A program made the translations under genes and the position numbers. DNA of 64,000 nt, taken from the NCBI RefSeq assembly GCF_032854445.1, contig NC_088305.1:12155606-12219605 (forward strand). Reading direction: 5' to 3'. This DNA is from Liolophura sinensis (Eukaryota > Mollusca > Polyplacophora > Chitonida > Chitonidae). Below, piece by piece: positions 1 through 64,000 of this stretch. Position 1 is the first letter of the stretch. Every line of letters begins with the position of its first letter. The notes beneath the pieces are model-generated. The model saw only the letters and a program-made list of their open reading frames with translations, was not told where the DNA came from and did not search any database.

Positions 1-279
1 TCGCTGAATTGCACAGGAGGCAAGGTGTCAGACGAAGACTAATTTTTTGAGGTAGCCGTGCGGTATAGCCGCCTGGGTAAAGACAGAAAAGTAAGTAGAC
101 GGCAGAAAAAGGGAGATATGGGGAAAATCTTTACGATGAAATTGATTTTAGCGGTGATTAATTACTCAGAAACAAAGTGTAACTACTGAAGACATTTTTG
201 GACAGACTGTCGCTGTTATTTGGAGAAATCATACACAAAATACCCCTTTTTGGGGGTACTGTTCCAAAGCATTTAAGAA

Positions 280-545
280 TGGCACTAGTTGCTGTCTCGC
301 TTGACACTCAGCATTGAAAGTTTAGGGCAATGAAACAGGAATCGTTGGCCCGGTGTCAGTATAAGGTGACTGGGTGGCTTGTCACGTTTGGTGTCTTCGG
401 CATTATGCTTCAGTGGCGGTAGCACTTTGGCTGCATGGACTCGCCTTGCCCAAAGAAGACACAGTATGTGTGCACACACCTAATGACTCCTCGCCGTTAT
501 ATGACTAAACAATTGTTAAGTTCGACGTAAAACCCCAAGAATACA
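280..545 (+). mobile_element. SINE-C copy, 5' truncated
   Basis: Shares the CAGTGGCGGTAGCACTTTGG core, the GAAGACACAGTAT stretch and the AAACCCCAAG tail with copies at 14605 and 44427. The tRNA-like head is missing. Confidence 0.75.
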
Positions 546-546
546 T

Positions 547-548
<2 letters not shown>

Positions 549-599
<51 letters not shown>

Positions 600-608
600 T
601 ATATATAT
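549..608. repeat. (TA)n microsatellite
   Basis: Near-pure TA dinucleotide run with one break. Nothing else is recognisable from here to 1500. Confidence 0.97.
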
Positions 609-1506
609 CCTAGTAATCTTTGGTGTACAGATTCTCTCGCCTGTTAATCATATACATGTAGTCATGCAATATGTAAATCAACGTAGGCCTACATGTAAAG
701 GGCATTCTCCAGAAAGAATTGTTAGTGAAATGAAAGCAGCGGCGGCAGACAATTGCATGTCATTATAAAATTGACCATAATTTTAGCGAAGGACACAATT
801 TCCCCAATTTGTTTTACCGGAAGCACTATATTACGAAATTGTCACTCGAAAACCGCGAGAAAATTAGTAGGAAAAGAGAACACCAACCGTTTCATATATA
901 TGAATGCAGACAGAAAGTTATTAAACATTCTCATATGTTTCGATCAGGCCAAATTTGAAGGGACATAGAACAATTTCAAAAATCCGATTAGCACGAAACA
1001 TTTGTAAGGGTCTTCAAATATTTCCTTGTTGAAGGGACATACCTGGTTTCGTATATTAGAAACATAAGCCCCATTGGATGCACCATTTACACATACACAT
1101 TTAAGTGCCTATTAAAAACAACTACTTTCAAATTAACGTCCAATGGTAAATACTCATGCCGTCTGCAAATAGACGGTCAGTAACTTTGAATTAACTCTTG
1201 ATGAGAGATCATTGATCATAACATCAAATAATGTAAGAGGAATAGGACCTGAAATTATATCGAGGTAAGAACGCATAACGGCATTAGACTTCTATTGTTA
1301 TACATCAACTAAGCCATTATTACAGGGTTACACCAGTTAAATTACCTTTAATAACAGTGTTACAGCTATCCTTCCGTGAGGAACTACAATGCGGTGTAAT
1401 ACATCTGTGACTTTCACAATGTCGTTGTTGTTTCTTTTTTGTTTCATAACTTCATTAAGATTCAAACTGTGATGTGCATACCAAGAAAGTCATCTAAGCG
1501 GACTTC

Positions 1507-1747
1507 ATTTATTTATTTGATTGGTGTTTTACGCCGTACTCGCTTGCATGATGGAGGCCAGCATTATGGTGGGAGGAAAACGGGCAAACCCCGGGGGAAA
1601 CCCCGACCATGCGCTGCAAACCATCCCACGTACGGTCGGAGAGGAAGCCACCATGAGCTGAACTCACTGCGACCGCATTGGTGTGAGGCTCCTGGGTTAA
1701 TGTGCCGCGCTGGCTTGCTAATCCCCTCGGTCACGGAGGCTCCCCGG
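1507..1747 (-). mobile_element. SINE-A copy
   Basis: Sense order (read on minus): tRNA-like head with CACCAATGCGG, then the body GGGTTTCCCCCGG, the tail GAGTACGGCGTAAAACACC and a short TAAA run. SINE-A is the dominant repeat here, with at least 20 recognisable copies or fragments. ORFs across it are artefacts. Confidence 0.88.
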
Positions 1748-1812
1748 ACCTTTTCTCAATGCTGCTGTGCAGCATGGTTTAAACTGATGATGGAGGATGA
1801 GTGGCTTTTCGT

Positions 1813-4545
1813 CGTGTCTTACATGAATCTAAGCGTCGAAACAGACGTCCGTATACGTCAACCAATATGGACATTCCGGGTCAGTAATCGCAATTCCCAA
1901 AACGACGTTTAACACAAGCTACCTAACAACTAAGAAAGTATATAAAGTATGAAAATAGGACGGAATTATACAAAGAGGAGCAGTTTTCAATGATGTAGGA
2001 AAGACACAAGGTATGTTTTAGGCGACTAGAATATAAGTAGTCGATAATAAAATATGTATTTCAGTTGCTCTTTGATTGCAACTGTTCATATATCCAAAGT
2101 GACAGTCTAATTCAACACGATGAATACATCGTCCCTAGCACCGGGTGAAGCGGAATTAGAGACAATCATGAAGCACAGCGCCAAAGAGTCCGTACACTAT
2201 GTCCATAATTACCTACCAGGGAATTATACTCATTGTAAAACTTAAGAAACTTGGAATGAAGGCGTTTAACGGATTTGTGCATTAAAAACCTTTGACGTTG
2301 CATGAAATCGTCACACAAAATGTAGGATCCAACGAATGCTTCAAGGCGAGATATGTTCACGCCATATGCAGGACCATTCGGACCATTCGGTATATTGCTT
2401 ATCTGTAAGGATAATTTTACAATGTCAAAATTGAAACTAAGCAATATATTGCTTAGTGAATGAGAAAGATCGGGGCTGGGGAACATTACTCCTTAAGAGT
2501 ATCTGCATATAGTTGAATTCATATGAGAACAGGTGTAGGTCGGTCAAAAGCGGGGCACGGTTTGCACCCATCGGAATACCTATACTCTTTCATATATAGA
2601 TTCCCTTAATTTCACACAAATGGTGTCTATGAGGAATTCCAGCAACTCAATGAACATTGGAAACCTCCCAAAAATGGCAACCCTTGTATGTACTGGAATT
2701 GAAAAAGGCTTTGTTGCCTTTGACGTTAACGTAATTATGTCTATTAAATCCGTGTGAGGAATCGTAATATAGAGAGTGGAGAAATAACAAGTAGATATAT
2801 CCTAATATGGAATGGGTTTAATAGCGTATAGTTCTTCAGTGAGACGCTTAGAATTTTTAAGTGTGCACGCTCAGTTGACGCCTGCATTTTTTGCAATAGG
2901 GCAACGGTAGTTGTTCCAAAATGAGGCCTTTTTACTATTGCTTGTTAGACCTGAGGTGAACCCTGGGAAACGGGAACGCAATAACTTTGGATGAAGGTTT
3001 CACTTCCACAGTATGAAGTCCAGGGCTCGTTCTTATATAAACGGTATGGTATTCTCAAGCTAATGTACTAACACTTCACTCCAAACTACACTGGACTTTT
3101 TTGTGTTCCGATTCAGAAACGTCATCAAAGACGGCTATAACATAAACATCCAAATTTCTTATTTGTGTCACTTTTGCTAGTCGCTATACCTCACTTTAAC
3201 CATTAATTTTGCAGATTTACTGCTCTACACATAATTTGTTTTGGAAGTTTTCTCTCGTGTCCCTTTTGCCTATGTGATATCTCCACATTTTAAGGAAGCC
3301 GTCGGAGTGACAATATACTAAACATAACAAATAATTAAATATTATCGTCGACTTCTCAATATTTTATTAAATTTGTTGTCTTTAAATATTTTTTTGTGGA
3401 AATATATCTATTTAAGGCTTTGGGATTCAAAGTTTTTCACCATCAAAACGTATCAAAAGTGTTGCTAAGATGACCACCAAATCAACACCAGTTTAGCTAA
3501 ACCACTGTACAACCCGGAAGTTAGGTATATTGTTCAAAGATGTATTTTGAGATTGACTATATAAGGATTTGATATGTCACTTTCGGGACTCCGATATTCA
3601 TGATGCATTTGCTCAGATGAACGTCTGTGACCTGGCCAAGAAATCCAAAGACACGTTCAGGAGCAACTCCTGTATCACAGGCTCTCCGAGTAGTACATCT
3701 TATCTGGGCCCTATATTTATACAAAGACCAAAACGGTTTCTTCTCTCGCAGACTGTACAATAGGGAAAGTTTCAAATTTCACAGTGTAAATTATCATTGC
3801 TCGGGCAGCAATATACCGAAGGGTCCTGCATATGGCATGTACATATCTCTTCTTGTAGCACTTCGTATATACTGTGTGTTATGGTAATAATTTTCAATCT
3901 ACGTCACAGGTTATTACCGCAAAAAAAATTGTGCATCAAGGTTGTTCGATCAAACGCCCTCGTCAAACAAGAGGCCGTATTTCACCGAATACGTGTGACC
4001 AATTGCCAGATGTCACACTGTCGTCGCTGCTCTGCTCTTACACTCTGTGCAGTACGTCTTTAATTCTATCCATTGTTTTACAATGAGTATAATTATCTTG
4101 TGAGTAAATATGGACAAAGCGTCCAGAATCTCTTGCACTCTGCTTCATGTTGTGTCTGATTTCACCCAGGGCTAGGGGACGTATATTCATCGTGTTGAAT
4201 TAGATCGCCACATTAGATATATGAACAGTCGCAATCAAAGCGCAACTGAGATACACATTTTATTTTCAACAACTTTGTATTCTATCATGCTACACGGTTT
4301 GAACACGGATTTCACTCAATCACCTAGAATATACCCTGGGTCTTCCGCAACATCACGGACAACAGTTGTTGACGGCCTCTCTTTACATAATTCCGTCCTA
4401 TTTCCGTACTTTATACACTTTCTAATAGTTTGTGTTAACGCCGTTTTGGGAACTGACCTTGCTATTATTGACCTGGAACGTCCATCTTAGCTGACGGCTG
4501 ATATACAAATGTCTGTTTCGACGTATAGATTCATCTTACCGGTGA
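1813..4545. mobile_element. Foldback element with long inverted-repeat arms
   Basis: The left arm (about 1813-2480) and right arm (about 3790-4545) are imperfect inverted copies. For example GAATTCAACACGATGAAT-type, AATAGGACGGAATTAT and GCCATATGCAGGACC segments recur in opposite orientation and in mirrored order. The arms are about 650-750 bp, the spacer about 1.3 kb without a long ORF, so the element looks non-autonomous. The right arm holds an insertion at 3963-4084 absent from the left arm. A diverged piece of one arm end recurs at about 37430-37535. Confidence 0.75.
3963..4084 (+). repeat. Short interspersed repeat 'D' inserted in foldback arm
   Basis: Bears GTGTGACCAATTGCCAGATG and CACTGTCGTCGCTGCTCTGC. 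Related copies are at 4968-5060, 23105-23205, 23634-23740, 52700-52760, 52850-52912 and 54022-54110. Its limits are given by comparison with the opposite arm of the foldback element, which lacks it. Confidence 0.6.
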
Positions 4546-4675
4546 GACATATAAAATATGGATATTCAAGTTCTGCCGTTTAAAACCGAGACACTAGTGA
4601 ATTCTGATTAGTCGATTGTTTTCCACACGTGAACTTTTCAATATATTAGAGAGTAGGATAATTGCTGTTCAGTAT

Positions 4676-4885
4676 TAGATTGTTGGTTGATTGATCAGTG
4701 CTTAACACCGTACTCAGGAATGTTTCACTTCCATGATTTCGGTCAGGTTTACGGCTGGGTTAAACCAGAATGCACGGAGTAGACCACCCGACAAGCCTCT
4801 TGACGTCAAATGGTAGCCGAAACAGCGAGAGCGGGATTCGAACACGTGAATTAACTGGTCAAGGACCTGACAGTCTTGGACAGTC
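4676..4885 (-). mobile_element. tRNA-derived SINE-like element, different subfamily
   Basis: On the minus strand it opens with a B-box-like GTTCGAATCCCGC and ends with a tail related to SINE-A (TGAGTACGGTGTTAAGCAC). A similar, more decayed copy is at about 54576-54790. Confidence 0.55.
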
Positions 4886-4967
4886 ATGCAGTACTTTTGT
4901 CATCGGAGAATTTACATGAGCATTAAGACTAAAATCCTAAATGACATAAATTGAAAGACCGGATTTC

Positions 4968-5060
4968 ACCGGTTTCACTTGACCATTTGCCAACTATCAC
5001 CTTTTCGTCGCTGCTATGGTTTTACTCTCTATGCTGTAGTCCTTCAGAAGCTCTGATCTA
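4968..5060 (+). repeat. Short interspersed repeat 'D' copy
   Basis: TTGACCATTTGCCAACTATC and TTTACTCTCTATGCTGTAGT match the D element. Otherwise 4886-5620 shows nothing recognisable. Confidence 0.55.
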
Positions 5061-5619
5061 TTAACGTTTGCTGGCTATACCCTTCTTTAACATAACAAAA
5101 TACGTTGCAAATACAGAGTATTGTCCCCTTGTACATATGGGCATGAGTCAGGTTTCCCTTTTCCCAGAGCATTACTTTTTAAATATCGTGTCTTTCTAAA
5201 ATCGGCAACTGAATGAACAAATAATGAATAACTGAGTATTGTTGTTTTTTAAATTTTATTTCTCACATTTTCTTTGCACGTGATATGACATACTTACTAT
5301 CCCGTGAAATCCGATAATTTACTACATCTTTGCATCCATCCAGCAGGGTGTTTGCTATCGAAGGTTTAAAAGCCTAAACATCGAGTAAGACATTCAAGGG
5401 TTAAAGTTTAGGGAAACTACGTATGTCATGGAACTACAACGTTTTGTAACCAAAGGAAATATGCCCCACAATATCCCTAGACGTGTATGTAGTTAGTTTA
5501 AACAATCTGGTGTATCAGAATTGTTAAAAGACGATCAAGAAACGGACGTACAACCATCAAAATAATACGAATTAATACCAGCATAAGACAGTTTCCATCC
5601 AAAATAGGATTCAGTTTCG

Positions 5620-5990
5620 CCAAGTAGCTCAGGGGATACCCTATCCACAAGCAGTAACAAATCAAAATAACAAAAGCAACTAAGGTCAACAAGTTCTACT
5701 GAGTTGTTATGGTCTCCATGTGAAAGCGTGGAAATAAGTTTGATTAAAAGTAGTCGAGGAGATGTCCTGCTGACAAACAGTAACCAAGCCAAATAGTTAA
5801 AACAAGGCCAAGGAACAAGCAGTAATTGAGGTTTTCATAATTACATATGTTGGTAATCAAATTTGATAAATTCCCTCCCAACAGTTTTAAACGTATCTTG
5901 CAGGCTAGCTGCATTGACTGACGGCTTTCAATTGACATCATAAATTCATTAGAGGACACCCCAATATAAATAAGTGATACGTAACAACCA
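5620..5990. repeat. Imperfect tandem duplication, about 125 bp units
   Basis: Segments at about 5622-5690 and 5749-5815 align (AAGCAGTAACAAATC with AAACAGTAACCAAGC and flanks), with a weaker third copy near 5950-5995. Open frames across it are short and match no known family. Confidence 0.45.
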
Positions 5991-6069
5991 GGATCAAATA
6001 TGTTTTTTTTTTCTACTCAGCACACAACACAGACAAAAGAAATATAAATAGTTGGATTATCATTAAGCC

Positions 6070-6235
6070 ACTCTTTGCAACACTGGACGCCATTGACCTG
6101 GATATAGTGACAACACTGGACGCCACTGACCCGGATATGGTGACAACATTGGGCGCCTTTGCCCTGGATATGGTGACCACACTGGGCGCCATTGACCAGG
6201 ATATATTGACCACACTGACGCCATTGATATGGTGA
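6070..6235. repeat. 33-bp minisatellite, open on both strands
   Basis: About five units of GCCATTGACCNGGATATGGT plus GACCACACTGGGC. The unit is 33 nt, so an 11-residue periodic frame stays open on each strand. No neighbouring exon was found. Confidence 0.85.
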
Positions 6236-6930
6236 CGTGTATTAGTGCTGTTTTTACAGAAAAGCTACTCGCTTGCACAAGAATCGTATAAAATCACGAA
6301 TACGATGAACTGAAACCTTAAAACAGATTTTTTTGTCATCAATAGTGTTTTCTTTCCTTTATCGATGAGAAACCTAGCAATGTCGTTAGTCTAGTAGAAT
6401 GCGATAAATAAGCGGGAGAACGATAAGGCTTACTGCCGGAAACATTTGATGTCAACTTGTGAAGATTCATTTGTTATGATGTCAGCAATCAGCTGATAGC
6501 CTCAGTTCTGAGATCAGGTTCCACTGGTATCTGTTACAACAAACAGAAAACAATCTCTTAAGAGATAAATATCGCATGAAGTATAAGCATGACTTCTGGC
6601 AACTGCCAGACACGAGGCACACGATGGATATGCACAATCCCTGATTTCACAAGAAACTATAGCCCTCTGTTTGTGACATGGATAATAAATCTGTCTAACC
6701 CTAAAAACTTGATGCGAAACTCGACACAGAAATGTTTAAAGAATACATGAAAAGGTACTATAAGACGAAATGTATGATAAGGAAAATAAAGCAAGATACG
6801 CCAAAAATGAGAAGTGAATCAAAAATCTAATTATACAGACGCTTAAGTCGTCTTTTTACACGACAGGCTAGGTCGAGTGGAGCATAATGTTGAACACCGA
6901 GTTATATAATTCTTCTATAGACCTAAAAGA

Positions 6931-7197
6931 TTTTTTTTTTTTTTTGGATTGGTGTTTTACGCCGTACTCAAGAATATGTCACTTATACGACGGCGGCCAG
7001 CATTATGGTGGGTGGAAACTGGGCACAGCCCGGGGGAAACCCACGACCATCCGCGGGTTGCTGACAGACCTTCCCACTTACGGCCGGAGAGGAAGCCAGC
7101 ATGAGCTGGACTTGAACTCACAGCGACCGCATTGGTGGGAGGCTCCTGGGTCATTACGCTGCGCTATCGCGCTAACCGACTGAGCCACGGAGGTCCC
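6931..7197 (-). mobile_element. SINE-A copy, full length, with target-site duplication
   Basis: Poly(T) on the plus strand, SINE-A body, then the head at 7190. Flanked by a perfect 13-bp duplication TAGACCTAAAAGA at 6918-6930 and 7198-7210, which fixes both ends. Confidence 0.96.
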
Positions 7198-7796
7198 TAG
7201 ACCTAAAAGAGCTTGCTTTTCTATCACCATTGACATCGCCAAGGCAGCTTACCAAAATTCCGGAGTAATTTATTTTGAGTTCTAAGAAGAAAGCTTAGAA
7301 GTCTTTTTTGTACTTTCATATGTTAGGCCAAATCATATCCATCGCATTGAGGAGAAACCCAAACGTTTCATGTATTCTTTGATGCTTTTTCTGTCCTAGA
7401 CCCATGCAGAATGTTTCCATTCATATGGGTACCGAATTGGCTCATTTTCAAACTGCGTTCTTTAAAGAAAGAGAACAGGAAATGAACTCATCGGCTTCTG
7501 ACATACCTTTAAAAACTAAACTATCTGCACTGTAAAACAATATTTTAGCCACATTAAACGCATTGAAATATTTGAAACGTGAAGTCGGATTTATTGTGAT
7601 TTTGTGCAAATGTTCATCGTTGGAATGCGCAGCCGTTCTTTAATCTATTATAGCGAGTGTGAGTTGTACAGGCGCATTTCAACTGACACTTGCCAGCAAA
7701 TGAAATGATGTATATGCTATATATAGGGGGCTTGTCTGCTATAGTCAGTACTTATAGTGTAATACTTTACTTACTACTGCCATTTAAAGGAAATCA

Positions 7797-8052
7797 TGGG
7801 GCCTCCGTGGCCGAGTGGAGTAACACGCAGGTACGGCGCAATGTTCCAGCAGCCTCCCACCAGTGCGGTCGTTGTGCGTTCAAGTACAGCTCAAGCTGCC
7901 TTCCTCCCCAGCTGTACGAAGGAAGGTCTGTCAACAACCTGCGGATGGTCGTGGGTCTCCACTGGGCTCCACTCGCTTTCCTCCCATAATGCTGACCGTC
8001 GTTGTATAAGTGAAATATTTTTGAGTACGGCGTAAAACACCAATCAAATAAA
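7797..8052 (+). mobile_element. SINE-A copy
   Basis: Head GGGGCCTCCGTGGCCGAGTG, B-box region GTTCAAGTACAGCTC, tail TGAGTACGGCGTAAAACACC then A-rich. Diverged from the consensus. Confidence 0.92.
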
Positions 8053-8224
8053 AAAAGAATATGAGGAAGACCTAAAATACCAACCCGCCAGATGCAATTA
8101 ATGCAAAAGTGGTCGCGCTTTACTTCTAATTTAGCTTAATTTAATATCCGTTTTATTCCATTGTTCAGGTACTATGAAATGAATCTAAGCGAAAATGGCA
8201 AACATTATACAGATAGCGGATACT

Positions 8225-8337
8225 GTGGGATAGGATATGAGGAATTGTCAGCTGGCAAGAAGTGATATTCAATAAGGGCGAAGTCCAAGTTGAATATCAC
8301 GTGTAGAGAGCTGACAATTCCTCATATCCAATCCCAC
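8225..8337. repeat. Long hairpin (inverted repeat with about 48-bp arms)
   Basis: Left arm 8225-8273 (GTGGGATAGGATATGAGGAA then TTGTCAGCT) is inverted at 8290-8337 with a few mismatches and a loop of about 16 bases. 8338-9300 otherwise holds no supported feature. Confidence 0.85.
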
Positions 8338-9310
8338 ATCATGTACCATATGTTTTATTATACGGAAAAAACAGTGTACCTTTCCAGCTGTGTTTAAAAC
8401 GCCGGATTTGTACGACGATAACGGAGCTGTAGCCGTAAACAATTTGTTTACGAACACGTACACGTCGGAAAGCTAATTAAGGGAGAAAACTGCCCTGGAA
8501 TAAACACACGTGATCGTTGGATATTGGCACGAGATCGTTGGACAGTGCCTCGTGGGATAATATATTATGAGCGTGACGTTGTATTCTTTGGGCGCGTGAT
8601 CGTTGTACATCATGTTTGGCTAAAATTTAATGTGACCGTCTCTCGACCAGTGGAAGCGGACCAATGGAATCCTATGGGGAATAATGACATGGCTTGTCCG
8701 CACGATCGTTTACAGAGAACAAAACTGATTCGTTCAACAAGTTTGTTGCGTCTAAAAGTCAAGAAAAATGTCATCGCATATAATGGAGACTTTCATAAAT
8801 GAAAGTTCGGCTGCGGTTTTAAAACAGGGTATATGTTAGGTACTTAACGAAGGGCGCGGGTGTCCTAAATGCCCCAGGACTTACAACTTTCATGACTGTT
8901 GAAAATTAGCATTTAAGTACAAATACCTGGTAAGCCACAAGTGAAGAATAAGTCTGGCTTTCAGTTCAAGACTGCTTTGTGATCCCTAAGGCTTTTGTTC
9001 AGCAGTGTATTAAGAGATAAGCCAGGCTTAATAGCAGCCTAATAAAAAACTAATGACATTTGAGTCCACACTAAATTTAATACCGGGCTTAACTGCTAAT
9101 ACACTGTCGAACAACTGGAACCTGGGGCCTCGATCCTAGTACTCCTGTTTCCTCCATCACTCATATACCCGACGGCCGTCATATCAGTGAAATTTTCAGA
9201 ATACGGCGTTCAATGGCAATGAGACATCAATAAGTAACATAGGGATATCCGTTTATGTATTGGTATATATCTGCTTATCTGCGTAAGAAATATAAACTGG
9301 TCGTAAGGTA

Positions 9311-9362
9311 GCCCCCCCCCCCCCACACACACACACCCCACACACATACACACACGCACACA
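9311..9362. repeat. Poly(C) followed by (CA)n
   Basis: A run of Cs, then CACACA-type dinucleotides. Confidence 0.95.
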
Positions 9363-9446
9363 CTTGAAGGTTATGTTTTAGGCAAAGAGCGTTTGCTTTC
9401 ATTTGGACACTACATAGTTAAAGACATTAATTTTCCCTCAACTTAC

Positions 9447-9520
9447 CTTTAAATTAAAGTCAGCGGAGCGCTTAGCTACATCAAATGAAGGTATGTTGAA
9501 TATTTTGGTCTCTGTGTTTG
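9447..9520 (-). CDS. GABA-B-like exon 16: cytoplasmic tail
   Basis: 74 nt, phase 1 in and 0 out, with a strong acceptor (T-run then ACAG) and donor AAAG/GTAAGT. It encodes KIFNIPSFDVAKRSADFNLK. It fits the phase of exon 15 exactly. No convincing following exon was found further left. Confidence 0.62.
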
Positions 9521-10961
9521 CTGTAAAAAAAATAAACGAAAGCTGTTCAAAAACAACTTTGCGGAAATGCTGTACGCTCGGAAGAACTTTGTGAAATTTT
9601 AGTAAATATGCACAATGAACATTTTCTTGTTCCTTTAGACATTTATAAACAGACGACAGTAAAAATAAACCAAGTATTATTGTCATTGCAGGATAGAGGT
9701 AAATTCCTACCTCCACTTAGCGGGGTCCCCTTTCACGAAACCTCTTCAGTTTATTCTTGGCTTAAGCAAAACTAAGCGATTATCGTAGTTGACTCACTCA
9801 GCTATGCAGTGGGTTTTTTTTTAAAAATACGTGACGTTGAGAGTTTAGGAAAACACTAGTAACCAAAGCAATTTATTGAACTTATGAAGTAGCGTGAAAC
9901 ATTAACATCCCGAAATATTTAAAACCCACACAATTTTTAACTCTCTACAAGAGAAGGCTATAAATAAATTTCCTGGAATCATGAATAATCCTTACCTTGT
10001 CCAGCTTCCGGAGCAACTTTGCTGGAATACCTTCCAGCAGTGGACGGTGGACTACTTACTGTCAAATCTCTGGCCGTTTCTCGCGGCCGCACACCGCCCT
10101 CTGTTGTCATGAACACTTTACCTGCTTGCTCGTTTCTTCGTAACACCTAGAAAATTAAAAACAGCCGTGTTGTCATGAAAAGTGTTACGTGTAAAAATGG
10201 TCTGATATTGTGAACCGGGTCTGAACAGGAAACGGTTGTATGGCGTATCAGTCATGTAAGGCGAAATCACGCTTTACAGAGTGATATTGGTATGTTATCG
10301 GAGAGACTCGTGTTCACGTGTCAGTCCGATCATTTTGAACTAAATTCACATTGACAATCAGGATTTCGCATTCCATGAAGTATATCCCGGAAGTGTCAAA
10401 ACTAAAGGTCGTAAACCCGGCATTACTCTTTGAATTCAGTTAAAGTTAGTGACGACTGGTAATATACAATATAAAAGATTCTAAAACGACACAAAATCAC
10501 TAATTAAATAAGGTAAACAGAGGCTTCGATTAACGCCTTAAATCAGGAGGCTTATAAACACATGGTAAAAATGGAGTTTTACCCCTGGCACACTGATTTC
10601 CTGTACTCATCATAAAAAATACAAACAAATACAAAATATGAAAATAAACTACAACACCTGTGCGTGTGAAGGAAAATAAACAATTGAAAAATTTTCTTTG
10701 TAAGAAATTATTTTGCCAGAAACAAAACCGATATGGGAGTCTCCGAGGCAGAGGTGGTTAGCATGATAGCGCAATGACCCAAAAGTCTCTCACCATTATG
10801 GTCGCTCCGAATTCAAGTCCAGCTCATTCTGGCTTCCTCTCCGGTCATAGGTGGGAAGGTCTGACAACAACCTGCTGATGGTCGTGGATTCCCCAGGGCC
10901 TCGTCGGATGCCGTAGTATTAGTGAATATATTCTTAAGTAAGGCGTAAAATACCAATCAAC

Positions 10962-10996
<35 letters not shown>

Positions 10997-13900
10997 ATCA
11001 AACCCACACCTTCGGACGTTAATCAGTAACCATAAAGCATTTTCTTCATAAACGTGTTGGAAAGGGTTATAAAAATCAATTAACGTTGCTTTTGGACAGA
11101 CATAATAAATATTCATTTATATACTCTTATATGTAACAATCATAGACAGTTTGACTACCTTGGGAACAAATACAATGCACAAAACCAGCGTGGTGCAGAA
11201 GATGGTGAATGCCGAGGTGATAACAAAGGCGGAGCGTTGATTGGGTGTCGCTTAGCACGTGATTTACGGGAACTGCGAAGGCACAAATCACCACAACGTT
11301 GTACACACAGAAGCCTATCAGCCGTGAATCATTGAGGACGGGGATGGAGACTTTTCGTGTCTCCCAAGCCAGGAACGTCCCGAATATGAGGAGAAGCCCT
11401 TTGTAGACATAGGCGGCGGCTAACCAGTAGGTCTGGTAAGGACTAACGCACACAATGTACATTTCCATTACGATGACGTCACCGCCGGATTGCTCCTGTG
11501 GAGAAAACAGCAATTGTACGAATTTTAACAAAAGGCAAACTTAAAAAATACAATAGTAGCATTGTTTTCTTATTTAAATTAAATGCTCTCAAATTTTCAA
11601 ACTATCTGATTGCACTTAATTAAGGTTATATTTTTTTCTTTTTCACATTTACCCATGGGTTACGGACATGTCGACTGATTGGTTTAAATTATCTCAGGTC
11701 GTATGTGGGAAGGTCTGACAGCAATCTGCGGATGGTCATAGTGCTAACCACCGTCGTAGATGTGAAATATCCTTGAGTACGGTGGTAAACATTAAATAAC
11801 TAAGTAAACAAATTTTCACAAAAGCGCAAAAAGAAACAGTAACACATTCAACTGGTTCATGGCCGGTTTCCTCCCACTATAATGTTTGCCGCCGTCGCAT
11901 AAGGGAAATTTTCATGAGTACGGCGTATCCACCAATCAAATAAATAAATAAACATAAGTACTAAGCGATTATAGAAGACCCACAGCTGAAAGTAGTAAAC
12001 GTTTACATGTACGCAGGAAAAGTATTACCTTGCAATGGATGGTATTGTTTTTTCGAAAGTTACATTTACCAGCAGAAGCCATACACGAATCCTATGGTGT
12101 ATTAAATATTTTATCCACAGACAGACAGCAAACTTTCACATGCGCGCACTGTGTCACGCATGTCAAAAAGGTGAGAAAAGGGGTAATAAAAAAAACCAAC
12201 AACATAAAATGACCTTGAAAGTATATTTTCAAAGATAACTCCGGCCACAATAAATTCGATACATGGTACAACAGATCAATATAATTGAATGGAAGTTTTG
12301 CCCATACCTGTCTAGGAAAGTTAAATGAAGTTTTTACCTGTTCAGCATGTTTAAGGTGCTTCTCTGTCAAGGGATGGACAACTTGCCAGGGTATAAGTAT
12401 AACAAGGTCTATTAACAACAGCAGCCCCACCAAGCCGAACAGCCTCTCGTCACGTACCGTCTGCAAGCACACACGTTAGTGAAACGATGAATTAACATGA
12501 CAAAGGCGTGGTGTGTAGAGACTTCTTTATTTTTACGAAGCCCATAATTTACAGTCTAATAGTTAACATAAAAGACTACATTACGGAGAGAAAAACCAGA
12601 GCAGCGACTACAGCTTGAACTCTTGAAAAATATACCTTTCGCTTTAGTCGAGTATTTCGGAAGAGAATATGCACCCGCCATGTTTTTGAGAACAGCGCAC
12701 CAAACGACAAGGTAAATCCAAGGGAAGTAACCCAAACACGTGCCTAAAAAGAAACGTCAGCCTGCATAAACTTTGGCAATAGACAAACCCTTGAACAGCC
12801 AAAAAATTAATCTGCTAACTTTAACAGAAAGTCTGTTATCTGAGTGATGCTAGAATGTATTCTGCTGTTGCAACAGATTCTCTTAAATATAACACACATA
12901 TTCTAATAATCCAACATAAAGATTCTATTTGGGGCCTCCGTGGCTCAGTCAGTTAGCGCGATAGCGCAGCGTAGTGACCCAGGAGCCTCTCACCAATGCG
13001 GTCGCTGTGAGTTCAAGTCCAGATCATGCTGGCTTCCTCTCCGGTCGTAAGTGGGACGGTCTTGCAGCAACCCGCGGATGGTCCTGGGTTTCCCCCGGGC
13101 TGTGCCCAGTTTCCTCCCACCACAATGCTGGTCGCCGTCGTATAAGTGACATATTCTTGAGTACGGCGTAAAACACCAATCAAAAAAATAAATAAATAAA
13201 GATTCTATTAAGACTGACAGAATACGCTGCTGAATATAACACAGTATTATGTTATAAAAATAGTATACATTCTAGCATTACTCGGACAACAGACTTTCTG
13301 TTAAAATTATCACCTTGATTGATTGAGTGAAGCATGTTGCTATTTACATAACCGTGGGAAGAAGCACGTTGAGTCGAAAACAAACAATAATCGGCAATAA
13401 TCTTCATCATGATTAAACCTTCCCACAGGTCGGCGGAAGTCAGGTACTCTTCTTCTGCACAGCTTGGGTGTGTAGTTCGAAAACTGTACTGTCGAACAGC
13501 TCGGAGGTGTTCATGTAAGTTGGATGTGTCGTCTGGGTACATACCCCTTACAAGGGCATGTGCCGATGGTTAAAGCTACAAATTTTGCTTGAAATCTTAA
13601 ACTACGCGAAGATCACGTAGTAACAATGAAGAGGCCGGAGATGAAGTCAGAAAAGCAAAAACGCTAATCCATACTTGACACATTTTCTTCATCTAGAGTA
13701 TGCACAACGAAAAGCAATATGTTATTGAAAATGCTGATTATAGCTAAGAGCAAACGCATTAGCGGTTAGGCAAAAACTCAACAATCTCACGTGTGTCACA
13801 CGTGTTCCATGGGTCAAACTTGTGTAGTTGTGGCAGTGAAGTAAAGGGAGTGTATACTGCGATGCATGCGCTGTAAGGACTATGTTCTGGGCACTGTTGC

Positions 13901-16900
13901 ACAGTTTGGCAGCATTCAGAGAAGCAACTATCATGCATTTGAGGTTTAGTCCGGGGGACGGTCCCCAAATTCGGCGAGATTCATGTAAACACTTACCATG
14001 CAGAGATTTGAGGTGTTGTCCGGTGGACGGTCCCACAGTTCGGCGGAGTTCAGATAAACCGTAACGTACATGACGATAGAGCCCAGTATAATTAGGTTGT
14101 TGATGTTTGGACTTGACATCTTTATTGCCCTGCAAAATTAATGCAACCGTTGGATAGGGGAAGTTAATGGTTCTTCTGTCAGCTGTCCCGTCAGTTTAGT
14201 AAATCAATGTGGATAGGACAAGCACAAGCCCCCTTAGACCTGAACGCTGGTATTTTACCTGTCAGGCTAGTTCAAGTGGCGCAATTATTTGAGTTTCGGC
14301 TTATATAGTTCTTCTGAAAACGTGACGTTGTTTGTTTTTCCGATGGTTGAACGACATTTGTCTACTCAACGATTAGAGAATGTGAAAATGTTTGTTAAGA
14401 TGCCAGCGTATGTACGAAACATATTTAAACATAAAGCTATTAAACACCTCCTCCAGGCCTGGTCATACCAAAGAGAGATTAAAACAAGGAAACAGCACTG
14501 GTGGACACGGCCTTGGTATAATAGAGACCTTTAATTAGCTGTTAGTTTATCTATTCTAGTTTGAAGTCACAGTTCAACTTCTAACCAAAGGTGTTTAATG
14601 TGATTAGGGGGAGTGTCTCCGGCGGTAGTGATACTTCAGTGGCAGTAGCACTTTGGCGGCCCTGCCACAAGAAGACACAGTACATGTATATGTACACAAA
14701 ACTAGTGACTCCGTGTCGTCACATGACTGAAAAATTACTACATCTATGTGCGAAGTGTAAAGCTCAAAGCATTCATACACCTCCTGCGCTAGACAGTCAT
14801 TGTTTCACGATGACATGCGCTGCCAGTGCTATTGGTTTGGACATTTCTAAAAACTACGTTTGACAAACGTTCACCAGCGAGTAATTTAACAAAGCAATTA
14901 AAACAAGAGTAAATGTGTGGAAAATCTATTTACAGGAAGACAAACCAAATATGGATACTCGACACAATTAAAAACCTGACACTTGCTTAAGTGAATCTAA
15001 AGTATTTCGTAAATAATAATGAAAATTGATGTTTATCGTAGTGTTATTATACAGGTAACAATATTGACAAAACAATACAACTGGATTATAGTATCAATGT
15101 AGGGGAAAATATGCACCACATCCAATTACCACCCTATGTAGTATAGTAAACACGAATTTCTATAGCTATGTACACAATACTTTCAGTGTAAAATTCAAGT
15201 AGACAATTATCAAGCTATTAAATTGGGAAATAAGTCAGAAATTGAAAAATATTGTAGAAAAAAAAATGCTCGCAAATATATAAAAAAAGATTTTGTAGAG
15301 GTCATATATTTCGTTTCACGTAAATGACAACGCTCAATTACTTACCGTTGAAGCAATGTTAAATCACAGCACAACTTACAGTTTGGTGCGGAAAGCTTTT
15401 TTAAATCATCGCACATGTTACAGTTAGGTAAGGAAAGCAATGTTAAATCACCACACAACCTACAGTCGGGTGCTGAAAGCAATGCTAAATCACCGCACAA
15501 CTTACAGTCGGGTGCTGAAAGCAATGTTAAATCACCGCACAATTTACAGTCGAGTGCCGACAGCGATGTTAAATCACCACACAACTTACCGTCGGGTGCG
15601 GAAAGCAATGTTAAATCCTAGGCATAGAATGGCACAGATGACGCCAGCAGTGTTGAAGACGACGATCAGGGCTACAGCGGCTTTGCTCAGTCGTGGGTAC
15701 CACTCCATGTAGGTAAACTTGTCCTTAGGGGTGTGGCCGTCTGACGAAAACATAAATTATTGATTGGTTGGAACGAAGAGTTTATGAATTAATTGACTGA
15801 TTAATTCTATTAAATGACTGTTTGAGTGATGCATTCATATATTAATTGATTAGAATGTAAACGTGTCCAAAGGAGTGTTACCCTCTGGCGACAAGACAAA
15901 TAATTGATTGAGCGGCCGGAACGATGAATTTATGAATTCATTGACCTGTTGATTGATAAATTCTGTTTAAAATGATGGTTGAATGATAAATTGATATATT
16001 GATTGACTATAATGTAAACGTGTCCTTTGGATGTGATTGTTTGGCGACAAAAGAATTTCCTTATTGATTGGTTGGAACGATGAATTTATGATTTTTGAAA
16101 TTTATGAATAGATGGCTTAACCGGTTTTAGTAAATGGCTGGTTCATGATAGAATCTGACTGACATATTTACCGACAGCTTTAAGCGGACATTAATAAATT
16201 TAATTATTGATACAGGTGCACTAGTTTAATCATAAGATGACTGCGCTATTAAATGACTGACTTACTGATTAATTGAATAATCGACCGACTGATTGATTTA
16301 TTGATTGATTAGACGTTAACCTATGTCATGAGTTTCACTGTCGCATTCACGAGGCTAAAGATTCATGCATTCCGCATGACTATTGTAGAAGTTTCTAGCA
16401 ATTATTATTCTTCACTTGGCTTATTTTTTTCTATCCTATACACCGGCTAAAATAGACCATTATATTGTGACTGTGTGTGTTAACGTTTCTATAATTGCAC
16501 TCCAATCATAACTGTAAGTTTCCGGTCGAAGTCAGGACAATATTTTCACTGTCAGTATATATTTGCTCACTCAATAGCCAGCACACCGCGTACATATACA
16601 TTTGTAATGACTGGTCGCATGGTAACAATAGGAATCCACAGTTTACGGTCATTACAATGACCCACATAACTGCATATACAAGGTGCAACGCGCTTGTCCA
16701 TAAGAACAATTCAAACCAATATTCCCCGTTATTTACATAAGAGCACTTCAGACTGAAAACTCCGCCGCATGTAACTGTAAGCACGCCTGTCTACGTATAT
16801 TGACGTTCTGTATCACTTACCTGTGAGCGGTAAATACATTGTCCGAAGCCTTCACAACCCAGGGCAAAGCGCATCTACACGTACAGGGAAGTCGGATACA

Positions 16901-19900
16901 ACAAGATGCTGATTGAACGAGGCTATATGTTACATATTCGCAGTTGGAGAACATGTACTCCAACGGAAGTGTGCAACATTGTCAGATAGACGTCGTTGGT
17001 TATGATGGGCAAAAACAGAGCTTTAACAGCAGTGTGATAATTGTAAATGGTCACACGTAACCCATGAAGCCCGGTCCCTCATCAATTTACCTTATTCGAG
17101 GTTTAATTCTAACCGTACAAATAACTTTTTAGATAGAAGAACACTTACCAGTTCCTTTTTTACCACGACTTTACTAGAATTAAGCACAAAAATACCGTGA
17201 TGTTAGCCACAATTTATTTGACGTCATTAGTTGCTAAGAAAGGGCCAATGCGTGTTAGGCGATGATTTGACCCATTTAAATTCGATGTGAACTGGAGTGG
17301 ATAGAAAACATCATCATTTTACATTACCAGAAAAGAAGCAAACATCAATTGCTTACAACTGAAAAAAAGGCCCAAGACATTTGTCATGTTGTGTGTTCTA
17401 ACAATTTGCACACATATAAATTAATATGAAATTCGCGGGGCTTCCGTGGCTCAGTTGGTTAGCGCGCTAGCACAGCGTAATGACCCAGGAGTCTCTCACC
17501 AATGCGGTCGCTGTGAGTTCAAGTCCAGCTCATGCTGGCTTCCTCTCCGGTCGTAAATGGGAAGGTTCCGCAGCAACCTGCGGATGGTCGTGGGTTTCCC
17601 CCGGGCTCTGCCGGTTTCCTCCCACCATAATGCTGGCTGTCGTCGTATAAGTGAAATATTCTTGAGTACAGCGTAAAACACCAATGAAATAAATAAAAAA
17701 TAATATGAAATTCTTGTCAGCGCATTACACAGGGGCGTGGACTGGATAACAAACAAGTTAACGTAAATGAAGCAAAGGAGTGCTGCTTGCGCATTCAATA
17801 AGCGGGCTTTGGTTACGTGAGCACTGGTCAGTGATAACTTTTTTCGGTATGCTGAGAGTTTGATGACGTTCCAAAGGCTGACCTACATGCTCGTATAAGG
17901 CGACATTCATATTTGTGTATCACCCTGGCACACAGACACAGCTGTTGACACACTATAAATTTTCCCACTGTTATTTGGCACGTAGTTAAAATATATCAGA
18001 ATATCACTTCGCTTCCAAAAGCAACAGCTAAATACGGCGGTCATGCTGATGGGGTTTTCGATATGTTGTAGACAAAAATGCAAACTGCGTGTAACGGTAT
18101 GAGACCGACCAAATGTTGACATATTTGAATGTTTTGGGGTTGAAGTTGACAAATTTTATTTGAAAAATAATAAGGAAAATCGATAAGCTCATGTAAAATT
18201 AACTGTCCTGTGGAAATTCGCCACCCCAAATAACTACCCTTCCACCCCTGCCCGGAAATCATGACAGAGAGAACATATTCATAGTTAAAGCCATGTGCTT
18301 TCCAGGTTATGTGATACTCATATAAATATATTCAGAACTCACAATTTACTTAGGTGATGCAGTTACTCATTACGATAGATAATGACAGTAATCTTTGTGG
18401 TCTTAATTTTACTGTTTGCATTCAGACATACATGTATCAAAGGCTTTATGCTATATGTCTGTTCTAAATAAGGCATCTTCAATTAATATCCGGATACTTC
18501 TCTAATCATAGATTTAAAGGGATTCTTTGTTCATCGATGGAAATTGTCCCCAAGATGGCGCAGAAGTAAGGTGTGTTTTTTTACGTATAAAAAGCGAAAA
18601 CTTTTTCCAACCTAAAATTTAAAAAAGTGCAGTGATCTAATTCATACTTTTGTCTTATAAGAAGACAAACCTAAAGTCAAACCAGATTTAGTTATTCTAA
18701 TGGCAAAGGAAACAACAAAGTGCAGTAAATGTCAGATAAAAGACCATTAAACACTGTGCATGAATATAGTTTGATTTACTTTGTTTTTTTTCAGCAAGCA
18801 AAAATCGAATTAATTCGCTGGTCAGGGTTTAATGGTCTTTCAACGTTTTGTTTTCTTCAAACCCCATTTCTAGGGAAATTGGTTAAGGCCCAGTCTTATT
18901 CCAGCTGTTTATGTTAGCTGTTAAATTGTAGACACTATAACGGCTCCACGGCTTATGCAGAATTACGTAAACAACAATTGCACTGAATGATAATTACATC
19001 TAATTTATTACTTGCCACTGGTCTAAAATTACTCAAAATGCTGTGTTTTCATCACAGGTAATAATCATATAAATAAGAACAAAGCACAGGGACCAGGCCG
19101 CTGGAATGTGTTATCCACAAGCGTGAAGAATTTGCTTCATGAAGCCTCAGGCAAACTTCTGCTTCTGCCTGAGGTAAACTTCTGCTTCAGGTCAGTACCG
19201 GAATTGCCTGATCACACCCAATACGATCAAGCTTATCTAGTGCGGTATAACGTCTGATTCACTCCGTCAGTATTGACAAAACGTGGCTGTTCAGCAATCC
19301 CTGTGTTTGCTCGGTCCTGTAGTAAATCCCGAAAACTACGAACAATCGTCCCATTAAGCGTCAGGAAGAGTAATGTTTTACTGCTCGTTAAATATAACTG
19401 TTGATCAGGTGTGTGTGGTAGTGTGGGGCGAGAGCTTTTGGGGGGGTGGGGTGGGGGGGGGAGGAGAACCTTGAGTCCAGCACAGCAAACATGACTGGTT
19501 TCAGTCCGTCGACAGTCAGTGACGGCGTTTCTATCAATCTGCAAAATGTGCGCGGATTGTTTCTGACTGGTAACTTTATTTATTCTTATTCACAATTTGA
19601 GATTTATAAGGTAACGATTTACATTGCCATTTACTTTTTGAGCGACGTTTCAATAACAGCCTACTGCGTATTACAGGTATGCCCTTGCCCGTTATGCTAG
19701 ATAGATAATGGTATTAGCCTCAGGCAGCTTATGGGAAAAAAGGTGTCCACATAATTTTATTGTGTTATATTTCCATTGATTGCAAGGTTCATGTCGCTTC
19801 TGTGTATGAAGCATATGCTAAAACACACAGTATGTACCGACTCGACAAACGCTTTCAGCTTTTAAGCTTTCACTGGCCGCTTTAATTTCTTTCACCGTTT

Positions 19901-22900
19901 TCGTGACACCGTCTAGCACTCCATAAAACCGAATTAATAACATAAGGTACTGTGTAAGCCTCTGTAATACAAGAAATGTCCACATATGACATTTCCACAT
20001 AGGACAGTGATAAAAAGCTCAGGGGTTATATTTTAGATCAGGACGACCTCGCCCACAAGCTAACAACCTTTTGCTTTCATAACACGTTAGATGCAGAGTT
20101 AACCTTAAAGCCATATGCATATATAATATTGATAAAACAGTCAAGGCCGAAGTACCATGTCCCATCTTCACAGTACAAATCTCCACACACACAGAAACAC
20201 TATTGTTTATTACCTAACCAAAGGGAGTCCGGAGACACATGCCACACGAATTGGTCGGTTTCCGGAAAGTATGTGGCGACGACATTGGCTTCCCCATCTG
20301 ACAAAAATAAACCAAAACAAAACTGGGAGATCTTCTGCACACATTAAATTATGAGTAGCTAAAAGATATAGAAATTGAAAATATGCTGATAAAACTCCAG
20401 TCAAATTTGAAGGAAGGTTAATCTGAATACTGAAATGATATGCATATCACCATTCTAGCAGAACTGTTCCTATCCCACATTTGCAGTGAGGCTTCATTTG
20501 ACCCCGCTATGCTGAGTAAGTAAATGCTTGGGGTTTAACGTCGTGCTTAACAATTTTTTAGTCATATGGCGACGAAGGAGTTCTTATAGTGCATGTAATG
20601 TGCCTCCCTGATGCAGGACTAATTTCCACCTCTCTTTTGTCTAGTGCTGCTTCACTGAGACGCCTTACCGAAGGCAAGTAAGACACCCCACCAGAGCCAT
20701 TATACTAATACGGGTCGATTAGTCCTTGCACTATCCCCGTCATGCTGAACGCCAAGTTTGGAAGTTAAAACTCCCTCTTTTACGGTCTTAGGTGTGACTC
20801 GACCCAGGACTGAGACTGGATCTACCGCTCCCAAAGCGGACGCTCTACCAACTGTGTATACCAATCGGGGCCCGGTCCGCGCTATGCTGACGGCACCTGC
20901 CAGACACCTGCTAGATGTACGACATCCCAGCGCCCTCACAGTTTTCGACATCTTGGTGGCAGTCGATCTCTGAGCTCTTAGGCCATTCAGGCCGTTCAGG
21001 TGGTCTTGCATGAGGTTCACTGGAAACCACGTAAGCCAAATAGCTTTTTGGAGAGCACATGACCGGTATTTCTTCGCTACAGAATAAACAAACTCACGTG
21101 GCGGATCAACATCCATGTTAACGCCTAGTGATCAGCACCAATGGCACACAGTTAGCTAAATTTTGCGAGTCTTAAATTAACCTTTGTAAAACCTAGAACT
21201 GTAGTTGGACTCCAGTATAGTTGCGAGCTGAAATCTTAGAAAAATTCACATAAAAACCTAAAGTGAACTAAATCCTGGCTTGTCAACAAAGGCATTTAAG
21301 TTATACAATCAGGATTGAACTCGCTTGGAGTTTCACTTGGAAACTCGGGTCCAAGCTGGATTGGTCATTGCCCTCTTGCAAAGTGTATGTAAAACGTAAC
21401 CATAATGTCCACAAAGGCCTCATGAATGAATGAGATAAACGACTTAGGCCGGAAGTTTTTTCCCTCGGTCTATGAGGTGGGAAATGTTGATTAAGCAGGT
21501 TTGTAACTGACGTTAGTCAAGAAGCACAAAAAAAAAACACATCCCTGGGAGAAATCAATAAATAACTCATATTTTGTACAACAGCTTTTTATAGAAGGCG
21601 CCCGAAGTCGCAAAAGTATCTATTCAAGATTGCATCTGACAACAAAAATGAATATTATCGGATATGGAAATCCATGTCTGTCTTACCTGTGGTTTGATAC
21701 AAGTAGGTGGGTCCAAGCCTTCGACCGTCACTATCGAACGAAACTGGTCCCTGGAGAGAAGGACAGAAAACATCTACAGGCATTAAGTCATGTCACACTG
21801 GCAGATTTGGAGTTTTTTTCCCTCGGTCTATTTTCATGCTTCGGTCTATTTATATAAGAACAAAAAGGTAGATTATGCTAGTTTTACGTTTACGTCGCAC
21901 ACCTTTCTTCAGTGGCAATGGGTTTAAATCATTAGCAGTGGGCACTGTGATTACACCGTTGTTAGTTGGCACTAGGATTAAACCATTGCTAATTGTCACC
22001 ATGAATGAATCATTCTTTTGGGGCCTCCTTGGTCGAGGTGGTTAACGCGCCAGCACGGCACAATGGCCCAGAAGCCTTTCACCAATGCTGTCCCTGTGAG
22101 TTCAAGTCCAGCTCATGGTGATTTCCTCTCCGGCCGTACGGAGATAAGGTCTGGCAACAACCTGCGGATGGCCGGGGGTTTCCCGCGCGTTCTGCCCGGT
22201 TTCCTCCCACCACATTGCTGGCAGCCGTCGTCTAAGTGAAATATTTTTGAGTACGGCGTAAAACACCAATCAAATAAATAAATAAACCATTCTCAGTTGG
22301 CATCATGAGTAAACCATGCATAGTTGACAACCATTTATAAACAGACTAAAATTGTTACTGAGCGGTATTTTCAATCTGACATTGTTTACTTTGCTATTAA
22401 ACATATATGCTTCTTTTTATGTTTACTTATATAAAGGTCACATTTGCTCCTTAAGGTAATATTTTCCGCGATCTGACGAGAAATTGCTGATTTCTGAAAT
22501 CAAGAAATGCTTGCTTCAGATTTGTAATCTACTTATATATCTTAAATTCACGGTTATTGCTGGACGCTTTATTCATAGACAACAAGTAGAGGGTAAAATC
22601 AACACGCTGCGGATACTCAATGTCCTGTATTTCACGGTAATACATGTAGTGGTATACCAAAGCCTTGCAAGGCTTTCCTCTAACCAAAACAATGACAGCT
22701 TGCGCACCGTGAGAAATTTGTTTACAGAACTGACCAACAATCCAATGAAAAAATATTATTTTTCTGAAACTCACCGAAACGCCTTCAAAATGAATAGATC
22801 CCAGTTCTCTTTTCAGCGTTTCGTATATTTTAGTATTGTTGTACGAAAAGTCAGTCAATGACGTTTCGCCAGTTAAAATGGTCGAAGTCTTGTTCAGAGC

Positions 22901-24111
22901 CAACGCCAAGGCCCACACAGCGTCATAAGCAAACGAAATGGCTTTGGACCTGACAGATCTGTCTCCCACAAGAGCACGTGAAAACTCATCAAACTCCTCT
23001 GGGGTCTGGAAAATACACAGAGATGATCCCTCTAAGGAGCAAAGAAAGCACGCAAATAAAGTATATCCGATCAATATTAAATACATAGGGAGTAAAATCA
23101 GACCAACAACAAGAGGCCGTACTTTTATCAGTTGCGTGTAACCATTTAGCAACCATCACATTACCGTCTCTGCATGCCTTTTCTCTGTGATGTAGAATTT
23201 TTATATGTTAAATGCATTGATGTTAAATACAAAGTATTAGATATCACAGGTCTACAATTACTCAAATGGCATTTTTTCATCGGACTTCTATTTCATGTTA
23301 GAATTTTCTTCTACTTTCAATCGACCGACTTTCGAACAGGGTTAAAAACAATTTCTACTTTTTATTTACGAATGCTGCATTAACAATTTTGAAGCTTGCA
23401 TCCATCCATACCTCGACTTTTTTTCACTTCTCTTTAATGATGATCATTATTAATTTCTGTATCGGTTTTTGTCAACATCATTGTCGTTATTCTTTTGATT
23501 ACATTACGACTTCTGGCAGAGGCCACAGTCCTCATTTCCATGATATGTATGGTGCTCTCTCCGTGCCGACATCCAACTCTGGCTCTTCTGAACAGTTAGA
23601 ATAAAACCCTATCTGAAGTAGACTGACAAGAAGCCGGTTTTCACCGGTAACGTGTGACCATTTGCAAACTATCGCACTGTCGTCGCATCGCATATTACTC
23701 TCTGTTTTGTAAGTCCTTTATCATATTTTACCCTTGCGGCCTATATCTGCATTTACATGTAAATGCGGGGCCTCCGTGGCTCAGTCGGTTAGCGCGCTAG
23801 CGCATCGTAATGACCCAGGAGCCTCTCACCAATGCGGTCGCTGTGAGTTCAAGTCCAGCTCATGCTGGCTTCCTCTCCGGCCGTAAGTGGGAAGGTCTGC
23901 CAGCAACCTGCGGATGGTCGTGGGTTTCCCCCGGGCTCTGCCCGGTTTCCACCCACCATAATGCTGACCGCCGTCGTATAAGTGAAATATTCTTGAGTAC
24001 GGCGTAAAACACCAATCAAAAAAAAAAAAAAAAAAAAAAAAACATGTAAATGCTTTCGGACAAGCTGAAATCTATAATTAGAATACATTAAATGCCTCAT
24101 TCACCGTGATG

Positions 24112-24184
<73 letters not shown>

Positions 24185-27100
24185 CGTTCATGTATATTAA
24201 TCGATAGTTAGATATTGACATGCATTAATACTGCGTACCTGTCCGGACACAGTTGTGATGTTAAGGTGGCCAAGTACACTGTTGTCTAAAGTGAAGAATC
24301 CGTTGGCCACGGCCTGTAGCTCTCTTGGTGAACAGTGGAGGTCTGACTCATCATACACCCCCCAGTTAGTAAATGTGTACGCCCATGGCAGGATCCAGAC
24401 AACATGTCTGCCGTACAAGCCTTGGCGGTAAGCCTGGAGAAGACGACTACATTATTATTATTACAGGGGGGAAAGTCCTTATGCGTATCCTGGATAATAC
24501 TAATAAAATGGGAAACCAAGATTGAGCGCCTGTCGCGTATTCTGTTTTGATGTTGACAAATACAGGTTTCTAACTTATAAGAGGGAATATTAGATCGAAG
24601 ACTGATGCCAGTTTGCCAACATTTCAATGATTAAAGTCAATCAGAAAAGCATAGCGTTTTTAGGACTTTCGTGGATTGGAAAATGGATTTTCCAGGAAAA
24701 GTCCTCACTCTGAATTGTCGTCTGAAAGGTTTTTTGATGTTGTTTTCGCCTAGAGATTAAAAAACCAAATCCTTGGAAATATTGCTATAGCACTTAACAA
24801 TATTTCAGCCATATTTCTAAAGTTTCGTCTTGTCACACGCCCGCCTAAATACCGACATAAATATAGTGCTACCTCAATTGAACAACCAATCCGGAGACAC
24901 CAGACGCGACACCCTTCTCAAAGTACTCTAACACCAGGCCGACCAATAGGCTATTTCTGCTACACTCTCAAAACGCGAATGACAATAACTTAAATGCTGT
25001 AAAACGTGAAACCGGACACCTTAAAGTGTTACGTCACGTAATTACTCTTAATCAATTTAACATAAATCAGTGTTAAGCTTGCGCATTTTTAAAGTATTTT
25101 ATAACGTGATAGAGTATGTAACAAATACGTGCATGTCAGGTGTCATAAAAAAACGTATAGCTTACCTCGCAGAATATGTAAGGAGCATGGTGTCCATAGA
25201 ATGACCCGACAATGATCCGAGCGCGATAGTGCTGTCAGCGCGGGAAAAGCAGAGAGATGGACAAAAATGGAATTATTGAGTAACTCACAAATAGCTCAGC
25301 TGGGAAAACGTATGACTCTTTTTGCAATGTCATAAATAGAACCCATCCTGTATTTAAAGAAAAAGACCTCCAAAAATCGAAGTAGGCATCACTTCATAGA
25401 CCACATAAAACTATACATAACTATACTTTCATTTAGTGTTTTAGACTTTGGTGAAAAAGTTAAAGGCGTTCAAACGTTTGAACGCTTAATGGACCAGGTT
25501 AGGAATTCTGGCGTCAAAGAAAGTTTTCTTCCAACTCTAATCACGATACTGTATGTTGCAATAACTCTTTTTACCCATGAGTCAAAGAGTACTGAAGTAA
25601 AAAAAAATCACTTCTTTCTGGTGAACATCAGGCAAAAAAGGTGATGTGAAGTCAGAGTTCCTAGATACCATCAGTATGGCTCATAAAGCCCAACATGGCT
25701 TTCAAATACTTGAAAGACTTTCAATACTTTAAAAAAATCTGAAAAAATAAGTGAAAGTATTTGTACGTATAGACTTCAGTTGTCTGTATGATGAACCTTA
25801 CTTCATATTTTAGTTTTCTTTTACTTTAATTATCTATTTGGTTGTTGTTCAACGTCATACTCATTTTTTGGGGCTTATATAAAATGGCGTTGATTTCAGA
25901 GGTGGGCAAAGCGGAGTACTCTGTGTAAACCACTAACCACAGGCAACTCACTGCCAAACTTTTCATTACACATTGGACTTAGCGACTTGCACATCATGTT
26001 AATTGAATAACAAGTGGTCTTCAACGAACTGCGCATGATTGTCGTCGAACGCATTTTTATGGCCAAAGCCCTGATAAAAACTTAGAATGAATCGCGCCTC
26101 ATGTGCCTTTTGTTTTGAAATCGCGCACTTTAATACGCCGCAAAGTCCCGCTCTAACCATAATCTTAGACACTTTGTTACTGTGAGTATACTTTTAAATC
26201 ATACTTTTTATGACTTGTGAGTCATATGTATACTTACTAGGTTTATTTTATGATTTATTTCTTTGGCTTGGTTTTGCAATAAAATTTATAATATTAAATT
26301 TATTTCATTAATGTTTAACACCATATTTTAAGGCTTTTCCTGCGGCCACAGTCCGGTTTTTGGGAAGAATAAACTCATCCGCAATGTTTTGAAAAACACA
26401 CTGGCTTAAAGTAGGAAATGAACTCGCGACAGCTGGATTCTTTGCCGTAGCTTTATTATTCGGCAGCGATGAAAGGGCAAGAAAACATAAAAACTGTACC
26501 AAAATCAGAGGAAACAGCGTCAAAACTTGTTTGCAAATACGGTCTTTAATACTGTTTGAAAATATTTTTGTATGGTGGATCCCAAATACCCACCATAAAC
26601 ATGTTTTTTTTTCTTGAAGTGTCCTTTTCTCTTTAAAGAAAAATCGGTAAGTATTGAAGACCACATTTGCGACTAAAGCTTCGCACTCTTTCATTTGAAC
26701 TTTTGTAATTTTTATGTTTTCTCCACCTTTGACTTTCTTTACGAAGAGACTGTTCAAGCCCAGCTTTCAAACTATAGTGGAAAAAACATTGCAATTATCA
26801 TTGATTGGCTTCTGTTTCATCAACAGGTCAGACTCAATTTCATGGGAGATAAGTCGTGTGGCCTGTTTTCACTTTAAAATTAATCGCTTTTTGGAAAACG
26901 AAGATGAAAGACAGAATCCTAGGGTAATGACTATTATGTGACTAATTATCCTACCTTCAATCTTTGTATGTGATCGGTGACTTGGGTTACGTCTGTAATG
27001 ATACCAGACGTCAACAACGTGAAGTTGTTTTCTTCCAACAGCGTGTGAAAGTTATCAATTCCCTGCAGGGAGAGAAGTGTGTACAAAAAGTAAACCAATT

Positions 27101-30100
27101 ATTACACTTTTCAGATAAGATATACACTCACACGTGTAGTGAATATAAAATTTTCCACATTAACTTCCGACAATTGATTTCACGATTAATTAAAACACTA
27201 AACCATTCCTTGAAGGATGTCCTTTCTTAAAGGAAAAGAACTCTAAAAATCGAAGTAGGCATCACTAAATAGATCACTTAAAACTATGCATAAATATACA
27301 TTCACTTTTTTTTAGGTTTTTTGTGAAACGAGTTAAAGGCGCTCAGACATTTGAATTCTAAGGTGGGCTTTATGGACGATAGTATCATAGGTTAGGAACT
27401 CTGGTGTCATACGAAGTTTATCCAACTCTAATCATGACACTGAATGTTGGAATAACTTTTTTTGCCTTCAGTAAATGATTACTGATATAATGTCCCAAAA
27501 ATTCCTTCCTTCTGTTGAACATCAGGAAAAAAAGGTAATGTGGCGTCAGAGTTTCTAGTTCCCGTCGGCTTGACTCATAAAGCCCACCATAGTATTAAAA
27601 CATTTCAGTGCCTTTCAATACTCTTTCAAAAAATCTGAAAAAAAATAAATGAAAGTATTTTCACGCACAGTTTTCGATTGTCTGTATGATGAACCTTACT
27701 TCATATTTTAGTTTTTTTTTACTTTAAAAGACTCAACGCAGCAAATAAGCTTTTCAAAATGTTTGGACTTACGCGTAGTCCATTTTCATTGCAAGCTTTA
27801 ATGTGGATTTCACAAGCACTTTTTAACCTACCTGTGGAGGGGGCAATAGAAACGCATATCATTCCAATAAGAAACAAGTAAAATTCAGAAACGTCATGGC
27901 GTCACTATTGTGTTGGAATCTTTGGTTGCTTTTCCAACGCAGGCCTTACATCAGGCATAATTCGAGTGCTTATAGTCCCAGAAACCACTAAAATGAAGTA
28001 CACGCCAGATGAAAGACCATTTAAAACTGTACAAGAAAATAGTTCGATTTACCTTTTTTTTTTCAGAAATTTTCCAACCGAGTGAAATGGTTTTAAAACA
28101 ACAGATTCTACGGTGACCTTTTGAGAACCAGAGGGTATCAGTGACGTGCCATTCATATTTTTTTCAAGGACCATTCAAGGAATATATTTATAAATTTATA
28201 AGTATATGCATTTTTAATGAAGAAATGTAATAGTCTCTGTGTGTTAAGTGACACAAAATGATGTTACGAACCTCGTCCCAATATTGTTAGAAAAAGGAAG
28301 GCTTTTTATTAGATTGAAAAATATTAAAATAAAAATGAATCGAACTATTTTTGTGAACAGTGTTTAATGGTCTGACATATACTTCACATTAGTGTTTTAT
28401 TTACCTTTAAAACCTCTGCTTGTCAAGATGAACATGTGAGAAAAAGTCAGGTACTTAGCGACGTCATGCATGAAGTCACAGGAAAAGACCCACTCAGTTC
28501 TGTTCCAGGAATGTCCGCTGGACGTCAGGTTACGCCAGATAATACGAGGTTTTGCTTGATTAAGAACAATTAAGAAAAATCTTATAATCCTCTCCAGTCG
28601 TACGTCAGAAGATCTGCAGCAACCTGCAGATGGTCGTGGATTTTCACACAGACTCTGCTCTCTTTTCTCCCATCATGATGCTGGCCGCCGACGTATAAGT
28701 GAAATATTCTTGAGAACAGCCTAAAACATCATACAAATCATTTAGGAAACGTATGGGATGATTGGAGTTTGGGCTATTGATTGTCAAATAAACGTACTGC
28801 TGTGAACAGATCACTAGCCATCGAGAGCGTAGCGACCTTCTTCCAGCCGAACTTCTTCATCATAGCAATTCTTGGTGGGTTGAAAGTTTCCTCGAGGAAA
28901 TTTGTCAGGAACACGCTGGGGTAAGACTCTCTGTCCGCCAGAGTTGAGGAGCGTGGAAAAAATGTCATCTGGGGAAGTAAGGATATTGGAACCTATCTTA
29001 GGTATATCAGCGAAAAACTTCAATTATTGCAACCTGCATACATACAATGCCATTTTTCAAATGCAGTTTTATAATTACACACATACCCTAAATATATTAT
29101 TCTATCGTCTCACTGGACAGGAGTTGAATCAAAAAGTACACAGATTTCTTCTCACCTCCACACCGTTTTAGTACTGATATCTTGCTCACCTCTACCGTAT
29201 TGCAGTACTGATATTGTGCTGACTTCTACCCTGTTGTAGTACTGATATCGTGCTCACCTCTACCCTATTGCGGTACTGATATTATGCTTACTTCTAACCT
29301 GTTGTAGTACTGATATCGTGCTCACTGCTGCCCTATTACGGTACTAATATTGTGCTCACTTCCACCCTGTTGTGATTCTCATAATTGTCCTCACTTCTAC
29401 CCTGTTGTCGTCGTCTGAAATGACTGAAAATTTGTTATGTACGATGTTAAACCCCAAGCATTCACTCACTCACTCTACCCTGTTGTGATACTTATATTTT
29501 TTTCACCTCTACCCTGTTGTAGTACTGATATTGTGCTCACCTCCACCATGTTGAAGTAATGAGTCACTTGACCTATGACGAGGGCTTCTGGTGAGCTACA
29601 CGGCCCAAGCACGGCGAGTTTCGGCGGATATTCCGTCACCATCTCCTGGTAGCGCTTCAGGGCAAGGCCGGGTTTACCCTGTGACAGTAGATAGTATGTG
29701 ATCTGTTATGATTTATTTATTTATGTATTTATTTGATTGGAGTTTTACGCCGTACTCAAGAATATTTCACTTATACGACGACAGTCAGCATTATGATAGG
29801 AAGAAACGGAGCAGAGCCGGGGGAAACCCACGTCCATCCGCAGGTTGTTGTCAGACCTTCCACAAGCCAGCATGAGACTCACAGCGACCACATTGGTGAG
29901 AGGCTCCTAGATCATTGAATCGCGCTGGATAGTTAACCTCCTCGGCCACAAAGGTCCCTGATGTTATACACCTAAAACCAGCATGCAGATCGTCCATAAT
30001 TCTTATTTATTTATTTCATTGGAGTTTTACGCCGTACTCACTTATACCACGACGGCCAGCATTATATTTGGAAGGAAACCAGACAGAGCCCGGCGGAAAT

Positions 30101-33100
30101 CCACGACCATCCGCAGGCTGCTGTCAGACCTTCCCACGTGTGTCTATTGTTCAGGTCTTAGGATCATCAAGCGATCTTAAGACTTGAGTATAAACTTCAG
30201 ATCAGTTTAAAATGGTTATTTATTAATTAACAAGGTCAATATATTGCCTGACAACGTAAATTCTGGGCATTTTATGGTAAAACAAATTTTAGCTAAAATA
30301 ACAGAAAGGAACATGCCGAGTTTAATGAGTGAAATTAAGTAAACTATAAACTAAGGTATGTTTAATAATTAGCAAACCTCATTACTTATTTATAGAATTA
30401 TTACACTTTTTATTACACAAAAGGGATATCCGCCTCAACATTGTCTCTTAATCCATGAAAACCTGAAAACCTCAGGATAAGGCTATAATTGCAGTATTAT
30501 TTGTCTTTTCATTTTAAGCTGAACCAAACCTGCATTTTGAATAATCTGCAATTTTATTGTCTTCTGACTTGCGGTAATGAGAATGAATTGTCACTATACA
30601 TGAGCAGATGTTTGATCACCCTAAAGCCGTTGGTTTTCCTTGTTTTAAATAAATACTGGCACAGTGGTAATTCACCAACGAGATTTTAAGCTGTAAAACC
30701 TAAGATAAATACTCTGAAGGAAAGTTAAACTCAAATGAAATAAATGAAATAAATAAATAAATAAATGAATAAATAAATAAATGCATGCTTGCTTATATGC
30801 CTTGGGGTGTTACTGTAGTGTGTTACATGTGATAGACACACTCAGCCTCATGTATTCCTCATATACACACTAAAACAGGTGTTTTGTTCTTAAACCCATG
30901 TCTGGTGTTTATTCATAACAAGAATATGTTTAGTTACTATACACATGTTTACACAGTAATATGATGGATATTTTTAATGAACGCAAGCATGCCCATATTT
31001 ATATTATATGTAAAAAGCAAACAAACATATAAAAGTGTTTACTGGCTCGTGCCATGTCTATACAGTAAATCTACATGTTCACCATGTAAACATGTCACGT
31101 TTATTGCATTTATTGTGAAATACAAGACATTACTATGGAAATATTTCACATGTCACTACAATAAAGACATGTTTTGTTACTGGCTAAACATTGCTTTTTA
31201 TGAATAAACACTAAAACGCATTTCCGAACAGTGACGGAAATATGTTTAAAATCAAAACACTTGTTTTAGGGTGTATGTGTCTGAATTTCATTCAACGTAA
31301 TAGTGATTGTTGGCATTGTTAGTCATTGTTTTGTTTAAATCACCCATCGCACACAGTAGTGTCAGAAGGTGTGCGCTTACTGCAGTCATTACGGTTTCCT
31401 CCAACTACGAATCTGAGCGCCGTCGATATAAGAGGAATGCACCTCTTCTTATTACGTTCCCCCATTACAACACGCGATTCAGTATAACATGGTAACAAAG
31501 GTGTTCCTCAATTTCTTTTTACAGAGGCTCTCATTAGAATAAACTCCATACAATAAGCTTCATCTATAACACAGTAGACAGATCTGTGCCCCAACAACAG
31601 CGTTGCGGCTAAGTGAGGTGTATTCTTGAGTACGGTGTTAGACGGTGCGAATAAATAAATAGATGAGTCACTTTGTGTGTTTGTGTTATTCAAAGATTTA
31701 CATATAAAGCCAACATCATATGCGAATTAAAGAGGCTACACCACAGATTTTGGCAAGATACAGATCAGGATCCAGTAACTCAAATAATTACCTTGAACAA
31801 CGGTGTTACCGTTCAAAATCGGTATTAAAAATCGAAAAATTTATATAACAGGTCGCGTTGTAACTTTATCAAACTTTCAAATCATTTTACCACTAAAAAC
31901 GGTACAGGCACAAGTCTGACATTTACTAAAGGAAATAATTTGAGCTATTCTTGGTAAATACGGAAAATCTGATTTGATTAGCAAATATGGATTCTTTCTC
32001 CAAATATCTCGGGTATAGACTTTTAATCGTTAATTGAAATACTGAAATATCCTATCAAAGAAAAGTAATGCAAAGGTGTTACTATACACTGTAACAAATG
32101 TCATTGTAATTTTACAGCGAAAAGTGCTGGCAATTTTGTGACCAGTTCTTTCACTGTAGATTTACAAGATGTTTAATATTTACACCCAAAATAATTGCAT
32201 ATTTCCACATATAACATTGTAAATAATCAGTTAACTCCATTGCAAATTAACAAAATCTACATATCTACCAAGAAAACCAGTCTACATTTACATCAAAGTG
32301 CACTGTAAATGGTCAAACCGCTACAGTTTTACAGACAATGCTGTAAACACACAACGACTGGAGTAAAATTACACCACATACGTGCAGAATTGCGCTGGGA
32401 AATGCTGTAAAATATTTACAACATGATTTACTGTAATAATGTACGGTGCCTCAGGCTGTTAACTTGCATTCAATTCTTACAGTGTAGTCCATTTTCTTTT
32501 GCTGCAATATAACCTGTATAAATTAATTTTACTTTATCTCTTGTAGTATATGATCTCATGGCAGTATGGTTTTAGAGCTGATAGGAAATTTATAGTAAAA
32601 ACAGTGTAGCCTATTTACCGCGTGGAGTTTGTTCTAACCTCATTTTGATGTGCCTGTTGCAAAACAATTACTCTCCAGGCACATTCTCCAGCGTGCCACT
32701 TGTTCTTAAATAATTATGGCATCCAAATTCAATGATTTATTTATTTATTTGATTGGTGTTTTATGCCGTGAGCAAGAATATTTCACTTATACGACGGCGG
32801 CCAGGATTATGGTGGAAGGAAACCGGACATAGTCCAGGGGAAACCCACGACCCACTGCTGGTTGCTGCAAGCTTTAACATTAACATTATGAATTAGAAAA
32901 AGTATTACAACTGCATTCTCCTTGCAATGATATTTATTTATTTATTTATTTGATTGGTGTTTTACGCCGAACTCAAGAATATTTCACTTATACGACGGCG
33001 GCCTTGCAATGATACAAACGTACAAAATATCGATATGTAGAGCTTGCTGTGTAACGTGTCACTAATGAAAGGCAATTTTAATAACTAATATGACTAATGA

Positions 33101-33447
33101 TTTATAGATAGATGAATTTAGGCGACTGTCTGAAAGAAATAGACTGTAAGTGGAATGATCTTGCTTTTTACCTGTGTATCCTTTAAGACCAGGTTCAGTC
33201 TATATCCGGGTAACAAATCGCTCTTGTTCGCTATCTCTTCAAAGGCGTGTCTGATGAGGGCAGGGAAGATTTGGGAGTAGGGTGACCACCAAAATTTCGT
33301 CATGGGAAGCAGGGCTCCAATATATATGTCCTTAACTGTCCCATTTTGAGAAGCTTCTAGGTTGTGCACCAGTAAGCAAGAGAATAAAAGAAATTTGTAA
33401 ATAAATTTTCCACTCTTCATTTTGGTGTTTATCAAGTGTTCATTCAA
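9447..33447 (-). CDS. GABBR2-like: GABA-B-type class C GPCR gene (16 exons found, 3' end not found)
   Basis: Sixteen exons with GT-AG boundaries and consistent phases give about 803 codons. Order: signal peptide and start of the ligand-binding lobe (exon 1), the rest of the periplasmic-binding-protein-like ectodomain (exons 2-9), TM1 (10), TM2 (11), TM3 (12), TM4 (13), TM5-7 (14), cytoplasmic tail (15-16). Diagnostic motifs are FGWKKVATL, SFAYDAVWALALALNKTS, IKMSSPNINNLIILG, FSKTWRVHILF, LAWETRKVSIPVLNDS and FVPK. The IKMSSP, KTWRVH and AWETRKVSIP.LNDS signatures are those of GABBR2-type subunits; known family members work as dimers at the plasma membrane coupled to Gi/o. Known receptors are about 850-950 residues, so a tail of unknown length is missing. 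Oddities are a +1 frameshift in exon 14, loss of a usually conserved Cys at the exon 1/2 junction, and splice junctions amplified as tandem repeats. Ligand and pairing partner cannot be inferred. Confidence 0.9.
9996..10146 (-). CDS. GABA-B-like exon 15: cytoplasmic tail
   Basis: 151 nt, phase 0 in and 1 out, acceptor TTTTCTAG, donor CAAG/GTAAGG. It is open throughout and continues FVPK into VLRRNEQAGKVF, then a Ser/Pro/Thr-rich tail (LTVSSPPSTAGRYSSK). Assignment rests on splice sites, phase and position, since tails are poorly conserved. Confidence 0.72.
10735..10998 (+). mobile_element. SINE-A copy with (AAAT)n tail
   Basis: Head GGGAGTCTCCGAGGCAGAGG, tail AAGTAAGGCGTAAAATACC, then an (ATAA)n run. 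It lies in the intron between exons 15 and 14 of the receptor gene. Confidence 0.9.
11159..11495 (-). pseudogene. GABA-B-like exon 14 (TM5-TM7), with one-base frameshift
   Basis: Acceptor CTCCACAG, donor CCCAAG/GTAGTC. TM5 (WLAAAYVYKGLLLIFGTFLA), LAWETRKVSIPVLNDS and TM6 (LIGFCVYNVVVICAFAVPV) are in one frame. TM7 (SAFVITSAFTIFCTTLVLCI) and FVPK are in the next frame. The exon is 337 nt, but phases of 0 and 0 require 336. The extra base is at or near the GGG run at 11243-11245 (plus strand). Read literally, the frame runs to a stop near 11127 and loses TM7. This could be an assembly error, an allele or a disabling mutation; the other exons look intact. Confidence 0.88.
11698..11953 (+). mobile_element. 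Two SINE-A fragments
   Basis: 11698-11805 carries GTGGGAAGGTCTGACAGCAA to the tail. 11860-11953 carries GGTTTCCTCCCACTATAATG to a tail ending in AAATAAATAAA. Confidence 0.75.
12270..12342 (-). repeat. Probable two-copy duplication of exon 13 donor region
   Basis: The exon end ACAG/GTAAAAACTTCATTTAACT is followed 30 nt later by ACAG/GTATGGGCAAAACTTCCATT. With a five-base gap the two align. The second copy keeps a usable GT, and the 30 nt between them are in frame. Confidence 0.5.
12338..12460 (-). CDS. GABA-B-like exon 13: TM4
   Basis: 41 codons, phase 0, acceptor GCTTGCAG, donor CAG/GTAAAA. It reads TVRDERLFGLVGLLLLIDLV, then ILIPWQVVHPL, and ends in extracellular loop 2. A second donor-like CAG/GTATGG 30 nt downstream would add ten in-frame residues. 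Confidence 0.93.
12636..12743 (-). CDS. GABA-B-like exon 12: TM3
   Basis: 36 codons, phase 0, acceptor CTTTTTAG, donor AAAG/GTATAT. It reads ARVWVTSLGFTLSFGALFSK followed by TWRVHILF, the GABBR2-type TM3 and second intracellular loop, and ends in the basic run RLKRK. Confidence 0.94.
12821..13304. mobile_element. MITE copy interrupted by a SINE
   Basis: About 40-bp terminal inverted repeats: TTAACAGAAAGTCTGTTATC at the left and its near reverse complement ending at 13304. Removing the SINE at 12930-13197 and one target duplication leaves a MITE of about 200 bp like those at 38419 and 53451. Confidence 0.9.
12930..13197 (+). mobile_element. SINE-A copy inside a MITE, with target-site duplication
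   Basis: Full SINE-A from GGGGCCTCCGTGGCTCAGTC to an AAATAAATAAA end. Perfect 12-bp duplication AAAGATTCTATT at 12918-12929 and 13198-13209. Confidence 0.97.
13925..14065 (-). repeat. Two-copy 69-bp duplication spanning exon 11 donor
   Basis: Read on minus, GTTTATCTGAACTCCGCCGA and the rest of the exon end through CATG/GTAAGT is followed directly by a diverged copy (GTTTACATGAATCTCGCCGA onward) lying in the intron. The copied donor is destroyed (CATGATAG). Confidence 0.85.
13997..14129 (-). CDS. GABA-B-like exon 11: TM2
   Basis: 133 nt, phase 2 in and 0 out, acceptor TTTTGCAG, donor ATG/GTAAGT. It reads AIKMSSPNINNLIILGSIVM (intracellular loop 1 and TM2) and ends with the extracellular NTSNLCM. 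A decayed 69-bp copy of the exon end follows in the intron. Confidence 0.94.
14605..14745 (+). mobile_element. SINE-C fragment
   Basis: TGATACTTCAGTGGCAGTAG, GAAGACACAGTACATG and TCACATGACTGAAAAATTAC match the SINE-C body. The head and final tail are missing. Confidence 0.75.
15342..15632 (-). repeat. 42-bp tandem array spanning exon 10 donor
   Basis: Seven units on minus of GATTTAACATTGCTTTCCGC plus ACCCGACGGTAAGTTGTGTGGT-type sequence. The first unit is the end of exon 10 and its real donor. Units 3, 6 and 7 retain GTAAGT; others are GTAAAT, GTAGGT or GTAACA. Read in the receptor frame every extension meets TAA within the donor itself. Confidence 0.93.
15590..15740 (-). CDS. GABA-B-like exon 10: linker and TM1
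   Basis: 151 nt, phase 1 in and 2 out, acceptor TTTTCGTCAG, donor CGACG/GTAAGT. It reads DGHTPKDKFTYMEWYP, then TM1 (AAVALIVVFNTAGVICAILC) ending LGFNIAFRTR. Both ends are copied into tandem arrays in the neighbouring introns: the acceptor side at 15741-16365 and the donor side at 15342-15589. Confidence 0.93.
15711..16365 (-). repeat. About 150-bp tandem array spanning exon 10 acceptor
   Basis: The start of exon 10 plus its upstream intron recurs at spacings of 144 and 157 bp, with a weak fourth copy near 16310-16360. On minus the copies read GTCGCCAG/AGGGTAACACTCC and GTCGCCAAACAATCACATCC, against the true GTCAG/ACGGCCACACCCC. One copy keeps AG. The spacer is rich in TGATTGATTGG-type sequence. 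Confidence 0.85.
17435..17700 (+). mobile_element. SINE-A copy with target-site duplication
   Basis: Complete, flanked by a perfect 13-bp duplication TAATATGAAATTC (17422-17434 and 17701-17713). Receptor intron between exons 10 and 9. Confidence 0.97.
18733..18842. mobile_element. Small inverted-repeat element
   Basis: AGACCATTAAACACTG at the left is inverted as a segment ending TTTAATGGTCTTT at the right. Related to the larger element at 28012-28378. Confidence 0.55.
20214..20297 (-). CDS. GABA-B-like exon 9
   Basis: 84 nt, phase 1 in and 1 out, acceptor TTTGTCAG, donor TTAG/GTAATA. It encodes the last ectodomain strands, ending FVWHVSPDSLWL, followed by the linker to TM1. Confidence 0.85.
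   Translation of the reverse strand: MGKPMSSPHTFRKPTNSCGMCLRTPFG
20512..20862 (-). mobile_element. SINE-B copy
   Basis: On minus: tRNA-like head CACAGTTGGTAGAGCGTCCG, a CGAGTCACACCTAAGACC segment, a body with GTAATGTGCCTCC on the opposite strand, and a tail ending CCCCAAGCATTTAC. It lies between receptor exons 9 and 8. The GC-richer 20863-21120 beside it is open for about 80 codons on minus and runs on into the SINE; it is not recognised. Confidence 0.85.
21687..21750 (-). CDS. GABA-B-like exon 8
   Basis: 64 nt, phase 0 in and 1 out, acceptor TCTCTCCAG, donor ACAG/GTAAGA. It reads GPVSFDSDGRRLGPTYLYQ, continuing FEGVSG into the conserved G-V-F-D-GDR turn. Confidence 0.92.
22019..22288 (+). 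mobile_element. SINE-A copy
   Basis: Head GGGGCCTCCTTGGTCGAGGT, tail GAGTACGGCGTAAAACACCA then AAATAAATAAA. Receptor intron between exons 8 and 7. Confidence 0.93.
22775..23005 (-). CDS. GABA-B-like exon 7
   Basis: 77 codons, phase 0, acceptor TTTCCAG, donor TCG/GTGAGT. It contains SFAYDAVWALALALNKTS and ends IHFEGVS, both near-invariant in GABA-B receptors. Confidence 0.95.
23634..23740 (+). repeat. Short interspersed repeat 'D' copy
   Basis: GTGTGACCATTTGCAAACTA, CACTGTCGTCGCATCG and TACTCTCTGTTTTGTAAGTC match the D element. A weaker copy is at 23105-23205. Confidence 0.55.
23767..24041 (+). mobile_element. SINE-A copy, near-consensus, with target-site duplication and poly(A)
   Basis: The best-preserved copy in the window. 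It ends in about 24 As and is flanked by a perfect 12-bp duplication ACATGTAAATGC (23755-23766 and 24042-24053). It looks like a young insertion. Confidence 0.98.
24117..24181. repeat. (TA)n microsatellite
   Basis: Pure TA run just downstream of receptor exon 6 in plus coordinates. Confidence 0.97.
24239..24433 (-). CDS. GABA-B-like exon 6
   Basis: 65 codons, phase 0, acceptor TTCTCCAG, donor CAG/GTACGC. It reads AYRQGLYGRHVVWILPWAY, continuing the FCEAY segment from exon 5, then the LHCSPRELQAVANGFF region of the second lobe. Confidence 0.92.
25166..25231 (-). CDS. GABA-B-like exon 5
   Basis: 22 codons, phase 0, acceptor GCTGACAG, donor GAG/GTAAGC. It reads ARIIVGSFYGHHAPYIFCE, matching the family's ARII-G-FY...FCE strand. 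The Tyr that contacts ligand in GABBR1 has an equivalent here (GSFY). Confidence 0.9.
25360..25815. repeat. Unclassified repeat 'F', copy 1
   Basis: About 70-80 percent alike by eye to 27226-27722 in the same orientation: AAAATCGAAGTAGGCATCAC at the start, CAACTCTAATCACGATACTG in the middle and GTCTGTATGATGAACCTTAC at the end. Confidence 0.85.
26955..27062 (-). CDS. GABA-B-like exon 4
   Basis: 36 codons, phase 0 to 0, acceptor CCCTGCAG, donor AAG/GTAGGA. It reads FHTLLEENNFTLLTSG and ends with a DHIQRLK helix, as expected for the second-lobe entry. It is bracketed by two direct copies of an unclassified repeat, in the introns on either side. Confidence 0.88.
27226..27722. repeat. Unclassified repeat 'F', copy 2
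   Basis: Direct copy of 25360-25815. Together they bracket receptor exon 4. Confidence 0.85.
28012..28378. mobile_element. Inverted-repeat element (MITE-like)
   Basis: GAAAGACCATTTAAAACTGT and AAAATAGTTCGATT at the left are inverted at the right (AATCGAACTATTTTTGTGAA then CAGTGTTTAATGGTCTG). No ORF. Confidence 0.7.
28588..28742 (+). mobile_element. SINE-A 3' fragment
   Basis: CCTCTCCAGTCGTACGTCAG, GCAACCTGCAGATGGTCGTG and the tail TCTTGAGAACAGCCTAAAAC. The head is missing. Confidence 0.8.
28798..28968 (-). CDS. GABA-B-like exon 3
   Basis: 57 codons, phase 0 to 0, acceptor CCCCAG, donor GCA/GTACGT. It reads SSTLADRESYPSVF, then NPPRIAMMKKFGWKKVATL, the most recognisable ectodomain signature of GABA-B receptors. 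Confidence 0.93.
29160..29550 (-). repeat. About 34-bp tandem array spanning exon 2 donor
   Basis: About ten units on minus of GAGGTGAGCACAATATCAGT plus ACTACAACAGGGTA. The first unit contains the real donor GTGGAG/GTGAGC. Several further units keep GAGGTGAGCA or GAAGTAAGCA. A fragment of SINE-B/C tail (29409-29474) is inserted in the array. Confidence 0.92.
29541..29678 (-). CDS. GABA-B-like exon 2
   Basis: 46 codons, phase 0 to 0, with acceptor TCACAG and donor GAG/GTGAGC. It contains KLAVLGPCSSPEALVIGQ, matching the G-CS-S segment that lines the ligand cleft in this family. The Cys normally found just before this exon's PGLAL segment is replaced (DTQ-GKPGLAL), although its usual partner in GPCSS is present. 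The donor lies at the edge of a roughly 34-bp tandem array. Confidence 0.9.
29711..29957 (-). mobile_element. SINE-A copy
   Basis: T-rich start ATTTATTTGATTGGAGTTTT, body, and head ending GGCCACAAAGGTCCC. Internally deleted. Confidence 0.9.
30003..30143 (-). mobile_element. SINE-A, 5' truncated
   Basis: Tail to mid-body only, ending at GACCTTCCCACGTG. 30144-32086 otherwise shows AT-rich intron with an AAATAAATAA run near 30740-30780 and weak SINE-A scraps at about 31375-31435 and 31615-31665. Confidence 0.85.
32087..32484. mobile_element. TA-flanked element with CACTGTAA ends
   Basis: Begins CACTGTAA and ends TTACAGTG, each flanked by TA, as expected for a non-autonomous Tc1/mariner-type element. 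ACTGTAA-like motifs recur inside. No ORF. Confidence 0.55.
32731..32880 (-). mobile_element. SINE-A, 5' truncated
   Basis: TTTATTTGATTGGTGTTTTA to GGGGAAACCCACGACCC; the head is missing. Confidence 0.85.
32932..33004 (-). mobile_element. SINE-A tail fragment
   Basis: Only the tail (TTTACGCCGAACTCAAGAAT to ACGACGGCGGCC) beside a TTTA run. Confidence 0.8.
33172..33447 (-). CDS. GABA-B-like exon 1: signal peptide and start of ectodomain
   Basis: An in-frame TGA lies directly before the ATG at 33447, so this is the first possible start. A second Met at codon 10 (33420) is followed by a better signal peptide (KFIYKFLLFSCLLVH) and may be the true start. The exon then reads DIYIGALLPM, an ALIRHAFEEI helix and LLPGYRLNLVLKDTQ, the first strand-helix unit of the ligand-binding fold. 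The donor after DTQ is CAG/GTAAAA, phase 0. Confidence 0.88.
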
Positions 33448-33479
33448 ATTTCACTAACGAAGAAGATGAAATGTGAAAT

Positions 33480-33870
33480 CAGTGAACAACCGAGTTGAAT
33501 CAACACGTTCAATGGTTAAAAGATCTGTACTTTCAACACGTTCAAGAAGCCAGTTGATTTAGCACGACGGCTGATTGCACAAACAAACTATTTCAGTACG
33601 TCGGATGACTCAACAATCAAACTAATTCAGCCCGGTGGATGATTGAACAGAAACACTGATTCAGCCCGTTGACTGAATGATTGAACAGACAGTCTGAGGT
33701 CTATTGATTGTACAATAAAATGATTGAGCGCGTTCGATGATTGAACAAACTGGTCTAGAGTCAGTTAATTGATCACAGAAACTGAATCAGCATGTAGGAC
33801 GATTGAACAACCAAGCTGCTTTAACACGATTGAACAAACGGTCTTGCTTCAACAGAGCCAATGAATAAAC
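33480..33870. repeat. Degenerate minisatellite upstream of receptor exon 1
   Basis: Irregular units of about 35-50 bp built on GATGATTGAACA and TTCAGCCCGTTGA. It lies directly upstream of the receptor start codon on the minus strand. Confidence 0.6.
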
Positions 33871-36027
33871 AAGCCATTTGCATTATCCTGTGGGATAAAT
33901 ATGCAAACATAAATGCATAATCTCGTGAGGCACCGGAGGCATCAACACTTTGAATCACCGAACACATCTGTGACTTAAGCTCAGCTAGCATGCACGTTGA
34001 ATAAACACACAAATTTCGCATGGTAACAAGAGGTGGCATTGTATAACAACCCAAGTGTTGTAACACCGAACGATGAATAAATATGTGAATGAGCCCAGCC
34101 CATATCCTGATGACGTCTTTTAGCTACACATATCCACATCTTGTAAGCACATCTGTTACTAAACCAAAATAAACTTGAAACGCAATGCTACTTGAGCAAT
34201 CACACTATTTGGCCAAATTTGCTCTGTACTCGAAGATATCTCTTCGTTGATTTGTTCAAATGCCTGCACCCTTCACAAAATTAACATCACCCTTGTACAG
34301 TGTATTCGGCATTTTATCGATGAGAAATTCTTCCACCTTGACTGGGTGGAACACGTAATGAGGACCGGCTATTCTCTGTCGTGTCATCCAGTGTTCAGGT
34401 CTTCACTCTGCAGGCAATGGAGTTTCTACTGCATATTGAGTACAATCCATTTACTGAGCCATTCCACTCTTTAGCTCCACCGGCATAATCCGGATTAGCT
34501 GGCCATATCATCTAGCTTCCGTCAATTAATTTCGCATATGTTCTTCGGTGATCGCCACTGGCAGTCTGGATCTCCATTATTCCTCTTTGTTGCCGTTCTG
34601 TTTTTTTTCCTACGGACCCGCGTACATATCGTATGCGAGACACATTTTCTCATCAGGTTGCCAGGTTCTCGAAGTAGACGCGCTGTGCGCAAGCTGTCCA
34701 GTTTTCCCGATATTTATAGTCCTTTTGCATTCTCACACCTTGGGAGAAAACTCCTATTGGAGTAACTTCTGTTCCTTGATCTACCTGGAGGCAAGCCTGT
34801 CTCGTCTCTACTCGATCGAAAGTTTCGTGATGAAAACGCTTCCGATGATCACTCGCGGCCTTCCGCGTAAAGACACACAAGGCGAGGCACTGTTACCTTT
34901 TCCTACAGTCCACCGGATATATATACAAACGCCACAATGGCCAGAAAGATCGATGATGGAAACATTACACGATTGCCCTTCACAAACATCTCCGCCAACA
35001 TTAGTTCTTTTCTTCTGCCACTATTCATCTCCCTGTGAAACCAAACATAACAAATTTGGCCAAATTATCATTATTCTTGGCAGCTCTTAGTTCTAAATAA
35101 CAATGTGACCCAACCTCGTTTTACAATAATAATTGCCTACTCAAAACCTGTTTTGCGAAAAGCCCTGTGTGATTTCCACATCAGCTTGCAAATGAGTTGT
35201 TTGCTGATGTCTCGGGTGTAAAGGCCAAATAGCCTGTATACTGGAAACATAATATAGATGTGTAAGTTATGGAAAAGCAAGGTTGGTCTTTTTTCTCACC
35301 GAATCGTTTTTGATTCTACTGTGTTCAACAATACACCGAAAACATTCTTTCGATGTCGGTGTGGCATGAACACGTTATATTAGCTATAAAGCCTTTTACT
35401 TCTCGATGTTTCAATATTTAATGCCACAATGGCTGTAAAATGTTGCACGACTTCAAACGCACTGCAGGAAGGTCTTTATTTGGAGATCACTACGCTGTCA
35501 ATGCTTCAATAATTTTTGTATAAGGAAAACGTGTCAATATTTCATGATCGAACTTATTTTCCAGGAAACTGCTATAGATAAAGCTATAGCCTACGCATTA
35601 GTCATAGTTAACATATGGGTGTTTTGAGATGGAACTCTTTTGTTGTCTTCTTTTTAAAGGTGAAAGAAGTCCGGCTCTGTGACTCGTGGAAAAAGTTCCT
35701 AAAATTTTTGAGAGGGCTGCACTGTACACTAGGACCTTTCTTTTACCATTAGTGACAAAGAGTTCGAAATTGAAGCTGCAGTATTCTACGACACATGCAG
35801 TGTGTTTCAATAATATCGCGTGCAACTTCTAAATATGTTACATGTCAGATATGAGCTGTTATTTTTTAACATTGAAAAATTCTCATTCCTGCTTAGAAAT
35901 CAGATTATCACACATACGTATATAAAAGACTAAAGCATAGAGAGTAAGACAAAAATAGCGACGACAATATGATAGCTGGTATATGATCATGTGTAGCCAA
36001 TGAAATACGACCTTTTGTCAATTTACC

Positions 36028-36175
36028 TCAGTTTATTTATTTATTTATTTATTTGATTGGTGTTTTACGCCCTACTTAAGAATATTTCACTTATACGACG
36101 GCGGCCAGCATTATGGTGGGAGGAAACCGGGCAGAACCCAGGGGAAACCCACTACAATCCGCAGGTTGGCGACAG
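36028..36175 (-). mobile_element. SINE-A, 5' truncated
   Basis: (TTTA)n, TTGATTGGTGTTTTACGCCC, ending mid-body at CCGCAGGTTGGCGAC. Confidence 0.87.
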
Positions 36176-36627
36176 ATCACTTCCGTTTTAATCTAACTGT
36201 TTGTTTAAATGCTTGCTTAAGTATCGGCCAATTACACACCGCCTGCAGAGCTATGGATTAAGTAAGAATTAGGTAAAGACAAAATATTCAGGTCTAGAAT
36301 TACTCCAATGCTGTGCTGTGGTCACATTTAGCCAAAAATAAAACGGAAACAATGAAGAAGCTAGTCGTGGTCTACTAGTTCAAGAGTTTCAATCGCTATA
36401 CATGGAGCGTGTTCAAACATAGCCTTGGGGTCGCAATGCTTGAGGAGAGCATGTGGCGCCTATGTGAGAATAAGCGTTAGACAAGGCTCTTGTGTTCGTT
36501 TGTACAATCTGACGTTCGTTGGAGACCATTTGCGTTCCAGCTGTCCTGTTCATATGTTCATATCCTTACGTCATATGTGAATGGTTTTACCTAAGGCACT
36601 GTACGGTCTCCTCCGCTCATGAATCTT

Positions 36628-36790
36628 GATTTATTTGATTTGATTGGTGTTTTTACGCCGTACTCAAGAATATTTCACTGATACGACGACGGTTACCATT
36701 ATGGTGGGAGGAAACCGAGCAAACTCCAAGGGAAACCCACGACTATCCGCAGGTTGCTGGTACACCTTCCCACGTACGGCCGGAGCACTC
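36628..36790 (-). mobile_element. SINE-A, 5' truncated
   Basis: TTGATTGGTGTTTTTACGCC to TTCCCACGTACGGCCGGAG. What follows (GCGTCGAAACAGAC) resembles the outer end of the foldback element. Confidence 0.87.
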
Positions 36791-38418
36791 ATAAAACTAT
36801 GCGTCGAAACAGACACTCGGATGCCAGCCTTGAACTAAAATGTACCCATGAAACTGTCCACGTCGTATAAATGAAAATGTTTTGAGTGTTTGTGAGTATC
36901 AAAAACTTCCTTTAGTTCTATCTTTTCCTACATTTCCAGAAGCGTGTAAACTCTTTACAACGAGTGCTCTTTATAGAGCAAGGTCATTTTAAGGCACATA
37001 TGCAAGCTTGTATTTATAATGAAATTATATAGGAAAATGTATATTTCGCAATAACTCTTGCTTTTTATTATAAACCTTTTTACCCAGGTGAATATTTTAA
37101 AAATATACATGCGTGCACGACTTAAATTATGTTCAGAGAGGCTTAACTTAGAAATTTTTGACTGAAAAGAATTTACTGCTGATCGGTGACTCACCTTGAC
37201 TGCTGAATTACAACTGAGCGTCGAATTTACGACCTGTATACTATATGCATGCCAAAATTTTACGTTTGAATGGTGAACATCCATTCAAACTGTACCTATT
37301 TATTAACTCGCCTCCTGGACCATACTTTGCGTCTTTCCAACTTTCGTTAAAAGCTGTTAATGATTACCTTTTTTTGCATTATTCTTTCCTAATTTTGAAC
37401 AATATATACTTCCTTAGTTCTGTGGTAGTTTGTTTTAAACGTCGCGTTGCGAATTGACCTTGAGATTATTGACCTGGAACATCCATCTTGGTTGAGAGCT
37501 GCTATACCAATGACTGCTTCGACTCGCAGATTGTACAGCGTTGATTCTTTATTTAACTTTTTACATGTAGTGCTACCTGTTGACGGTGTTGTTATTTTTC
37601 TTCTTCTGACTCTTGATCATGGAGTGAATGATCATTTTTGTGGGACTAGGAGAGAAAAGCGATATCTTGACTTTGTTTGTGTGATTGTGATTTAACATCG
37701 CCTTCAAAATTATTTCAGTCATATCTCGACGGCGTCTCCGTGGACCCAATGGTGCCTCACTGGAACAACACACCAAAGGAAACAAATACCACGCCTCGTC
37801 ATATACTGACACTGGGTCGACCAGAACTTGATTTGTTCCCCTAATATTGAGCTCCTAGCGAGGTAGTACCTAGATATTCGAGGTCAAAGTCTTGAGGTTG
37901 ACTCGATCTCGGATTGAACCCGGGATCTACCGTTTCTAACGAAGCAGGCGTAAACGTGGGTATGCACTTTTATATATGGACTCAAGGATAAACACTTAGT
38001 ATGAAATATAGTATAACTGTGCTACGTATGTGGCTGTGGTTATATTGGTGTATATATCTGACAGTCTGCCAGCGATGAGTTCATCACTATACAGTATAGC
38101 ATTCGCATGTACTGTCACGTTTGTAAAGTAACATATATAAAGTAGACAAACAGTCCCATATCTGAGACTATGTTTACCTTCCCACATATAGGCCATTTTC
38201 GTGCTGATATACACGTTAAGTGCCACATGTTCACTGAATCCGTTAACATCGTCCCGTTGTATTGTGAGAAATGTGTGCTTTACTATGTCTTTGTCTTTCT
38301 ACATTCACACCTGTTTTCCGAAGTGTTCATAATTTAGGTAAGTGTAAACGAAAAAATGTGTTAAATGGGTTAACTTTGAGAGTTCTGTGTACCCATTCAA
38401 GAAATTAATCTGTGAATT

Positions 38419-38620
38419 TTAACAGAAAGTCTCTTGTCTGAGTGATGCTACAATGTATTCGGTCACTATAACACAGTATTCTGTCATATTCAACATATTA
38501 TCCTGTTTGTGTAATAGACTGAATTAATAGAACATGACGGTGTGTTATATTTAGCAAAATAATCTGCTGTAATAGCAGAATACATTCTAGCATCACTCAG
38601 ACAACAAACGTTCTGTTAAA
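38419..38620. mobile_element. MITE copy, uninterrupted
   Basis: TTAACAGAAAGTCTCTTGTC at the left and its near inverse (ACAAACGTTCTGTTAA) at the right, about 200 bp, no ORF. Same family as 12821-13304 and 53451-53658. Confidence 0.88.
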
Positions 38621-38871
38621 TATAAGATTATTTTTTAAAGTCTACTGGTATACTTGAAGTTAATAATTTGTCCACTCACTCTTTATAAAATTGTTTTGAT
38701 AATTCTTTATGTATAGCGGTACATTTTTGGTCGGTAGTGCGTGCGTCCTATTGTTCTGCTAATTCCATATATAAAGCCGCTTTTATTTGGTAATTTGTGC
38801 GGACGTGCTACTAGTATATGTATGGCGGAGGTTCTTCTGTACTCCTCTCATTTGGTCATTTGCCCAGGGGT

Positions 38872-39140
38872 GTTATTTATTTATTCATTCAATTGACTGG
38901 TGTTTTACGATGCACACTCAAGAATATTTCCTTTATGCGATGACATTAAGCATTATTGCCGGAGGAAACCGAACTGAGCCCGAGGGTAATCCACGACCAT
39001 CCGCCCGTTGCTGACAGACATGATCTTGACTTTTGGTGTGTGGTGAGAGGTTCATGGCTCCAGCGTGCAGGCTAATCACGCCCACACAGGCCCGCGGGCG
39101 TTCTATTCATGCCAGGGTCATACTGGCAGATATGTGGTGG
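38872..39140 (-). mobile_element. SINE-A copy, diverged
   Basis: TTGACTGGTGTTTTACGATG, GGAGGAAACCGAACTGAGCC and a CCACGACCATCCGCC body; the head is heavily decayed. Confidence 0.72.
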
Positions 39141-39603
39141 CGGATGTACTTTGTGCAGGCCTGTCCTTCTGTAACACTCACTGTTCCTGTTTTCTATCCA
39201 CGAAAACCTACATAAGTGGAGAGGCTTAATTATGCATCAACTGTATTTAGTTCCTACGGAATACTTTTTACGTCTCGTTAAACAAATCTAATTCGCAGAA
39301 GGGCTTTGAAGAGACTCTTTCCTTGTTCATAAATGTCGATTAACACGCATCGGAGGTCAGGCAAGGAAAAGATGTCTAGTCCCCATCATATTAATACAGC
39401 TAACTTTGACTGAACACTGAATGCCTGAAAGAGTTAATGCCCATGAAAGTGGATCAAAAGAAAAAGTTATTACAGAGATCTGAAAATCATAATGTGAGAG
39501 CTATGTTTCTCTTTGAAACATTTATATATAATGAGATGTCAGTAAAAATCAATACACTTTTAGGACAATTATGGTAATGAAGTATAGAGCTATGTTTTTT
39601 TTG

Positions 39604-39604
<1 letters not shown>

Positions 39605-39692
<88 letters not shown>
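39605..39692. repeat. (TA)n / (TG)n microsatellite
   Basis: About 80 bases of TA followed by TGTGTGTG. Confidence 0.97.
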
Positions 39693-39693
<1 letters not shown>

Positions 39694-42498
39694 CTGCTTA
39701 TTTTTCCGTTCTTATACTTAATTAAGATTTTATGAATGATCATGTTGAGTTTATTTTTCGCTTCGGATGGATCTGTTTATTCTCCATTATTTTGTTTGCT
39801 GAAGTATAGATATAAGCTCGGCATACACGAGAGCTCACAGAAGTTCAGACTTCACAGTTCCGTTCTGACTGGCTGGTTTAAGAAACAGGCAAGTCCAGGC
39901 TATGCCTTATCAAAGCTGAATTTTAGGTATGGACCCGATGACTATACAGCTTTAAGACTGACCAATATGCGAGTAACGACTGGAGTAGATCTGGAGTTAT
40001 TTGGCCTACACGAGTGCTTTGTAGGACCCGACGCAACAGTTGTTTTGAGTTCGGTCAATGCCGAGCTTTAATCTTCATTCTACTAAGTGGGGGTTCCAAA
40101 CATCCCCCAGACAGAGTTTTCACATGCCACAGCATTATCAGTGATCCAACTGAGTTCAGGTTCTATAGGGATTTGTTTGTTTTTACAAGCTTTATCTAAC
40201 GCGTGTGTTACATGTCATCTTAGAATCCAGAAAGATAAGCACAAGAAGCAGCCAGTTTTCTACTTCGGGTTTGATCTAACTGAACTCATGTTGTTTTTGT
40301 TGCATATAACATGCGTTTTTGTAATAGCGTCATCTAATCGTGTATCATCAGAAACATAAATAAAATGTTAACAATAACATTGTAGGGTGATATTTCAGCG
40401 AGGATTCTGTTATTTTTTGTTCAGAGCGAGTGTAGTCTCGCAGAACTGTATGTCTCGTGTTACCTGACGACCACCGAACAGTCTGGTAGCAGAACCATTA
40501 CAGGCGTAATTCATGTAATGATAAAGTGATAATAAACTTCCACAGCATGACCTCATTTTCTTTTCTTTTTTCTTTTATTTTTTTGCATTTTTTATATATT
40601 CGCTGTAAAAATCAGAGAAACCACGAACAATTTCAATAGGAAATTTTTAAATACAACACGAACATTCGGTTGCTGAAAACGATTATGTGGTAGAATTCAT
40701 ATTGTCTTAATTGTTTCAGCACGTCAGTTTGTTTACATGCTTTGGAGAGCAATCATGCCACGGGGAACCAATGGTATCAATGCTGTGTGTTGTTGTATAC
40801 TGATCTTTTTCGTTACCAGGCTGTCAAGTAACGCGAGATAGTAAGAAGTCTGGCGAGACTGGCATGACCGGGGTACACGGTGTTATTCAGCCAGCAATGA
40901 CGTCAGTCAGGAATCTTTTACACTTTCTTTTGCCTTTACACGTGTACTTCCCCTACCTGTAGAGTGAACGTACTGGGCTAAATAGAGGTATGCCATGTAG
41001 ATCATGCGGCTTGTATCATTTATTTTCAACGAGCACTCCATACTGTACGGTAGCTCTAATTATAACGGGTTCACAACTGGCCCGAACTCCACCCTCTGAC
41101 AGAAAGGATCCTTTCATAGAAGTCGAGATTCAGAAATTGTGGAGGTATATGTACACATTTCTTCTGTAGTGTACAATGTCAAGGTTTGGTGAATTAAATG
41201 CAACACGTCTGCATGTACAGTGATTCGAATACTCTTTTCCCGTATGTCCTAGATGTTTTAGTTATACGCTGTTGGTCTATAGAATTAGATACCGGTACCC
41301 GTCTGTGACATTGAACAATTGCGCGTGTATTACTGCCCGGGTTGGTGCCCTACATGTTTTAGTTGTAACAAGCCTTGCGTTTTTCTCGTCAGTTTGCACC
41401 ACTAAAATGTGATGACCTTGTTACGGTGCACTGGAAAACGCATACTGTCATCAAACCAGATGTTAACAAAAGGCAGGAACGAACTAGCAACCAAGCACGC
41501 TGTTTCTGACGAAATCTGATCATGTAATGAGTAGTTACAAAGGAGCAAAACTTATCTGCCATGAGCTGACCAGTGAATATTCATCTGTCGTCAAACAGAG
41601 TTTGTGACTGCAGCAGAGGACTTCTAGGTTTGGTGCCATTGGCTATGTTTCACAAAATTGTCTTGAACTTACATAAGAGGGACATTAGTGCAGATTACAA
41701 TGTAGCTTTTTGCTTGTTAGTTTTTTTCATAAACCGCAGTTGGTCTAACATTTGCTTATACCGTTTTCACTGAAGATTTTTGGTAGATCTCAAACTTATG
41801 AGATGGACATACACATTCCTAAGAAAAACATCATCTCACAAATTTGGACGATTGGTAGTAAAGCAGTAATTCTCTTGTATTACTGAATGTTATTCTTTAG
41901 TAATATCATCTTATAGGTTGGGATTGCTGTGTATAGTGTTAGGCCACTTGAATTGCTGCATGTATTCATTCTTATACACTATCTTACATATATCTTATTT
42001 GGATTGTTTGTAAAGTAGTAATCTTCATGAATTACTGTACGTATTCTCTTCACAAACACAATTTTACAGATTCTGGAATAATCCTTTTAATTTAGGTTTT
42101 CCCTTTAAAACACCATGGTGGGATTTCTTGTCTGAAAATTAATCCTCATGAATTAACTGCACGCGTTTCTTTATAGATTTTTGGATTGTTTGTATACTAT
42201 ATATCACTTCTATTTGCAGGTACCAGATAAAACAAGGCTCGAAACATAAAGAATGTAAGTTTTAGAAGAAACAACATTAACAATTAAGGAAATTGGATGG
42301 GATATCTATCCATAGAGCAGATTTTCTTTTCTTTCCCCTTATGTTCCCTGCGTTTATTATCATGAAAAGTAACATCAACTCAGACGAACAAACAGAGAAT
42401 GTGATTTGTGCAGCGAATATATAGGACAAAGGATTAACAGATCAAGTTTATGGCAACCGTTGTGAGTTAAGAAAACCAAATGTTTTTCTAATTTCCAG

Positions 42499-42664
42499 CT
42501 GTGGCTCTCAAATTTCTTTTCAAAGATGGCATCCAGGAGATCATCAAAAGTACGAACGGTTGTGCTGGTCTTCCTCGTTGCACTATTCGTCTTACTCATG
42601 GTGATTCTTGGTTTGGCATTGTTTATTGTATCTAGGAGAGATACACTTTGTCAATCGACAGTGG
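42499..42664 (+). CDS. FAM151A-like exon 1: start codon and membrane anchor
   Basis: ATG at 42526 begins MASRRSSKVR, followed by an uninterrupted hydrophobic stretch (TVVLVFLVALFVLLMVILGL) and then RRDTLCQST. Donor GTGG/GTGAGT, phase 1. A CTAATTTCCAG acceptor ends at 42498, so 42499-42525 may be the 3' part of a 5' UTR exon with further non-coding exon(s) upstream (inference). Confidence 0.82.
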
Positions 42665-45600
42665 GTGAGTAAATGATGCAAGAGCTGACCCACGTTATAC
42701 ACCTGACTTATCCAAGCCGTGACTCTTAGGGATGCATGCAGGAAACTGGAGTGCCAGGGGAAAACCATTGACCTTTGGCAAGCAATTAATACTATTTCAC
42801 ATGGGTGAAATACAGATTTGCACACCATTATGGTGATCATTAGACTTCCTAAATGGTTACACACCCTTCACAAACTGATATTTCCAATTCCGAACCCTGG
42901 TTTCAAACCGCACTCCATGTGTAAGTGAAGAACAAACACCTTAACTACTAGCACTCTTTTTATCTATCACTAAGATAAGTCTACTGTCTGATGATATGTA
43001 CGACAGTTTTCTGTGCAACTATTTGTCTATATAAAGAATTCGGAATACTGTGGGGATTTCCGGTCGCTTGCTTAATACCCTCGGACGGGATGGTCAAAAA
43101 TATTATCTTTTGCGGTAGTTTGACACTACGGTGTCAGATTGATTCAATTATTCACTTTTTTGGGCCACTATCGTCATTTTCAGAATTCAAAATAGTTTAA
43201 ATATTAATTAAATTATTGGAAGAATTAATCTGTAACGCACATTTTCAATGACTCGTTACAGAATAATTCTCCCAATACTTTCATAAACGATTGTTTGCTT
43301 ATTTGAGGCTTTACGTTGGTCAAACCGAAGACAACCTAGAGCGTTACGTAATAAAAATGATTAGGGAAGGAGGAAGTCAGCTCCGTGGCCCAGGGGCATA
43401 GCACGCAATGACCTAGGAGCCTCCCACGAATGTGGTCGTTGTGAGTTTTTGTCCAGCCGTGGGTTCTTGTCCTTCCTCTGCGGTCGTACGTGCTAAGGTC
43501 TGGCGGCAACCTGCGTATGATCGTGGGCTCCTCCGGGCTCTGCCTGGTTTCCTCCCACCATAATGCTGGCCGCCGTCGTGTAAGTGAAATATTCTTGAGT
43601 ACAGCGTAAAACACCATTCAAATAAATAGATAAATAAATAAGAATGATTTGAAATTTGAAAAACAAAGAGTGCGTTCAGAACGTATAACGGACTGCAGGA
43701 TAGGAAGTCTTTCTGTCCAGGCTGTTTCCCCTTACCTCACGTCGAGATTTTGCTCGTCTGCCTGTGTGGGTGTGCGTCGCTATGGAACAAATCACCCATC
43801 ACTCAATGCAATTAGGCCGTAAATATTTAATATAGTGCAATCAGTTCAATTGAATTGCAGTAGTTCTGACTCTATATAGCAAATTGTTGGGGGTGAATGT
43901 TTTATTTTTTTGTCTCTCTCCGCTAGGTGGATTGAATCTATGTCGAGTTTTCCATTATGCTCCGGAGGGCGTTACGGGTTTGTAAGCGATTTGAGAGCAA
44001 ATTGATATATTGCACCGGCCTTAGATTACATTACCGATATCTATGCCAACATCATTCGGCTACATTTAGCGATGCTCCTGAAATCCAGTGTGGTTATCGT
44101 TTTTTTCAGTAAATCACGGGCTACTGAAAAATTGTTTGCAATGTAGCGTTAAATGCTCAGATAAACGTTGGGATGAACATTACAGTTGCCATCATCAGTC
44201 ATCAAGCCATCAAGAGCCTGATGACAACACCATTGTCATTTGTCAATTGCCCGTTGTTCGGCAATATTTGCGATATTGCCATTAAACGGGCAAGTACTTG
44301 TATTTTGTTTGTGTAGAAATGAATAGCTATCAGATCCAGCCTTATCTGGACACTCATACCCAACAACGCTTATTTGATGAATAGAAAAGGAAGTTAATTG
44401 TCAACATTGCTCATTCAATGACGTTGACCGCTTCGGTGGCTTAATGGTTAGATCGTCCGCCTCGAAGTCAGGAGACCCCTGGGATCAAACGGAAGTCGGG
44501 TCATACAAAAGACTTTAAAAATGGTACTTGCTGCTACCTGGCTTGGCGCTCAGCACTGAGATGTTGGAGCAAGGAAATACTTCTATTTATTTATTTATTT
44601 GATTGGTGTTTTACGTCGTACTCAAGAATATTTCACTTATACGACGGCGGCCAGCATTATGGTGGGTGGAAACCGGGCACAGCCCGGGGGAAACCGCATG
44701 ATACTTCAGTGACGGCAGCACTTTGGTGGCATGGACTCGCTTTGACACAAGAAGACATGATATATGCACACACACCTAGTGGTAACTCGTGGTCATATGA
44801 CTGAAAAATTACGACATTAAACCCCAAGCATTCATTCAGTGACATAATAATAATCCGTGTGCATCAGTCTTCAATAAAAAAAAAAACTACCGGTATTTCA
44901 AATAGTTCTCAGAAACACTATGCATACTAGATGACCTACTTTTAATGAACGACCATTATCAGTTGCCCTGTTATAGGTTGCATTGAGTCACTTATTGCCC
45001 TGAACACTAATATCTTAATTTTAACATAATATAATGTTTTCTGAGTTATTCAAGACTAGATTACGTTACTGAAAATGGTACTATGCTATAGACAACACAA
45101 TATGCCGTTATACACAAACAAAATGTGTTCATGTTTGAATAACGAAACACATCTATTATATATAATGCTATTTGGTAATAATCTATTCTGCCTTTATCCA
45201 GAAAACTTAGTTTTTTAGAGTGTATATGCTTGTAACAGCTGTATTTAGGTCCCTTTGTATTTGTTCAGATTTCTGAACGTTAAGCAGTCAGGTTAATTAC
45301 TTTTATTGCTACTGTTTATTTTGGACGGCTAAGAGAGCTTGGGGTTTAACGTCGTACTTATCAATTTTTCAGTCATATGACGACGAAGGAATCCCTACAG
45401 TGCATGTAATGTGCCTCCTTGTTGCAGGACGGATTTCCACCGCTCTTTTTATCTAGTGCTGCTTCACTGAGACGGCTTGGCGAAGGCAAGTAAGCTGCAC
45501 CGCCCGAGCCATTATACTGATACGGGTCAACCAGTAGTTGCACTATCCCCTTCATGCTGAATGGACGATCAAGAACCAGATGACCTAATACCAGTATGGC

Positions 45601-48600
45601 GTACAGAATGCAATACAACCTTGGCTGAAACATAACCTATATAGTAGGAGAGTTTCTAGTTCCAACTCTTTTGTCTTTGAAGGTAAACAACTCCTAACGT
45701 ATCACGTGACCTGTCAGAAGTGTTAGGCAACTATTTCTGATCATATCTACAGCATATAAAGTATGAAAAAGTTTGAAAATAAAGTTTTTTAGGGAGACGA
45801 ACAATGGAGAAAATTGAGGAGCTGAACGTGTGAGATTATGTAGGACATGAAGGAAAGAGGTGTCGTTTAGACCTTTGGAATATAAAGGTTGAAACAGGTG
45901 GTAAGAAAATTAATGCCAACAAAATTAACTGTAAATTTGGACAGTCAAAACAGTAGGCCCTTTTTGTTTAAAGCAACAAAACAATTTGAACTGAAAACTC
46001 GCCTATCAGGCTTATATACATGACTCTCCCAATATATAAAAAGAAATAAATAAAATCTGAGTAACAGAGCTGCTTGCAATTACTTATTTATTTATTTATT
46101 GATTTGACTGGTGTTTAACGCTGTGTTCCAAAGCTCCAAAGAGGCCAGGATGATATAATATGATTCAACTATGTGCAAATACAGTGACTATGCTTCATAG
46201 TGGCCCGTAGACATATTTTAGGCGACATACCGACTGGTTTTACCAGGCCAAGTCTATTTCGTATATAGAACAACCTGGTAAAGGCTGGTGAGCAAGACTA
46301 CATCACAAGTATAGGCAACAAAACCGCCATGGCGGAGGCGTTTCAGCTCGAAATATTTGTGGACACCTAAAGACGACACAAGATTCATCTTGGAATGCGA
46401 TATATTTAATTATATAGCCTAACAGGAGCGATGGAAGACAGAACTGGTGGGTACAAATAGCCCTACTTGGGTATCATGTAAATCTGCTGCACATTCCATA
46501 TATAGGACTACATTAAACGTCCGTTTTGCAGTGTAGTCTCGCTGTTACCAGATCTGCGGAACACTTTCTGACGGTTTGTCAGCCATTGCTGTTTTACCCC
46601 CAGACCTGTGTTCCGTAGATACATTATAGTGAGTGAGTGCGTGGGGTTTAACGTTAGATATATTAGAGCAAAACTCTTGTACATAAGCGTGCATATATGC
46701 ATGTACATACATACGAGTTATAATATATATGATTACAGCATATTTATATATTTATTTATTTATTTATTTCACGCTCCGCGAGCTGAGCGAACGGGGCCGG
46801 TATATAGGTGAAGGAATCCGAGGGTATAGTGTTTGGGGGTAAACCACAGGCCATTGACGAACATTCCCAGGTGTACTGTTGGGAATGTGGACGGTAGATT
46901 ATGAATAAATCTATGTGCTGGGGGTTTGTACGAGTACAGATTGTCATAATGTTAAGGAATTATATAATAAACAAAATAAAATAATAATAAAAAAAATCAG
47001 TGGTTAAGCACAAATTAAACATGTTTCTGCATGGAATATACAAGTAACTAATACAAAATAGTAAATAAATACATACTTCTTTGAATCAGTTTCAGGACCT
47101 TTGAACTCTGTGACAGCGTTCCTTAAAAGCCTGAATGTGACTGACGGTTTGGAGATCGCATGGTACCATGACACTGGATCACGTGATCAACTTGAAGAAT
47201 CTTTGAAAGGTAAACTCCGTTTGTGACTTCCACCAGGTTCGTTCTATTATGTTCAGAATAAAATCTTACCACATGTACATGATACTGGTAACATATTGCA
47301 GATGCATCGGAAAAGAAAAAAATGGTGTGGGAAGGAGATCAAAGAATGGTTTTATGTTATTTATTTATGGAATAAAAGTTGTTTCCTCAACTGAATGAAC
47401 TATTCACATGTACATACAATGGGCATGCATAAATAGATATTAACAGCATAATTTATTTTATTGTAATTGTTTTATTATTCAGACACTCCAAAAAACAAAA
47501 GCTTTCTTCAAATGGCATATAGGGAGACTGTACTTAAATGCAAAACTCAGGTTGATTAGAAAGACAGGCTAACCAAAGTCATGTTTTTCTTTTACCGTTA
47601 TGACGTTTTTCCTTTGATTGACCGCTGAACGACTTCTCAGTATAGATGTTATGATTTGAAACATAATCTTACTACTTCGAAGGTAGAGTTATCAAATAAA
47701 TCGTGTACAATGTACTGGTTGTGTTCGCCCTCTAATGTTTGCGTCTCAAAATAAACGTGGGCCTTACTGATGATCTAAATCAGCCCATATACAATTCCAC
47801 TTTCTCACCTCTCAACGTGGGATTAGAGGTCAATATTAACGTCGGAAATTTCATCTGTAATCAAACGTGTAATGTAGATATGTGACATTTAGTCCGGTGT
47901 ATGTAGCATACGGGAACATGTGATGTATAGCAGGTAGATGTGGATAATCACCAGTTGCGGTTGTGTGAACGGACCAACGGTGGCCTAGTTAAAGAGAAAT
48001 GTGAATCCCCGTGCCATGGAAAAAGCATTAAAACGGGTATCTATAACCTTTAATAGAAAAGACAACACCAGACTAAATATATATTTGCATCTATAAAATA
48101 TTCCACAAGTGTAAAAAGCATTATTTTTTGTCCGTCTTTGTGATGTTGTATAACCGATCGCAGCTCAAAGTAATTAAACTTACACATTCTGAGAAACTCG
48201 AAGGCACTTCCATGTCATCAAGTTTTATCAATTAGACGCCTTTCTGACCATAGGTGCGTGGGGTACGAGTGACGTGGAATCGTGTTTTATACACGAACAG
48301 GTTATATCATTTTGTTGTCTGTTCTTGTAATTAATTATGCAAACAATTATATACCGATACCGTGCATGTAAAACGATTCCTTAGAACGATGTTAAACCCC
48401 AAATCAGTGAATCGATCAATTAATCAATAAATCAATCAGTCGCGAGAAGAGTGTCATTCATATAAGATTGGGACCAACAACAACTGGGACCAAGTACATG
48501 TCGCCAAACGTAAAACAGGTCCCAGGGTCGTCGGTGTTTGTTTTGTCTAAAGTATTCTTTTCAACACAACCGATCTGACCCTGACATGACCAGTGTATTA

Positions 48601-51600
48601 AGCACTTCTGTGCAGCTTTATATGCTTTTAACGATCATCAGTACTTTGAATGAATAAATCTGATTTGGGCACTTTATTCTACCTATCAAACTGAGCACTC
48701 TTTTAAATCAGGTGAAAAATTCTTGCGTATCGCGTCAAACACTGGTTGGGGCCTCCGTGGCCTAGGGGGTTAACACCTTTACGCGGCAAAATGACCCAAG
48801 AAACCAACAATGCAAGCGTTGTGAGTTCAAGTCCAGCTCAAGGCGGCATCCTCTCCAGCAGAATGTGAGAAAGTTTGCGGATGGTCATCGTTTTCCCCCG
48901 GCCTCTGCCCGGTTTCCTTCCACCATAATTCTGGCCACGTATTCTTGAGTGCGGTGTAAAACCCCAGTGAAATAAATAAATAAATAAATAAATAAACAAA
49001 TAAATAAATCAGTAAATCAAACAATAGTTAAATAATGAAACAATGAATAAACCACCCTTTGGATATTTTGAAATAAGATGTTTTACCAAAAAATACAGAC
49101 TGTCATGTGGTGATGTGAACCAGGTAATATTAAAAGTATATATTCTATTACAAAATTCTGTAAGCTGTTTTATTTTTACTTAGGAAACATGTATCATATG
49201 TTTATCACCATTGTATCAATCCGCCACGAATCGGGCAGTGATGTGGTGTACGCCGGAAGTAGTGGTGCGGGCCTATTTCGTCTGTCGGATTGGCTGGACA
49301 CAGTACTTTCATATTCCTGGAAAGGCGCATTGATAGAGCTCCAAACGGATGATCAGGTAGAACAAGTGTTAACGTTACTACAGTCGAGGAAAAATCAGGC
49401 CAAACAATCAATCTGGTTCAAGCTGAAGGTTTCATCGACTGATGGGGAATCCAACACACCAGTCGATTTCGAAAAGTAAGTGTAAACGCAAACTACGAAG
49501 TCCGATTATATTATGCGTAATTTAACATGACTGTATTTCCATCTTTCTTGAATGAAACACAATTGATTGTACTTTTTGTAAGTTTTTTGTTATCTAAGTT
49601 AAATGTGCGTTTGCATGAATCTTTACGTGAAACATATCCGAAGTGTAGTCCGAAATAAACATTGACTTCATCGACACGTCTTGAACAGTATTCACCTGAA
49701 CGTTATATTTCTGTATGACCTATGTCTTCATGAAAATTTAAATCGCATTATCCTACATTTCATTGATCAGGTTCAGATATTACTGGAACAAACTGACGTT
49801 TAACTTTTTTCCAGCTGTCGAATTTTTTCCTCGTTTGAGAGATTTGTAAGACAATGTAAATGAAAATATCTTTATTAGTTTTGCAGAGAAGGTTGCTGTC
49901 CTATATCCTGACGCTCAGGTATCTGTGGAATGGGTGTCAGACAGTTGTTGTGAGGAAGGATACAACAAAACGGTCGTACGACAAATGTGGACACGCCTTC
50001 AGCGTCTCAGTCAGCCAATCAATATTGTCGCCTCTGCAAAGGTTGTCGACAATTCCTGGTCGAACTTAAAATGGCTGCTGGACAGGTCCACTAACACCAC
50101 GATGACAGTAACCACGGGAGCAAATTCGGAGGCCTGTCCCAGTTTTGACCTGCTCAATGTTAGAAATGATTTTATTAAGACTAGAATATTTTTTGATATT
50201 GGTCAGGGTGGATGTCTAAGTGAGTTTAAGAAGCTTGCTCATACCGCGGGCAGTGCTCTTCATCACTTTGACGTCGACTTAGATGCCTCCAGAATCACGT
50301 GGGGACACGGAGTGAACAGTCAAGAGAAGCTGAAGAAAGCCCTACGTAGTACGTTAAAAATTTGTCAGAATAATAGGTTTTGCCTGAATAATATTATGTA
50401 TATGTTGTCCGTCCGTCCGTCCGTCGATATGTTTTATTGATTGGTCAATTGAATATTGTTGAACGCCATACTCAAGATTCCTTCTCTTTTACTGTCAGTA
50501 TTGTATGGGTGGGGGAATCTAGAGTACCGGGGAAAACCCAATGCGGCAGGTTACTTCACAACTGTCACAGTTGGTAGAGCGTCCGCTTCGGGACCGGTAG
50601 ATCCAGGATCAATCCTCGATCGAGTCAAGACTTTAAAACAGGAAGTTGTAACTTCCTCGCTTGGCGTTCAGCACGAAGGGGATAGTGCAACGACTGGTTG
50701 ACCCGTATCAGTGTAATGGCTCGGGTCGTGAAGCAGCACTAGATAAAAGAGCGGTGGAAATCCGCCCTGCAACAAGGAGGCACATTACACGTACATGCAC
50801 CCTAAGGATTCCTTTGTCGTCATATGACTGAAAACTTGTTCGTCGTACGACCTTAAACTCCCAAGCACTCACATAACAACTGTCTGTTCGTTTCTCTGTT
50901 TGCGGCCTAATGTCGTTCTTTGGAATATTTCACTCATTAACATGCAGTCATATCTTTGAGTGAAATTGTGTTATCACGGCTAGGGCGATGGACTTTAAGC
51001 AAACAGTAGCATCTGTAGCACCATGCAATCCGCGTAAGGTGTCTGTTGTACAGGTGATAGTTCTTTGTTTTCTTAATCGATGAGCAGATCAACTATATCC
51101 CCTGTATGCTTTACATTTGTACATTCTCAGAGGGCGTGATGTTTTTGGAGGCTGACATTCTGCTCCGAGGTCAGGGGACAGACACACAGACGGACATTCC
51201 AGTCATGGCTCATGACCCTCCCGCCACTGATAGTGACATCACCTTAAGTGAATGGTTGGACATAGTCGCCCAGACCGACAGGGGGATGAAACTCGACTTC
51301 AAGAGTATCGAGTCTGTAATCCCATCGCTACGCATCCTGAACAGTAAACGGGAACTTCTTCATCAACCCGTCTGGCTCAACTCGGACGTTCTCCTGGGAC
51401 CAAACACCAACAAAGTTCCTGTGAATGCCACAGCGTTTCTTCAAGCGGTCAACGAATACTTCCCCGAAGCCACGTTATCACTGGGCTGGACAACAGGCTG
51501 GACAAACACGGCAGCTGATGTCGGGTACAGCGAGGAGATGGTTCGTGCCATGAATGACTTGTGCCAGACTTTGTCTCAACCAGTCACCTTCCCAGTCCGA

Positions 51601-51789
51601 GCGGCGGCCGCCAAGAGGTCGTGGTGCCAGCTCCAGTGGTTGGTGGAGCAGTCCCACCGATACAGCATCACGGTATGGTCAGGATCGCAGGATGTGATGC
51701 AGCAGGATGAAATGAACTATGTACGTCGTCACTCCCAAAAGTCCAAAGTTTACTTTGACGTTCCTGGTCACCTCATGCCTGATGTGTAA
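42526..51789 (+). CDS. FAM151A: FAM151A-like (menorin family) membrane protein, 5 exons
   Basis: Five exons with matched phases (1,1,2,1) give 558 codons; vertebrate FAM151A is of similar size with an N-terminal membrane anchor. Residues 11-35 are a single hydrophobic helix after a basic start (RRSSKVR), suggesting a type II membrane protein. Two tandem FAM151 domains follow, about 60-315 and 320-558, related to each other (SWSNLKWLLDRS and SWCQLQWLVEQS; RIFFDI and KVYFDV). The fold is related to glycerophosphodiester phosphodiesterases. Domain 2 keeps the family motifs WGHGVNS, GVMFLEADILL, PVMAHDPP, SDITLSEWLD and LDFKS. Domain 1 keeps WYHDTGSRDQL but has lost the LEAD and MAHPP equivalents. 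The family includes worm menorin (MNR-1), an epidermal membrane ligand in dendrite patterning; a biochemical role here is not shown. Confidence 0.9.
43374..43642 (+). mobile_element. SINE-A copy
   Basis: Body TGGTTTCCTCCCACCATAAT, tail GAGTACAGCGTAAAACACCA then AAATAGATAAATAAATAA. The head is partly lost. Confidence 0.9.
44427..44850 (+). mobile_element. SINE-C copy, full length, split by a SINE-A fragment
   Basis: tRNA-like head GCTTCGGTGGCTTAATGGTT with B-box-like GGGATCAAAC, body TTCAGTGACGGCAGCACTTT, tail ACATTAAACCCCAAGCATTC. Interrupted at 44583-44696. Confidence 0.85.
44583..44696 (-). mobile_element. SINE-A fragment nested in SINE-C
   Basis: TTTATTTGATTGGTGTTTTA to CAGCCCGGGGGAAACCGC, 5' truncated, inserted in the middle of the SINE-C body. 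Confidence 0.9.
45333..45575 (-). mobile_element. SINE-B, 5' truncated
   Basis: GCTTGGGGTTTAACGTCGTA, GCATGTAATGTGCCTCCTTG and ATACTGATACGGGTCAACCA match SINE-B. The tRNA-like head is absent. Confidence 0.85.
47090..47209 (+). CDS. FAM151A-like exon 2: start of domain 1
   Basis: It reads LNVTDGLEIAWYHDTGSRDQ, the opening strand and active-site-like His loop of a FAM151 domain. Donor AAAG/GTAAAC, phase 1. Two in-frame acceptors six bases apart (AG at 47088-47089 and 47094-47095) give proteins differing by two residues. Confidence 0.87.
48747..49018 (+). mobile_element. SINE-A copy
   Basis: Head TGGGGCCTCCGTGGCCTAGG, body GGTTTCCTTCCACCATAATT, then (AAAT)n. Intron between FAM151A-like exons 2 and 3. 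Confidence 0.92.
49184..49475 (+). CDS. FAM151A-like exon 3: domain 1, degenerate
   Basis: Acceptor TTTTTACTTAG, donor GAAAA/GTAAGT, phase 1 in and 2 out. RLSDWLDTVLSYSWKGALIE aligns with SEWLD..AQTDRGMKLDF of domain 2, and SIWFKLKV with QPVWLNSDVL. The acidic LEAD and the MAHPP motifs have no counterpart (MFITIVSI, VVYAGSSG). Confidence 0.85.
49879..50345 (+). CDS. FAM151A-like exon 4: end of domain 1, start of domain 2
   Basis: Acceptor TCTTTATTAG at 49878 is the only one that keeps the frame (NFAEKVAVLYPDAQVSVEWV); a TTTTGCAG eight bases on would shift it. It ends with domain 2's opening, ITWGHGVNSQEKLKKAL. Donor CCTAC/GTAGTA, phase 1. Confidence 0.88.
50563..50872 (+). mobile_element. 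SINE-B copy, full length
   Basis: Head TGTCACAGTTGGTAGAGCGT, B-box region GATCAATCCTCGATCGAGTC, body CGTATCAGTGTAATGGCTCG, tail ATGACTGAAAACTTGTTCGT ending CCCAAGCACTCAC. Intron 4 of the FAM151A-like gene. Confidence 0.9.
51131..51789 (+). CDS. FAM151A-like exon 5: domain 2 and stop
   Basis: Acceptor ACATTCTCAG at 51130 joins in frame to give AL-QGVMFLEADILLRGQ. PVMAHDPPATDSDITLSEWL, KLDFKS and ATLSLGWTTGW follow. TAA at 51787. An ATTAAA at about 51894 is a candidate poly(A) signal. Confidence 0.93.
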
Positions 51790-52849
51790 GAAGCAGGGTC
51801 ACCAACGACAAGGTTGTTGCAGTAGACCTATAATTGCATGGTGTTAATTTCTCTCATTTGGAAACCCGGACATTGGATGACTTGGGTAATGTGGTATTAA
51901 AACCAATTATTTTCTATTATTCTATTACACGATTAAGACATTTGTTTGTGGAAAAGAAAATATTTTATTAGCAAGCTGACCTCGACTATAATCATCCTAA
52001 ACAGTTTCACCGATGGGTGAGCCGATCACCATCTAACTCCGTCATCAGTCGCAGGCATGAAATAGACTGGAATACATAAAAGTTATTTCAAAATTCAAAA
52101 CATTTTATGACATCATATAATAGACCAATGGCGAGCTTCTAAAAATTTTAAGCGATTATAATGTATGCTTAAAACTTTACAGAACTATTATCTCTCTACA
52201 TGCTTATCACATTTTTAGAAGGCTTCGCTCAAAATGGCCGCCAAATTATGTAGCCTAGAAAAACAAACATCAAAACCCTAAAAGACAACATGCGCGAGAA
52301 TGTTGCAACCAAATTTCAAATAGGTGCAGTTTGCTAGTTTGCTAGAAAAACCACCAAAAATCACTGCTTGAAAGAATTTTTAACTGTCTGAGGGAAAACA
52401 ATCAGCTTCCAGCTTTTAGTTTCGAAAATCGATTAGGCACCAGTACCAATAATGGAAATGATCTGGTGATATTACGAAAGGTTGATATGATTACACGACA
52501 CTTGGGCTCTGTCTTTGGATCTGCGTGGAGATTAAAAGACATATACCCTCAAAAAACGTTGTTTTAGTTTCTTGAAGTCTACTATGCAGATCAAAGACAT
52601 TATTTTAATTTGTTCTGTACGGGATACTCATTCAGGTTTTTCCTCCTCCGGACCTTAATCTGTACATTGCATTTCCCCGTACCGTGGCATTATGTGTCTA
52701 TACTTGTTTACTAATAAATTATCACGCTGTCGTTGCTGTCCTCGTTTTAATCTCTGCACTGCAAGTCTTTTTGTGTTGTATGGATCACACAAAGGTGCCA
52801 TTCCTTGAATCTTTCAGGTACAATGCCATTTCAAATCACAAATTGTCTT

Positions 52850-52912
52850 CCGGATTTCACCATTTACGAGTGACCATTTGCCAAATGTCACCCTGACATC
52901 GTTGCTCTAGTT
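52850..52912 (+). repeat. Short interspersed repeat 'D' copy
   Basis: TTTCACCATTTACGAGTGAC and CATTTGCCAAATGTCACCCT match the D element; directly followed by a SINE-A. Confidence 0.5.
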
Positions 52913-53153
52913 TTATTTATTTATTTATTTATTTTTACGCTGTACTTAAGAACATTTCACTTATATGACGACGACCAGCATTATGATGGGAGGAAATCGG
53001 GCAGAGCCCGGGGAAAACCCACGACCATGCGTACTTTGCTGCCTTCCTGGAGGGGAGAGCCGAAGATAGCCGCAGAGGAAGCCAGCGTGAGCTGACGAAC
53101 TCACAGCCACCGCATTAGCCGCGTTGCTAATCCCCTCGGCCACGGAGGCCCCA
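52913..53153 (-). mobile_element. SINE-A copy
   Basis: (TTTA)n, TACGCTGTACTTAAGAACAT, body, and head GGCCACGGAGGCCCC at 53138-53152. Confidence 0.9.
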
Positions 53154-53450
53154 TACTCCTTACAGCGCATGTGCAGCTCTATATGCTGGCTTTGCATCAC
53201 TGCCACAACTACATACAGTACAAGCATGGCGTTTGGAGCTTGTGCGACATACGTTATCTTTTTTTCGACTTGATCTCATTACTGGTGCCCTCAAATGGAA
53301 CAATTCAGTCAGCATTCATCAATAAAATTGTTTCAGTGTTGGATAAAGTCATGTTGTCACACTTTAGATGAATAGAACACGTATATTAAATATTCCTTAG
53401 AATTGCAAAGGTTGCTAGATCTTGTTATACTCCAAAATATATGTTCATTG

Positions 53451-53658
53451 TAACAGAAAGTCTGTTATCTTAGTGATGCAAGAAAGAATGTATTCGGTTA
53501 TTAAAACACAATATTGTGTCACATTCAACAGAATTTCCTGTCAGCCTAATAGAATGGTTATGTTGAATTAATAGAATATGTGATATACTTAACAGAATTA
53601 TCTGCTGCAATAACAGAATGCATTATAGCATCACTCAGAGAAGAGACTTCCTGTTTTA
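53451..53658. mobile_element. MITE copy, uninterrupted
   Basis: TAACAGAAAGTCTGTTATCT at the left and CACTCAGAGAAGAGACTTCC with TGTTTTA at the right. Inner ATATTGTGTCACATTCAACA matches the copy at 38419. Confidence 0.85.
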
Positions 53659-54021
53659 TTTAACATATTTTTTCCTGCCCCTTCACTGTGACCTGGATGA
53701 CTTCAACGTTGTTCAACATTTGTGTACGCATTTTACTCGTAGTGGGAGTGATGTAAAGCGAACGTAGAGAGCGGCGCTTGCGCTGTAAGGAGTTTGTTAT
53801 CATACAGGCACAAACCAGGGTTCTGCTGGTGGACTAAGCATCCCCGGGGCCTGGTCCATTTGCATTTCTTTAATGTTACTGTATGTTAATTGTGATGGCA
53901 CTCAACCAATGGCACCCAATACATGTGAATTAACGTCTGATATATTGCAGTTAACATTTACGAGTAATTTGCTACTATTTAAGCATTTATATGAACAGTA
54001 CAATAAATCTCTAAAAGAGGT

Positions 54022-54110
54022 AAACTGACATTTGCCAACGATCACAGTCCTCGCTGCTAGGGGTTTGCTCCCTATGCTGTGGGTTTAAGTAGTTTATTGT
54101 ATTTTATAAT
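54022..54110 (+). repeat. Short interspersed repeat 'D' copy
   Basis: TGACATTTGCCAACGATCAC and GCTCCCTATGCTGTGGGTTT match the D element. Confidence 0.5.
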
Positions 54111-54575
54111 TACTCAAATTAGCTACCCTCATTTGTGTTTACTCAAGTGCCTATCACGCGACTAATGGTGCAACTATAAAATACTTATTTATTATTTATT
54201 TAATGGGTCGACTTTTAATGCCAGTATCCATGATGTTCCATTTGTAGTTGTCAATGTCATAACTGGATGAAACCCCATTACCCTGAGTAACCCACCAGCC
54301 AGCCAATGACGCCTTCAGTGGGAAGCACGACACACTTGTCTCTCACACACTATAGTTTTTATATAGTGTTTATACGTCAACAATATCGGATGCCAGCTTA
54401 CTATCTAAACAACATAACCTACTTCATTTCATAACAGTACCTAAGGCACATTACTTTCAGCTTAACATAAAAGAAAAACAATTAATAAACACATGGATTT
54501 GCTGAAGCTGTGGACCAAAGTCATCAAAATGTATTATGATGCTTGAGTGGATCAAGCGATGCCGATATTCATGGG

Positions 54576-54790
54576 TGTTACCTGGCGTACTCAAGAATTT
54601 TTCGCTTGAGCGATGACGGTCAGCTCTACAGTATATCGGTTCAAGGAACGGAAGATCTCCGGGTAAACCACCCCTCAATGTCGGGAACCTAACAAACAAA
54701 TTTCCTGACTTAAAGCCGAACTGGAGACAGCTGGATTCGAGCCTGTCACCCTATTCCAATGAATTGGTTACTGGTTCGACGAAATGCTTA
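54576..54790 (-). mobile_element. tRNA-derived SINE-like element, decayed
   Basis: Tail GCGTACTCAAGAATTTTTCG, then a body resembling 4676-4885 and a B-box-like GCTCGAATCCAG on minus. Confidence 0.5.
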
Positions 54791-56363
54791 CAAGTGTGGA
54801 GGACGTTTATATATTCATTAAGTAAGAGAGAATACAGCGTATTTCAATATTTATTTTCAAGGGGAAAAATACACATTGAGGCAAATCAACAAATTGACAA
54901 GTATTTTTCAACGGTGTGAGTTATACAAAGCAGAAAGGTTATTACTGACTGCACACTTCTGGCGAAACAAACTAGCAGATTTTGTTTTTTACTACAACGT
55001 AAAATACATGTGAAACTGTGTCCACTAACGACTGACAGTTTTACTTACACCATTTACGGCGAGGCACCCTGTGCTTTGTAAAAAGGATAGTGTTCAAAAC
55101 AGAAAATATATGTCCGCCCAACAAAAATAGTTTTGTTAAAGACGTGCTATTTATAAACATACTGGACATACACGACAAATATAAGATGGTGGAATGTGTA
55201 AAAGTGTTCTCAAATCTGAGTATGGGTGAATCTATGCTGACAACTTTATGTTACATATCAGTCATAAATATCTAGTTAATGGGCATACACGTATACAGTG
55301 TGACATTGAACAAAACTGAAGGCCGAACCGCTTTCATGGAAAATGAAAACAGAATTCAGTGACAGGTTTTGGTGATGCTGCATCATACGCTGTCGAGTTC
55401 ATCGCATACGGCATGAAAATGCATGTATCGCAGCACTGTCTGGCGGTCAAAGCCCTCTTGAAGAGTATCCAAGGGACAACTGTGTATATAACATATCTGC
55501 GGTTCATTAATCCAGCGTTATACGCTTAACTCACCCTTTAAGAGCGTCAAGCTACCAAATATAATCGCATGTAAATCAGTTAATTACCCAGTGCAACCTT
55601 ATTTAATCGCATGTAAATCAGACAATCATCCAGTCAATTTAAACAATTCTCATGCAGTACTGACTTGATTATCGGTTAATCCATTTGGTTATTAGGAAAA
55701 CATATTATTGCACTTACCATAAGGGGTTTATATTTTACATGATATAGCTACACATACCACGTTTTAACAACTCGTTCACGTGTACTACAGGCCTGTACTA
55801 GTGAGACGTTCGAAAACAGATCCACAACAAATGATGTAACATTTGTGTTCAGTTACACCTGGGAAACGTTCTACCCACGTTATATGTTCAGGTGAGTATT
55901 TGCTATCACACTTCCGTAGCTGCCCTCATTTTCCTCTCTGTGCTATAGTCTTGTATAAGTGTGCACTGATGCTTTATTCTAGGCCCCGATACCACGAAAT
56001 TTTGTACGTCAATGCTAAGTGTGTAGACGTTTTAGACCGCGTTATAGCATTTCTCGCTATGTCTGAGGTCATCCCTTTGTGACGACTTTTTTGATCGGTA
56101 ATTCCAGCTCTGTTCGAATGTATGTAACCCTTTTCGACCAACGAAGTGCCAAAGCGAAGGACCTCTTGTGACCAATTAGTGTTCTTCTCAAGTAGGCAAG
56201 GCAGGCTTGAGGTCACATGATCACATGAATCAATCAGGACATATGACCGAAAGATACATTCATGTGCGGAGAGATTTTACTGGATGGCCCTGTGAATGCT
56301 AACATGTAAATAGTCGTATTATTGGATACAATCAAGGCATGGCCTGTATAATGCAGTACAAAA

Positions 56364-56420
56364 AATCTTGACTGATTGGTGTTTTACGCCGTGCTCAAGA
56401 ATAATTCACTTATCCGCAGG
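56364..56420 (-). mobile_element. SINE-A tail fragment
   Basis: TTGGTGTTTTACGCCGTGCT then CAAGAATAATTCACTTATCC only. Confidence 0.75.
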
Positions 56421-58047
56421 CCAAAAATAAAAAAAAAATAACTTGACATTTTGAAGGTATCTACACAGTTGCATGTTAATCATTTCAGGAATTTACTTGA
56501 ATTCATCCTGAACGTCCGCATGCTTTCAACAAGTGGCTTTCTCGGTCATCTGAGATCATCTGAGTCAATGGTCAACTCTGATCACTGACCTAATTCTGGA
56601 AATCTAGCTCTATAATACTCTTCTGGAAAGCAGGAGCAATGAAGATTCCAAGGAAACACGGTTTTTCGCGTCGACCAATCACTGGTGATCCCAGACGGGG
56701 AACCTCACCCGATTAATTGACTTACAGTGTACGCTGCTCTACATCATGTTCAGCACAAGGTCCAAACTTCAATGTCCACAGTAAGGCGCTTCACACAGTA
56801 AAGTAATGTGTTTCGCCACAAAAATTAGGCACAAAAGTACATACGAACCCTCACAGATAAACCCTGTGTTGAGCACTGAGATTCAAAATCCCTGGCCTTC
56901 CACAAAGGACATGCACAAATCAAAATAGATCGCAAAGAACTAGGTATAGCTTTGAGAGTTATCACACTGGCATTCATGTAACATTTCCTTGCTACATATA
57001 CAAGTTCAACTAGTACAGGTCCATAAATGTCAGTACTATAATTGCACATCTATCATATGGCACGGGCAATATGACTCAAAAGGGGATACAAAAACCATGT
57101 TATGTTTTTAAACACACGTCCACGCCTACAAGTACAGGAAGTTCTGCCAGTGGACATTACATGCACAGCACAAATTTTACAACATTCACTTCACCTTAAA
57201 CACTTAATTCACACCACTTACAAGGGCTTCAACCGCCTTTCCAGGGGCCATGTGGGTCAAAAGGCACGTAGTGGACTTGTTGCAGGGACACACTTTTAAA
57301 CGGATTATACACACAATGGTTATGGCAGTTAAGGCTTCGGAGATGTACACATCAAGTTGAGCATGAATTGCATTATTAGCCGCGACAAACAAAATCTTTG
57401 AGATGCTGTTTCTTTGTTTTTAAATAACAATAATCATCCACTTAACCAAGGGCCTGAGCGCAAGTCGACATCATTGGACTCCTTGTGAGATGTGGCAGGT
57501 ACTGCGAATTTGTTACGTTTGTTTGAAAACACATATGAATGCATGAAACAGTACGTGAACACGAAAAAGTCATTATTACTTTCCTGTAGCATAGCTGGGT
57601 GTATTTTCTACATTTTTTTTCTCCATCAAAATGTCTCACATTGCAATGAACTTAAGACAAATAGACCTACTATATGAACAAATATTAATAACAAAAAAAA
57701 AAAAAGAGATAGCCCAAACCAAATTGTATAAAACAGGATTTACTCTTGGCCACACACATACAAGTACATAGGCTGCATGAATATAGGTGTATGTAAATGT
57801 CTATCAATAGGCTGTTATATGCTTTAAGATATTTCAATGCATGAAAGACATATTTACTAAAAATGATGTACTACACACACCAAAAGCGTAGAAAAATCCA
57901 TAATGGAAATATTTCATTGAAACAGACAATCTGCCATATTTCTACAGCTATATCCCTAGTCACCCATCTCCATATATGCATCAAATATTAACAGGAGATC
58001 TTTCTATCTCCAGCTTTATGTCTGAACCTAAACATAGCTAGGGCAAA

Positions 58048-58872
58048 TTTATTGCATGATGGCTTGTATGCATATATATGATAGTACATATACACAAAAC
58101 CAAAGAATTGTACCAATTTCTCCAGTACAGAGGCCTAAGCCTTTCATGCATATTCATACCCTCAACTCCAGCATCAAGTCAAAAAATGTAATGAAAATAA
58201 CGCCAAAAAAAAAAAAAAAAAAAGAAAAAAAAACCACTCATAAAGTTGATCATAAAACTTAACAAAACAGAAAAAATTGATAAAAATGATGATTCTCAAA
58301 TAAATCAAAAGCTTGAGCATAATGTAAAAACATTCAAACCACAAATAATCTGACAATTCACATATATGACATTCAAATATGTCTAAAAAATCTTGAGGTC
58401 TGACCTGAAGGCAACAATTAAAACTTAAATTTTACAGAAGTTGAAATATGGAAGCATCAAGTATGTGATTTCTCAGTATATTCGAAGTGTTTATGTTTTT
58501 GCATTGTGCTGATAAAGAGGGATAACGTCTTTGATAAAAATCTTTACATACAGATACCAGTACAGGTAAGTCTTGTACAAATACACACACTTAAACTGTT
58601 ACATTTTCATTATGCGTTGTCCACATGTACACACACTTAGTCCCAAACATCCATATACATATACACTATATGTAACTTTCTCACAAAACACTTTACAGTG
58701 TCTTTCAGAAACACGTGCACTAACACGTACACACTTCTTTTTAAAAACTACCACATTTGGATTAAACTTCATTTAAGGTGTACATTTTAAAAAAAAAAAA
58801 AAAACCCAGATATACATGTAAAGAGCAAATATGAACATCTTTAGCTGACTGGCATAGTCTCCAAACCCAGGC
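58048..58872 (-). other. Probable 3' UTR of the WBP1L-like gene
   Basis: AT-rich stretch without SINEs, running from the stop codon to an AATAAA at 58048-58053 (minus strand). It contains A-runs at about 58205-58221 and 58789-58804. No coding potential. Confidence 0.4.
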
Positions 58873-59081
58873 CTAATAAGCCTGGTTTGTCCTGCCCGAG
58901 GTATGGTCCGGACACCCTGTTACAGTGCCCCCTCCTCGGGCTCTCTCCACCCCTGCTGCCCCTTGACTGGGTGCACTGCACTGATGATCTACCTCCAAAT
59001 TAGCTGGGACCGGTGAAGAGTTAGAGTTGGTCATCACTTCTGAAACTTGTGTAGTAGGCACTGAGGCAGTCTGGGAAGATG
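58873..59081 (-). CDS. WBP1L-like last coding exon
   Basis: Acceptor TTCTCTGTCAG, phase 1 in. It encodes 69 further residues, Ser/Thr/Pro-rich (SSQTASVPTTQVSEVMTNSN) and ending GRTNQAY, stop TAG at 58873-58875. No domain is visible. The 3' UTR continues left; the only AATAAA noticed on this strand nearby is at 58048-58053, which would give about 820 nt. Confidence 0.78.
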
Positions 59082-62000
59082 CTGACAGAGAAACAGAAAA
59101 TGTCCCATAATAAATATGGAAAAATTACACACACACGTAGATCGAGCCAGTTTTGAACTTTATGTGAGGAGCCACAAAATAAACATGCATAGCAAATTTA
59201 CTCACAATAAATCAATATTTGGAGTAGTTATTGCACAATAATCCAAGCAAAGTCAAGAAAACATCACAACACGATCAACTTATCGACAGATCTGTGTTTT
59301 TTTTTTTTCAAAATATATCTGAAGAGAAATGATCAGACAAATTCAGAGAATTTATATCCCACCATTAATATGACAAACTACTCCACATTACCATCACCTG
59401 ATACCATTCTGCCGAAGTTCGGAATAACCTCGGCAAAACTACATTGTATTTCATTATGTATTTGGCCACTCTGCCGCTGGGGGCGTGGAACAAGGGAGAT
59501 AATATTATACAGCTTGTTCCAACAATAGTACCCCATATTACCTCCCTTTATCTAAAGGGTATTCAGAAGTGGCATTTGTCACAGAATCTATAACTTACTG
59601 TATCTTTATTACTTTATTACGCAGCACAGCAATCAACCCATCAAAATAATCTTCAGAATGCATAGAATATGCAGGAATATAAGATATTAAGAATATACAC
59701 TAATTAGATCCTTTCCAATTATATGGCATTATTTTGTAAGACAATGGCATGGACAAGAACATGCAAAACTTTTCTAAATTTTAAACCTAATATTGCACAC
59801 AATCACACAAAACAAGCCTTGTGCCTCCCTCTAAGGAACCCTACCCACATTTTTGGGAAATTTCTGAAAACAACAGTGTCAATTTAGTCATACAAAGTTT
59901 ACAGTTATATTTCTTTACCTGTTTAATTATATAAAGTCTGATATTTTCAAACAGTACAGGTGTGGTGCCCTATATTCACATGAGTGTTGCTTTACATGAT
60001 AGTTCACACATGCATATGCTATTGTCTATGATCATAGTTAGATTAATGTGAATTACAGATGGTTCTATATGTGTTGTATATATTTACTGTTTGACAACAA
60101 TTATTTTGAGCCTTTTATTGTTGGGCTATGTTTAGTATAAACCAAGAAATAGTAAAAAACACATTTACTGATATCTGACATCAGGAGACCTTTAACATCA
60201 ATGAGAGACTCGAGGACATTTCGCAGTCATTTTCTCCTCTGACCTTGTGGTGCGTGTGTACTTCACATGTGTTTTATGAGCACACGTACACTGATTGTTG
60301 TGATGTAACAAAAGAAAGAAAACAAGAGTTTATAGCTTTGGGCCGTCTTGTTACGGATGACAGGGAATTTTATGAGCTCTTCATCAATCTTGACCAAGCA
60401 TACACTGCTGTATATATAATTTCTCACTTTCCCAACAGAGCACAAGTCATTTGTTGCTTTCCTTATTAATGATGATAGAGTTCTGCTTCTTACAGATACA
60501 TCATTTTACAGCTGTTCTTATTTCTCTAGGGAATCTGCCAGGCTGGCAAATTAATGGGTACAAAACACTAACCCTCGCCATACATGACAATGCCACAACA
60601 CATACATTAATTGGCCCTCCATGTACAACAGTTTTAGTTTGCAAGAGACACTCGTTCATTCCATCACCATTACTGTAATTCTTCAACACTTTCTCATGTT
60701 TGCTACCTGTTTGTTCAAGCATTTTCTGAAGCAGACAATTATTTTGTGTAGACTGATAAAATTATACTTTTTGTGAAGCCCTGAAAATGGCAGATCCAAC
60801 CAATGTAGTGTTATCTCCAAAATCAACTTAAATGTGCATAAATTGCACTGAAAATTGCTCTTTCATATGCGAACAGGTTGAGGAATTGGGGTACTGTATT
60901 TCATCTAAAGTTTATCTTTTTTTCAAGTTACACATTTTGCTTAATTCATCCCCCTTACAAAGCTGCATAAATAAGAGGTATTTTTGGGGCTACATCTTAA
61001 TAATTTTAAAAAAGCACCATTTTAAGGTTTTTATCTGCTTCTGAAAGTGCATTTTTACAGTCAAACTTAAGGTGAAAAACAGTAATTTTACTTACCTGTC
61101 ATGTTTATCTACATGCACTTGACTTGTATTTAACATTGTACTCAACAATTTTCCACTTACAATGTAGTCAGGTATATCAGTCAAGGAATACCACACTGGT
61201 ACAACACTTAATTTTCCTACCATACAATTCTTACATTGAGCCAGGGACATCCCAAGCTATCAAAGTAAGATTCTCTTTCTGTACATCCCACATTCCATAT
61301 ACATTAATTATACTTACACAGGTGGTTGTTTGTGGCTGTGTTAGCATCAGGGGCTGCAGGGGGAGGTGCGTCATCCCCCGGGTATGGAGGCAGCTCAGAC
61401 TTGTTTACTGGGTACAAATCTGGCTGAGACACAACCTGTAGGTTTATACAAAGTTTCCTCATTATACATTAACATGCACTTATTTATCTATTTATTTGAT
61501 TGGAGTTTTATGCCAAACTCATGAATGGTTCACTTCTATGATGGCGACCAGCATTGTGATGGGAGGAAACCTGAAGGAAATCGGCGACCATCCACAGGTT
61601 GCTGCACACCTTACGATGTCCCGATGGAGAGGAAGCCAGCATGGACTTGAACTAACAGCGATGACACTGGTGAGAGGTTCCTGGGTCATTGCTGGACTGG
61701 CATGCTAACCACCAGGACACGAAGGCCCCTTACAGGACAAGTAGGCCCCTTATGTACATGTACATAAAACATACAGTATAAACAATGTAACAATACAAGC
61801 CTGTACCATTTAAACCACTGCAAAAATGTTCCTACAACTTTTTTGAAAGTATTTTTGTTGCAACATAAAAAAAAAACCCTTGAGTAAGTGAGTGAGTGGA
61901 GTTTTAACGTCATACTCAACAATTTTTCAGTCATCTGACAACGAATGAATCCTTAGAGTGCAGGTAATGTGCCTCCTTGTTGCAGGACAGATTTCCACCG

Positions 62001-63541
62001 CTCTTTTATCTAGTGCCCCTCCACTGAGATGACTTACCAAAGGCAAGTAAGCAGCCCCACCGGAGCCACTATACTGATACGGGTCAACAAGTCATTGCAC
62101 TATCGCCTTCATGTTGAATGCCAAGCTCTTTTAAAGTCTTAGGTGTGACTCGACCCAGGATTGACCCTGGATCTCCTACTCCTGAAGAAAGCATTTGAAG
62201 GACGACAGAACACAGTGGCCTTTTCGGACCAAATCCCAGTCATGTCATGTTACTTTCACATTGCTTATTTCATGAGATCTTTCAGAACAAGTGTGGAAAA
62301 TTACAAGAATGAAATTCAAGCCCGAAGCTTTAAACATTCTTGGGTACATGTATAAATGGCTAATGAAAGAAATTAGAAGGAAATTCCTACTGAAGTGGAC
62401 ACTCGTACTGACCTCAGAGTATGGGGGAGGGGCCATGAAGTATGCTCCGGGATCTGCCCCGGGGCCTGAATACGCATAAGCATGTGGGTATATTGGCATA
62501 GCCACGGAGACAGGCGTTCGCGAGTTCCGGTGAGTCGATCGAGGAGGAGGGGCCAAGGAGAGGCCGGACGCCCTCTGACGAGCAAATAACATCTGTCGTC
62601 TCTTGTAGTATCCACAACCTCCAAAACATGACATAAGGATGAAGACGATGATGAACCTGCATACAAAACAAATAACTTTTTAACAGGATGAATGAATGAA
62701 TGAATGAATGATTAGGGTAGTACACCACAATGGGACTATTTAAAGCTACACCAAGGTGAGAACAAGCTAGAATTTATTTATTTTTTTTATTTGATTGGAT
62801 TTTTCCCTAATCAAAAATATTTCACTTATATAACAGTGGCCAGCATTATGGTGGGGGGAAACCGGACAGAAAATGGGGGAAACCCAAGACCATCCGCTGG
62901 GTGCTGGCAGACAGCATATTACAACCGGGAAACAGTTGAGTTAAACCTTACAGTTAGTTGTATGCAGTAAATACAGTATCATAATAGGAGCATAACCAGG
63001 GCAAAAGAAAAACCAGGTCCTCTTAAAAATCAACTAAAACACACAGGAAATCAACTGTAATTTGAAAATCACATTAAAAATATGGTTCGTATACAATATC
63101 CTAAAATGAGATTAAAACTGTTTTTTTTTCACATTTATTCACAGTTTTGACATGAATGCTGAAAACTATGCTGTCTTTTCTGCTAATCGGGCCCACACAA
63201 GAGAGCTCTAGATTAGTCATTTTTTTTACAGCACAGATGCCTTGAGGGTTCAAATCCCATTCTCTTTACTACTCCCAGAGACCTCAGGAGGGTGAGTGAC
63301 AGTTACATGTACTTGGCGACCTAATAAATTTATAACAAATTGCTTTTGGACAACAAAAGCTTGTCATGACCTATCAGTGAAACTTGACTCAGCAGTGTAT
63401 GGGTTTAACTCAGGGATTAGTGGAACTTACCAGAAATACCACATGTTCCAGAGGTTCCACCTGTAATACCTGATCATGGAGGCATCGTAATCCTGGTCAG
63501 TACAACAATCTGACCCACAGCACCGTGATGGAGCATTACAG
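58873..63541 (-). CDS. WBP1L: WBP1/WBP1L/VOPP1-type WW-ligand membrane protein (last 4 exons; 5' part off the window)
   Basis: Four exons read without a break. Order: a Cys-rich extracellular or lumenal segment (CNAPSRCCGSDCC) directly before an aromatic-rich helix (WNLWNMWYFWFIIVFILMSC), a cytosolic CGYYKRRQ stop-transfer, then a Pro-rich tail with PPPYSE and ELPPYPG. Two PPxY motifs behind a short Cys-rich head and one TM is the layout of the WBP1/WBP1L/VOPP1 family, whose PPxY motifs bind WW domains of Nedd4-type E3 ligases. The signal-peptide exon(s) lie right of 64000. WBP1L is favoured over VOPP1 by the PPPYSEVVSQPDLYP...PPYPG spacing, from recollection of the family. The gene converges on the FAM151A-like gene. 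Confidence 0.82.
61318..61435 (-). CDS. WBP1L-like exon: second PPxY motif
   Basis: 118 nt, phase 0 in and 1 out, acceptor AACCTACAG, donor CTGT/GTAAGT. It reads VVSQPDLYPVNKSELPPYPG and then DDAPPPAAP. Confidence 0.9.
61483..61731 (-). mobile_element. SINE-A copy, diverged
   Basis: TTTGATTGGAGTTTTATGCC, GATGGGAGGAAACCTGAAGG and head ACACGAAGGCCCC. WBP1L-like intron. Confidence 0.85.
61887..62188 (-). mobile_element. SINE-B copy
   Basis: GAGTGGAGTTTTAACGTCAT, CAGGTAATGTGCCTCCTTGT, CTATACTGATACGGGTCAAC and GACTCGACCCAGGATTGACC. The head is cut short. WBP1L-like intron. Confidence 0.87.
62413..62656 (-). CDS. WBP1L-like exon: second half of TM and PPPY tail
   Basis: 244 nt, phase 2 in and 0 out, acceptor TGTATGCAG, donor GAG/GTCAGT. 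It reads FIIVFILMSCFGGCGYYKRR, then a Pro/Ser/Tyr-rich stretch ending FMAPPPYSE. Confidence 0.9.
62772..62920 (-). mobile_element. SINE-A, 5' truncated
   Basis: TTTATTTGATTGGATTTTTC, GGCCAGCATTATGGTGGGGG, ending mid-body. Confidence 0.8.
63431..63541 (-). CDS. WBP1L-like exon: Cys-rich head and first half of TM
   Basis: 111 nt, phase 2 in and 2 out, acceptor AATGTTTTCAG, donor TTTCTG/GTAAGT. It reads CNAPSRCCGSDCCTDQDYD and ends WNLWNMWYF. The acceptor side is echoed in the minisatellite immediately upstream in transcript order (63590-64000). Confidence 0.88.
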
Positions 63542-63589
63542 CTGAAAACATTCACAAATACACAACATTAGTAACTACATATATGTACA

Positions 63590-64000
63590 TGCAGGTTACG
63601 CAAAACACACATACGTCATCAGAAGCCATGAACAGCGGACAGCTTACACACATACAGCACCAGTAACCATGGACAGCTGACAGCATACACACATACAACA
63701 TCAGTATAACATGGACAACTGAAAGCATACACACATACAGTATCAGCAGAGCCATGGACAGCTGACAACATACACACATACAACATCAGTATAACCATGG
63801 ACAACTGAAAGCATACACATATAAAGTATCAGCAGAGCCATGGACAGCTGACAGCATACACACATACAACATCAGTACAGACATGGACAGCTGACAGCAT
63901 ACACACATACAGCATCATTATGACCATGGACAGCACGCACACATACAGCATCAGTATGACCATGGACAGCAAACACAAATACAGCATGAGTATAGCCATG
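63590..64000 (-). repeat. About 45-bp minisatellite resembling the adjoining exon's acceptor
   Basis: On minus, about nine or ten units of GTTGTATGTGTGTATGCTTT plus CAGTTGTCCATGGTTATACTGAT, running off the right edge. The segment TATGCTTTCAG/TTGTCC matches the true acceptor region AATGTTTTCAG/CTGTAA of the exon at 63541, including the upstream GTTGTGTATTTGTG. Confidence 0.88.

Follow-up and report, generated by a model that had tools for sequence, protein, structure and literature searches.

Tandem repeats that lie over exon-intron borders have been described in lancelets under the name of mirages. They are found in Adh3, the globins, troponin C, and PGBD5, and their unit lengths run from 10 to about 160 bp (PMC3087553, PMC3902484). 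The first account states that regular splicing is undisturbed, describes length instability, and proposes mirages as a source of new introns (PMC3087553). Among the open-licence matches listed, mirages are reported only from lancelets, with no earlier report in molluscs. Passages of papers on abalone calmodulin and on Conus, checked for similar repeats in molluscs, contain nothing relevant.

Arrays at splice junctions of the chiton Liolophura sinensis, a mollusc, resemble the mirages of the lancelet account (PMC3087553): they are minisatellite-like, occur at donors and acceptors, have copies that run into the intron, and in many copies keep AG/GT. The chiton arrays fit the lancelet description in each of the three features, out of five, that the analysis covered. 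The unit spans the border at 4 of the 6 sites named by an earlier note on the window (the whole stretch of 64 kb that was analysed) and at 11 of 155 junctions in control genes. Both donors and acceptors are affected, with 3 and 1 in the window, and with array ends at 6/78 donors and 4/77 acceptors in the control genes. Many but not all of the copies (69/83) keep AG or GT. A frequency estimate (11/155) and a background comparison are available for the chiton, whereas RT-PCR and length-instability data are reported in the lancelet work.

In polyubiquitin, the repeat is the coding gene itself. The dual-specific AGGT sites of polyubiquitin are similar to the chiton arrays in their repeated units and in the many splice-site matches per gene, but many of them are reported as usable (PMC10809524), whereas the chiton copies lie in introns. 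Intron gain by tandem duplication of AGGT (Rogers, cited in PMC3087553; PMC4974935) is similar in that tandem copies carry splice signals. In contrast to this process, the borders of the chiton introns are unrelated in the 11 introns tested, with no sign of a new intron. Ordinary intronic minisatellites also comprise drifting tandem units, and these are common in most sampled parts of the chiton genome. The chiton junction arrays differ from them in taking the exon edge as the terminal copy.

Genome and gene models

The L. sinensis genome comprises 609,464,459 bases in 632 contigs. The original publication presents the assembly as Liolophura japonica (PMC11068029), a name that has since been corrected to L. 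sinensis (PMC12441733).

The window contains a gene for a GABA-B-like receptor, of which thirteen exons were placed. Homology, frame, and GT/AG were used to set the exon borders, and the real exon-side site was taken from protein homology. Exon 9 was looked for and was not found. The positions are as follows.

11159..33421, minus strand: GABA-B receptor (subunit-2-like) gene, from homology, frame, and GT/AG
33421-33172, 29678-29541, 28968-28798, and 27062-26955, minus strand: exons 1-4, from frame and GT/AG borders
25231-25166, 24433-24239, 23005-22775, and 21750-21687, minus strand: exons 5-8, from frame and GT/AG borders
15740-15590, 14129-13997, and 12743-12636, minus strand: exons 10-12, from frame and GT/AG borders
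12460-12338 and 11495-11159, minus strand: exons 13 and 14, from frame and GT/AG borders
63.5-61.3 kb, minus strand: a second gene, WBP1L-like by resemblance

The joined membrane part of the GABA-B protein matches PF00003 (1.6e-51), and the joined outer part matches PF01094 (7e-35). Exons 13 and 14 together match the solved GABA-B subunit 2 in the PDB (1.2e-30), while exons 2-4, in the outer part, match entries for subunit 1 (1.4e-14) better than those for subunit 2 (6.7e-08). Alignments to the solved subunits cross the joins 2|3 and 10|11 with no gap there. The last residues of exon 11, which contain a repeat unit, lie outside the solved-subunit alignment and are based on the frame and on the Pfam match across 11|12. 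A Pfam search of the WBP1L-like gene gave no match. The flanks of the window have too few recognisable genes to supply extra junctions.

Junction arrays in the window

Arrays were detected with Tandem Repeats Finder and by diagonal self-comparison. For each site, 45 nt from the exon side of the border, or 75 nt in the case of exon 11, were aligned to 700 nt of adjoining intron, using 1000 dinucleotide shuffles. The earlier note had claimed tandem units containing real junctions at five or six sites, with the exon 13 donor as a probable case. Four of these, the exon 2 donor, exon 10 acceptor, exon 10 donor, and exon 11 donor, are supported (p=0.001-0.006), and the exon 13 donor and the WBP1L-like acceptor are not. 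The sites are listed below.

29151-29408 and 29469-29553, minus strand: array of 34-bp units at the exon 2 donor (29541|29540), from both detectors and the shuffle test
15713 to 16091 or 16094, minus strand: array of 156-bp units at the exon 10 acceptor (exon starting at 15740), from both detectors and the shuffle test
15351-15617, minus strand: array of 42-bp units at the exon 10 donor (15590|15589), from both detectors and the shuffle test
13883-14059, minus strand: block of ~69-bp units at the exon 11 donor (13997|13996), from self-comparison only and the shuffle test
12270-12345, minus strand: duplication claimed at the exon 13 donor (12338|12337), unsupported in the shuffle test
63605-64000, and on to 64961 past the window, minus strand: array of 36-43-bp units in the intron ahead of the WBP1L-like exon that begins at 63541, unsupported over the exon in the shuffle test

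At the exon 2 donor (p=0.002), the array has a gap at 29409-29468, and its terminal copy is the 22-nt exon tail. GT is present in 9/9 compared intron copies, 2 of which are within 0.5 bit of the real site. The two arrays of exon 10 take in 28 nt of the exon each (acceptor, p=0.006; donor, p=0.001). All of the compared intron copies at the exon 10 donor (5/5) keep GT but have T at -1. The exon 11 block has about 2.5 copies, counted by eye, with 63 nt of exon inside it (p=0.001 with 75 exon nt). It is absent from the Tandem Repeats Finder output, and its second copy has no GT. The array includes exon sequence at all four supported sites, and the real site is its exon-side end, which agrees with the earlier description of copies spreading into the intron from a real site at one end.

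For the exon 13 donor, the test gave p=0.46. Aligned copies of the WBP1L-like array reach the acceptor and cover only 4 nt of the exon; similarity deep into this exon finds no support in the shuffles (p=0.76). Five other GABA-B junctions gave p=0.39-0.86 in the identical test.

Control genes and background repeat density

Since the window was picked for its repeats, control genes were sampled. Their selection took no account of repeats, and they comprised CCT chaperonin, myosin, and adaptin genes. The family search returned 168 matches (81, 50, and 37), and the 92 exons used are those lying in the stretches picked for exon density. One adaptin match with seven internal stops (C8:45345945-45346472) was set aside. 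Control splice sites were placed by homology, with a simple score and an open frame. Of the 184 exon ends, 157 scored above 0, and the other 27, which did not, were dropped before counting. Removal of two tandem alternative myosin exons reduced the 157 junctions to 155. The control splice calls are sound, with phase agreement in 32/33 abutting exon pairs. A near-duplicate is defined as lying within 800 bp, and straddling needs at least 6 nt on each side of the junction.

Local duplications contain 12.9% of the noncoding positions in the control loci, or about one base in eight. Across 244 kb that take in the window and its surroundings, they cover 14.2% of all positions, and in the window alone 4.7%. 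Two loci in a 20-kb haemocyanin region have coverages of 0 and 0.1%, with none or one near-duplicate; junctions were unscored there. Repeat density is uneven across the sampled parts of the genome. The haemocyanin domain PF14830, a molluscan family, has eight matches in a row on one contig of the chiton genome, which speaks against a lancelet origin of the window, an idea prompted by the mirage papers.

Coverage of splice junctions

Near-duplicates straddle 13/157 control junctions, where 19-20 are expected from the 12.9% coverage. When the two alternative myosin exons are left out, the count is 11/155, whereas position-randomised trials yield 21.1 (p=0.007 for depletion). The statement of the earlier note that the arrays are far from expectation is not supported in that form. 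Coverage of junctions is about half of the background, as expected if surviving duplications reach only a short way into the exon. In the window, which was picked for the feature, near-duplicates straddle 4 of the 31 junctions that were mapped, where 1.4 would be expected (p=0.05). This rate does not differ from the control rate of 11/155 (Fisher p=0.28).

The exon-only test was positive at p<=0.01 for 13/157 control junctions, with 1.6 expected by chance. Nine of the 13 are strong (score 30 or more), and one of these nine is a duplicated alternative exon. The same test repeated 150 nt inside the introns was positive for 17/156 positions (Fisher p=0.45 against the junctions), and the junctions therefore behave like other noncoding positions. 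Splice junctions are not enriched by the coverage or the exon-only measure.

Array ends at exon edges

Since no array can extend across a coding exon, coverage makes a lenient null, and array ends were counted as well. An end was scored when it lay 6-60 nt inside the exon with the array extending into the intron. Ends fall in the outer 60 nt of the exon at 10/155 control junctions, compared with 4.2 at random noncoding points within those loci (p=0.009), and one of the ten is a weak 24-nt match. A zone of 40 nt gives 6 against 2.9 (p=0.064), a zone of 80 nt gives 10 against 5.3 (p=0.041), and a stricter match score gives 9 against 3.6 (p=0.012). The small sample and the choice among several zone sizes lessen the force of p values near 0.01.

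Control junctions slid 70-200 nt into the intron in the same orientation, at five overlapping positions, have 26/755 array ends. The exon edge thus exceeds the nearby intron ~1.9-fold (Fisher p=0.07). At 250-600 nt into the intron the count is 9/545. The window has 3/31 array ends in exon edges against 0.6 expected (p=0.02), again in a stretch picked for the feature. Arrays may thus slightly favour exon edges or the DNA close to them, but this is unproven.

The earlier note had listed slippage favoured at exon edges among the possible causes, and had asked that repeats over splice sites be compared with shuffled positions. In the sampled genes, the excess of array ends over random points agrees with this cause, the depleted coverage (11 against 21.1 of 155) does not, and the contrast with the nearby intron is less clear.

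State of the intron copies

Copies were searched in fourteen junction arrays, four from the window and ten from the control genes, and 13 of these yielded 83 alignable copies. The unit lengths are about 31-156 bp, and many are not multiples of three. Of these, 34/83 equal or exceed the score of the real site, or fall short of it by no more than 0.5 bit. When copies were chosen outside the core, GT/AG was kept in 68/82 (83%), while the other dinucleotides in the unit were kept in 72%. Decoy sites are therefore not purged.

One CCT donor is followed by ten intron copies, 66-88 bp apart, with scores equal to that of the real site. At a CCT donor positive in the exon-only test, the last 60 nt of the exon are identical (60/60) in an intron copy, and such an unchanged copy implies a recent duplication or homogenisation. 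Downstream of a myosin donor, a 31-bp unit recurs in 16 copies, and one of these matches the real site in strength. A myosin acceptor has eight preceding copies, one every 31-32 bp, that score at least as high as the real site. At a myosin acceptor positive in the exon-only test, 48/48 exon nt are identical in an intron copy. In one CCT acceptor array, AG is kept in 0/8 copies.

Origin of the arrays

The junction arrays are probably mirages, that is, minisatellites from local tandem duplication that happen to straddle a junction, with frequent birth, and tolerated because only the exon-side copy must work. For the most part, they look like a consequence of the high tandem-repeat content of this genome. 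The process would begin with a chance local tandem duplication across an exon-intron junction. The copy joined to the exon would stay in use, and the extra copies would sit in the intron and be removed by splicing, which would make the event nearly neutral. Selection would remove exon-side copies, as these would disrupt the protein. Growth into the intron only would leave the real site at one end, which is the anatomy observed. The arrays would then grow or shrink as minisatellites do. Exon definition and proximity are probably what lead the exon-side site to be used over decoys of equal strength.

Pure neutrality does not predict the excess of array ends in exon edges (10 against 4.2). This excess (p=0.009), the ~1.9-fold ratio over intron 70-200 nt away, the larger ratio over intron 250-600 nt away, and the array ends of the window (3 against 0.6) are the evidence that exon edges may be mutational hotspots for tandem duplication, through replication- or transcription-linked breaks or through a step in nucleosomes or base composition. 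A hotspot would not lead to junction coverage below the background, or to fewer positives in the exon-only test at junctions (13/157) than in introns (17/156). The contrast with the nearby intron (p=0.07) comes from a small sample with several zones and one weak 24-nt end, and we regard the hotspot as rather unlikely. The frequent birth of minisatellites has a separate observation against it, as repeat density is uneven and the window has four cases where the background around them predicts 1.4 (p=0.05).

Selection for extra splice signals, raised in the earlier note, would keep the arrays if the copies aided recognition or regulated splicing. The 34/83 copies near or above the strength of the real site, and the somewhat greater retention of GT/AG than of other dinucleotides, are consistent with this. 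However, the exon 10 donor copies all have T at -1, an exon 11 copy has lost GT, and the eight copies in one CCT acceptor array have all lost AG, so that the signals vary from identical to destroyed with no consistent direction, which makes selection a very improbable explanation. The arrays could also be by-products of intron gain through tandem duplication of an AGGT segment, as the earlier note suggested and as the lancelet authors proposed for mirages (PMC3087553). This route makes the two ends of a new intron copies of each other. No such likeness is seen in 11 GABA-B introns, including the array-bearing introns 2, 10, and 11: their own donor and acceptor borders score 11-16, and other acceptors give means of 13.0-15.3 and maxima of 15-28. 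The test covers these 11 introns, with introns 8 and 9 (the latter having the acceptor array) outside it, as exon 9 was not found. Intron gain is accordingly held to be just as remote an explanation as selection.

Significance

As far as the searches show, the chiton mirages extend a known lancelet phenomenon to a new phylum, with the first frequency estimate and with an explanation from background repeats. Their presence at about 7% of the sampled chiton junctions (11/155) suggests that mirages originate where minisatellite birth is frequent, and that duplicating a splice junction is an almost neutral event. A broader proposal, which we consider doubtful, is that junction minisatellites occur at several percent of all chiton splice sites and form preferentially at exon edges. 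Thousands of genes would then have rows of competing sites, some with eight to ten equal copies, of which only the exon-side one is used, and the lancelet arrays would have arisen separately. The chiton arrays are natural tests of how the spliceosome chooses among equal sites, such as the ten donors in one CCT intron and the eight acceptors in one myosin intron, and they constitute a standing reservoir from which alternative sites or new introns could be drawn.

Features of the window and its flanks

In exon 14 of the GABA-B receptor (subunit-2-like) gene (minus strand), the frame appears by eye to change at about window 11240-11260, in the stretch that separates VLSDTQ from the conserved membrane helix that follows. 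This could reflect a mistake in the assembly or an allele that is broken. Upstream of the gene, the opposite strand carries:
window 49883-51717, plus strand: Menorin (FAM151-like) coding sequence, which PF10223 matches at two separate places.

The left flank contains two long arrays of about 3 kb and 9 kb (L019:6863-9990 and L021:400-9554, coordinates internal to each locus), which share a 53-bp unit, are mutually inverted, and lie some 10 kb apart. In the right flank, both strands of L009:2430-8761 hold a cluster of open frames that look like coding sequence; this block is perhaps a mobile element.

Control genes

The myosin and CCT genes were sampled without regard to repeats. A myosin gene has a head exon duplicated in tandem, with diverged copies (L027:495-599 and L027:1594-1686) that are likely mutually exclusive alternative exons.

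The CCT intron at L025:1196-2130 begins with ten tandem donor copies, 66-88 bp apart, and all ten have the same score as the real, exon-side donor. This array represents an extreme case for splice-site choice.
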